This document shows positions 1 to 64,000 of a stretch of 64,000 nucleotides of DNA, one piece after another. The notes beneath the pieces were generated by a model that did no database searches, was not told the origin of the DNA, and was given only the letters and a program-made list of their open reading frames with translations. Source of the DNA: Odiellus spinosus (Eukaryota; Arthropoda; Arachnida; Opiliones; Phalangiidae); contig CAWUCO010000094.1 in NCBI GenBank assembly GCA_963920705.1, positions 329,313 through 393,312 on the forward strand, read 5' to 3'. The position numbers and the translations under genes are program-made. Positions within the stretch are counted from its first letter, which is position 1; every line of letters starts with the position of its first letter.

Positions 1-893
1 TTTGGTCTTTCGAGTGGTCTTAATTTTGTCTAAATCGCTTAAAATTCAAAAGTTTTGTGTCCATTTGAATCCAATAATCTTGGATTTTTAAGCGTTTTTG
101 CTTAATTTTAACCAATTTTATATTTGTCACAATTTTGCAATTTAGACAAAACCAAAGTCATTCGAAAGAGCAATTAATGGACAGTCTAAATAATAAGAGT
201 TTTCAAAAATCCGTTGAAAAACAAGAAAAATATGGCCAATTCAAAAAACATCTAATATCAAAAAGCGAATTTTTAAAATCTGAAATTTGACTATTTTGAT
301 ATTGTATGATTTCTTGAATTGGCCATATTTTTCTTGTTTTTCAACGGATTTTTGAAAACTCTTATTATTTAGACTGTCCATTAATTGCTCTTTCGAATGA
401 CTTTGGTTTTGTCTAAATTGCAAAATTGTGACAAATATAAAATTGGTAAAAATTAAGCAAAAACGCTTAAAAATTCAAGATTATTGGATTCAAATGGACA
501 CAAAACTTTTGAATTTTAAGCGATTTAGACAAAATTAAGATAACTCGAAAGAGCAAATATTGGTCTATCTAAAAAACAAGAGTTTTGGAAAATCCGTTGA
601 AAAACATGGAAAATATGGACAATTCAAAAAACATCTAATATCAAAAAGCGAAATTTTAAAATCTGAAATTTGACTATTTTGATATTGTATGATTTTTTGA
701 ATTGGCCATATTTTTCTTGTTTTTCAACGGATTTTGCAAAACTATTGTTTTTTAGATAGACCAAAATTTGCTCTTTCGAGTGGTCTTAATTTTGTCTAAA
801 TCGCTTAAAAATCAAAAGTTTTGTGTCCATTTGAATCCAATAATCTTGGATTTTTAAGCGTTTTTGCTTTATTTTAACCAATTTTATATTTGT

Positions 894-3800
894 CACAGTT
901 TTTCAATTTAGACAAAACCAAAGTCATTCGAAAGAGCAATTAATGGACAGTTTAAATAATAAGAGTTTTCAAAAATCCGTTGAAAAACATGGAAAATATG
1001 GACAATTCAAAAAACATCTAATATCAAAAAGCGAATTTTGAAAATCTGATATTTGACTATTTTGATATTGTATGATTTCTTGAATTGGCCATATTTTTCT
1101 TGTTTTTCAACGGATTTTTGAAAACTCTTATTATTTAGACTGTCCATTAATTGCTCTTTCGAATGACTTTGGTTTTGTCTAAATTGCAAAATTGTGACAA
1201 ATATAAAATTGGTTAAAATTAAGCAAAAACGCTTAAAAATTCAAGATTATTGGATTCAAATGGACACAAAACTTTTGAATTTTAAGCGATTTAGACAAAA
1301 TTAAGATAACTCGAAAGAGCAAATATTGGTCTATCTAAAAAACAAGAGTTTTGGAAAATCCGTTGAAAAACATGGAAAATATGTACAATTCAAAAAACAT
1401 CTAATATCAAAAAGCGAATTTTTAAAATCTGAAATTTGACTATTTTGATATTGTATGATTTCTTGAATTGGCCATATTTTTCTTGTTTTTCAACGGATTT
1501 TTGAAAACTATTGTTTTTTAGATAGACCAAAATTTGGTCTTTCGAGTGGTCTTAATTTTGTCTAAATCGCTTAAAATTCAAAAGTTTTGTGTCCATTTGA
1601 ATCCAATAATCTTGGATTTTTAAGCGTTTTTGCTTAATTTTAACCAATTTTATATTTGTCACAATTTTGCAATTTAGACAAAACCAAAGTCATTCGAAAG
1701 AGCAATTAATGGACAGTTTAAATAATAAGAGTTTTCAAAAATCCGTTGAAAAACATGGAAAATATGGACAATTCAAAAAACATCTAATATCAAAAAGCGA
1801 ATTTTGAAAATCTGAAATTTGACTATTTTGATATTCTATGATTTCTTGAATTGGCCATATTTTTCTTGTTTTTCAACGGATTTTTGAAAACTCTTATTAT
1901 TTAGACTGTCCATTAATTGCTCTTTCGAATGACTTTGGTTTTGTCTAAATTGCAGAATTGTGACAAATATAAAATTGGTTAAAATTAAGCAAAAACGCTT
2001 AAAAATCCAAGATTATTGGATTCAAATGGACACAAAAACTTTTGATTTTTAAGCGATTTAGACAAAATTAAGACCACTCGAAAGAGCAAATATTGGTCTA
2101 TCTAAAAAACAATAGTTTTGGAAAATCCGTTGAAAAACAAGAAAAATATGGCCAATTCAAGAAATCATAGAATATCAAAATAGCCAAATTTCAGATTTTC
2201 AAAATTCGCTTTTTGATATTAGATGTTTTTTGAATTGTCCATATTTTCCATGTTTTTCAACGGATTTTCCAAAACTCTTGATTTTCAGATAGACCAATAT
2301 TTGCTCTTTCGAGTGGTCTTACTTTTGTCTAAATCGCTTAAAAATCAAAAGTTTTGTGTCCATTTGAATCCAATAATCTTGGATTTTTAAGCGTTTTTGC
2401 TTAATTTTAACCAATTTTATATTTGTCACAATTTTGCAATTTAGACAAAACCAAAGTCATTCGAAAGAGCAATTAATGGACAGTCTAAATAATAAGAGTT
2501 TTCAAAAATCCGTTGAAAAACAAGAAAAATATGGCCAATCCAAAAAACATCTAATATCAAAAAGCGAATTTTTAAAATCTGAAATTTGACTATTTTGATA
2601 TTGTATGATTTCTTGAATTGGCCATATTTTTCTTGTTTTTCAACGGATTTTTGAAAACTCTTATTATTTAGACTGTCCATTAATTGCTCTTTCGAATGAC
2701 TTTGGTTTTGTCTAAATTGCAAAATTGTGACAAATATAAAATTGGTTAAAATTAGCAAAAACGCTCAAAAATCCAAGATTATTGGATTCAAATGGACACA
2801 AAACTTTTGAATTTTAAGCGATTTAGACAAAATTAAGACCACTCGAAAGACCAAATTTTGGTCTATCTAAAAAACAATAGTTTTGGAAAATCCGTTGAAA
2901 AACAAGAAAAATATGGCCAATTCAAGAAATCATACAATATCAAAATAGTCAAATTTCAGATTTTCAAAATTCGCTTTTTGATATTAGATGTTTTTTGAAT
3001 TGTCCATATTTTCCATGTTTTTCAACGGATTTTTGAAAACTCTTATTATTTAAACTGTCCATTAATTGCTCTTTCGAATGACTTTGGTTTTGTCTAAATT
3101 GCAAAATTGTGACAAATATAAAATTGGTTAAAATTAAGCAAAAACGCTTAAAAATCCAAGATTATTGGATTCAAATGGACACAAAACTTTTGAATTTTAA
3201 GCGATTTAGACAAAATTAAGACCACTCGAAAGAGCAAATATTGGTCTATCTAAAAAACAATAGTTTTGGAAAATCCGTTGAAAACAAGAAAAATATGGCC
3301 AATTCAAGAAATCATACAATATCAAAATAGTCAAATTTCAGATTTTCAAAATTCGCTTTTTGATATTAGATGTTTTTGAATTGTCCATATTTTCTATGTT
3401 TTTCAACGGATTTTCCAAAACTCTTGTTTTTTAGATAGACCAATATTTGCTCTTTCGAGTGGTCTTAATTTTGTCTAAATCGCTTAAAAATCAAAAGTTT
3501 TGTGTCCATTTGAATCCAATAATCTTGGATTTTTAAGCGTTTTTGCTTTATTTTAACCAATTTTATATTTGTCACAATTTTGCAATTTAGACAAAACCAA
3601 AGTCATTCGAAAGAGCAATTAATGGACAGTCTAAATAATAAGAGTTTTCAAAAATCCGTTGAAAAACATGGAAAATATGGACAATTCCAGAAATCATACA
3701 ATATCAAAATAGTCAAATTTCAGATTTTAAAAATTCGCTATTTGATATTAGATGTTTTTTGAATTGTCCATATTTTCCATGTTTTTCAACGGATTTTCCA

Positions 3801-4337
3801 AAACTCTTGATTTTCAGATAGACCAATATTTGCTCTTTCGAGTGGTCTTAATTTTGTCTAAATCGCTTAAAAATCAAAAGTTTTGTGTCCATTTGAATCC
3901 TATAATCTTGGATTTTTAAGTGTTTTTGCTTTATTTTAACCAATTTTATATTTGTCACAATTTTGCAATTTAGACAAAACCAAAGTCATTCGAAAGAGCA
4001 ATTAATGGACAGTCTAAATAACAAGAGTTTTCAAAAATCCGTTGAAAAACAAGAAAAATATGGACAATTCAAGAAATCATACAATATCAAAATAGTCAAA
4101 TTTCAGATTTTAAAAATTCGCTTTTTGATATTAGATGTTTTTGAATTGTCCATATTTTCCATGTTTTTCAACGGATTTTCCAAAACTCTTGATTTTCAGA
4201 TAGACCAATATTTGCTCTTTCGAGTGGTCTTAATTTTGTCTAAATCGCTTAAAAATCAAAAGTTTTGTGTCCATTTGAATCCAATAATCTTGGATTTTTA
4301 AGCGTTTTTGCTTTATTTTAACCAATTTTATATTTGT
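894..4337. repeat. Higher-order repeat, 9-unit copy (3444 bp)
   Basis: Starts at the diagnostic linker variant CACAGTTTTTCAATTT (894), which recurs at 4338 and 8551. Its opening units (A-A', B-B', A-A', B+B') carry the same rare variants as the next copies, including AAGATAACTCG at 1303 against 4747, an offset of exactly 3444. The copy closes with two A+B' units. Confidence 0.85.
911..1179. repeat. Representative A...A' palindrome (polarity switch + to -)
   Basis: Both outer arms are type A: the left arm starts GACAAAACCAAAGTCATTCG and the right arm ends as its reverse complement at 1179. The outer arms are near-perfect inverted repeats of roughly 70 bp ending at the 18-bp boxes, with a '-' core between them. 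The linker to the left is in + polarity and the linker to the right in - polarity, so array direction reverses at the centre of the palindrome. Units of this class recur throughout the left array, for example near 140-400, 1685-1945 and 4360-4620. Confidence 0.92.
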
Positions 4338-7300
4338 CACAGTTTTTCAATTTAGACAAAACCAAAGTCATTCGAAAGAGCAATTAATGGACAGTTTAAA
4401 TAATAAGAGTTTTCAAAAATCCGTTGAAAAACATGGAAAATATGGACAATTCAAAAAACATCTAATATCAAAAAGCGAATTTTGAAAATCTGATATTTGA
4501 CTATTTTGATATTGTATGATTTCTTGAATTGGCCATATTTTTCTTGTTTTTCAACGGATTTTTGAAAACTCTTATTATTTAGACTGTCCATTAATTGCTC
4601 TTTCGAATGACTTTGGTTTTGTCTAAATTGCAAAATTGTGACAAATATAAAATTGGTTAAAATTAAGCAAAAACGCTTAAAAATTCAAGATTATTGGATT
4701 CAAATGGACACAAAACTTTTGAATTTTAAGCGATTTAGACAAAATTAAGATAACTCGAAAGAGCAAATATTGGTCTATCTAAAAAACAAGAGTTTTGGAA
4801 AATCCGTTGAAAAACATGGAAAATATGTACAATTCAAAAAACATCTAATATCAAAAAGCGAATTTTTAAAATCTGAAATTTGACTATTTTGATATTGTAT
4901 GATTTCTTGAATTGGCCATATTTTTCTTGTTTTTCAACGGATTTTTGAAAACTATTGTTTTTTAGATAGACCAAAATTTGGTCTTTCGAGTGGTCTTAAT
5001 TTTGTCTAAATCGCTTAAAATTCAAAAGTTTTGTGTCCATTTGAATCCAATAATCTTGGATTTTTAAGCGTTTTTGCTTAATTTTAACCAATTTTATATT
5101 TGTCACAATTTTGCAATTTAGACAAAACCAAAGTCATTCGAAAGAGCAATTAATGGACAGTTTAAATAATAAGAGTTTTCAAAAATCCGTTGAAAAACAT
5201 GGAAAATATGGACAATTCAAAAAACATCTAATATCAAAAAGCGAATTTTGAAAATCTGAAATTTGACTATTTTGATATTCTATGATTTCTTGAATTGGCC
5301 ATATTTTTCTTGTTTTTCAACGGATTTTTGAAAACTCTTATTATTTAGACTGTCCATTAATTGCTCTTTCGAATGACTTTGGTTTTGTCTAAATTGCAGA
5401 ATTGTGACAAATATAAAATTGGTTAAAATTAAGCAAAAACGCTTAAAAATCCAAGATTATTGGATTCAAATGGACACAAAAACTTTTGATTTTTAAGCGA
5501 TTTAGACAAAATTAAGACCACTCGAAAGAGCAAATATTGGTCTATCTAAAAAACAATAGTTTTGGAAAATCCGTTGAAAAACAAGAAAAATATGGCCAAT
5601 TCAAGAAATCATAGAATATCAAAATAGTCAAATTTCAGATTTTCAAAATTCGCTTTTTGATATTAGATGTTTTTTGAATTGTCCATATTTTCCATGTTTT
5701 TCAACGGATTTTCCAAAACTCTTGATTTTCAGATAGACCAATATTTGCTCTTTCGAGTGGTCTTAATTTTGTCTAAATCGCTTAAAATTCAAAAGTTTTG
5801 TGTCCATTTGAATCCAATAATCTTGGATTTTTAAGCGTTTTTGCTTAATTTTAACCAATTTTATATTTGTCACAATTTTGCAATTTAGACAAAACCAAAG
5901 TCATTCGAAAGAGCAATTAATGGACAGTCTAAATAATAAGAGTTTTCAAAAATCCGTTGAAAAACAAGAAAAATATGGCCAATCCAAAAAACATCTAATA
6001 TCAAAAAGCGAATTTTTAAAATCTGAAATTTGACTATTTTGATATTGTATGATTTCTTGAATTGGCCATATTTTTCTTGTTTTTCAACGGATTTTTGAAA
6101 ACTCTTATTATTTAGACTGTCCATTAATTGCTCTTTCGAATGACTTTGGTTTTGTCTAAATTGCAAAATTGTGACAAATATAAAATTGGTTAAAATTAAG
6201 CAAAAACGCTCAAAAATCCAAGATTATTGGATTCAAATGGACACAAAACTTTTGAATTTTAAGCGATTTAGACAAAATTAAGATAACTCGAAAGAGCAAA
6301 TATTGGTCTATCTAAAAAACAAGAGTTTTGGAAAATCCGTTGAAAAACATGGAAAATATGTACAATTCAAAAAACATCTAATATCAAAAAGCGAATTTTT
6401 AAAATCTGAAATTTGACTATTTTGATATTGTATGATTTCTTGAATTGGCCATATTTTTCTTGTTTTTCAACGGATTTTTGAAAACTATTGTTTTTTAGAT
6501 AGACCAAAATTTGGTCTTTCGAGTGGTCTTAATTTTGTCTAAATCGCTTAAAATTCAAAAGTTTTGTGTCCATTTGAATCCAATAATCTTGGATTTTTAA
6601 GCGTTTTTGCTTAATTTTAACCAATTTTATATTTGTCACAATTTTGCAATTTAGACAAAACCAAAGTCATTCGAAAGAGCAATTAATGGACAGTTTAAAT
6701 AATAAGAGTTTTCAAAAATCCGTTGAAAAACATGGAAAATATGGACAATTCAAAAAACATCTAATATCAAAAAGCGAATTTTGAAAATCTGAAATTTGAC
6801 TATTTTGATATTCTATGATTTCTTGAATTGGCCATATTTTTCTTGTTTTTCAACGGATTTTTGAAAACTCTTATTATTTAGACTGTCCATTAATTGCTCT
6901 TTCGAATGACTTTGGTTTTGTCTAAATTGCAGAATTGTGACAAATATAAAATTGGTTAAAATTAAGCAAAAACGCTTAAAAATCCAAGATTATTGGATTC
7001 AAATGGACACAAAAACTTTTGATTTTTAAGCGATTTAGAAAAAATTAAGACCACTCGAAAGAGCAAATATTGGTCTATCTAAAAAACAATAGTTTTGGAA
7101 AATCCGTTGAAAAACAAGAAAAATATGGCCAATTCAAGAAATCATAGAATATCAAAATAGTCAAATTTCAGATTTTCAAAATTCGCTTTTTGATATTAGA
7201 TGTTTTTTGAATTGTCCATATTTTCCATGTTTTTCAACGGATTTTCCAAAACTCTTGATTTTCAGATAGACCAATATTTGCTCTTTCGAGTGGTCTTACT

Positions 7301-8550
7301 TTTGTCTAAATCGCTTAAAAATCAAAAGTTTTGTGTCCATTTGAATCCAATAATCTTGGATTTTTAAGCGTTTTTGCTTAATTTTAACCAATTTTATATT
7401 TGTCACAATTTTGCAATTTAGACAAAACCAAAGTCATTCGAAAGAGCAATTAATGGACAGTCTAAATAATAAGAGTTTTCAAAAATCCGTTGAAAAACAA
7501 GAAAAATATGGCCAATCCAAAAAACATCTAATATCAAAAAGCGAATTTTTAAAATCTGAAATTTGACTATTTTGATATTGTATGATTTCTTGAATTGGCC
7601 ATATTTTTCTTGTTTTTCAACGGATTTTTGAAAACTCTTATTATTTAGACTGTCCATTAATTGCTCTTTCGAATGACTTTGGTTTTGTCTAAATTGCAAA
7701 ATTGTGACAAATATAAAATTGGTTAAAATTAAGCAAAAACGCTCAAAAATCCAAAATTATTGGATTCAAATGGACACAAAACTTTTGAATTTTAAGCGAT
7801 TTAGACAAAATTAAGACCACTCGAAAGACCAAATTTTGGTCTATCTAAAAAACAATAGTTTTGGAAAATCCGTTGAAAACAAGAAAAATATGGCCAATTC
7901 AAGAAATCATACAATATCAAAATAGTCAAATTTCAGATTTTCAAAATTCGCTTTTTGATATTAGATGTTTTTGAATTGTCCATATTTTCTATGTTTTTCA
8001 ACGGATTTTCCAAAACTCTTGTTTTTTAGATAGACCAATATTTGCTCTTTCGAGTGGTCTTAATTTTGTCTAAATCGCTTAAAAATCAAAAGTTTTGTGT
8101 CCATTTGAATCCTATAATCTTGGATTTTTAAGTGTTTTTGCTTTATTTTAACCAATTTTATATTTGTCACAATTTTGCAATTTAGACAAAACCAAAGTCA
8201 TTCGAAAGAGCAATTAATGGACAGTCTAAATAATAAGAGTTTTCAAAAATCCGTTGAAAAACATGGAAAATATGGACAATTCCAGAAATCATACAATATC
8301 AAAATAGTCAAATTTCAGATTTTAAAAATTCGCTATTTGATATTAGATGTTTTTTGAATTGTCCATATTTTCCATGTTTTTCAACGGATTTTCCAAAACT
8401 CTTGATTTTCAGATAGACCAATATTTGCTCTTTCGAGTGGTCTTAATTTTGTCTAAATCGCTTAAAAATCAAAAGTTTTGTGTCCATTTGAATCCAATAA
8501 TCTTGGATTTTTAAGCGTTTTTGCTTTATTTTAACCAATTTTATATTTGT
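4338..8550. repeat. Higher-order repeat, 11-unit copy (4213 bp)
   Basis: Same opening as the 9-unit copy, but the tetramer A-A', B-B', A-A', B+B' is present twice in succession (about 4338-5870 and 5870-7400; AAGATAACTCG at 4747 and 6280). The B+A' unit of the shorter copy is missing. The copy ends with an A+B' unit carrying AATTCCAGAAATC, a variant also found in the shorter copy. A third copy begins at 8551 and is lost after four units. Unequal exchange in multiples of the unit explains the length difference. Confidence 0.82.
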
Positions 8551-10406
8551 CACAGTTTTTCAATTTAGACAAAACCAAAGTCATTCGAAAGAGCAATTAA
8601 TGGACAGTTTAAATAATAAGAGTTTTCAAAAATCCGTTGAAAAACATGGAAAATATGGACAATTCAAAAAACATCTAATATCAAAAAGCGAATTTTGAAA
8701 ATCTGATATTTGACTATTTTGATATTGTATGATTTCTTGAATTGGCCATATTTTTCTTGTTTTTCAACGGATTTTTGAAAACTCTTATTATTTAGACTGT
8801 CCATTAATTGCTCTTTCGAATGACTTTGGTTTTGTCTAAATTGCAAAATTGTGACAAATATAAAATTGGTTAAAATTAAGCAAAAACGCTTAAAAATTCA
8901 AGATTATTGGATTCAAATGGACACAAAACTTTTGAATTTTAAGCGATTTAGACAAAATTAAGATAACTCGAAAGAGCAAATATTGGTCTATCTAAAAAAC
9001 AAGAGTTTTGGAAAATCCGTTGAAAAACATGGAAAATATGTACAATTCAAAAAACATCTAATATCAAAAAGCGAATTTTTAAAATCTGAAATTTGACTAT
9101 TTTGATATTGTATGATTTCTTGAATTGGCCATATTTTTCTTGTTTTTCAACGGATTTTTGAAAACTATTGTTTTTTAGATAGACCAAAATTTGGTCTTTC
9201 GAGTGGTCTTAATTTTGTCTAAATCGCTTAAAATTCAAAAGTTTTGTGTCCATTTGAATCCAATAATCTTGGATTTTTAAGCGTTTTTGCTTAATTTTAA
9301 CCAATTTTATATTTGTCACAATTTTGCAATTTAGACAAAACCAAAGTCATTCGAAAGAGCAATTAATGGACAGTTTAAATAATAAGAGTTTTCAAAAATC
9401 CGTTGAAAAACATGGAAAATATGGACAATTCAAAAAACATCTAATATCAAAAAGCGAATTTTGAAAATCTGAAATTTGACTATTTTGATATTCTATGATT
9501 TCTTGAATTGGCCATATTTTTCTTGTTTTTCAACGGATTTTTGAAAACTCTTATTATTTAGACTGTCCATTAATTGCTCTTTCGAATGACTTTGGTTTTG
9601 TCTAAATTGCAGAATTGTGACAAATATAAAATTGGTTAAAATTAAGCAAAAACGCTTAAAAATCCAAGATTATTGGATTCAAATGGACACAAAAACTTTT
9701 GATTTTTAAGCGATTTAGACAAAATTAAGACCACTCGAAAGAGCAAATATTGGTCTATCTAAAAAACAATAGTTTTGGAAAATCCGTTGAAAAACAAGAA
9801 AAATATGGCCAATTCAAGAAATCATAGAATATCAAAATAGTCAAATTTCAGATTTTCAAAATTCGCTTTTTGATATTAGATGTTTTTTGAATTGTCCATA
9901 TTTTCCATGTTTTTCAACGGATTTTCCAAAACTCTTGATTTTCAGATAGACCAATATTTGCTCTTTTGAGTGGTCTTAATTTTGTCTAAATCGCTTAAAA
10001 TTCAAAAGTTTTGTGTCCATTTGAATCCAATAATCTTGGATTTTTAAGCGTTTTTGCTTAATTTTAACCAATTTTATATTTGTCACAATTTTGCAATTTA
10101 GACAAAACCAAAGTCATTCGAAAGAGCAATTAATGGACAGTCTAAATAATAAGAGTTTTCAAAAATCCGTTGAAAAACAAGAAAAATATGGCCAATCCAA
10201 AAAACATCTAATATCAAAAAGCGAATTTTTAAAATCTGAAATTTGACTATTTTGATATTGTATGATTTCTTGAATTGGCCATATTTTTCTTGTTTTTCAA
10301 CGGATTTTCCAAAACTATTGTTTTTTAGATAGACCAAAATTTGGTCTTTCGAGTGGTCTTAATTTTGTCTAAATCGCTTAAAATTCAAAAGTTTTGTGTC
10401 CATTTG

Positions 10407-10425
10407 AATCCAATAATCTTGGATT
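10407..10425. repeat. Linker dyad AATCCAA-TAATC-TTGGATT
   Basis: Most linkers carry a perfect 7-bp inverted repeat with a 5-base loop; this copy is typical. It is the second symmetry centre of each unit, the first being the middle of the core. The linker ends are also weakly symmetric (GTCTAAATCGCTT on one side, GCAATTTAGAC on the other). This supports an origin of the whole monomer as an inverted dimer. A few units carry substitutions in the dyad, such as TCTAGGATT near 11183 and CCTATAATC near 3900 and 8111. Confidence 0.85.
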
Positions 10426-10864
10426 TTTAAGCGTTTTTGCTTAATTTTAACCAATTTTATATTTGTCACAATTTTGCAATTTAGACAAAACCAAAGTCAT
10501 TCGAAAGAGCAATTAATGGACAGTTTAAATAATAAGAGTTTTCAAAAATCCGTTGAAAAACATGGAAAATATAGACAATTCAAAAAACATCTAATATCAA
10601 AAAGCGAATTTTGAAAATCTGAAATTTGACTATTTTGATATTGTATGATTTCTTGAATTGGCCATATTTTTCTTGTTTTTCAACGGATTTTCCAAAACTA
10701 TTGTTTTTTAGATAGACCAAAATTTGGTCTTTCGAGTGGTCTTAATTTTGTCTAAATCGCTTAAAATTCAAAAGTTTTGTGTCCATTGGAATCCAATAAT
10801 CTTGGATTTTTAAGCATTTTTGCTTAATTTTAACCAATTTTATATTTGTCACAATTTTGCAATT

Positions 10865-11247
10865 TAGACAAAACCAAAGTCATTCGAAAGAGCAATTAAT
10901 GGACAGTTTAAATAATAAGAGTTTTCAAAAATCCGTTGAAAAACATGGAAAATATGGACAATTCAAAAAACGTCTAATATCAAAAAGCGAATTTTGAAAA
11001 TCTGAAATTTGACTATTTTGATATTGTATGATTTCTTGAATTGGCCATATTTTTCTTGTTTTTCAACGGATTTTCCAAAACTATTGTTTTTTAGATAGAC
11101 CAAAATTTGGTTTTTCGAGTGGTCTTAATTTTGTCTAAATCGCTTAAAATTCAAAAGATTTGTGTCCATTTGAATCCAATAATCTAGGATTTTTAAGCGT
11201 TTTTGCTTAATTTTAACCAATTTTATATTTGTCACAATTTTGCAATT
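10865..11247 (+). repeat. Representative satellite monomer (A-B' state), 383 bp
   Basis: Reference unit for the terms used here. Outer arm A starts at 10865 and carries GCAATTAATGGACAGT. An 18-bp box AAAATCCGTTGAAAAACA lies at 10928-10945. The 111-bp core, here in '-' orientation, is 10946-11056. The inverted box lies at 11057-11074. Outer arm B' follows to about 11134 (TTTTTTAGATAGACC, then GTGGTCTT). The polar linker runs about 11135-11247. A and B are diverged versions of one sequence: both read CGAAAGAGCAA, then a variable stretch, then AGTTTT, then the box. The monomer is therefore an ancient inverted duplication and can fold into a long imperfect hairpin. The next unit starts exactly 383 bp later. 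Confidence 0.93.
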
Positions 11248-13546
11248 TAGACAAAACCAAAGTCATTCGAAAGAGCAATTAATGGACAGTTTAAATAATA
11301 AGAGTTTTCAAAAATCCGTTGAAAAACATGGAAAATATGGACAATTCAAAAAACATCTAATATCAAAAAGCGAATTTTGAAAATCTGAAATTTGACTATT
11401 TTGATATTGTATGATTTCTTGAATTGGCCATATTTTCTTGTTTTTCAACGGATTTTCCAAAACTACTGTTTTTTAGATAGACCAAAATTTGGTCATTCGA
11501 GTGGTCTTAATTTTGTCTAAATCGCTTAAAATTCAAAAGTTTTGTGTCCATTTGAATCCAATAATCTTGGATTTTTAAGCGTTTTTGCTTAATTTTAACC
11601 AATTTTATATTTGTCACAATTTTGCAATTTAGACAAAACCAAAGTCATTCGAAAGAGCAATTAATGGACAGTTTAAATAATAAGAGTTTTCAAAAATCCG
11701 TTGAAAAACATGGAAAATATGGACAATTCAAAAAACATCTAATATCAAAAAGCGAATTTTGAAAATCTGAAATTTGACTATTTTGATATTACATGATTTC
11801 TTGAATTGGCCATATTTTTCTTGTTTTTCAACGGATTTTCCAAAACTATTGTTTTTTAGATAGACCAAAATTTGGTCTTTCGAGTGGTCTTAATTTTGTC
11901 TAAATCGCTTAAAATTCAAAAGTTTTGTGTCCATTTGAATCCAATAATCTTGGATTTTTAAGCGTTTTTGCTTAATTTTAACCAATTTTATATTTGTCAC
12001 AATTTTGCAATTTAGACAAAACCAAAGTCATTCGAAAGAGCAATTAATGGACAGTTTAAATAATAAGAGTTTTCAAAAATCCGTTGAAAAACATGGAAAA
12101 TATGGACAATTCAAAAAACGTCTAATATCAAAAAGCGAATTTTGAAAATCTGAAATTTGACTATTTTGATATTGTATGATTTCTTGAATTGGCCATATTT
12201 TTCTTGTTTTTCAACGGATTTTCCAAAACTATTGTTTTTTAGATAGACCAAAATTTGGTTTTTCGAGTGGTCTTAATTTTGTCTAAATCGCTTAAAATTC
12301 AAAAGATTTGTGTCCATTTGAATCCAATAATCTAGGATTTTTAAGCGTTTTTGCTTAATTTTAACCAATTTTATATTTGTCACAATTTTGCAATTTAGAC
12401 AAAACCAAAGTCATTCGAAAGAGCAATTAATGGACAGTTTAAATAATAAGAGTTTTCAAAAATCCGTTGAAAAACATGGAAAATATGGACAATTCAAAAA
12501 ACATCTAATATCAAAAAGCGAATTTTGAAAATCTGAAATTTGACTATTTTGATATTGTATGATTTCTTGAATTGGCCATATTTTTCTTGTTTTTCAACGG
12601 ATTTTCCAAAACTACTGTTTTTTAGATAGACCAAAATTTGGTCTTTCGAGTGGTCTTAATTTTGTCTAAATCGCTTAAAATTCAAAAGTTTTGTGTCCAT
12701 TTGAATCCAATAATCTTGGATTTTTAAGCGTTTTTGCTTAATTTTAACCAATTTTATATTTGTCACAATTTTGCAATTTAGACAAAACCAAAGTCATTCG
12801 AAAGAGCAATTAATAGACAGTTTAAATAATAAGAGTTTTCAAAAATCCGTTGAAAAACATGGAAAATATGGACAATTCAAAAAACGTCTAATATCAAAAA
12901 GCGAATTTTGAAAATCTGAAATTTGACCATTTTGATATTGTATGATTTCTTGAATTGGCCATATTTTTCTTGTTTTTCAACGGATTTTCCAAAACTATTG
13001 TTTTTTAGATAGACCAAAATTTGGTCTTTCGAGTGGTCTTAATTTTGTCTAAATCGCTTAAAATTCAAAAGTTTTGAGTCCATTTGAATCCAATAATCTT
13101 GGATTTTTAAGCGTTTTTGCTTAATTTTAACCAATTTTATATTTGTCACAATTTTGCAATTTAGACAAAACCAAAGTCATTCGAAAGAGCAATTAATGGA
13201 TAGTCTAAATAATAAGAGTTTTCAAAAATCCGTTGAAAAACAAGAAAAATATGGCCAATTCAAGAAATCATACAATATCAAAATAGTCAAATTTCAGATT
13301 TTCAAAATTCGCTTTTTGATATTAGATGTTTTTTGAATTGTCCATATTTTCCATGTTTTTCAACGGATTTTCCAAAACTCTTATTATTTAAACTGTCCAT
13401 TAATTGCTCTTTCGAATGACTTTGGTTTTGTCTAAATTGCAAAATTGTGACAAATATAAAATTGGTTAAAATTAAGCAAAAACGCTTAAAAATCCAAGAT
13501 TATTGGATTCAAATGGACACAAAACTTTTGAATTTTAAGCGATTTA

Positions 13547-13810
13547 GACAAAATTAAGACCACTCGAAAGACCAAATTTTGGTCTATCTAAAAAACAATA
13601 GTTTTGGAAAATCCGTTGAAAAACAAGAAAAATATGGCCAATTCAAGAAATCATACAATATCAAAATGGTCAAATTTCAGATTTTCAAAATTCGCTTTTT
13701 GATATTAGATGTTTTTTGAATTGTCCATATTTTCCATGTTTTTCAACGGATTTTCCAAAACTCTTGTTTTTTAGATAGACCAATATTTGCTCTTTCGAGT
13801 TATCTTAATT
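13547..13810. repeat. Representative B...B' palindrome (polarity switch - to +)
   Basis: Both outer arms are type B (ACCACTCGAAAGACC on the left, TCTTTCGAGTTATC on the right) around a '+' core at 13626-13736. The left linker is in - polarity and the right linker in +. Every A...A' palindrome checked is followed, directly or after mixed units, by a B...B' palindrome that restores polarity. Other examples lie near 1310-1550, 3220-3470 and 15475-15720. Confidence 0.9.
13608..13754 (+). repeat. Invertible core in '+' orientation, bounded by 18-bp inverted boxes
   Basis: Box AAAATCCGTTGAAAAACA at 13608-13625, core 13626-13736 (111 bp), inverted box 13737-13754. In this orientation the core reads CAAGAAATCATACAATATC on the left and GATATTAGATG on the right. 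At 10946-11056 the same 111-bp module is reverse-complemented between identical boxes. The core has a weaker internal dyad (AATATCAAAA ... TTTTGATATT) around an unpaired middle of about 30 bases. Outer arms next to a given box can be A or B type whichever way the core points, so the boxes mark the edges of an exchangeable module. Confidence 0.9.
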
Positions 13811-16800
13811 TTGTCTAAATCGCTTAAAATTCAAAAGTTTTGTGTCCATTTGAATCCAATAATCTTGAATTTTTAAGCGTTTTTGCTTAATTTTAACCAA
13901 TTTTATATTTGTCACAATTTTGCAATTTAGACAAAACCAAAGTCATTCGAAAGAGCAATTAATGGACAGTCTAAATAATAAGAGTTTTCAAAAATCCGTT
14001 GAAAAACAAGAAAAATATGGACAATTCAAAAAACATCTAATATCAAAAAGCGAATTTTTAAAATCTGAAATTTGACTATTTTGATATTGTATGATTTCTT
14101 GAATTGGCCATATTTTTCTTGTTTTTCAACGGATTTTTGAAAACTCTTATTATTTAGACTGTCCATTAATTGCTCTTTCGAATGACTTTGGTTTTGTCTA
14201 AATTGCAAAATTGTGACAAATATAAAATTGGTTAAAATTAAGAAAAAACGCTTAAAAATCCAAGATTATTGGATTCAAATGGACACAAAACTTTTGATTT
14301 TTAAGCGATTTAGACAAAATTAAGACCACTCGAAAGAGCAAATATTGGTCTATCTGAAAATCTAGAGTTTTGGAAAATCCGTTGAAAAACATGGAAAATA
14401 TGGACAATTCAAAAAACATCTAATATCAAAAAGCGAATTTTGAAAATCTGAAATTTGACTATTTTGATATTCTATGATTTCTTGAATTGGCCATATTTTT
14501 CTTGTTTTTCAACGGATTTTTGAAAACTCTTATTATTTAGACTGTCCATTAATTGATCTTTCGAATGACTTTGGTTTTGTCTAAATTGCAAAATTGTGAC
14601 AAATATAAAATTGGTTAAAATTAAGCAAAAACGCTTAAAAATCCAAGATTATTGGATTCAAATGGACACAAAACTTTTGAATTTTACGCGATTTAGACAA
14701 AATTAAGACCACTCGAAAGACCAAATTTTGGTCTATCTAAAAAACAATTGTTTTGGAAAATCCGTTGAAAAACAAGAAAAATGTGGCCAATTCAAGAAAT
14801 CATACAATATCAAAATAGTCAAATTTCAGATTTTCAAAATTCGCTTTTTGATATTAGATGTTTTTTGAATTGGCCATATTTTTCTTGTTTTTCAACGGAT
14901 TTTTGAAAATTCTTATTATTTAGACTGTCCATTAATTGCTCTTTCGAATGACTTTGGTTTTGTCTAAATTACAAAATTGTGACAAATATAAAATTGGTTA
15001 AAATTAAGCAAAAACGCTTAAAAATCCAAGATTATTGGATTCAAATGGACACAAAACTTTTGATTTTTAAGCGATTTAGACAAAATTAAGACCACTCGAA
15101 ACAGCAAATATTGGTCTATCTGAAAATCTACAGTTTTGGAAAATCCGTTGAAAAACATGGAAAATATGGACAATTCAAAAAACATCTAATATCAAAAAGC
15201 GAATTTTGAAAATCTGAAATTTGACTATTTTGATATTCTATGATTTATTGAATTGGCCATTTTTTTCTTGTTTTTCAACGGATTTTTGAAAACTCTTATT
15301 ATTTAGACTGTCCATTAATTGATCTTTCGAATGACTTTGGTTTTGTCTAAATTGCAAAATTGTGACAAATATAAAATTGGTTAAAGTTAAGCAAAAACGC
15401 TTAAAAATCCAAGATTATTGGATTCAAATGGACACAAAACTTTTGAATTTTAAGCGATTTAGACAAAATTAAGATAACTCGAAAGACCAAATTTTGGTCT
15501 ATCTAAAAAACAATAGTTTTCAAAAATCCGTTGAAAAACAAGAAAAATATGGCCAATTCAAGAAATCATACAATATCAAAATAGTCAAATTTCAGATTTT
15601 CAAAATTCGCTTTTTGATATTAGATGTTTTTTGAATTGTCCATATTTTCCATGTTTTTCAACGGATTTTCCAAAACTCTTGTTTTTTAGATAGACCAATA
15701 TTTGCTCTTTCGAGTGGTCTTAATTTTGTCTAAATCGCTTAAAAATCAAAAGTTTTGTGTCCATTTGAATCCAATAATCTTGGATTTTTAAGCGTTTTTG
15801 CTTAATTTTAACCAATTTTATATTTGTCACAATTTTGCAATTTAGACAAAACCAAAGTCATTCGAAAGAGCAATTAATGGACAGTCTAAATAATAAGAGT
15901 TTTCAAAATCCGTTGAAAAACAAGAAAAATATGGCCAATTCAAGAAATCATAGAATATCAAAATAGTCAAATTTCAGATTTTAAAAATTCGCTTTTTGAT
16001 ATTAGATGTTTTTTGAATTGGCCATATTTTTCTTGTTTTTCAACGGATTTTTGAAAACTCTTATTATTTAGACTGTCCATTAATTGCTCTTTCGAATGAC
16101 TTTGGTTTTGTCTAAATTGCAAAATTGTGACAAATATAAAATTGGTTAAAATTAAGAAAAAACGCTTAAAAATCCAAGATTATTGGATTCAAATGGACAC
16201 AAAACTTTTGATTTTTAAGCGATTTAGACAAAATTAAAACCACTCGAAAGAGCAAATATTGGTCTATCTGAAAATCTAGAGTTTTGGAAAATCCGTTGAA
16301 AAACATGGAAAATATGGACAATTCAAAAAACATCTAATATCAAAAAGCGAATTTTGAAAATCTGAAATTTGACTATTTTGATATTCTATGATTTCTTGAA
16401 TTGGCCATATTTTCCTTGTTTTTCAACGGATTTTTGAAAACTCTTATTATTTAGACTGTCCATTAATTGATTTTTCGAATGACTTTGGTTTTGTCTAAAT
16501 TGCAAAATTGTGACAAATATAAAATTGGTTAAAATTAAGCAAAAACGCTTAAAAATCCAAGATTATTGGATTCAAATGGACACAAAACTTTTGAATTTTA
16601 AGCGATTTAGACCAAATTAAGACCACTCGAAAGACCAAATTTTGGTCTATCTAAAAAACAATAGTTTTCAAAAATCCGTTGAAAAACAAGAAAAATATGG
16701 CCAATTCAAGAAATCATACAATATCAAAATAGTCAAATTTCAGATTTTCAAGATTCGCTTTTTGATATTAGATGTTTTTTGAATTGTCCATATTTTCCAT

Positions 16801-16999
16801 GTTTTTCAACGGATTTTCCAAAACTCTTGTTTTTTAGATAGACCAATATTTGCTCTTTCGAGTGGTCTTAATTTTGTCTAAATCGTTTAAAAATCAAAAG
16901 TTTTGTGTCCATTTGAATCCAATAATCTTGGATTTTTAAGCGTTTTTGCTTAATTTTAACCAATTTTATATTTGTCACAATTTTGCAATTTAGACAAAA

Positions 17000-18500
17000 C
17001 CAAAGTCATTCTAAAGAGCAATTAATGGACAGTCTAAATAATAAGAGTTTTCAAAAATCCGTTGAAAAACAAGAAAAATATGGCCAATTCAAGAAATCAT
17101 AGAATATCAAAATAGTCAAATTTCAGATTTTCAAAATTCGCTTTTTGATATTAGATGTTTTTTGAATTGTCCATATTTTCCATGTTTTTCAACGGATTTT
17201 CCAAAACTATTGTTTTTTAGATAGACCAAAATTTGGTCTTTCGAGTGGTCTTAATTTTGTCTAAATCGCTTAAAATTCAAAAGTTTTGTGTCCATTTGAA
17301 TCCAATAATCTTGGATTTTTAAGCGTTTTTGCTTAATTTTAACCAATTTTATATTTGTCACAATTTTGCAATTTAGACAAAACCAAAGTCATTCGAAAGA
17401 GCAATTAATGGACAGTCTAAATAATAAGAGTTTTCAAAAATCCGTTGAAAAACCAGAAAAATATGGCCAATTCAAGAAATCATAGAATATCAAAATAGTC
17501 AAATTTCAGATTTTCAAATTCGCTTTTTGATATTAGATGTTTTTTGAATTGTCCATATTTTCCATGTTTTTCAACGGATTTTCCAAAACTCTTGTTTTTT
17601 AGATAGACCAATATTTGCTCTTTCGAGTGGTCTTAATTTTGTCTAAATCGCTTAAAAATCAAAAGTTTTGTGTCCATTTGAATCCAATAATCTTGGATTT
17701 TTAAGCGTTTTTGCTTAATTTTAACCAATTTTATATTTGTCACAATTTTGCAATTTAGACAAAACCACAGTCATTCGAAAGAGCAATTAATGGACAGTCT
17801 AAATAATAAGAGTTTTCAAAAATCCGTTGAAAAACAAGAAAAATATGGCCAATTCAAGAAATCATAGAATATCAAAATAGTCAAATTTCAGATTTTCAAA
17901 ATTCGCTTTTTGATATTAGATGTTTTTTGAATTGTCCATATTTTCCATGTTTTTAGATAGACCAAAATTTGGTCTTTCGAGTGGTCTTAATTTTGTCTAA
18001 ATCGCTTAAAATTCAAAAGTTTTGTGTCCATTTGAATCCAATAATCTTGGATTTTTAAGCGTTTTTGCTTAATTTTAACCAATTTTATATTTGTCACAAT
18101 TTTGCAATTTAGACAAAACCAAAGTCATTCGAAAGAGCAATTAATGGACAGTCTAAATAATAAGAGTTTTCAAAAATCCGTTGAAAAACCAGAAAAATAT
18201 GGCCAATTCAAGAAATCATAGAATATCAAAATAGTCAAATTTCAGATTTTCAAAATTCGCTTTTTGATATTAGATGTTTTTTGAATTGTCCATATTTTCC
18301 ATGTTTTTCAACGGATTTTCCAAAACTCTTGTTTTTTAGATAGACCAATATTTGCTCTTTCGAGTGGTCTTAATTTTGTCTAAATCGTTTAAAAATCAAA
18401 AGTTTTGTGTCCATTTGAATCCAATAATCTTGGATTTTTAAGCGTTTTTGCTTAATTTTAACCAATTTTATATTTGTCACAATTTTGCAATTTAGACAAA
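17000..18500 (+). repeat. Satellite segment also present in inverted orientation
   Basis: A run of A+B' units with five rare variants in order: GTCATTCTAAAGAG (17005), GAAAAACCAGAAAA (17447) paired with a 1-bp deletion giving TTCAAATTCGC (near 17513), ACCACAGTCATTC (17764), a 29-bp arm deletion (17945), GAAAAACCAG without the 1-bp deletion (18183), and TAAATCGTTTAAAAATC (18382). The reverse complements of all of these occur in reversed order at 29540-31666. It is flanked by a B+B' unit on the left and an A+A' unit on the right. Confidence 0.85.
17945..17960 (+). other. 29-bp deletion junction in a B' arm, copy 1
   Basis: The arm jumps from CCATGTTTTT directly to AGATAG, losing 29 bp that include most of the 18-bp box and the inner end of B'. 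Read on the other strand, the lost piece lies between two AAAAACA direct repeats, one of which remains; this is the signature of replication slippage or microhomology-mediated deletion. The identical junction occurs at 19447 on the same strand and at 29977 and 30713 on the opposite strand. Confidence 0.85.
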
Positions 18501-19446
18501 ACCAAAGTCATTCGAAAGAGCAATTAATGGACAGTCTAAATAATAAGAGTTTTCAAAAATCCGTTGAAAAACAAGAAAAATATGGCCAATTCAAGAAATC
18601 ATAGAATATCAAAATAGTCAAATTTCAGATTTTCAAAATTCGCTTTTTGATATTAGATGTTTTTTGAATTGTCCATATTTTCCATGTTTTTCAACGGATT
18701 TTTGAAAACTCTTATTATTTAAACTGTCCATTAATTGCTCTTTCGAATGACTTTGGTTTTGTCTAAATTGCAAAATTGTGACAAATATAAAATTGGTTAA
18801 AATTAAGCAAAAACGCTTAAAAATCCAAGATTATTGGATTCAAATGGACACAAAACTTTTGAATTTTAAGCGATTTAGACAAAATTAAGACCACTCGAAA
18901 GACCAAATTTTAGTCTATCTAAAAAACAATACTTTTCAAAAATCCGTTGAAAAACATGGAAAATATGGACAATTCAAGAAATCATAGAATATCAAAATAG
19001 TCAAATTTCAGATTTTCAAATTCGCTTTTTGATATTAGATGTTTTTTGAATTGTCCATATTTTCCATGTTTTTCAACGGATTTTCCAAAACTCTTGTTTT
19101 TTAGATAGACCAATATTTGCTCTTTCGAGTGGTCTTAATTTTGTCTAAATCGCTTAAAAATCAAAAGTTTTGTGTCCATTTGAATCCAATAATCTTGGAT
19201 TTTTAAGCGTTTTTGCTTAATTTTAACCAATTTTATATTTGTCACAATTTTGCAATTTAGACAAAACCAAAGTCATTCGAAAGAGCAATTAATGGACAGT
19301 CTAAATAATAAGAGTTTTCAAAAATCCGTTGAAAAACAAGAAAAATATGGCCAATTCAAGAAATCATAGAATATCAAAATAGTCAAATTTCAGATTTTCA
19401 AAATTCGCTTTTTGATATTAGATGTTTTTTGAATTGTCCATATTTT

Positions 19447-19462
19447 CCATGTTTTTAGATAG
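19447..19462 (+). other. 29-bp deletion junction in a B' arm, copy 2
   Basis: Identical junction CCATGTTTTTAGATAG, exactly 1502 bp after the first copy, as expected if the higher-order repeat was duplicated after the deletion arose. Confidence 0.85.
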
Positions 19463-21239
19463 ACCAAAATTTGGTCTTTCGAGTGGTCTTAATTTTGTCT
19501 AAATCGCTTAAAATTCAAAAGTTTTGTGTCCATTTGAATCCAATAATCTTGGATTTTTAAGCGTTTTTGCTTAATTTTAACCAATTTTATATTTGTCACA
19601 ATTTTGCAATTTAGACAAAACCAAAGTCATTCGAAAGAGCAATTAATGGACAGTCTAAATAATAAGAGTTTTCAAAAATCCGTTGAAAAACCAGAAAAAT
19701 ATGGCCAATTCAAGAAATCATAGAATATCAAAATAGTCAAATTTCAGATTTTCAAAATTCGCTTTTTGATATTAGATGTTTTTTGAATTGTCCATATTTT
19801 CCATGTTTTTCAACGGATTTTCCAAAGCTCTTGTTTTTTAGATAGACCAATATTTGCTCTTTCGAGTGGTCTTAATTTTGTCTAAATCGTTTAAAAATCA
19901 AAAGTTTTGTGTCCATTTGAATCCAATAATCTTGGATTTTTAAGCGTTTTTGCTTAATTTTAACCAATTTTATATTTGTCACAATTTTGCAATTTAGACA
20001 AAACCAAAGTCATTCGAAAGAGCAATTAATGGACAGTCTAAATAATAAGAGTTTTCAAAAATCCGTTGAAAAACAAGAAAAATATGGCCAATTCAAGAAA
20101 TCATAGAATATCAAAATAGTCAAATTTCAGATTTTCAAAATTCGCTTTTTGATATTAGATGTTTTTTGAATTGTCCATATTTTCCATGTTTTTCAACGGA
20201 TTTTTGAAAACTCTTATTATTTAAACTGTCCATTAATTGCTCTTTCGAATGACTTTGGTTTTGTCTAAATTGCAAAATTGTGACAAATATAAAATTGGTT
20301 AAAATTAAGCAAAAACGCTTAAAAATCCAAGATTATTGGATTCAAATGGACACAAAACTTTTGAATTTTAAGCGATTTAGACAAAATTAAGACCACTCGA
20401 AAGACCAAATTTTAGTCTATCTAAAAAACAATACTTTTCAAAAATCCGTTGAAAAACATGGAAAATATGGACAATTCAAGAAATCATAGAATATCAAAAT
20501 AGTCAAATTTCAGAATTTCAAAATTCGCTTTTTGATATTAGATGTTTTTTGAATTGTCCATATTTTCCATGTTTTTCAACGGATTTTCCAAAACTTTTGT
20601 TTTTTAGATAGACCAATATTTGCTCTTTCGAGTGGTCTTAATTTTGTCTAAATCGCTTAAAAATCAAAAGTTTTGTGTCCATTTGAATCCAATAATCTTG
20701 GATTTTTAAGCGTTTTGCTTAATTTTAACCAATTTTATATTTGTCACAATTTTGCAATTTAGACAAAACCAAAGTCATTCGAAAGAGCAATTAATGGACA
20801 GTCTAAAAAATAAGAGTTTTCAAAAATCCGTTGAAAAACAAGAAAAATATGGCCAATTCAAGAAATCATAGAATATCAAAATAGTCAAATTTCAGATTTT
20901 CAAAATTCGCTTTTTGATATTAGATGTTTTTTGAATTGTCCAAATTTTCCATGTTTTTCAATGGATTTTCCAAAACTCTTGTTTTTTAGATAGACCAATA
21001 TTTGCTCTTTCGAGTGGTCTTATTTTGTCTAAATCGCTTAAAAATCAAAAGTTTTGTGTCCATTTGAATCATATAATCTTGGATTTTTAAGCGTTTTTGT
21101 TTAATTTTAACCAATTTTATATTTGTCACAATTTTGCAATTTAGACAAAACCAAAGTCATTCGAAAGAGCAATTAATGGACAGTCTAAATAATAAGAGTT
21201 TTCAAAAATCCGTTGAAAAACAAGAAAAATATGGCCAAT

Positions 21240-22130
21240 TCAAAAAACATCTAATATCAAAAAGCGAATTTTTAAAATCTGAAATTTGACTATTTTGATA
21301 TTGTATGATTTCTTGAGTTGGCCATATTTTTCTTGTTTTTCAACGGATTTTTAAAAACTCTTATTATTTAGACTGTACATTAATTGCTCTTTCGAATGAC
21401 TTTGGTTTTGTCTAAATTGCAAAATTTTGACAAATATAAAATTGGTTAAAATTAAGCAAAAACGCTTAAAAATCCAAGATTATTGGATTCAAATGGACAC
21501 AAAACTTTCGAATTTTAAGCGATTTAGACAAAATTAAGACCACTCGAAAGACCAAATTTTGGTCTATCTAAAAAACAATAGTTTTGGAAAATCCGTTGAA
21601 AAACAAGAAAAATATGGCCAATTCAAGAAATCATACAATATCAAAATAGTCAAATTTCAGATTTTCAAAATTCGCTTTTTGATATTAGATGTTTTTTGAA
21701 TTGTCCATATTTTCCATGTTTTTCAACGGATTTTCCAAAACTCTTGTTTTTTAGATAGACCATATTTGCTCTTTCGAGTGGTCTTAATTTTGTCTAAATC
21801 GCTTAAAATTCAAAAGTTTTGTGTCCATTTGAATCCAATAATCTTGGATTTTTAAGCGTTTTTGCTTAATTTTAACCAATTTTATATTTGTCACAATTTT
21901 GCAATTTAGACAAAACCAAAGTCATTCGAAAGAGCAATTAATGGACAGTCTAAATAATAAGAGTTTTCAAAAATCCGTTGAAAAACAAGAAAAATATGGC
22001 CAATTCAAGAAATCATAGAATATCAAAATAGTCAAATTTCAGATTTTCAAAATTCGCTTTTTGATATTAGATGTTTTTGAATTGTCCATTTTTTCCATGT
22101 TTTTCAACGGATTTTTGAAAACTCTTATTA
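21240..22130. repeat. Block duplicated 3060 bp downstream (copy 1)
   Basis: This stretch matches 24300-25190 almost base for base at a constant 3060-bp offset, sharing rare variants: TTCTTGAGTTGGCC (about 21311, 24371), GACTGTACATTAATTG (21371, 24431), GCAAAATTTTGAC (about 21420, 24480) and ACTTTCGAATTTT (about 21505, 24565). The copies diverge near 22140, where this one reads GTCGATTAATTG. Confidence 0.85.
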
Positions 22131-22663
22131 TTTAAACTGTCGATTAATTGCTCTTTCGAATGACTTTGGTTTTGTCTAAATTGCAAAATTGTGACAAATA
22201 TAAAATTGGTTAAAATTAAGCAAAAACGCTTAAAAATCCAAGATTATTGGATTCAAATGGACACAAAACTTTTGAATTTTAAGCGATTGAGACAAAATTA
22301 AGACCACTCGAAAGACCAAATTGCGGTCTATCTAAAAAACAATAGTTTTCAAAAATCCGTTGAAAAACATGGAAAATATGGACAATTCAAGAAATCATAG
22401 AATATCAAAATAGTCAAATTTCAGATTTTCAAAATTCGCTTTTTGATATTAGATGTTTTTTGAATTATCCATATTTTCCATGATTTACAACGGATTTTCC
22501 AAAACTCTTGTTTTTTAGATAGACCAATATTTGGTCTTTCGAGTGGTCTTAATTTTGTCTAAATCGCTTAAAATTCAAAAGTTTTGTGTCCATTTGAATC
22601 CAATAATCTTGGATTTTTAAGCGTTTTTGCTTAATTTTAACCAATTTTATATTTGTCACAATT

Positions 22664-24194
22664 TTGCAATTTAGACAAAACCAAAGTCATTCGAAAGAGC
22701 AATTAATGGACAGTCTAAATAATAAGAGTTTTCAAAAATCCGTTGAAAAACAAGAAAAATATGGCCAATTCAAGAAATCATACAATATCAAAATAGTCAA
22801 ATTTCAGATTTTAAAAATACGCTTTTTGAAATTAGATGTTTTTTGAATTGGCCATATTTTTCTTGTTTTTCAACGGATTTTTGAAAACTCTTATTATTTA
22901 GACTGTCCATTAATTGCTCTTTCGAATGACTTTGGTTTTGTCTAAATTGCAAAATTGTGACAAATATAAAATTGGTTAAAATTAAGCAAAAACGCTTAAA
23001 AATCCAAGATTATTGGATTCAAATGGACACAAAACTTTTGAATTTTAAGCGATTTAGACAAAATTAAGACCACTCGAAAGACCAAATTTTGGTCTATCTA
23101 AAAAACAATACTTTTCAAAAATCCGTTGAAAAACATGGAAAATATGGACAATTCAAGAAATCATATAATATCAAAATAGTCAAATTTCAGATTTTCAAAA
23201 TTCGCTTTTTGATATTAGATGTTTTTTGAATTGTCCATATTTTCCATGTTTTTCAACGGATTTTCCAAAACTTTTGTTTTTTAGATAGACCAATATTAGC
23301 TCTTTCGAGTGGTCTTAATTTTGTCTAAATCGCTTAAAAATCAAAAGTTTTGTGTCCATTTGAATCCAATAATCTTGGATTTTTAAGCGTTTTTGCTTAA
23401 TTTTAACCAATTTTATATTTGTCACAATTTTGCAATTTAGACAAAACCAAAGTCATTCGAAAGAGCAATTAATGGACAGTCTAAATAATAAGAGTTTTCA
23501 AAAATCCGTTGAAAATCAAGAAAATATGGCCAATTCAAGAAATCATAGAATATCAAAATAGTCAAATTTCAGATTTTCAAAATTCGCTTTTTGATATTAG
23601 ATGTTTTTTGAATTGTCCATATTTTCCATGTTTTTCAACGGATTTTTGAAAACTCTTATTATTTAAACTGTCCATTAATTGCTCTTTCGAATGACTTTGG
23701 TTTTGTCGAAATTGCAAAATTGTGACAAATATAAAATTGGTTAAAATTAAGCAAAAACGCTTAAAAATCCAAGATTATTGGATTCAAATGGACACAAAAC
23801 TTTTGAATTTTAAGCGATTTAGACAAAATTAAGACCACTCGAAAGACCAAATTTTGGTCTATCTAAAAAACAATAGTTTTCAAAAATCCGTTGAAAAACA
23901 AGAAAAATATGGCCAATTCAACAAATCATACAATATCAAAATAGTCATTTTTCAGATTTTCAAAATTCGCTTTTTGATATTAGATGTTTTTTGAATTGTC
24001 CATATTTTCCATGTTTTTCAACGGATTTTCCAAAACTCTTGTTTTTTAGATAGACCAATATTTGCTCTTTCGAGTGGTCTTAATTTTGTCTAAATCGCTT
24101 AAAATTCAAAAGTTTTGTGTCCATTTGAATCCAATAATCTTGGATTTTTAAGCGTTTTTGCTTAATTTTAACCAATTTTATATTTGTCACAATT
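22664..24194 (+). repeat. 1531-bp tetramer higher-order repeat, isolated copy
   Basis: Units A+A', B+B', A+A', B+B'. The first core has the paired changes AAAATACGC and TTTGAAATTAG; the second has CAATATTAGCTC; the third GAAAATCAAGAAAATATGG; the fourth CAACAAATCATAC. The same four variants in the same order form the tandem copies starting at 33695, 11031 bp downstream, so this is a separated copy of that block. Confidence 0.85.
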
Positions 24195-24299
24195 TTGCAA
24201 TTTAGACAAAACCAAAGTCATTCGAAAGAGCAATTAATGGAAGTCTAAATAATAAGAGTTTTCAAAAATCCGTTGAAAAACAAGAAAAATATGGCCAAT

Positions 24300-25190
24300 T
24301 CAAAAAACATCTAATATCAAAAAGCGAATTTTTAAAATCTGAAATTTGACTATTTTGATATTGTATGATTTCTTGAGTTGGCCATATTTTTCTTGTTTTT
24401 CAACGGATTTTTAAAAACTCTTATTATTTAGACTGTACATTAATTGCTCTTTCGAATGACTTTGGTTTTGTCTAAATTGCAAAATTTTGACAAATATAAA
24501 ATTGGTTAAAATTAAGCAAAAACGCTTAAAAATCCAAGATTATTGGATTCAAATGGACACAAAACTTTCGAATTTTAAGCGATTTAGACAAAATTAAGAC
24601 CACTCGAAAGACCAAATTTTGGTCTATCTAAAAAACAATAGTTTTGGAAAATCCGTTGAAAAACAAGAAAAATATGGCCAATTCAAGAAATCATACAATA
24701 TCAAAATAGTCAAATTTCAGATTTTCAAAATTCGCTTTTTGATATTAGATGTTTTTTGAATTGTCCATATTTTCCATGTTTTTCAACGGATTTTCCAAAA
24801 CTCTTGTTTTTTAGATAGACCATATTTGCTCTTTCGAGTGGTCTTAATTTTGTCTAAATCGCTTAAAATTCAAAAGTTTTGTGTCCATTTGAATCCAATA
24901 ATCTTGGATTTTTAAGCGTTTTTGCTTAATTTTAACCAATTTTATATTTGTCACAATTTTGCAATTTAGACAAAACCAAAGTCATTCGAAAGAGCAATTA
25001 ATGGACAGTCTAAATAATAAGAGTTTTCAAAAATCCGTTGAAAAACAAGAAAAATATGGCCAATTCAAGAAATCATAGAATATCAAAATAGTCAAATTTC
25101 AGATTTTCAAAATTCGCTTTTTGATATTAGATGTTTTTGAATTGTCCATTTTTTCCATGTTTTTCAGCGGATTTTTGAAAACTCTTATTA
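24300..25190. repeat. Block duplicated from 3060 bp upstream (copy 2)
   Basis: Second copy of the 21240-22130 block. Just upstream it has a private 1-bp loss (AATGGAAGTC near 24237, where other copies have AATGGACAGTC). After about 25180 it continues into a different context carrying GAATGACTGTGG (25219), a variant of the invertible segment. Confidence 0.83.
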
Positions 25191-26129
25191 TTTAGACTGT
25201 CCATTAATTGCTCTTTCGAATGACTGTGGTTTTGTCTAAATTGCAAAATTGTGACAAATATAAAATTGGTTAAAATTAAGCAAAAACGCTTAAAAATCCA
25301 AGATTATTGGATTCAAATGGACACAAAACTTTTGATTTTTAAGCGATTTAGACAAAATTAAGACCACTCGAAAGAGCAAATATTGGTCTATCTAAAAAAC
25401 AAGAGTTTTGGAAAATCCGTTGAAAAACATGGAAAATATGGACAATTCAAAAAACATCTAATATCAAAAAGCGAATTTGAAAATCTGAAATTTGACTATT
25501 TTGATATTCTATGATTTCTTGAATTGGCCATATTTTTCTGGTTTTTCAACGGATTTTTGAAAACTCTTATTATTTAGACTGTCCATTAATTGCTCTTTCG
25601 AATGACTTTGGTTTTGTCTAAATTGCAAAATTGTGACAAATATAAAATTGGTTAAAATTAAGCAAAAACGCTTAAAAATCCAAGATTATTGGATTCAAAT
25701 GGACACAAAACTTTTGAATTTTAAGCGATTTAGACAAAATTAAGACCACTCGAAAGACCAAATTTTGGTCTATCTAAAAAACAATAGTTTTGGAAAATCC
25801 GTTGAAAAACATGGAAAATATGGACAATTCAAAAATCATCTAATATCAAAAAGCGAATTTTGAAAATCTGAAATTTGACTATTTTGATATTCTATGATTT
25901 CTTGAATTGGCCATATTTTTCTTGTTTTTCAACGGATTTTTGAAAACTCTTATTATTTAGACTGTCCATTAATTGCTCTTTAGAATGACTTTGGTTTTGT
26001 CTAAATTGCAAAATTGTGACAAATATAAAATTGGTTAAAATTAAGCAAAAACGCTTAAAAATCCAAGATTATTGGATTCAAATGGACACAAAACTTTCGA
26101 ATTTTAAGCGATTTAGACAAAATTAAGAC

Positions 26130-29100
26130 CACTCGAAAGACCAAATTTTGGTCTATCTAAAAAACAATAGTTTTGGAAAATCCGTTGAAAAACAAGAAAA
26201 ATATGGCCAATTCAAGAAATCATACAATATCAAAATAGTCAAATTTCAGATTTTCAAAATTCGCTTTTTGATATTAGATGTTTTTTGAATTGTCCATATT
26301 TTCCATGTTTTTCAACGGATTTTCCAAAACTCTTGTTTTTTAGATAGACCATATTTGCTCTTTCGAGTGGTCTTAATTTTGTCTAAATCGCTTAAAATTC
26401 AAAAGTTTTGTGTCCATTTGAATCCAATAATCTTGGATTTTTAAGCGTTTTTGCTTAATTTTAACCAATTTTATATTTGTCACAATTTTGCAATTTAGAC
26501 AAAACCAAAGTCATTCGAAAGAGCAATTAATGGACAGTCTAAATAATAAGAGTTTTCAAAAATCCGTTGAAAAACAAGAAAAATATGGCCAATTCAAGAA
26601 ATCATAGAATATCAAAATAGTCAAATTTCAGATTTTCAAAATTCGCTTTTTGATATTAGATGTTTTTGAATTGTCCATTTTTTCCATGTTTTTCAACGGA
26701 TTTTTGAAAACTCTTATTATTTAAACTGTCGATTAATTGCTCTTTCGAATGACTTTGGTTTTGTCTAAATTGCAAAATTGTGACAAATATAAAATTGGTT
26801 AAAATTAAGCAAAAACGCTTAAAAATCCAAGATTATTGGATTCAAATGGACACAAAACTTTTGAATTTTAAGCGATTGAGACAAAATTAAGACCACTCGA
26901 AAGACCAAATTGCGGTCTATCTAAAAAACAATAGTTTTCAAAAATCCGTTGAAAAACATGGAAAATATGGACAATTCAAGAAATCATAGAATATCAAAAT
27001 AGTCAAATTTCAGATTTTCAAAATTCGCTTTTTGATATTAGATGTTTTTTGAATTGTCCATATTTTCCATGATTTACAACGGATTTTCCAAAACTCTTGT
27101 TTTTTAGATAGACCAATATTTGCTCTTTCGAGTGGTCTTAATTTTGTCTAAATCGCTTAAAAATCAAAAGTTTTGTGTCCATTTGAATCCAATAATCTTG
27201 GATTTTTAAGCGTTTTTGCTTAATTTTAACCAATTTTATATTTGTCACAATTTTGCAATTTAGACAAAACCAAAGTCATTCGAAAGAGCAATTAATGGAC
27301 AGTCTAAATAATAAGAGTTTTCAAAAATCCGTTGAAAATCAAGAAAATATGGCCAATTCAAGAAATCATAGAATATCAAAATAGTCAAATTTCAGATTTT
27401 CAAAATTCGCTTTTTGATATTAGATGTTTTTTGAATTGTCCATATTTTCCATGTTTTTCAACGGATTTTTGAAAACTCTTATTATTTAAACTGTCCATTA
27501 ATTGCTCTTTCGAATGACTTTGGTTTTGTCTAAATTGCAAAATTGTGACAAATATAAAATTGGTTAAAATTAAGCAAAAACGCTTAAAAATCCAAGATTA
27601 TTGGATTCAAATGGACACAAAACTTTTGATTTTTAAACGATTTAGACAAAATTAAGACCACTCGAAAGAGCAAATATTGGTCTATCTAAAAAACAAGAGT
27701 TTTGGAAAATCCGTTGAAAAACATGGAAAATATGGACAATTCAAAAAACATCTAATATCAAAAAGCGAATTTTGAAAATCTGAAATTTGACTATTTTGAT
27801 ATTCTATGATTTCTTGAATTGGCCATATTTTTCTTGTTTTTCAACGGATTTTTGAAAACTCTTATTATTTAGACTGTCCATTAATTGCTCTTTAGAATGA
27901 CTTTGGTTTTGTCTAAATTGCAAAATTGTGACAAATATAAAATTGGTTAAAATTAAGCAAAAACGCTTAAAAATCCAAGATTATTGGATTCAAATGGACA
28001 CAAAACTTTCGAATTTTAAGCGATTTAGACAAAATTAAGACCACTCGAAAGACCAAATTTTGGTCTATCTAAAAAACAATAGTTTTGGAAAATCCGTTGA
28101 AAAACAAGAAAAATATGGCCAATTCAAGAAATCATACAATATCAAAATAGTCAAATTTCAGATTTTCAAAATTCGCTTTTTGATATTAGATGTTTTTTGA
28201 ATTGTCCATATTTTCCATGTTTTTCAACGGATTTTCCAAAACTCTTGTTTTTTAGATAGACCATATTTGCTCTTTCGAGTGGTCTTAATTTTGTCTAAAT
28301 CGCTTAAAATTCAAAAGTTTTGTGTCCATTTGAATCCAATAATCTTGGATTTTTAAGCGTTTTTGCTTAATTTTAACCAATTTTATATTTGTCACAATTT
28401 TGCAATTTAGACAAAACCAAAGTCATTCGAAAGAGCAATTAATGGACAGTCTAAATAATAAGAGTTTTCAAAAATCCGTTGAAAAACAAGAAAAATATGG
28501 CCAATTCAAGAAATCATAGAATATCAAAATAGTCAAATTTCAGATTTTCAAAATTCGCTTTTTGATATTAGACGTTTTTGAATTGTCCATTTTTTCCATG
28601 TTTTTCAACGGATTTTTGAAAACTCTTATTATTTAAACTGTCGATTAATTGCTCTTTCGAATGACTTTGGTTTTGTCTAAATTGCAAAATTGTGACAAAT
28701 ATAAAATTGGTTAAAATTAAGCAAAAACGCTTAAAAATCCAAGATTATTGGATTCAAATGGACACAAAACTTTTGAATTTTAAGCGATTGAGACAAAATT
28801 AAGACCACTCGAAAGACCAAATTGCGGTCTATCTAAAAAACAATAGTTTTCAAAAATCCGTTGAAAAACATGGAAAATATGGACAATTCAAGAAATCATA
28901 GAATATCAAAATAGTCAAATTTCAGATTTTCAAAATTCGCTTTTTGATATTAGATGTTTTTTGAATTGTCCATATTTTCCATTATTTACAACGGATTTTC
29001 CAAAACTCTTGTTTTTTAGATAGACCAATATTTGCTCTTTCGAGTGGTCTTAATTTTGTCTAAATCGCTTAAAAATCAAAAGTTTTGTGTCCATTTGAAT

Positions 29101-29950
29101 CCAATAATCTTGGATTTTTAAGCGTTTTTGCTTAATTTTAACCAATTTTATATTTGTCACAATTTTGCAATTTAGACAAAACCAAAGTCATTCGAAAGAG
29201 CAATTAATGGACAGTCTAAATAATAAGAGTTTTCAAAAATCCGTTGAAAATCAAGAAAATATGGCCAATTCAAGAAATCATAGAATATCAAAATAGTCAA
29301 ATTTCAGATTTTCAAAATTCGCTTTTTGATATTAGATGTTTTTTGAATTGTCCATATTTTCCATGTTTTTCAACGGATTTTTGAAAACTCTTATTATTTA
29401 AACTGTCCATTAATTGCTCTTTCGAATGACTTTGGTTTTGTCTAAATTGCAAAATTGTGACAAATATAAAATTGGTTAAAATTAAGCAAAAACGCTTAAA
29501 AATCCAAGATTATTGGATTCAAATGGACACAAAACTTTTGATTTTTAAACGATTTAGACAAAATTAAGACCACTCGAAAGAGCAAATATTGGTCTATCTA
29601 AAAAACAAGAGTTTTGGAAAATCCGTTGAAAAACATGGAAAATATGGACAATTCAAAAAACATCTAATATCAAAAAGCGAATTTTGAAAATCTGAAATTT
29701 GACTATTTTGATATTCTATGATTTCTTGAATTGGCCATATTTTTCTGGTTTTTCAACGGATTTTTGAAAACTCTTATTATTTAGACTGTCCATTAATTGC
29801 TCTTTCGAATGACTTTGGTTTTGTCTAAATTGCAAAATTGTGACAAATATAAAATTGGTTAAAATTAAGCAAAAACGCTTAAAAATCCAAGATTATTGGA
29901 TTCAAATGGACACAAAACTTTTGAATTTTAAGCGATTTAGACAAAATTAA
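26130..29950. repeat. Pentamer higher-order repeat, two copies (about 1912 bp)
   Basis: Five units, B+B', A+A', B+B', A+A', B-A', repeat at a 1912-bp offset (GACCATATTTGC at 26347 and 28259; TGCGGTC at 26911 and 28823). The palindromic units return to the starting polarity twice and the last unit keeps polarity, so the block is neutral overall only together with its neighbours. Each copy has private substitutions, such as TTAGACGTTTTTG near 28567. Confidence 0.82.
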
Positions 29951-29976
29951 GACCACTCGAAAGACCAAATTTTGGT

Positions 29977-29992
29977 CTATCTAAAAACATGG
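29977..29992 (-). other. 29-bp deletion junction in a B arm, inverted copy 1
   Basis: CTATCTAAAAACATGG: the stretch between the two AAAAACA repeats is gone. This is the exact reverse complement of the junction at 17945, in a unit that also shares the ACCACAGTC variant. Common descent of an inverted segment is therefore more likely than two independent deletions. Confidence 0.85.
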
Positions 29993-30712
29993 AAAATATG
30001 GACAATTCAAAAAACATCTAATATCAAAAAGCGAATTTTGAAAATCTGAAATTTGACTATTTTGATATTCTATGATTTCTTGAATTGGCCATATTTTTCT
30101 TGTTTTTCAACGGATTTTTGAAAACTCTTATTATTTAGACTGTCCATTAATTGCTCTTTCGAATGACTGTGGTTTTGTCTAAATTGCAAAATTGTGACAA
30201 ATATAAAATTGGTTAAAATTAAGCAAAAACGCTTAAAAATCCAAGATTATTGGATTCAAATGGACACAAAACTTTTGATTTTTAAGCGATTTAGACAAAA
30301 TTAAGACCTCTCGAAAGAGCAAATATTGGTCTATCTAAAAAACAAGAGTTTTGGAAAATCCGTTGAAAAACATGGAAAATATGGACAATTCAAAAAACAT
30401 CTAATATCAAAAAGCGAATTTGAAAATCTGAAATTTGACTATTTTGATATTCTATGATTTCTTGAATTGGCCATATTTTTCTGGTTTTTCAACGGATTTT
30501 TGAAAACTCTTATTATTTAGACTGTCCATTAATTGCTCTTTCGAATGACTTTGGTTTTGTCTAAATTGCAAAATTGTGACAAATATAAAATTGGTTAAAA
30601 TTAAGCAAAAACGCTTAAAAATCCAAGATTATTGGATTCAAATGGACACAAAACTTTTGAATTTTAAGCGATTTAGACAAAATTAAGACCACTCGAAAGA
30701 CCAAATTTTGGT

Positions 30713-30728
30713 CTATCTAAAAACATGG
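30713..30728 (-). other. 29-bp deletion junction in a B arm, inverted copy 2
   Basis: Same junction 736 bp further on, part of the duplicated dimer. The preceding unit in each dimer also has a 1-bp loss giving GCGAATTTGAAAATC (30414 and 31148), confirming a local tandem duplication. Confidence 0.85.
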
Positions 30729-33694
30729 AAAATATGGACAATTCAAAAAACATCTAATATCAAAAAGCGAATTTTGAAAATCTGAAATTTGACTATTTTG
30801 ATATTCTATGATTTCTTGAATTGGCCATATTTTTCTTGTTTTTCAACGGATTTTTGATAACTCTTATTATTTAGACTGTCCATTAATTGCTCTTTCGAAT
30901 GACTGTGGTTTTGTCTAAATTGCAAAATTGTGACAAATATAAAATTGGTTAAAATTAAGCAAAAACGCTTAAAAATCCAAGATTATTGGATTCAAATGGA
31001 CACAAAACTTTTGATTTTTAAGCGATTTAGACAAAATTAAGACCACTCGAAAGAGCAAATATTGGTCTATCTAAAAAAAGAGTTTTGGAAAATCCGTTGA
31101 AAAACATGGAAAATATGGACAATTCAAAAAACATCTAATATCAAAAAGCGAATTTGAAAATCTGAAATTTGACTATTTTGATATTCTATGATTTCTTGAA
31201 TTGGCCATATTTTTCTGGTTTTTCAACGGATTTTTGAAAACTCTTATTATTTAGACTGTCCATTAATTGCTCTTTCGAATGACTTTGGTTTTGTCTAAAT
31301 TGCAAAATTGTGACAAATATAAAATTGGTTAAAATTAAGCAAAAACGCTTAAAAATCCAAGATTATTGGATTCAAATGGACACAAAACTTTTGAATTTTA
31401 AGCGATTTAGACAAAATTAAGACCACTCGAAAGACCAAATTTTGGTCTATCTAAAAAACAATAGTTTTGGAAAATCCGTTGAAAAACATGGAAAATATGG
31501 ACAATTCAAAAAACATCTAATATCAAAAAGCGAATTTTGAAAATCTGAAATTTGACTATTTTGATATTCTATGATTTCTTGAATTGGCCATATTTTTCTT
31601 GTTTTTCAACGGATTTTTGAAAACTCTTATTATTTAGACTGTCCATTAATTGCTCTTTAGAATGACTTTGGTTTTGTCTAAATTGCAAAATTGTGACAAA
31701 TATAAAATTGGTTAAAATTAAGCAAAAACGCTTAAAAATCCAAGATTATTGGATTCAAATGGACACAAAACTTTCGAATTTTAAGCGATTTAGACAAAAT
31801 TAAGACCACTCGAAAGACCAAATTTTGGTCTATCTAAAAAACAATAGTTTTGGAAAATCCGTTGAAAAACAAGAAAAATATGGCCAATTCAAGAAATCAT
31901 ACAATATCAAAATAGTCAAATTTCAGATTTTCAAAATTCGCTTTTTGATATTAGATGTTTTTTGAATTGTCCATATTTTCCATGTTTTTCAACGGATTTT
32001 CCAAAACTCTTGTTTTTTAGATAGACCATATTTGCTCTTTCGAGTGGTCTTAATTTTGTCTAAATCGCTTAAAATTCAAAAGTTTTGTGTCCATTTGAAT
32101 CCAATAATCTTGGATTTTTAAGCGTTTTTGCTTAATTTTAACCAATTTTATATTTGTCACAATTTTGCAATTTAGACAAAACCAAAGTCATTCGAAAGAG
32201 CAATTAATGGACAGTCTAAATAATAAGAGTTTTCAAAAATCCGTTGAAAAACAAGAAAAATATGGCCAATTCAAGAAATCATAGAATATCAAAATAGTCA
32301 AATTTCAGATTTTCAAAATTCGCTTTTTGATATTAGATGTTTTTGAATTGTCCATTTTTTCCATGTTTTTCAACGGATTTTTGAAAACTCTTATTATTTA
32401 AACTGTCGATTAATTGCTCTTTCGAATGACTTTGGTTTTGTCTAAATTGCAAAATTGTGACAAATATAAAATTGGTTAAAATTAAGCAAAAACGCTTAAA
32501 AATCCAAGATTATTGGATTCAAATGGACACAAAACTTTTGAATTTTAAGCGATTGAGACAAAATTAAGACCACTCGAAAGACCAAATTGCGGTCTATCTA
32601 AAAAACAATAGTTTTCAAAAATCCGTTGAAAAACATGGAAAATATGGACAATTCAAGAAATCATAGAATATCAAAATAGTCAAATTTCAGATTTTCAAAA
32701 TTCGCTTTTTGATATTAGATGTTTTTTGAATTGTCCATATTTTCCATGATTTACAACGGATTTTCCAAAACTCTTGTTTTTTAGATAGACCAATATTTGC
32801 TCTTTCGAGTGGTCTTAATTTTGTCTAAATCGCTTAAAAATCAAAAGTTTTGTGTCCATTTGAATCCAATAATCTTGGATTTTTAAGCGTTTTTGCTTAA
32901 TTTTAACCAATTTTATATTTGTCACAATTTTGCAATTTAGACAAAACCAAAGTCATTCGAAAGAGCAATTAATGGACAGTCTAAATAATAAGAGTTTTCA
33001 AAAATCCGTTGAAAATCAAGAAAATATGGCCAATTCAAGAAATCATAGAATATCAAAATAGTCAAATTTCAGATTTTCAAAATTCGCTTTTTGATATTAG
33101 ATGTTTTTTGAATTGTCCATATTTTCCATGTTTTTCAACGGATTTTTGAAAACTCTTATTATTTAAACTGTCCATTAATTGCTCTTTCGAATGACTTTGG
33201 TTTTGTCTAAATTGCAAAATTGTGACAAATATAAAATTGGTTAAAATTAAGCAAAAACGCTTAAAAATCCAAGATTATTGGATTCAAATGGACACAAAAC
33301 TTTTGAATTTTAAGCGATTTAGACAAAATTAAGACCACTCGAAAGACCAAATTTTGGTCTATCTAAAAAACAATAGTTTTCAAAAATCCGTTGAAAAACA
33401 AGAAAAATATGGCCAATTCAACAAATCATACAATATCAAAATAGTCAAATTTCAGATTTTCAAAATTCGCTTTTTGATATTAGATGTTTTTTGAATTGTC
33501 CATATTTTCCATGTTTTTCAACGGATTTTCCAAAACTATTGTTTTTTAGATAGACCAAAATTTGGTCTTTCGAGTGGTCTTAATTTTGTCTAAATCGCTT
33601 AAAATTCAAAAGTTTTGTGTCCATTTGAATCCAATAATCTTGGATTTTTAAGCGTTTTTGCTTAATTTTAACCAATTTTATATTTGTCACAATT

Positions 33695-36600
33695 TTGCAA
33701 TTTAGACAAAACCAAAGTCATTCGAAAGAGCAATTAATGGACAGTCTAAATAAAAAGAGTTTTCAAAAATCCGTTGAAAAACAAGAAAAATATGGCCAAT
33801 TCAAGAAATCATACAATATCAAAATAGTCAAATTTCAGATTTTAAAAATACGCTTTTTGAAATTAGATGTTTTTTGAATTGGCCATATTTTTCTTGTTTT
33901 TCAACGGATTTTTGAAAACTCTTATTATTTAGACTGTCCATTAATTGCTCTTTCGAATGACTTTGGTTTTGTCTAAATTGCAAAATTGTGACAAATATAA
34001 AATTGGTTAAAATTAAGCAAAAACGCTTAAAAATCCAAGATTATTGGATTCAAATGGACACAAAACTTTTGAATTTTAAGCGATTTAGACAAAATTAAGA
34101 CCACTCGAAAGACCAAATTTTGGTCTATCTAAAAAACAATACTTTTCAAAAATCCGTTGAAAAACATGGAAAATATGGACAATTCAAGAAATCATAGAAT
34201 ATCAAAATAGTCAAATTTCAGATTTTCAAAATTCGTTTTTTGATATTAGATGTTTTTTGAATTGTCCATATTTTCCATGTTTTTCAACGGATTTTCCAAA
34301 ACTTTTGTTTTTTAGATAGACCAATATTAGCTCTTTCGAGTGGTCTTAATTTTGTCTAAATCGCTTAAAAATCAAAAGTTTTGTGTCCATTTGAATCCAA
34401 TAATCTTGGATTTTTAAGCGTTTTTGCTTAATTTTAACCAATTTTATATTTGTCACAATTTTGCAATTTAGACAAAACCAAAGTCATTCGAAAGAGCAAT
34501 TAATGGACAGTCTAAATAATAAGAGTTTTCAAAAATCCGTTGAAAATCAAGAAAATATGGCCAATTCAAGAAATCATAGAATATCAAAATAGTCAAATTT
34601 CAGATTTTCAAAATTCGCTTTTTGATATTAGATGTTTTTTGAATTGTCCATATTTTCCATGTTTTTCAACGGATTTTTGAAAACTCTTATTATTTAAACT
34701 GTCCATTAATTGCTCTTTCGAATGACTTTGGTTTTGTCTAAATTGCAAAATTGTGACAAATATAAAATTGGTTAAAATTAAGCAAAAACGCTTAAAAATC
34801 CAAGATTATTGGATTCAAATGGACACAAAACTTTTGAATTTTAAGCGATTTAGACAAAATTAAGACCACTCGAAAGACCAAATTTTGGTCTATCTAAAAA
34901 ACAATAGTTTTCAAAAATCCGTTGAAAAACAAGAAAAATATGGCCAATTCAACAAATCATACAATATCAAAATAGTCAAATTTCAGATTTTCAAAATTCG
35001 CTTTTTGATACTAGATGTTTTTTGAATTGTCCATATTTTCCATGTTTTTCAACGGATTTTCCAAAACTATTGTTTTTTAGATAGACCAAAATTTGGTCTT
35101 TCGAGTGGTCTTAATTTTGTCTAAATCGCTTAAAATTCAAAAGTTTTGTGTCCATTTGAATCCAATAATCTTGGATTTTTAAGCGTTTTTGCTTAATTTT
35201 AACCAATTTTATATTTGTCACAATTTTGCAATTTAGACAAAACCAAAGTCATTCGAAAGAGCAATTAATGGACAGTCTAAATAATAAGAGTTTTCAAAAA
35301 TCCGTTGAAAAACAAGAAAAATATGGCCAATTCAAGAAATCATACAATATCAAAATAGTCAAATTTCAGATTTTAAAAATACGCTTTTTGAAATTAGATG
35401 TTTTTTGAATTGGCCATATTTTTCTTGTTTTTCAACGGATTTTTGAAAACTCTTATTATTTAGACTGTCCATTAATTGCTCTTTCGAATGACTTTGGTTT
35501 TGTCTAAATTGCAAAATTGTGACAAATATAAAATTGGTTAAAATTAAGCAAAAACGCTTAAAAATCCAAGATTATTGGATTCAAATGGACACAAAACTTT
35601 TGAATTTTAAGCGATTTAGACAAAATTAAGACCACTCGAAAGACCAAATTTTGGTCTATCTAAAAAACAATACTTTTCAAAAATCCGTTGAAAAACATGG
35701 AAAATATGGACAATTCAAGAAATCATAGAATATCAAAATAGTCAAATTTCAGATTTTCAAAATTCGCTTTTTGATATTAGATGTTTTTTGAATTGTCCAT
35801 ATTTTCCATGTTTTTCAACGGATTTTCCAAAACTTTTGTTTTTTAGATAGACCAATATTAGCTCTTTCGAGTGGTCTTAATTTTGTCTAAATCGCTTAAA
35901 AATCAAAAGTTTTGTGTCCATTTGAATCCAATAATCTTGGATTTTTAAGCGTTTTTGCTTAATTTTAACCAATTTTATATTTGTCACAATTTTGCAATTT
36001 AGACAAAACCAAAGTCATTCGAAAGAGCAATTAATGGACAGTCTAAATAATAAGAGTTTTCAAAAATCCGTTGAAAATCAAGAAAATATGGCCAATTCAA
36101 GAAATCATAGAATATCAAAATAGTCAAATTTCAGATTTTCAAAATTCGCTTTTTGATATTAGATGTTTTTTGAATTGTCCATATTTTCCATGTTTTTCAA
36201 CGGATTTTTGAAAACTCTTATTATTTAAACTGTCCATTAATTGCTCTTTCGAATGACTTTGGTTTTGTCTAAATTGCAAAATTGTGACAAATATAAAATT
36301 GGTTAAAATTAAGCAAAAACGCTTAAAAATCCAAGATTATTGGATTCAAATGGACACAAAACTTTTGAATTTTAAGCGATTTAGACAAAATTAAGACCAC
36401 TCGAAAGACCAAATTTTGGTCTATCTAAAAAACAATAGTTTTCAAAAATCCGTTGAAAAACAAGAAAAATATGGCCAATTCAACAAATCATACAATATCA
36501 AAATAGTCAAATTTCAGATTTTCAAAATTCGCTTTTTGATACTAGATGTTTTTTGAATTGTCCATATTTTCCATGTTTTTCAACGGATTTTCCAAAACTA

Positions 36601-37522
36601 TTGTTTTTTAGATAGACCAAAATTTGGTCTTTCGAGTGGTCTTAATTTTGTCTAAATCGCTTAAAATTCAAAAGTTTTGTGTCCATTTGAATCCAATAAT
36701 CTTGGATTTTTAAGCGTTTTTGCTTAATTTTAACCAATTTTATATTTGTCACAATTTTGCAATTTAGACAAAACCAAAGTCATTCGAAAGAGCAATTAAT
36801 GGACAGTCTAAATAATAAGAGTTTTCAAAAATCCGTTGAAAAACAAGAAAAATATGGCCAATTCAAGAAATCATACAATATCAAAATAGTCAAATTTCAG
36901 ATTTTAAAAATACGCTTTTTGAAATTAGATGTTTTTTGAATTGGCCATATTTTTCTTGTTTTTCAACGGATTTTTGAAAACTCTTATTATTTAGACTGTC
37001 CATTAATTGCTCTTTCGAATGACTTTGGTTTTGTCTAAATTGCAAAATTGTGACAAATATAAAATTGGTTAAAATTAAGCAAAAACGCTTAAAAATCCAA
37101 GATTATTGGATTCAAATGGACACAAAACTTTTGAATTTTAAGCGATTTAGACAAAATTAAGACCACTCGAAAGACCAAATTTTGGTCTATCTAAAAAACA
37201 ATACTTTTCAAAAATCCGTTGAAAAACATGGAAAATATGGACAATTCAAGAAATCATAGAATATCAAAATAGTCAAATTTCAGATTTTCAAAATTCGCTT
37301 TTTGATATTAGATGTTTTTTGAATTGTCCATATTTTCCATGTTTTTCAACGGATTTTCCAAAACTTTTGTTTTTTAGATAGACCAATATTAGCTCTTTCG
37401 AGTGGTCTTAATTTTGTCTAAATCGCTTAAAAATCAAAAGTTTTGTGTCCATTTGAATCCAATAATCTTGGATTTTTAAGCGTTTTTGCTTAATTTTAAC
37501 CAATTTTATATTTGTCACAATT
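33695..37522 (+). repeat. 1531-bp tetramer higher-order repeat, two and a half tandem copies
   Basis: Copies start at 33695, 35226 and 36757, exactly 1531 bp apart. Each opens with the A+A' unit carrying AAAATACGC and TTTGAAATTAG, then B+B' with CAATATTAGCTC, A+A' with GAAAATCAAGAAAATATGG, and B+B' with CAACAAATCATAC. The third copy is cut after two units and continues at 37523 into an A+B' unit whose variants (TCCAAATTTTCC, TTCAATGG, GAATCATATAATC) match the unit near 20770-21090. The copies differ at few bases, such as GATACTAGATG in the later ones, so amplification was recent. Confidence 0.88.
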
Positions 37523-40500
37523 TTGCAATTTAGACAAAACCAAAGTCATTCGAAAGAGCAATTAATGGACAGTCTAAATAATAAGAGTTTTCAAAAATCC
37601 GTTGAAAAACAAGAAAAATATGGCCAATTCAAGAAATCATACAATATCAAAATAGTCAAATTTCAGATTTTCAAAATTCGCTTTTTGATATTAGATGTTT
37701 TTTGAATTGTCCAAATTTTCCATGTTTTTCAATGGATTTTCCAAAACTCTTGTTTTTTAGATAGACCAATATGTGCTCTTTCGAGTGGTCTTATTTTGTC
37801 TAAATCGCTTAAAAATCAAAAGTTTTGTGTCCATTTGAATCATATAATCTTGGATTTTTAAGCGTTTTTGCTTAATTTTAACCAATTTTATATTTGTCAC
37901 AATTTTGCAATTTAGACAAAACCAAAGTCATTCGAAAGAGCAATTAATGGACAGTCTAAATAATAAGAGTTTTCAAAAATCCGTTGAAAAACAAGAAAAA
38001 TATGGCCAATTCAAGAAATCATAGAATATCAAAATAGTCAGATTTCAGATTTTCAAAATTCGCTTTTTGATATTAGATGTTTTTTGAATTGTCCATATTT
38101 TCCATGTTTTTCAACGGATTTTTGAAAACTCTTATTATTTAAACTGTCCATTAATTGCTCTTTCGAATGACTTTGGTTTTGTCTAAATTGCAAAATTGTG
38201 ACAAATATAAAATTGGTTAAAATTAAGCAAAAACGCTTAAAAATCCAAGATTATTGGATTCAAATGGACACAAAACTTTTGATTTTTAAGCGATTTAGAC
38301 AAAATTAAGACCACTCGAAAGACCAAATTTTGGTCTATCTAAAAAACAATAGTTTTGGAAAATCCGTTGAAAAACAAGAAAAATATGGCCAATTCAAGAA
38401 ATCATAGAATATCAAAATAGTCAAATTTCAGATTTTCAAAATTCGCTTTTTGATATTAGATGTTTTTTGAATTGTCCATATTTTCCATGTTTTTCAACGG
38501 ATTTTTGAAAACTCTTATTATTTAAACTGTCCATTAATTGCTCTTTCGAATGACTTTGGTTTTGTCTAAATTGCAAAATTGTGACAAATATAAAATTGGT
38601 TAAAATTAAGCAAAAACGCTTAAAAATCCAAGATTATTGGATTCAAATGGACACAAAACTTTTGAATTTTAAGCGATTTAGACAAAATTAAGACCACTCG
38701 AAAGACCAAATTTTGGTCTATCTAAAAAACAATAGTTTTCAAAAATCCGTTGAAAAACAAGAAAAATATGGCCAATTCAAGAAATCATACAATATCAAAA
38801 TAGTCAAATTTCAGATTTTCAAAATTCGCTTTTTGATATTAGATGTTTTTTGAATTGTCCATATTTTCCATGTTTTTCAACGGATTTTCCAAAACTCTTG
38901 TTTTTTAGATAGACCAATATTTGCTCTTTCGAGTGGTCTTAATTTTGTCTAAATCGCTTAAAATTCAAAAGTTTTGTGTCCATTTGAATCCAATAATCTT
39001 GGATTTTTAAGCGTTTTTGCTTAATTTTAACCAATTTTATATTTGTCACAATTTTGCAATTTAGACAAAACCAAAGTCATTCGAAAGAGCAATTAATGGA
39101 CAGTCTAAATAATAAGAGTTTTCAAAAATCCGTTGAAAAACAAGAAAAATATGGCCAATTCAAGAAATCATAGAATATCAAAATAGTCAAATTTCAGATT
39201 TTCAAAATTCGCTTTTTGATATTAGATGTTTTTGAATTGTCCATTTTTTCCATGTTTTTCAACGGATTTTTGAAAACTCTTATTATTTAAACTGTCCATT
39301 AATTGCTCTTTCGAATGACTTTGGTTTTGTATAAATTGCAAAATTGTGACAAATATAAAATTGGTTAAAATTAAGCAAAAACGCTTAAAAATCAAAGATT
39401 ATTGGATTCAAATGGACATAAAACTTTTGATTTTTAAGCGATTTAGACAAAATTAAGACCACTCGAAAGAGCAAATATTGGTCTATCTGAAAATCAAGAG
39501 TTTTGGAAAATCCGTTGAAAAACATGGAAAATATGGACAATTCAAAAAACATCTAATATCAATAAGCGAATTTTGAAAATCTGAAATTTGACTATTTTGA
39601 TATTCTATGATTTCTTGAATTGGCCATATTTTTCTTGTTTTTCAACGGATTTTTGAAAACTCTTATTATTTAGACTGTCCATTAATTGCTCTTTCGAATG
39701 ACTTTGGTTTTGTCTAAATTGCAAAATTGTGACAAATATAAAATTGGTTAAAATTAAGCAAAAACGCTTAAAAATCCAAGATTATTGGATTCAAATGGAC
39801 ACAAAACTTTTGAATTTTAAGCGATTTAGACAAAATTAAGACCACTCGAAAGACCAAATTTTGGTCTATCTAAAAAACAATAGTTTTCAAAAATCCGTTG
39901 AAAAACAAGAAAAATATGGCCAATTCAAGAAATCATACAATATCAAAATAGTCAAATTTCAGATTTTCAAAATTCGCTTTTTGATATTAGATGTTTTTTG
40001 AATTGTCCATATTTTCCATGTTTTCAACGGATTTTCCAAAACTCTTATTTTTTAGATAGACCAAAATTTGGTCTTTCGAGTGGTCTTAATTTTGTCTAAA
40101 TCGCTTAAAATTCAAAAGTTTTGTGTCCATTTGAATCCAATAATCTTGGATTTTTAAGCGTTTTTGCTTAATTTTAACCAATTTTATATTTGTCACAATT
40201 TTGCAATTTAGACAAAACCAAAGTCATTCGAAAGAGCAATTAATGGACAGTCTAAATAATAAGAGTTTTCAAAAATCCGTTGAAAAACAAGAAAAATATG
40301 GCCAATTCAAGAAATCATACAATATCAAAATAGTCAAATTTCATATTTTAAAAATTCGCTTTTTGATATTAGATGTTTTTTGAATTGGCCATATTTTTCT
40401 TGTTTTTCAACGGATTTTTGAAAACTCTTATTATTTAGACTGTCCATTAATTGCTCTTTCGAATGACTTTGGTTTTGTCTAAATTGCAAAATTGTGACAA

Positions 40501-43150
40501 ATATAAAATTGGTTAAAATTAAGCAAAAACGCTTAAAAATCCAAGATTATTGGATTCAAATGGACACAAAACTTTTGATTTTTAAGCGATTTAGACAAAA
40601 TTAAGACCACTCGAAAGAGCAAATATTGGTCTATCTGAAAATCAAGAGTTTTGGAAAATCCGTTGAAAAACATGGAAAATATGGACAATTCAAAAAACAT
40701 CTAATATCAAAAAGCGAATTTTGAAAATCTGAAATTTGACTATTTTGATATTCTATGATTTCTTGAATTGGCCATATTTTTCTTGTTTTTCAACGGATTT
40801 TCCAAAACTATTGTTTTTTAGATAGACCAAAATTTGGTCTTTCGAGTGGTCTTAATTTTGTCTAAATCGCTTAAAATTCAAAAGTTTTGTGTCCATTTGA
40901 ATCCAATAATATTGGATTTTTAAGCGTTTTTGCTTAATTTTAACCAATTTTATATTTGTCACAATTTTGCAATTTAGACAAAACCAAAGTCATTCGAAAG
41001 AGCAATTAATGGACAGTTTAAATAATAAGAGTTTTCAAAAATCCGTTGAAAAACATGGAAAATATGGACAATTCAAAAAACATCTAATATCAAAAAGCGA
41101 ATTTTGAAAATCTGAAATTTGACTATTTTGATATTGTATGATTTCTTGAATTGGCCATATTTTTCTTGTTTTTCAACGGATTTTCCAAAACTATTGTTTT
41201 TTAGATAGACCAAAATTTGGTCTTTCGAGTGGTCTTAATTTTGTCTAAATCGCTTAAAATTCAAAAGTTTTGTGTCCATTTGAATCCAATAATCTTGGAT
41301 TTTTAAGCGTTTTTGCTTAATTTTAACCAATTTTATATTTGTCACAATTTTGCAATTTAGACAAAACCAAAGTCATTCGAAAGAGCAATTAATGGACAGT
41401 TTAAATAATAAGAGTTTTCAAAAATCCGTTGAAAAACATGGAAAATATGGACAATTCAAAAAACATCTAATATCAAAAAGCGAATTTTGAAAATCTGAAA
41501 TTTGACTATTTTGATATTCTATGATTTCTTGAATTGGCCATATTTTTCTTGTTTTTCAACGGATTTTTGAAAACTCTTATTATTTAGACTGTCCATTAAT
41601 TGCTCTTTCGAATGACTTTGGTTTTGTCTAAATTGCAAAATTGTGATAAATATAAAATTGGTTAAAATTAAGCAAAAACGCTTAAAAATCCAAGATTATT
41701 GGATTCAATTGGACACAAAACTTTTGAATTTTAAGCGATTTAGACAAAATTAAGACCACTCGAAAGACCAAATTTTGGTCTATCTAAAAAACAATAGTTT
41801 TGGAAAATCCGTTGAAAAACAAGAAAAATATGGCCAATTCAAGAAATCATACAATATCAAAAAAGTCAAATTTCAGATTTTAAAAATTCGCTTTTTGATA
41901 TTAGATGTTTTTTGAATTGTCCATATTTTCCATGTTTTTCAACGGATTTTCCAAAACTCTTGTTTTTTAGATAGACCAAAATTTGGTCTTTCGAGTGGTC
42001 TTAATTTTGTCTAAATCGCTTAAAATTCAAAAGTTTTGTGTCCATTTGAATCCAATAATCTTGGATTTTTAAGCGTTTTTGCTTAATTTTAACCAATTTT
42101 ATATTTGTCACAATTTTGCAATTTAGACAAAACCAAAGTCATTCGAAAGAGCAATTAATGGACAGTTTAAATAATAAGAGTTTTCAAAAATCCGTTGAAA
42201 AACATGGAAAATATGGACAATTCAAAAAACATCTAATATCAAAAAGCGAATTTTGAAAATCTGAAATTTGACTATTTTGATATTGTATGATTTCTTGAAT
42301 TGGCCATATTTTTCTTGTTTTTCAACGGATTTTCCAAAACTATTGTTTTTTAGATAGACCAAAATTTGGTCTTTCGAGTTGTCTTAATTTTGTCTAAATC
42401 GCTTAAAATTCAAAAGTTTTGTGTCCATTTGAATCCAATAATTTGGATTTTTAAGCGTTTTTGCTTAATTTTAACCAATTTTATATTTGTCACAATTTTG
42501 CAATTTAGACAAAACCAAAGTCATTCGAAAGAGCAATTAATGGACAGTCTAAATAATAAGAGTTTTCCAAAATCCGTTGAAAAACAAGAAAAATATGGCC
42601 AATTCAAAAAACATCTAATATCAAAAAGCGAATTTTGAAAATCTGAAATTTGACTATTTTGATATTGTATGATTTCTTGAATTGGCCATATTTTTCTTGT
42701 TTTTCAACGGATTTTTGAAAACTCTTATTATTTAGACTGTCCATTAATTGCTCTTTCGAATGACTTTGGTTTTGTCTAAATTGCAAAATTGTGACAAATA
42801 TAAAATTGGTTAAAATTAAGCAAAAACGCTTAAAAATCCAAGATTATTGGATTCAAATGGACACAAAACTTTTGAATTTTAAGCGATTTAGACAAAATTA
42901 AGACCACTCGAAAGACCAAATTTTGGTCTATCTAAAAAACAATAGTTTTGGAAAATCCGTTGAAAAACAAGAAAAATATGGCCAATTCAAGAAATCATAC
43001 AATATCAAAATAGTCAAATTTCAGATTTTAAAAATTCGCTTTTTGATATTAGATGTTTTTTGAATTGTCCATATTTTCCATGTTTTTCAACGGATTTTCC
43101 AAAACTCTTGTTTTTTAGATAGACCAATATTTGCTCTTTCGAGTGGTCTT
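37523..43150. repeat. Mixed-polarity satellite block
   Basis: States in order: A+B', A+A', B+A', B+B', A+A', B-A', B+B', A+A', B-B', A-B', A-A', B+B', A-B', A-A', B+B'. The TCTGAAAATCAAGAG arm variant appears near 39486 and 40634. No clear higher-order period was seen. The block ends at a rearranged junction near 43154. Confidence 0.75.
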
Positions 43151-43156
43151 AATTGG

Positions 43157-43357
43157 TCCGTTGAAAAACAAGAAAAATATGGCCAATTCAAGAAATCATA
43201 CAATATCAAAATAGTCAAATTTCAGATTTTAAAAATTCGCTTTTTGATATTAGATGTTTTTTGAATTGTCCATATTTTCCATGTTTTTCAACGGATTTTC
43301 CAAAACTCTTGTTTTTTAGATAGACCAATATTTGCTCTTTCGAGTGGTCTTAATTTT
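43157..43357 (+). repeat. 201-bp partial-unit duplication with out-of-phase seam
   Basis: The B' arm ending GTGGTCTTAATT does not continue into its linker. At about 43154 it jumps to GGTCCGTTGAAAAACAAG, inside a left box, and then repeats the core and B' arm of the preceding unit at an offset of 201 bp (TCCGTTG at 42956 and 43157). This is the one clear place in the left array where the 383-bp phase is broken by about half a unit. Two extra G bases at the seam fit end joining better than equal exchange. Confidence 0.85.
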
Positions 43358-46300
43358 GTCTAAATCGCTTAAAAATCAAAAGTTTTGTGTCCATTTGAAT
43401 CCAATAATCTTGGATTTTTAAGCGTTTTTGCTTTATTTTAACCAATTTTATATTTGTCACACTTTTGCAATTTAGACAAAACCAAAGTCATTCGAAAGAG
43501 CAATTAATGTACAGTTTAAATAATAAGAGTTTTCAAAAATCCGTTGAAAAACATGGAAAATATGGACAATTCAAAAAACATCTAATATCAAAAAGCGAAT
43601 TTTTAAAATCTGAAATTTGACTATTTTGATATTGTATGATTTCTTGAATTGGCCATATTTTTCTTGTTTTTCAACGGATTTTTGAAAATTATTGTTTTTT
43701 AGATAGACCAAAATTTGGTCTTTCGAGTGGTCTTAATTTTGTCTAAATCGCTTAAAATTCAAAAGTTTTGTGTCCATTTGAATCCAATAATCTTGGATTT
43801 TTAAGCGTTTTTGCTTAATTTTAACCAATTTTATATTTGTCACAATTTTGCAATTTAGACAAATCCAAAGTCATTCGAAAGAGCAATTAATGGACAGTCT
43901 AAATAATAAGAGTTTTCAAAAATCCGTTGAAAAACAAGAAAAATATGGCCAATTCAAGAAATCATACAATATCAAAATAGTCAAATTTCAGATTTTAAAA
44001 ATTCGCTTTTTGATATTAGATGTTTTTTGAATTGGCCATATTTTTCTTGTTTTTCAACGGATTTTTGAAAACTCTTATTATTTAGACTGTCCATTAATTG
44101 CTCTTTCGAATGACTTTGGTTTTGTCTAAATTGCAAAATTGTGACAAATATAAAATTGGTTAAAATTAATTAAAAACGCTTAAAAATCCAAGATTATTGG
44201 ATTCAAATGGACACAAAACTTTTGATTTTTAAGCGATTTAGACAAAATTAGGACCACTCGAAAGAGCAAATATTGGTCTATCTGAAAATCAAGAGTTTTG
44301 GAAAATCCGTTGAAAAACATGGAAAATATGGACAATTCAAAAAACATCTAATATCAAAAAGCGAATTTTGAAAATCTGAAATTTGACTATTTTGATATTC
44401 TATGATTTCTTGAATTGGCCATATTTTTCTTGTTTTTCAACGGATTTTTGAAAACTCTTATTATTTAGACTGTCCATTAATTGCTCTTTCGAATGACTTT
44501 GGTTTTGTCTAAATTGCAAAATTGTGACAAATATAAAATTGGTTAAAATTAAGCAAAACGCTTAAAATCCAAGATTATTGGATTCAAATGGACACAAAAC
44601 TTTTGAATTTTAAGCGATTTAGACAAAATTAAGACCACTCGAAAGACCAAATTTTGGTCTATCTAAAAAACAATAGTTTTGGAAAATCCGTTGAAAAACA
44701 TGGAAAATATGGACAATTCAAAAAACATCTAATATCAAAAAGCGAATTTTGAAAATCTGAGATTTGACTATTTTGATATTCTATGATTTCTTGAATTGGA
44801 TATATTTTTCTTGTTTTTCAACGGATTTTTGAAAACCTTATTATTTAGACTGTCCATTAATTGCTCTTTCGAATGACTTTGGTTTTGTCTAAATTGCAAA
44901 ATTGTGACAAATATAAAATTGGTTAAAATTAAGCAAAAACGCTTAAAAATCCAAGATTATTGGATTCAAATGGACACAAAACTTTTGATTTTTAAGCGAT
45001 TTAGACAAAATTAAGACCACTCGAAAGAGCAAATATTGGTCTATCTAAAAAACAAGAGTTTTGGAAAATCCGTTGAAAAACATGGAAAATATGGACAATT
45101 CAAAAAACATCTAATATCAAAAAGCGAATTTTGAAAATCTGAAATTTGACTATTTTGATATTGTATGATTTCTTGAATTGGCCATATTTTTCTTGTTTTT
45201 CAACGGATTTTTGAAAACTATTGTTTTTTAGATAGACCAAAATTTGGTCTTTCGAGTGGTCTTAATTTTGTCTAAATCGCTTAAAATTCAAAAGTTTTAT
45301 GTCCATTTGAATCCAATAATCTTGGATTTTTAAGCGTTTTTGCTTAATTTTAACCAATTTTATATTTGTCACAATTTTGCAATTTAGACAAAACCAAAGT
45401 CATTCGAAAGAGCAATTAATGGACAGTCTAAATAATAAGAGTTTTCAAAAATCCGTTGAAAAACAAGAAAAATATGGCCAATTCAAGAAATCATACAATA
45501 TCAAAATAGTCAAATTTCAGATTTTAAAAATTCGCTTTTTGATATTAGATGTTTTTTGAATTGGCCATATTTTTCTTGTTTTTCAACGGGTTTTTGAAAA
45601 CTCTTATTATTTAGACTGTCCATTAATTGCTCTTTCGAATGACTTTGGTTTTGTCTAAATTGCAAAATTGTGACAAATATAAAATTGGTTAAAATTAAGC
45701 AAAAACGCTTAAAAATCCAAGATTATTGGATTCAAATGGACACAAAACTTTTGATTTTTAAGCGATTTAGACAAAATTAAGACCACTCGAAAGAGCAAAT
45801 ATTGGTCTATCTAAAAAACAAGAGTTTTGGAAAATCCGTTGAAAAACATGGAAAATATGGACAATTCAAAAAACATCTAATATCAAAAAGCGAATTTTTA
45901 AAATCTGAAATTTGACTATTTTGATATTGTATGATTTCTTGAATTGGCCATATTTTTCTTGTTTTTCAACGGATTTTTGAAAATTATTGTTTTTTAGATA
46001 GACCAAAATTTGGTCTTTCGAGTGGTCTTAATTTTGTCTAAATCGCTTAAAATTCAAAAGTTTTGTGTCCATTTGAATCCAATAATCTTGGATTTTTAAG
46101 CGTTTTTGCTTAATTTTAACCAATTTTATATTTGTCACAATTTTGCAATTTAGACAATTCCAAAGTCATTCGAAAGAGCAATTAATGGACAGTCTAAATA
46201 ATAAGAGTTTTCAAAAATCCGTTGAAAAACAAGAAAAATATGGCCAATTCAAGAAATCATACAATATCAAAATAGTCAAATTTCAGATTTTAAAAATTCG

Positions 46301-49300
46301 CTTTTTGATATTAGATGTTTTTTGAATTGGCCATATTTTTCTTGTTTTTCAACGGATTTTTGAAAACTCTTATTATTTAGACTGTCCATTAATTGCTCTT
46401 TCGAATGACTTTGGTTTTGTCTAAATTGCAAAATTGTGACAAATATAAAATTGGTTAAAATTAATTAAAAACGCTTAAAAATCCAAGATTATTGGATTCA
46501 AATGGACACAAAACTTTTGATTTTTAAGCGATTTAGACAAAATTAGGACCACTCGAAAGAGCAAATATTGGTCTATCTGAAAATCAAGAGTTTTGGAAAA
46601 TCCGTTGAAAAACATGGAAAATATGGACAATTCAAAAAACATCTAATATCAAAAAGCGAATTTTGAAAATCTGAGATTTGACTATTTTGATATTCTATGA
46701 TTTCTTGAATTGGATATATTTTTCTTGTTTTTCAACGGATTTTTGAAAACCTTATTATTTAGACTGTCCATTAATTGCTCTTTCGAATGACTTTGGTTTT
46801 GTCTAAATTGCAAAATTGTGACAAATATAAAATTGGTTAAAATTAAGCAAAAACGCTTAAAAATCCAAGATTATTGGATTCAAATGGACACAAAACTTTT
46901 GATTTTTAAGCGATTTAGACAAAATTAAGATCACTCGAAAGAGCAAATATTGGTCTATCTAAAAAACAAGAGTTTTGGAAAATCCGTTGAAAAACATGGA
47001 AAATATGGACAATTCAAAAAACATCTAATATCAAAAAGCGAATTTTGAAAATCTGAAATTTGACTATTTTGATATTGTATGATTTCTTGAATTGGCCATA
47101 TTTTTCTTGTTTTTCAACGGATTTTTGAAAACTATTGTTTTTTAGATAGACCAAAATTTGGTCTTTCGAGTGGTCTTAATTTTGTCTAAATCGCTTAAAA
47201 TTCAAAAGTTTTATGTCCATTTGAATCCAATAATCTTGGATTTTTAAGCGTTTTTGCTTAATTTTAACCAATTTTATATTTGTCACAATTTTGCAATTTA
47301 GACAAAACCAAAGTCATTCGAAAGAGCAATTAATGGACAGTCTAAATAATAAGAGTTTTCAAAAATCCGTTGAAAAACAAGAAAAATATGGCCAATTCAA
47401 GAAATCATACAATATCAAAATGGTCAAATTTCAGATTTTAAAAATTCGCTTTTTGATATTAGATGTTTTTTGAATTGGCCATATTTTTCTTGTTTTTCAA
47501 CGGATTTTTGAAAACTCTTATTATTTAGACTGTCCATTAATTTCTCTTTCGAATGACTTTGGTTTTGTCTAAATTGCAAAATTGTGACAAATATAAAATT
47601 GGTTAAAATTAATTAAAAACGCTTAAAAATCCAAGATTATTGAATTCAAATGGACACAAAACTTTTGAATTTTAAGCGATTTAGACAAAATTAAGACCAC
47701 TCGAAAGAGCAAATATTGGTCTATCTGAAAATCAAGAGTTTTGGAAAATCCGTTGAAAAACACGGAAAATATGGACAATTCAAAAAACATCTAATATCAA
47801 AAAGCGAATTTTGAAAATCTGAAATTTGACTATTTTGATATTCTATGATTTCTTGAATTGGATATATTTTTCTTGTTTTTCAACGGATTTTTGAAAACTC
47901 TTATTATTTAGACTGTCCATTAATTGCTCTTTCGAATGACTTTGGTTTTGTCTAAATTGCAAAATTGTGACAAATATAAAATTGGTTAAAATTAAGCAAA
48001 AACGCTTAAAAATCCAAGATTATTGGATTCAAAGGGACACAAAACTTTTGAATTTTAAGCGATTTAGACAAAATTAAGACCAAAATTTGGTCTATCTAAA
48101 AAACAATAGTTTTGGAAAATCCGTTGAAAAACAAGAAAAATATGGCCAATTCAAGAAATCATAGAATATCAAAATAGTCAAATTTCAGATTTTCAAAATT
48201 CGCTTTTTGATAATAGATGTTTTTTGAATTGTCCATATTTTCCATGTTTTTCAACGGATTTTCCAAAACTCTTGATTTTCAGATAGACCAATATTTGCTC
48301 TTTCGAGTGGTCTTAATTTTGTCTAAATCGCTTAAAAAGCAAAAGTTTTGTGTCCATTTGAATCCAATAATCTTGGATTTTTAAGCGTTTTTGCTTAATT
48401 TTAACCAATTTTATATTTGTCACAGTTTTGCAATTTAGACAAAACCAAAGTCATTCGAAAGAGCAATTAATGGACAGTCTAAATAATAAGAGTTTTCAAA
48501 AATCCGTTGAAAAACAAGAAAAATATGGCCAATTCAAAAAACATCTAATATCAAAAAGCGAATTTTTAAAATCTGAAATTTGACTATTTTGATATTGTAT
48601 GATTTCTTGAATTGGCCATATTTTTTTGTTTTTCAACGGATTTTTGAAAATTCTTATTATTTAGACTGTCCATTAATTGCTCTTTCGAATGACTTTGGTG
48701 TTGTCTAAATTGCAAAATTGTGACAAATATAAAATTGGTTAAAATTAAGCAAAAACGCTTAAAAATCCAAGATTATTGGATTCAAATGGACACAAAACTT
48801 TTGATTTTTAAGCGATTTAGACAAAATTAAGACCACTCGAAAGAGCAAATATTGGTCTATCTAAAAAACAAGAGTTTTGGAAAATCCGTTGAAAAACATG
48901 GAAAATATGGACAATTCAAAAACATCTAATATCAAAAAGCGAATTTTTAAAATCTGAAATTTGACTATCTTGATATTGTATGATTTTTTGAATTGGCCAT
49001 ATTTTTCTTGTTTTTCAACGGATTTTCCAAAACTATTGTTTTTTAGATAGACCAAAATTTGGTCTTTCGAGTGGTCTTAATTTTGTCTAAATCGCTTAAA
49101 ATTCAAAAGTTTTGTGTCCATTTGAATCCAATAATCTTGGATTTTTAAGCGTTTTTGCTTAATTTTAACCAATTTTATATTTGTCACAATTTTGCAATTT
49201 AGACAAAACCAAAGTCATTCGAAAGAGCAATTAATGGACAGTCTAAATAATAAGAGTTTTCAAAAATCCGTTGAAAAACAAGAAAAATATGGCCAATTCA

Positions 49301-50956
49301 AGAAATCATAGAATATCAAAATAGTCAAATTTCAGATTTTCAAAATTCGCTTTTTGATATTAGATGTTTTTTGAATTGTCCATATTTTCCATGTTTTTCA
49401 ACGGATTTTTGAAAACTCTTATTATTTAAACTGTCCATTAATTGCTCTTTCGAATGACTTTGGTTTTGTCTAAATTGCAAAATTGTGACAAATATAAAAT
49501 TGGTTAAAATAAAGCAAAAACGCTTAAAAATCCAAGATTATTGGATTCAAATGGACACAAAACTTTTGATTTTTAAGCGATTTAGACAAAATTAAGACCA
49601 CTCGAAAGAGCAAATATTGGTCTATCTAAAAAACAAGAGTTTTGGAAAATCCGTTGAAAAACATGGAAAATATGGACAATTCAAAAAACATCTAATAACA
49701 AAAAGCGAATTTTTAAAATCTGAAATTTGACTATTTTGATATTGTATGATTTCTTGAATTGGCCATATTTTTCTTGTTTTTCAACGGATTTTCCAAAACT
49801 ATTGTTTTTTAGATAGACCAAAATATGGTCTTTCGAGTGGTCTTAATTTTGTCTAAATCGCTTAAAATTCAAAAGTTTTGTGTCCATTTGAATCCAATAA
49901 TCTTGGATTTTTAAGCGTTTTTGCTTAATTTTAACCAATTTTATATTTGTCACAATTTTGCAATTTAGACAAAACCAAAGTCAGTCGAAGGAGCAATTAA
50001 TGGACAGTCTAAATAATAAGAGTTTTCAAAAATCCGTTGAAAAACAAGAAAAATATGGCCAATTCAAGAAATCATAGAATATCAAAATAGTCAAATTTTA
50101 GATTTTTAAAATTCGCTTTTTGATATTAGATGTTTTTTGAATTGTCCATATTTTCCATGTTTTTCAACGGATTTTCCAAAACTCTTGTTTTTTAGATAGA
50201 CCAATATTTGCTCTTTCGAGTGGTCTTAATTTAGTCTAAATCGCTTAAAATTCAAAAGTTTTGTGTCCATTTGAATCCAATAATCTTGGATTTTTAAGCG
50301 TTTTTGCTTAATTTTAACCAATTTTATATTTATCACAATTTTGCAATTTAGACAAAACCAAAGTCATTCGAAAGAGCAATTAATGGACAGTTTAAATAAT
50401 AAGAGTTTTCAAAAATCCGTTGAAAAACATGGAAAATATGGACAATTCAAAAAACATCTAATATCAAAAAGCGAATTTTGAAAATCTGAAATTTGACTAT
50501 TTTGATATTCTATGATTTCTTGAATTGGCCATATTTTTCTTGTTTTTCAACGGATTTTTGAAAACTCTTATTATTTAGACTGTCCATTAATTGCTCTTTC
50601 GAATGACTTTGGTTTTGTCTAAATTGCAAAATTGTGACAAATATAAAATTGGTTAAAATTAAGCAAAAACGCTTAAAAGTCCAAGATTATTGGATTCAAA
50701 TGAACACAAAACTTTTGAATTTTAAGCGATTTAGACAAAATTAAGACCACTCGAAAGACCAAATTTTGGTCTATCTAAAAAACAATAGTTTTGGAAAATC
50801 CGTTGAAAAACAAGAAAAATATGGCCAATTCAAGAAATCATACAATATCAAAATAGTCAAATTTCAGATTTTAAAAATTCGCTTTTTGATATTAGATGTT
50901 TTTTGAATTGTCCATATTTTCCATGTTTTTCAACGGATTTTTGAAAACTTATTATT
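43358..50956. repeat. Mixed-polarity satellite block up to the insertion
   Basis: States after the seam: A-B', A+A', B-A', B-A', B-B', A+A', B-B', A+A', B-A', B-B', A+A', B-A', B+B', A-A', B-B', A+A', B-B', A+B', A-A', then a B+ unit cut by the insertion. Long-range copying is visible: AATTAATTAAAAACG near 44164, 46461 and 47607; GGATATATTT near 44799, 46713 and 47857; the loss in GAAAACCTTATT near 44832 and 46745; TTTTATGTCC near 45295 and 47209. The first pair is 2296 bp apart and the later pairs about 1913, so the second copy of a six-unit block lost one unit. The B unit near 48080 has also lost part of its outer arm. Confidence 0.78.
50953..50956. repeat. Candidate 4-bp target-site duplication TATT (left copy)
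   Basis: TATT at 50953-50956 and again at 55367-55370, where the intact satellite has it once. This fits a 4-bp target-site duplication. Because the site is simple AT sequence, a 2-bp TA duplication or chance overlap cannot be excluded. Confidence 0.5.
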
Positions 50957-51293
50957 CTTAGAACCCGGTAGGGTTCTATGTATTGGGCCCATCATCATCT
51001 GTAATGTTATTTTGATTTCCTTAAAAAATTCAACCTTTAGCCAATCAGAACGCTCCATTTCCCCATTGAAATAACATTAAAATCGACTTTTTCGAGGACA
51101 TGTCCCTTGCATCGCAGAACTAAAAGAGTAATTATTTGTTACGGTTAAAACCAATTTTAAATGGTAGAGCAAGGTTCGAATGTGTGCCTTTTCCAAGTTT
51201 CATTTAAAAATATTAAGTGTAAGTATTTTAAAATTAATTCTGAAGTTGACCCTTTTTTTGGTACTTAGCTGGTTTCGCGCATGGCCAAATTCG
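50957..51293. other. Left flank of the insertion, unassigned
   Basis: Unique-looking sequence with normal base mixture. It starts with a small hairpin at 50960-50977 (AGAACCC, loop GGTA, GGGTTCT). TAATGTTATT at 51002-51011 and its reverse complement at 51070-51079 enclose 78 bp and match the ends of the next element. No reading frame of interest and no RNA gene recognised. Confidence 0.6.
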
Positions 51294-51514
51294 TAATGTT
51301 ATTCTATGGGATTTGGTTTTTTTGAAAGTGGCTTACCTTTCAGATTTATTTTGCAATACTTCCGGATATTTTTCAGACTTGGATTTTCCGTGTGGTATGA
51401 ATTAAGTTTCGAGCTTTATTTTAAGACTAATTTCATAATTTTACACCGATTAGTTGGCCCACAAACTATTCATGAAAACGGAGGGAACAACAAGGCGGAG
51501 AAATAGATTCGCCA

Positions 51515-51553
51515 AAAACCTAAGCCTAATTTGACAAATTAGGCTTAGGTTTT
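51515..51553. repeat. Perfect 19-bp hairpin with one-base loop
   Basis: Arms 51515-51533 and 51535-51553 are exact reverse complements around a single A. The stem contains CCTAAGCCTAATTTG. It lies near the centre of the 506-bp inverted-repeat element. A perfect stem with almost no loop in otherwise diverged arms suggests recent origin or selection for the fold. Confidence 0.9.
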
Positions 51554-51580
51554 ATATGGCTTTTTAAAATCACGAGCACG

Positions 51581-51592
51581 AGCGCGCGCGCT
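51581..51592. repeat. Alternating GC palindrome AGCGCGCGCGCT
   Basis: A 12-bp perfect palindrome of alternating G and C, conspicuous in AT-rich surroundings and able in principle to adopt Z-form. A similar palindrome, TTGCGCGCGCAA, lies at 54768-54779 in the other inverted-repeat element. Confidence 0.7.
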
Positions 51593-51799
51593 TGATTTGG
51601 AGGCTATGGGTATTGAACTCTAATGACTTAATTTCTCCTTCTTCATATTTTTGCCGTTTATAGACTGTGACCAAACTAATCGGTATAAAATTATGAAATT
51701 AGTCTTAAAATAAAGCCTGTAAAATATTTGGAAGCAGTAGAAAATAAATCTGAAAGGTAAGTCTCTTGCAAAAAATCTAAATCCCATAGAATAACATTA

Positions 51800-51887
51800 A
51801 TTTTCAATTTCTCCGCCTTAAAAGTACTCTCCTTTTTAAAAATGAGTGAAATTCCGAACGACTTGCCATTCCGAACGGCAATAAGGA
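51800..51887. other. Junction between inverted-repeat element and minisatellite
   Basis: ATTTCTCCGCCTT (about 51809) is the reverse complement of AAGGCGGAGAAAT near 51491, so the symmetry of the element extends a little beyond its apparent end. ATTCCGAACG occurs twice (about 51850 and 51869). Nothing else recognised. Confidence 0.5.
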
Positions 51888-52345
51888 AGGTATTAACATC
51901 AAAAATAATGAAAATATTAATTGGAATTTGGTTTAAAGGGCAATGGGGAAAATATAAAGATTTCTCTGCGGCTGTCGGAGGTATTAACATCATAATTGCT
52001 GAAATAATTAATTTAAATTTGGTTTAAAGGGCAATGGGGAAAATATAAAGATTTCATTGCGGCTGTCGGAGGTATTAACATCAAAATTGCTGAAATAATT
52101 AATTTAAATTTGGTTTAAAGGGCAATGGGGAAAATATAAAGATTTCGCTGCGGCTGTCGGAGGTATTAACATCATAATTGCTGAAATAATTAATTTAAAT
52201 TTGGTTTAAAGGGCAATGGGGAAAATATAAAGATTTCATTGCGGCTGTCGGAGGTATTAACATCAAAATTGGTGAAATAATTAATTTAAATTTGGTTTAA
52301 AGGGCAATGGGGAAAATATAATGATTTCGCTGCGGCTGTCGGAGG
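51888..52345 (+). repeat. Minisatellite, 91-bp units (5 copies)
   Basis: GGGCAATGGGGAAAATATAA recurs with CAATGG at 51941, 52032, 52123, 52214 and 52305, exactly 91 bp apart. Each unit ends GGCTGTCGGAGGTATTAACATC. Units 1 and 3 share ACATCATAATTGCTG, while 2 and 4 share TTCATTGCGG and ACATCAAAATTG, which indicates a 182-bp dimer. 91 is not a multiple of 3, so it does not encode a repeated peptide. The 91-bp and 100-bp types are related. Confidence 0.92.
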
Positions 52346-53688
52346 TATTAACATCAAAATTGATGAAAAAAATGTAGAGATCTGACTAAATCAAGTGCGG
52401 CTGCCGCAGCTATTAACATCAAAAATTATGAAAAAATTTAGTTTAATTAGGTTTAAAGGGCAATGGTAAAAATGTAGAATTTTGACTAAATCAAGTGCGG
52501 CTGCCCCAGCTATTAACATCAAAAAAATGTAAAAATTAATTTTAATTGGGATTAAAGGGCAATGGTAAAAATGTAGAGATTTGACTGAATCAAGTGCGGC
52601 TGCCCCAGCTATTAACATCAAAAATAAGGAAAAAATTAATTTTAATTGGGATTAAAGGGCAATGGTAAAAATGTAGAGATTTGACTGAATCAAGTGCGGC
52701 TTCCCCAGCTATTAACATCAAAAATAATGTAAAAATTAATTTTAATTGGGATTAAAGGGCACTGGTAAAAATGTAGAAATTTGACTGAATCAAGTGCGGC
52801 TGCCGCAGCTATTAACATCAAAAATTGTGAAATAATTAATTTTAATTGGGTTTAAAGGGCAATGGTAAAAATGTAGAGATCTGACTGAATCAAGTGCGGC
52901 TGCCCCGGCTGTTAACATCAAAAATTGTGAAAAAATTCATTTTAATTGGGTTTAAAGGGCAATGGTAAAAATGTAGAGATCTGGCTGAATCAAGTGCGGC
53001 TGCCCCAGCTATTAACATCAAAAATAATGAAAAAATTAATTTTAATTGGGATTAAAGGGCAATGGTAAAAATGTAGAGATTTGACTGAATCAACTGCGGC
53101 TGCCCCAGCTATTAACATCAAAAATAATGAAAAAATTAATTTTAATTGGGATTAAGAGGCACTGGTAAAAATGTAGAGATTTGACTGAATCAAGTGCGGC
53201 TCCCCCAGCTATTAACATCAAAAATAATGTAAAAAATTTTTTTAATTGGAATTAAAGGGCAATGGTAAAAATGTAGATTTGACTGAATCAAGTGCGGCTG
53301 CCCCAGCTATTATCTTCAAAAATAATGTAAAAATTAATTTTAATTGGGATTAAAGGGCAGTGGTAAAAATGTAGATTTGACTGAATCAAGTGCGGCTGCC
53401 CCAGCTATTAACATCAAAAATAATGTAAAAATTAATTTTAATTGGGATTAAAGGGCAATGGTAAAAATGTAGAGATTTTACTGAATCAAGTGCGGCTGCC
53501 CCAGCTATTAACATCAAAAATAATGAAAAAATTTATTTTAATTGGGATTAAGAGGTACTGGTAAAAATGTAGAGATTTGACTGAATCAAGTGCGGCTGCT
53601 GCAGCTATTAACATTTAAAATTATGAAAAAATTAATTTTAATTGGGTTTAAAGGGCAATGGTAAAAATGTAGAGATTTGACTGAATCA
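52346..53688 (+). repeat. Minisatellite, 100-bp units (about 13 copies)
   Basis: Anchor (A/C)AATGGTAAAAATGTAG recurs at 52461, 52560, 52660, 52760, 52860, 52960, 53060, 53160, 53260, 53358, 53456, 53556 and 53656. Each unit contains ATCAAGTGCGGCTGCCCCAG, TATTAACATC and TTAATTTTAATTGGG. The order of blocks matches the 91-bp units (GGGCAATGG, GCGGCTG, TATTAACATC), so one type derives from the other by insertion and substitution. The change-over at about 52345-52460 has one hybrid unit. The last unit breaks off in TGAATCACTTTTTAAAGG. Two 98-bp copies lack an AG step. It ends about 50 bp before the next element. Confidence 0.92.
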
Positions 53689-53721
53689 CTTTTTAAAGGG
53701 CTAGTCTTTTAATATAGAAGT

Positions 53722-53737
53722 TAACACTTTCGTGTTA
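53722..53737. repeat. Small hairpin TAACAC-TTTC-GTGTTA
   Basis: Perfect 6-bp stem with a 4-base loop in the short spacer between the minisatellite and the terminal-inverted-repeat element. Possibly the edge of an insertion; function unknown. Confidence 0.6.
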
Positions 53738-53740
53738 GAC

Positions 53741-53890
53741 TGAAGTGACAGATATTATATCAAAAATGTCTTTGCGAACAAAGACCCAGAAGGACATGTT
53801 ATGGCCTTGAATGTCTGAAGTGACAGATATTATATCAAAAATGTCTTTGCGAACAAAGACCCAGAAGGACATGTTATGGCCTTGAATGTC
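53741..53890 (+). repeat. 75-bp tandem duplication of the outer terminal repeat
   Basis: TGAAGTGACAGATAT begins at 53741, 53816 and 53891, 75 bp apart, with the two full units identical. The unit spans the outermost part of the left terminal repeat, which exists only once at the right end. The true left boundary of the element is therefore ambiguous (53756 or 53831). Confidence 0.9.
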
Positions 53891-53907
53891 TGAAGTGACA
53901 GATATTT

Positions 53908-54040
53908 AATTTTCTTTTAAAACATTAAATTTAAATACAATTAAATTTTCTTTTAAAACATTAAATTTAAATACAATTAAATTTTCTTTTAAAACATGAA
54001 ATTTAAATACAATTAGATTTTCTTTTAAAACGAAATTTAA
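53908..54040 (+). repeat. 36-bp tandem repeats in the left terminal repeat (about 4 copies)
   Basis: TTTTCTTTTAAAACAT recurs at 53910, 53946, 53982 and 54018 (the last with a short deletion), separated by TTAAATTTAAATACAATT. The mirror set lies in the right terminal repeat. Subterminal repeats of this kind serve as transposase binding sites in several DNA transposon families; whether they do so here is inference. Confidence 0.88.
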
Positions 54041-54332
54041 ATATAATCACAATCTGGCACGATTTAGAGTTTCAAATTTCAATACAACTGATTTTAATCA
54101 CTCGGAAATATTTAAGAAAAACTTAACAGACGATTTTCTCCCATTGACGCTTAACATTAAATTTCGCTTGATTATTTTTCAGGGATTACGTGTCAAACAA
54201 AACGAAACTTTTCGTTCGATAGAAAAATATACTTAATTTAGCTTTGGCTTTAGGCATAGACTCAAAGTTCTATGATCTGATCTCATACCTTAATTGGATA
54301 ATGTTTTCTATGGATAATGCTTTATTATAACT

Positions 54333-54350
54333 CCTCGACTTTAGTCGAGG
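54333..54350. repeat. Hairpin CCTCGACT-TT-AGTCGAGG, copy 1
   Basis: Perfect 8-bp GC-containing stem with a 2-base loop, the strongest short hairpin in the interior of the element. Preserved unchanged in both 148-bp repeats. Confidence 0.85.
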
Positions 54351-54479
54351 CAATTCGTTCATGTTAGCTTATGAATGCTTATCAAGGAATTTAAAGGGAA
54401 AAAAATTCCCCATATTTTAATTTTTAATCTAGGTTGCAAACGAACAAACCTAATCCATGGATAATGTTTTATTACAACT

Positions 54480-54497
54480 CCTCGACTTTAGTCGAGG
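54480..54497. repeat. Hairpin CCTCGACT-TT-AGTCGAGG, copy 2
   Basis: Identical to 54333-54350 although surrounding bases of the 148-bp repeats differ at several positions. Confidence 0.85.
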
Positions 54498-54625
54498 CAA
54501 TTCGTTCATGTTAGCTTACGGATGCTTATACAAGGAATTTAAAGGGAATAAAAATTCCCCATATTTTAATTTTTAATTTGGGTTGCAAACGAACAAACCT
54601 AATCCATGGATAATGTTTTTTTTAT

Positions 54626-55005
54626 AACTCCTAATAACTAATTAGTGGTCCCTTATGGAAATCATCATTTTAATTGTACGGTTTTAATGAAAAGAAAAAT
54701 GAAAGTATTACAATTTATTTAAAAAGCTTATCCGCTCTAAAATTCGTCGCTTTGAAATTCTCTTCCCTTGCGCGCGCAATATAGCTTTGAAAGTACAAAT
54801 TGTTATGGTTTGCGTCGTCTGCTAAGCTAGAAAAGAAGGTGACTTTAAACGGGCTTTAAAAAACACATTTCCCTTTATCATATACCCATTCCAATAAACC
54901 GGCGAGTATTTTTAACGATCCGTTCAATTGCGAGTCGTGGAAATTCGGGTTAAACTAAGAAAACATAAAGTGGACTCGCGTTATACTGAAAAATAATAGT
55001 TCAAT
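54626..55005. other. Interior of the terminal-inverted-repeat element, unassigned
   Basis: About 380 bp of apparently unique DNA. Contains the palindrome TTGCGCGCGCAA (54768-54779). No reading frame of useful length, no RNA gene and no match to the satellite were seen. Confidence 0.6.
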
Positions 55006-55149
55006 ACACGTTTTCCCTGAAAAATAATTAAGCGAAATTTAATGTTAAGCGTCAATGGGAGAAAATCGTCTGTTATGTTTTTCTTAAATATTTCCGAGTG
55101 AATAAAATCAGTTGTATTGAAATTTGAAACTCTAAATCGTGCCAGATTG

Positions 55150-55292
55150 TGATTATATTTAAATTTCGTTTTAAAAGAAAATCTAATTGTATTTAAATTT
55201 CATGTTTTAAAAGAAAATTTCATTGTATTTAAATTTAATGTTTTAAAAGAAAATTTAATTGTATTTAAATTTAATGTTTTAAAAGAAAATTA
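55150..55292 (-). repeat. 36-bp tandem repeats in the right terminal repeat
   Basis: Inverted counterparts of the left set: ATGTTTTAAAAGAAAA recurs about every 36 bp up to 55292, with the same short deletion in the innermost copy. Copy number equals the left side, so the array predates the last homogenisation of the two ends. Confidence 0.85.
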
Positions 55293-55366
55293 AATATCTG
55301 TCACTTCAGACATTCAAGGCCATAACATGTCCTTCTGGGTCTTTGTTCGCAAAGACATTTTTGATA

Positions 55367-55370
55367 TATT
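55367..55370. repeat. Candidate 4-bp target-site duplication TATT (right copy)
   Basis: Right-hand partner of 50953-50956, directly followed by the remainder of the split A' arm (TAGACTGTCC). Confidence 0.5.
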
Positions 55371-56700
55371 TAGACTGTCCATTAATTGCTCTTTCGAATG
55401 ACTTTGGTTTTGTCTAAATTGAAAAATTGTGACAAATATAAAATTGGTTAAAATTAAGCAAAAACGCTTAAAAATCCAAGATTATTGGATTCAAATGGAC
55501 ACAAAACTTTTGAATTTTAAGCGATTTAGACAAAATTAAGACCACTCGAAAGACCAAATTTTGGTCTATCTAAAAAACAATAGTTTTGGAAAATCCGTTG
55601 AAAAACAAGAAAAATATGGCCAATTCAAGAAATCATACAATATCAAAATAGTCAAATTTCAGATTTTCAAAATTCGCTTTTTGATATTAGATGTTTTTTG
55701 AATTGTCCATATTTTCCATGTTTTTCAAAGGATTTTTGAAAACTCTTATTATTTAAACTGTCCATTAATTGCTCTTTCGAATGACTTTGGTTTTGTCTAA
55801 ATTGCAAAATTGTGACAAATATAAAATTGGTTAAAATTAAGCAAAAACGCTTAAAAATCCAAGATTATTGGATTCAAATGGACACAAAACTTTTGAATTT
55901 TAAGCGATTTAGACAAAATTAAGACCACTCGAAAGACCAAATTTTGGTCTATCTAAAAAACAATAGTTTTGGAAAATCCGTTGAAAAACAAGAAAAATAT
56001 GGCCAATTCAAGAAATCATACAATATCAAAATAGTCAAATTTCAGATTTTCAAAATTCGCTTTTTGATATTAGATGTTTTTTGAATTGTCCATATTTTCC
56101 ATGTTTTTCAACGGATTTTTGAAAACTCTTATTATTTAAACTGTCCATTAATTGCTCTTTCGAATGACTTTGGTTTTGTCTAAATTGCAAAATTGTGACA
56201 AATATAAAATTGGTTAAAATTAAGCAAAAACGCTTAAAAATCCAAGATTATTGGATTCAAATGGACACAAAACTTTTGAATTTTAAGCGATTTAGACAAA
56301 ATTAAGACCACTCGAAAGACCAAATTTTGGTCTATCTAAAAAACAATAGTTTTGGAAAATCCGTTGAAAAACAAGAAAAATATGGCCAATTCAAGAAATC
56401 ATACAAAATCAAAATAGTCAAATTTCAGATTTTCAAAATTCGCTTTTTGATATTAGATGTTTTTTGAATTGTCCATATTTTCCATGTTTTTCAACGAATT
56501 TTTGAAAACTCTTATTATTTAAACTGTCCATTAATTGCTCTTTCGAATGACTTTGGTTTTGTCTAAATTGCAAAATTGTGACAAATATAAAATTGGTTAA
56601 AATTAAGCAAAAACGCTTAAAAATCCAAGATTATTGGATTCAAATGGACACAAAACTTTTGAATTTTAAGCGATTTAGAAAAAATTAAGACCACTCGAAA
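55371..56700 (-). repeat. Head-to-tail - polarity run of B+A' units
   Basis: After the split A' arm come three B+A' units (about 55540-55790, 55920-56170, 56300-56550), all with the ATTATTTAAACTGTCC arm variant and spaced by about 383 bp. B+A' is the reverse complement of A-B', so these are the same unit type as the + run at 9976-13300, facing the other way. Confidence 0.87.
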
Positions 56701-56940
56701 GACCAAATTTTGGTCTATCTAAAAAACAATAGTTTTGGAAAATCCGTTGAAAAACATGGAAAATATGGACAATTCAAAAAACATCTAATATCAAAAAGCG
56801 AATTTTGAAAATCTGAAATTTGACTATTTTGATATTCTATGATTTCTTGAATTGGCCATATTTTTCTTGTTTTTCAACGGATTTTTGAAAACTATTGTTT
56901 TTTAGATAGACCAAAATTTGGTCTTTCGAGTGGTCTTAAT
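56690..56940. repeat. B-B' palindrome: single polarity switch of the right array
   Basis: Left arm B (ACCACTCGAAAGACC), '-' core, right arm B' (TTTTTTAGATAGACC, TCTTTCGAGTGG). The linker before it is in - polarity and the one after in +. It is the only polarity switch in the 8.6 kb right of the insertion. Confidence 0.9.
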
Positions 56941-59900
56941 TTTGTCTAAATCGCTTAAAATTCAAAAGTTTTGTGTCCATTTGAATCCAATAATCTTGGA
57001 TTTTTAAGCGTTTTTGCTTAATTTTAACCAATTTTATATTTGTCACAATTTTGCAATTTAGACAAAACCAAAGTCATTCGAAAGAGCAATTAATGGACAG
57101 TTTAAATAATAAGAATTTTCAAAAATCCGTTGAAAAACATGGAAAATATCCACAATTCAAAAAACATCTAATATCAAAAAGCGAATTTTGAGAATCTGAA
57201 ATTTGACTATTTTGATATTGTATGATTTCTTGAATTGGCCATATTTTTCTTGTTTTTCAACGGATTTTCCAAAACTATTGTTTTTTAGATAGACCAAAAT
57301 TTGGTCTTTCGACTGGCCTTAATTTTGTCTAAATCGCTTAAAATTCAAAAGTTTTGTGTCCATTATAATCCTATAGTCTTGGATTTTTAAGCGTTTTTGC
57401 TTAATTTTAACCAATTTTATATTTGTCACAATTTTGCAATTTAGACAAAACGAAAGTCATTCGAAAGAGCAATTAATGGACAGTCTAAATAATAAGAGTT
57501 TTCAAAAATCCGTTGAAAAACAAGAAAAATATGGCCAATTCAAGAAATCATAGAATATCAAAATAGTCAAATTTCAGATTTTCAAAATTCGCTTTTTGAT
57601 ATTAGATGTTTTTTGAATTGTCCATATATTCCATGTTTTTCAACGGATTTTCCAAAACTATTGTTTTTTAGATAGACCAAAATTTGGTCTTTCGAGTGGT
57701 CTTAATTTTGTCTAAATCGCTTAAAATTCAAAAGTTTTGTGTCCATTTGAATCCAATAATCTTGGATTTTTAAGCTTTTTTGCTTAATTTTGAACAATTT
57801 TATATTTGTCACAATTTTGCAATTTAGACAAAACCAAAGTCATTCGAAAGAGCAATTAATGGACAGTCTAAATAATAAGAGTTTTCAAAAATCCGTTGAA
57901 AAACAAGAAAAATATGGCCAATTCAAAAAACATCTAATATCAAAAAGCGAATTTTTAAAATCTGAAATTAGACTATTTTGATATTGTATGATTTCTTGAA
58001 TTGGCCATATTTTTCTTGTTTTTCAACGGATTTTTGAAAACTATTGTTTTTTAGATAGACCAAAATTTGGTCTTTCGAGTGGTCTTAATTTTGTCTAAAT
58101 CGCTTAAAATTCAAAAGTTTTGTGTCCATTTGAATCCAATAATCTTGGATTTTTAAGCGTTTTTGCTTAATTTTAACCAATTTTATATTTGTCACAATTT
58201 TGCAATTTAGACAAAACCAAAGTCATTCGAAAGAGCAATTAATGGACAGTTTAAATAATAAGAGTTTTCAAAAATCCGTTGAAAAACATGGAAAATATGG
58301 ACAATTCAAAAAACATCTAATATCAAAAAGCGAATTTTGAAAATCTGAAATTTGACTATTTTGATATTCTATGATTTCTTGAATTGACCATATTTTTCTT
58401 GTTTTTCAACGGATTTTTGAAAACTATTGTTTTTTAGATAGACCAAAATTTGGTCTTTCGAGTGGTCTTAATTTTGTCTAAATCGCTTAAAATTCAAAAG
58501 TTTTGTGTCCATTTGAATCCAATAATCTTGGATTTTTAAGCGTTTTTGCTTAATTTTAACCAATTTTATATTTGTCACAATTTTGCAATTTAGACAAAAC
58601 TAAAGTCATTCGAAAGAGCAATTAATGGACAGTTTAAATAATAAGAGTTTTCAAAAATCCGTTGAAAAACATGGAAAATATGGACAATTCAAAAAACATC
58701 TAATATCAAAAAGCGAATTTTAAAAATCTGAAATTTGACTATTTTGATATTGTATGATTTCTTGAATTGGCCATATTTTTCTTGTTTTTCAACGGATTTT
58801 CCAAAACTATAGTTTTGTAGATAGACCAAAATTTGGTCTTTCGAGTGGTCTTAATTTTGTCTAAATCGCTTAAAATTCAAAAGTTTTGTGTCCATTTGAA
58901 TCCAATAATCTTGGATTTTTAAGCGTTTTTGCTTAATTTTAACCAATTTTATATTTGTCACAATTTTGCAATTTAGACAAAACCAAAGTCATTCGAAAGA
59001 GCAATTAATGGACAGTCTAAATAATAAGAGTTTTCAAAAATCCGTTGAAAAACAAGAAAAATATGGCCAATTCAAAAAACATCTAATATCAAAAAGCGAA
59101 TTTTGAAAATCTGAATTTTGACTATTTTGATATTGTATGATTTCTTGAATTGGCCATATTTTTCTTGTTTTTCAACGGATTTTTGAAAACTATTGTTTTT
59201 TAGATAGACCAAAATTTGGTCTTTCGAGTGGTCTTAATTTTGTCTAAATCGCTTAAAATTCAAAAGTTTTGTGTCCATTTGAATCCAATAATCTTGGATT
59301 TTTAAGCGTTTTTGCTTAATTTTAACCAATTTTATATTTGTCACAATTTTGCAATTTAGACAAAACCAAAGTCATTCGAAAGAGCAATTAATGGACAGTT
59401 TAAATAATAAGAGTTTTCAAAAATCCGTTGAAAAACATGGAAAATATGGACAATTCAAAAAACATCTAATATCAAAAAGCGAATTTTGAAAATCTGAAAT
59501 TTGACTATTTTGATATTCTATGATTTCTTGAATTGGCCATATTTTTCTTGTTTTTCAACGGATTTTTGAAAACTATTGTTTTTTAGATAGACCAAAATTT
59601 GGTCTTTCGACTGGCCTTAATTTTGTCTAAATCGCTTAAAATTCAAAAGTTTTGTGTCCATTATAATCCTATAGTCTTGGATTTTAAGCGTTTTGCTTAA
59701 TTTTAACCAATTTTATATTTGTCACAATTTTGCAATTTAGACAAAACGAAAGTCATTCGAAAGAGCAATTAATGGACAGTCTAAATAATAAGAGTTTTCA
59801 AAAATCCGTTGAAAAACAAGAAAAATATGGCCAATTCAAGAAATCATAGAATATCAAAATAGTCAAATTTCAGATTTTCAAAATTCGCTTTTTGATATTA

Positions 59901-62900
59901 GATGTTTTTTGAATTGTCCATATATTCCATGTTTTTCAACGGATTTTCCAAAACTATTGTTTTTTAGATAGACCAAAATTTGGTCTTTCGAGTGGTCTTA
60001 ATTTTGTCTAAATCGCTTAAAATTCAAAAGTTTTGTGTCCATTTGAATCCAATAATCTTGGATTTTTAAGCTTTTTTGCTTAATTTTGAACAATTTTATA
60101 TTTGTCACAATTTTGCAATTTAGACAAAACCAAAGTCATTCGAAAGAGCAATTAATGGACAGTCTAAATAATAAGAGTTTTCAAAAATCCGTTGAAAAAC
60201 AAGAAAAATATGGCCAATTCAAAAAACATCTAATATCAAAAAGCGAATTTTTAAAATCTGAAATTAGACTATTTTGATATTGTATGATTTCTTGAATTGG
60301 CCATATTTTTCTTGTTTTTCAACGGATTTTTGAAAACTATTGTTTTTTAGATAGACCAAAATTTGGTCTTTCGAGTGGTCTTAATTTTGTCTAAATCGCT
60401 TAAAATTCAAAAGTTTTGTGTCCATTTGAATCCAATAATCTTGGATTTTTAAGCGTTTTTGCTTAATTTTAACCAATTTTATATTTGTCACAATTTTGCA
60501 ATTTAGACAAAACCAAAGTCATTCGAAAGAGCAATTAATGGACAGTTTAAATAATAAGAGTTTTCAAAAATCCGTTGAAAAACATGGAAAATATGGACAA
60601 TTCAAAAAACATCTAATATCAAAAAGCGAATTTTGAAAATCTGAAATTTGACTATTTTGATATTCTATGATTTCTTGAATTGACCATATTTTTCTTGTTT
60701 TTCAACGGATTTTTGAAAACTATTGTTTTTTAGATAGACCAAAATTTGGTCTTTCGAGTGGTCTTAATTTTGTCTAAATCGCTTAAAATTCAAAAGTTTT
60801 GTGTCCATTTGAATCCAATAATCTTGGATTTTTAAGCATTTTTGCTTAATTTTAACCAATTTTATATTTGTCACAATTTTGCAATTTAGACAAAACTAAA
60901 GTCATTCGAAAGAGCAATTAATGGACAGTTTAAATAATAAGAGTTTTCAAAAATCCGTTGAAAAACATGGAAAATATGGACAATTCAAAAAACATCTAAT
61001 ATCAAAAAGCGAATTTTAAAAATCTGAAATTTGACTATTTTGATATTGTATGATTTCTTGAATTGGCCATATTTTTCTTGTTTTTCAACGGATTTTCCAA
61101 AACTATAGTTTTGTAGATAGACCAAAATTTGGTCTTTCGAGTGGTCTTAATTTTGTCTAAATCGCTTAAAATTCAAAAGTTTTGTGTCCATTTGAATCCA
61201 ATAATCTTGGATTTTTAAGCGTTTTTGCTTAATTTTAACCAATTTTATATTTGTCACAATTTTGCAATTTAGACAAAACCAAAGTCATTCGAAAGAGCAA
61301 TTAATGGACAGTCTAAATATAAGAGTTTTCAAAAATCCGTTGAAAAACAAGAAAAATATGGCCAATTCAAAAAACATCTAATATCAAAAAGCGAATTTTG
61401 AAAATCTGAATTTTGACTATTTTGATATTGTATGATTTCTTGAATTGGCCATATTTTTCTTGTTTTTCAACGGATTTTTGAAACTATTGTTTTTTAGATA
61501 GACCAAAATTTGGTCTTTCGAGTGGTCTTAATTTTGTCTAAATCGCTTAAAATTCAAAAGTTTTGTGTCCATTTGAATCCAATAATCTTGGATTTTTAAG
61601 CGTTTTTGCTTAATTTTAACCAATTTTATATTTGTCACAATTTTGCAATTTAGACAAAACCAAAGTCATTCGAAAGAGCAATTAATGGACAGTTTAAATA
61701 ATAAGAGTTTTCAAAAATCCGTTGAAAAACATGGAAAATATGGACAATTCAAAAAACATCTAATATCAAAAAGCGAATTTTGAAAATCTGAAATTTGACT
61801 ATTTTGATATTCTATGATTTCTTGAATTGGCCATATTTTTCTTGTTTTTCAACGGATTTTTGAAAACTATTGTTTTTTAGATAGACCAAAATTTGGTCTT
61901 TCGAGTGGTCTTAATTTTGTCTAAATCGCTTAAAATTCAAAAGTTTTGTGTCCATTTGAATCCAATAATCTTGGATTTTTAAGCGTTTTTGCTTAATTTT
62001 AACCAATTTTATATTTGTCACAATTTTGCAATTTAGACAAAACCAAAGTCATTCGAAAGAGCAATTAATGGACAGTTTAAATAATAAGAGTTTTCAAAAA
62101 TCCGTTGAAAAACATGGAAAATATGGACAATTCAAAAAACATCTAATATCAAAAAGCGAATTTTAAAAATCTGAAATTTGACTATTTTGATATTGTATGA
62201 TTTCTTGAATTGGCCATATTTTTCTTGTTTTTCAACGGATTTTCCAAAACTATAGTTTTTTAGATAGACCAAAATTTGGTCTTTCGAGTGGTCTTAATTT
62301 TGTCTAAATCGCTTAAAATTCAAAAGTTTTGTGTCCATTTGAATCCAATAATCTTGGATTTTTAAGCGTTTTTGCTTAATTTTAACCAATTTTATATTTG
62401 TCACAATTTTTGCAATTTAGACAAAACCAAAGTCATTCGAAAGAGCAATTAATGGACAGTCTAAATAATAAGAGTTTTCAAAAATCCGTTGAAAAACAAG
62501 AAAAATATGGCCAATTCAAAAAACATCTAATATCAAAAAGCGAATTTTGAAAATCTGAATTTTGACTATTTTGATATTGTATGATTTCTTGAATTGGCCA
62601 TATTTTTCTTGTTTTTCAACGGATTTTTGAAAACTATTGTTTTTTAGATAGACCAAAATTTGGTCTTTCGAGTGGTCTTAATTTTGTCTAAATCGCTTAA
62701 AATTCAAAAGTTTTGTGTCCATTTGAATCCAATAATCTTGGATTTTTAAACGTTTTTGCTTAATTTTAACCAATTTTATATTTGTCACAATTTTGCAATT
62801 TAGACAAAACCAAAGTCATTCGAAAGAGCAATTAATGGACAGTTTAAATAATAAGAGTTTTCAAAAATCCGTTGAAAAACATGGAAAATATGGACAATTC

Positions 62901-64000
62901 AAAAAACATCTAATATCAAAAAGCGAATTTTGAAAATCTGAAATTTGACTATTTTGATATTCTATGATTTCTTGAATTGGCCATATTTTTCTTGTTTTTC
63001 AACGGATTTTTGAAAACTATTGTTTTTTAGATAGACCAAAATTTGGTCTTTCGAGTGGTCTTAATTTTGTCTAAATCGCTTAAAATTCAAAAGTTTTGTG
63101 TCCATTTGAATCCAATAATCTTGGATTTTTAAGCGTTTTTGCTTAATTTTAACCAATTTTATATTTGTCACAATTTTGCAATTTAGACAAAACCAAAGTC
63201 ATTCGAAAGAGCAATTAATGGACAGTCTAAATAATAAGAGTTTTCAAAAATCCGTTGAAAAACAAGAAAAATATGGCCAATTCAAAAAACATCTAATATC
63301 AAAAAGCGAATTTGAAAATCTGAATTTTGACTATTTTGATATTGTATGATTTCTTGAATTGGCCATATTTTTCTTGTTTTTCAACGGATTTTTGAAAACT
63401 ATTGTTTTTTAGATAGACCAAAATTTGGTCTTTCGAGTGGTCTTAATTTTGTCTAAATCGCTTAAAATTCAAAAGTTTTGTGTCCATTTGAATCCAATAA
63501 TCTTGGATTTTTAAACGTTTTTGCTTAATTTTAACCAATTTTATATTTGTCACAATTTTGCAATTTAGACAAAACCAAAGTCATTCGAAAGAGCAATTAA
63601 TGGACAGTTTAAATAATAAGAGTTTTCAAAAATCCGTTGAAAAACATGGAAAATATGGACAATTCAAAAAACATCTAATATCAAAAAGCGAATTTTGAAA
63701 ATCTGAAATTTGACTATTTTGATATTCTATGATTTCTTGAATTGGCCATATTTTTCTTGTTTTTCAACGGATTTTTGAAAACTATTGTTTTTTAGATAGA
63801 CCAAAATTTGGTCTTTCGAGTGTCTTAATTTTGTCTAAATCGCTTAAAATTCAAAAGTTTTGTGTCCATTTGAATCCAATAATCTTGGATTTTTAAGCGT
63901 TTTTGCTTAATTTTAACCAATTTTATATTTGTCACAATTTTGCAATTTAGACAAAACCAAAGTCATTCGAAAGAGCAATTAATGGACAGTTTAAATAATA
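56930..64000 (+). repeat. Head-to-tail + polarity run, mostly A-B' units
   Basis: About 18 units without a polarity change, most with a '-' core; the units near 57430 and 59730 have a '+' core inside the same outer arms. Spacing is 381-383 bp. This run is longer and more uniform than any in the left array and continues past the window edge. Confidence 0.9.
57310..61880 (+). repeat. Hexamer higher-order repeat, two copies (2296 bp)
   Basis: Variant pairs at a 2296-2298-bp offset: TTCGACTGGCC (about 57308, 59606), CATTATAATCCTATAGTC (57361, 59659), CCATATATTCCATG (near 57623, 59919), AAGCTTTTTTGC with TTTTGAACAATT (near 57772, 60068), GAAATTAGAC (57964, 60260), GAATTGACC (58381, 60677) and ACTATAGTTTTGTAG (58806, 61102). 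The second copy has private 1-bp losses (GATTTTAAGCGTTTTGC near 59681). Further shortened copies follow, marked by CTGAATTTTGAC near 59110, 61406, 62556 and 63319. Confidence 0.88.

Follow-up and report, generated by a model that had tools for sequence, protein, structure and literature searches.

Near-random module orientation in a dyad-symmetric satellite array of Odiellus spinosus

A satellite array in Odiellus spinosus (assembly GCA_963920705.1, contig CAWUCO010000094.1) is built of ∼383-bp units, each consisting of two near-palindromic modules, a core with ends c and d and a linker with ends A and B, with identical 18-bp boxes at the joins. We conclude that the array is probably composed of four old half-unit tiles, the random order of which is maintained by unequal exchange together with inversion of segments lying between full-length modules of opposite orientation.

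Extent and module architecture of the array

The array occupies the final 264 kb of a 393-kb contig (393,312 bp), the end of which is also the end of the window, the whole 64,000-nucleotide stretch of DNA that was analyzed. Within the window, alternating core and linker modules of mixed orientation fill positions 1..50956, non-satellite DNA inserted in an A′ arm follows at 50957..55366, and the array resumes at 55367..64000, where mostly direct 383-bp units (+ core with − linker) run to the contig end (no strand was assigned to these three features). A preliminary description had placed the array at 1..50956; it is present there, but this is not its limit, as it also covers 55367-64000 and continues at least 200 kb upstream of the window. 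The single 4.4-kb insertion is the sole break in the 264 kb of array read. The sequence also occurs elsewhere in the assembly (at least 253 matches, on at least 10 contigs among the matches listed), and such long, tandem, noncoding arrays at several genomic places identify it as satellite DNA. An 801-bp satellite query had no match in a plasmid collection, and a satellite 24-mer was absent from the genome contig collection searched. The mitochondrial COX1 appears to be that of an arthropod.

With at most 3 errors allowed per box, the window's array yielded 307 boxes (281 without any error), and their directions alternate (+ − + −) along it. The 306 intervals between them comprise 151 cores (109 to 111 bp), 149 linkers (224 to 237 bp, mostly 236 bp), and 6 irregular intervals, namely, four 336-bp deletion alleles, one partial duplication, and the one with the 4.4-kb insertion. 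An example box, AAAATCCGTTGAAAAACA (206..223, + strand), and its inverted counterpart (335..352, − strand) enclose the reference core (224..334, + strand; c end left, d end right), which is 81% identical to its own reverse complement (200 shuffles: mean, 56%; maximum, 66%). The adjoining reference linker (353..588, + strand; A′ end left, B end right) shows 67% identity in the same comparison (200 shuffles: mean, 54%; maximum, 60%). Inverted halves inside the unit, at 81% in the core and 67% in the linker, place the array among the dyad-symmetric satellites. As single-stranded DNA, the A-core-A′ stretch at 905..1190 (+ strand) is predicted in silico to form a single long hairpin (−118.5 kcal/mol; z, −27), matched by 0 of 200 shuffles.

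The CENP-B box is a 17-bp element with an essential 3′ CGGG part; the 18-bp box, judged by eye, lacks CGGG and hence does not qualify as one. The 14-base heart of the box also occurs as text in a paper on pigeonpea wilt and SSR markers, which we take to be chance. The idea of the box as a specially conserved element was dropped: indel shifts in the flanks had inflated the unaligned count, and after alignment the box fell below all flanking 18-bp windows in only one of the four tile types (0, 14, 15, and 27 of 45 flanking windows, respectively, were lower than the box).

Orientation order and linkage across the boxes

All eight combinations of arm, core, and arm reported in the preliminary description are present among the 142 complete units of the window, at 5 to 32 each (B-B′, 32; A-A′, 27; A+B′, 26; A+A′, 17; B+A′, 13; B+B′, 12; A-B′, 10; B-A′, 5). 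The core sign in these counts is opposite to the earlier one (+ here is − there), and once the sign is exchanged, its eight cited example units are correct in 8 of 8 cases. Counted simply, the core end is independent of the arm type that it adjoins, in the window (Ac, 78; Bd, 77; Bc, 72; Ad, 68) and in the full 264 kb (Ac, 331; Bd, 329; Bc, 338; Ad, 325) alike. That description did not note that linkers invert no less freely than cores do, A′ and B being opposite ends of a single linker; the “eight states” are therefore the orientations of linker, core, and linker.

The choice of orientation per module carries 1.0 bit without context, 0.945 bit with 5 modules of context, and 0.88 bit with 11, and orientation changes at about every second module. 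Same-direction linker runs reach 82 modules in one case and 18 in the next longest. Maximal module matches of at least 16 numbered 54 in direct orientation (longest, 28) and 17 in inverted orientation (longest, 23), and the random controls (8 of 20 random strings reported) gave 1 to 6 direct (longest, 16 to 20) and 1 to 5 inverted (longest, 16 to 22). Direct duplication is clearly above chance and inverted matches are only modestly so; local higher-order repeats are present. Macro-dyad mirror domains, sought as module strings, did not extend beyond 23 modules, and a random string reached 22. At ∼1 bit per module, the order does not resolve into multi-kilobase uniform subarrays meeting at inversion points, as in macro-dyads of the Tribolium type.

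Arm markers located outside the box, at 24 bp (A) or 10 to 84 bp (B), could be scored in 642 of 656 A tiles and 597 of 667 B tiles on the window's contig. Ac tiles carried T in 220 cases and C in 107, Ad tiles C in 306 and T in 9, Bc tiles G in 269 and T in 39, and Bd tiles T in 277 and G in 12. Between the arm marker and the adjoining core end, phi was 0.672 for A (reached by 0 of 602 circular shifts) and 0.833 for B (0 of 557). Across core centers it was 0.071 (reached by 86 of 612 shifts), and across linker centers it was −0.014 (429 of 615). Arm type across core centers and core end across linker centers are thus nearly independent; the center-spanning association is weak yet nonzero (V up to 0.24), and in a stretch of uniform linkers it extends across the linker too. 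The linkage pattern holds in 1,094 distinct contexts of 1,323. The uniform-linker stretch covers 31 kb and has 82 linkers of one direction but cores of both; there, 81 of 82 A-arm variants agree with the core. Of the tiles that could be scored on four other contigs, 68 of 85 with an A end and 92 of 93 with a B end agreed with these haplotypes (20 of 198 tiles were unscored). Markers are discordant across the box in 18 of 638 A tiles and 53 of 590 B tiles, and A-c linkage is incomplete because 107 of the 327 scored Ac tiles have the Ad-type arm marker; rare box-proximal switches remain.

The 111-bp core had been proposed to flip alone while the arms stay unmoved. This does not agree with arm markers outside the box that travel with the core end. 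The outcome named beforehand as contrary to that proposal, cores that track arms as fixed types, is largely what we observed, except that the types are four half-units and not two units.

Inversion, unequal exchange, and alternative explanations

We propose that what is inherited are four tiles, Ac, Ad, Bc, and Bd, every one of which extends across a box; at a core center c always meets d, and at a linker center A always meets B. Oppositely oriented copies of the same module may recombine, by intrachromatid homologous exchange or conversion, and thereby invert the intervening segment, with breakpoints inside modules. Between like-oriented modules, unequal exchange would duplicate and delete blocks. 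Because both modules occur in both orientations, such inversions would re-create mixed order, and their continued renewal of it would oppose homogenization. Exchange at the box (arm versus arm, c versus d) may have formed the four tiles long ago and would now be rare. We infer these inversions from one assembly, and the traces expected of gene conversion from an inverted donor would be very similar.

Among near-identical block pairs without a flipped module, 65 of 585 are in inverted frame (65 to 520). A deletion allele that has lost one box occurs on the + strand at 17837..18172 (junction, 17942) and 19339-19674 (junction, 19444) and on the − strand at 29765..30100 (junction, 29974) and 30501-30836 (junction, 30710), and thus in both orientations within 13 kb. 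The array also contains an exact 201-bp tandem duplication (42956..43355, + strand), the junction of which (43146) is unique in the 264 kb.

In simulated arrays kept under strict size control, both of the two runs with only unequal crossing-over became uniform. This result and the deletion allele in both orientations bear out the earlier view that orientation-changing events are required beyond unequal crossing-over. When inversions with breakpoints at module centers were added at twice the attempt rate, all six runs held 0.79 to 1.08 bits, with 0 to 2 flipped pairs per run. Lower inversion rates did not always preserve mixed order: it disappeared in 2 of 2 runs at 0.1 and in 3 of 6 at 0.5, and of four runs at rate 1, one stayed near 0.9 bit, two fell to 0.4 to 0.7 bit, and one fell to 0. 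The six rate-2 runs spanned 0.10 to 0.99 in inverted-to-direct share among near-identical pairs, and the observed value (65 to 520) falls toward the bottom of that range; the tile concordance of 1.0 in this model is built in and not an outcome. As modeled, center inversions with unequal exchange would fit the array, and frequent box flips would not.

Unlikely, in our view, is that four tile types already existed and have since undergone ordinary unequal crossing-over and conversion with hardly any continuing inversion, leaving the mixed order as a relic. Near-identical runs of at least 6 modules are predominantly direct (141, versus 22 inverted), local higher-order repeats are seen, and arms and cores are already reshuffled when like-oriented modules cross over, all consistent with this reading. 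However, crossing-over alone homogenized the simulated array whereas the real order stays near 1 bit, the deletion allele is found in inverted copies, and 352 of 2,316 two-copy 31-mers less than about 3 kb apart are opposite in orientation.

We give slightly less weight still to in-place inversion of the core between the inverted boxes, independent of the arms, via cruciform resolution or arm recombination. The nearly invariant inverted boxes, the strong predicted A-core-A′ hairpin, the presence of all eight states, and the tiles discordant across the box argue for it, as do two candidate in-place flips. But these are the only 2 of 587 near-identical block pairs that differ by one flipped module, and in the better candidate the right-hand arm marker has changed too. 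Strong marker linkage across the box, including the arms that follow the core in the uniform-linker stretch, also argues against it. A check proposed earlier was whether orientation changes cluster at the boxes. Among pairs of related segments that diverge at a flipped core, 146 of 167 at the A end and 187 of 258 at the B end already differ in the arm marker preceding the box (35 of 520 and 98 of 427, respectively, for unflipped cores), placing the switch points in the linker before the box. Simulated box flips gave 9 to 39% flipped pairs and tile concordance of 0.41 to 0.80, simulated core-only flips left linkers uniform at 0.37 to 0.75 bit, and some 18-bp windows beside the box mutate no more than it does in three of the four tile types. 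Box linkage and the scarcity of in-place flips do not match box-bounded inversion with unchanged flanks, and together with the simulations they leave hairpin resolution or inverted-arm recombination at the boxes mostly unsupported, although rare events may occur.

An assembly artifact might be suspected in a highly repetitive array at a contig end. It is very improbable, as the interior of four other contigs, including one of 24.9 Mb, shows these four tile haplotypes and a mixed order as well, and orientation changes at intervals of a few hundred bases, much shorter than a long read, with markers that remain consistent with the tiles. Least credible of all is a shufflon-like programmed switch, in which the 18-bp boxes would be the targets of a site-specific recombinase: short inverted boxes do flank segments found both ways round, but segments are not exchanged at the boxes, the array is a noncoding satellite of hundreds of kilobases, and of six open reading frames of ≥90 amino acids in the window, five lie within the repeat and one at the insertion edge.

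It is a reasonable possibility, which we stop short of calling probable, that the array represents a satellite class that never settles into higher-order repeats, in which inversions between near-palindromic modules and unequal exchanges are similar in frequency, the randomness of orientation order is maximal, the real units are four domino-like half-repeats, and box-bounded single-core flips also occur, at no more than about one per two hundred exchange attempts.

Significance and comparison with known systems

Satellite arrays are usually explained by homogenizing unequal exchange. Here, the orientation string would serve as an internal record of inversions, and because each tile has markers, the rates of inversion, crossover, and box flipping could be read from one assembly. 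If reads from several animals confirm it, inversion could be measured directly against unequal exchange in heterochromatin, and it could be tested whether long palindromes of satellites really extrude and resolve as cruciforms.

We regard the array as a variant of dyad-symmetric satellites not previously described; titles and abstracts in the open PMC literature yielded no like case among satellites with random or both orientations, which is no proof of absence in print. The array resembles shufflons and other invertible DNA switches in having segments of either orientation flanked by short inverted boxes, but its exchanges take place away from the boxes and it is noncoding. Human alpha satellite is a higher-order-repeat satellite with local blocks made by unequal exchange. 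Similar local blocks are found here, but across the 264 kb the subtypes follow one another almost at random and units occur in either orientation.

Satellites with long inverted repeats in the monomer include those of Tribolium brevicornis (1,061 bp) and Trichogramma brassicae (385 bp, with 80-bp inverted repeats) (cited in PMC13081366). By description, they resemble the present array in that the unit is largely composed of inverted halves, and 385 bp is close to 383 bp; unlike here, scrambled orientation of the halves is not mentioned in the discussion given in PMC13081366. According to passages of the same paper, in TmSat1/TmSat2 of Tribolium madens and related macro-dyad satellites, long one-orientation subarrays of several kilobases meet at conserved inversion sites (PMC13081366). 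The array shares with TmSat1/TmSat2, as characterized in those passages, dyad symmetry inside the repeat, the occurrence of both orientations, and strong predicted hairpins, but it differs in that orientation shifts about every second module and mirror-image domains do not exceed 23 modules.

Unit anatomy and the eight states

The array on contig C104 (393,312 bp), which ends with the 64-kb window (assembly of 443 Mb in 286 contigs), carries the 18-bp box AAAATCCGTTGAAAAACA in alternation, + then −. Over 264 kb, 1,355 boxes delimit 1,354 intervals: 671 cores (+ to − box), 668 linkers (− to + box), and 15 irregular ones. The arms that the preliminary description called A′ and B belong to a single linker, one at each end. 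Cores and linkers (together, modules) are both imperfect palindromes, with 81% and 67% identity to their own reverse complements versus shuffle means of 56% and 54%, respectively, so that two inverted halves of ∼190 bp make up the ∼383-bp unit. Each half couples one linker end (A or B) with one core end (c or d) by way of a box. The half types numbered 338 (Bc), 331 (Ac), 329 (Bd), and 325 (Ad) in the 264 kb; all four were also found on four other contigs (10 kb from each), where Ac and Bd accounted for 86 of 198. The eight unit states first described all occur among the window's 142 complete units, and all eight example positions are correct after swapping the core sign convention. This observation is correct and unusual.

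Several other features were recorded. A 4.4-kb insertion within the array (window 50957-55366) contains tandem repeats of 91 bp and 100 bp, together with a foldback or MITE-like element at 53756-55368 whose inverted arms (363 bp at 98%; a perfect 76 bp) bear 36-bp repeats. An exact 201-bp tandem duplication (window 42956-43355), with a junction unique in the 264 kb, is a very recent event out of register with the 383-bp unit. Elsewhere in the assembly, a COX1 decoded from the mitochondrial contig with the invertebrate code looks arthropod, and contig C17 holds several COX1-like stretches with internal TGA and TAG codons, probably mitochondrial DNA transferred to the nucleus.

Linkage of arms to core ends

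The preliminary description held that the 111-bp core inverts alone between boxes while the arms stay put. Such lone flips would erase any match between an arm variant and the core end it touches, and the match is present. At the A-arm marker, 24 bp beyond the box, 220 Ac tiles (half-units crossing one box) have T and 107 have C, against 306 Ad tiles with C and 9 with T. At the B-arm marker, 10 bp beyond the box, 269 Bc tiles have G and 39 have T, against 277 Bd tiles with T and 12 with G (unscorable, 14/656 A and 70/667 B). Phi across the box was 0.672 for the A arm and 0.833 for the B arm, matched by 0/602 and 0/557 circular shifts. Across core and linker centers, phi was 0.071 and −0.014, both inside the circular-shift range, with weak association remaining at single columns (V up to 0.24). 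Linkage across the box was likewise seen in 1,094 distinct contexts, arm markers agreed with the outermost core bases in 620/638 (A) and 537/590 (B) cases, and additional B-arm markers extend up to 84 bp from the box. On the four other contigs, tile haplotypes agreed in 68 of 85 scored A tiles and 92 of 93 scored B tiles.

The cleanest site for this test is C104:244321-275543, where 82 consecutive linkers share one direction and cores are mixed (38 and 43). There the marker matches the core end in 81/82 A arms and 57/63 scored B arms (18 unscored). The association crosses the linker too, so this stretch behaves as a two-unit-type array in one register.

Among related loci, paired by at least two near-identical modules on either side of a middle module, the middle module had the same orientation in 585 pairs and was flipped in 2, both cores. 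In the better of these (C104:248786 versus 252999, flanked by 4 and 6 modules), the right-hand arm marker changed too, so the pair is better read as a conversion tract than as an inversion from box to box. We also located switch points after three near-identical modules preceding a core, in pairs that overlap and are hence nonindependent. The arm marker ahead of the box had already switched before a flipped core in 146/167 (A) and 187/258 (B) pairs, versus 35/520 and 98/427 before an unflipped one; the 21 and 71 pairs left over set a limit on the fraction of switches occurring at the box or close to it. Cores move together with their adjoining arms, and mixing occurs within module bodies.

Inversion and module order

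Inversion in the array is real: a deletion allele with a single junction sequence occurs in the window as two + copies (17942 and 19444) and two − copies (29974 and 30710). At C104:138481-149437 (loci L009 to L011), an 11-kb stretch has eight 157-bp gaps running from + box to + box, which represent another deletion allele, amplified locally. Among two-copy 31-mers (loci L009 to L028 plus the window), the opposite-orientation share, in distance bins rising from <1 kb to >31 kb, was 55/345 (16%), 297/1971 (15%), 117/1079 (11%), 10/521 (2%), 62/182 (34%), and 648/1258 (52%); the share dips at 7 to 15 kb and climbs to ∼50% past 31 kb. Predicting orientation from preceding modules cost 1.0 bit without context and 0.99, 0.945, and 0.88 bit with three, five, and eleven modules. 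Near-identical runs of at least six modules numbered 141 direct and 22 inverted; direct duplicates are present, yet they leave the bulk of module order unaccounted for.

Simulated mechanisms and comparison

Simulated arrays became uniform in 4/4 runs when unequal crossing-over acted by itself or was joined by inversions at 1/10 its attempt rate. Flips of both cores and linkers reached up to ∼1 bit, with tile concordance of 0.41 to 0.57 and 14 to 39% flipped pairs (near-identical blocks differing in one module's orientation), and core flips at boxes gave 0.37 to 0.75 bit, 0.46 to 0.80, and 9 to 24%. With inversion breakpoints set at module centers and rates relative to unequal crossing-over attempts, near-random order was kept in 3/6 runs at 0.5, partly kept in 3/4 at 1, and kept in 6/6 at 2 (0.79 to 1.08 bits). 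Each of these runs had 0 to 2 flipped pairs; the concordance of 1.0 in the pure center model is built in by construction. When inversions at 1 were supplemented with core flips at 0.005 of attempts, the outcome came near the real data (concordance, 0.72 to 0.96; 0 to 9 flipped pairs), and flips at 0.02 lowered concordance to 0.49 to 0.73.

Of the mechanism first proposed, the need for inversion stands; the box-to-box flipping of cores without their arms is mostly wrong. The order instead probably arises by inversion between full-length modules lying in opposite orientation. The closest published likeness that we found is the dyad-symmetric satellites of Tribolium (PMC13081366), which share the dyad symmetry; they form long uniform subarrays, in contrast to the mixed order of the array on C104.
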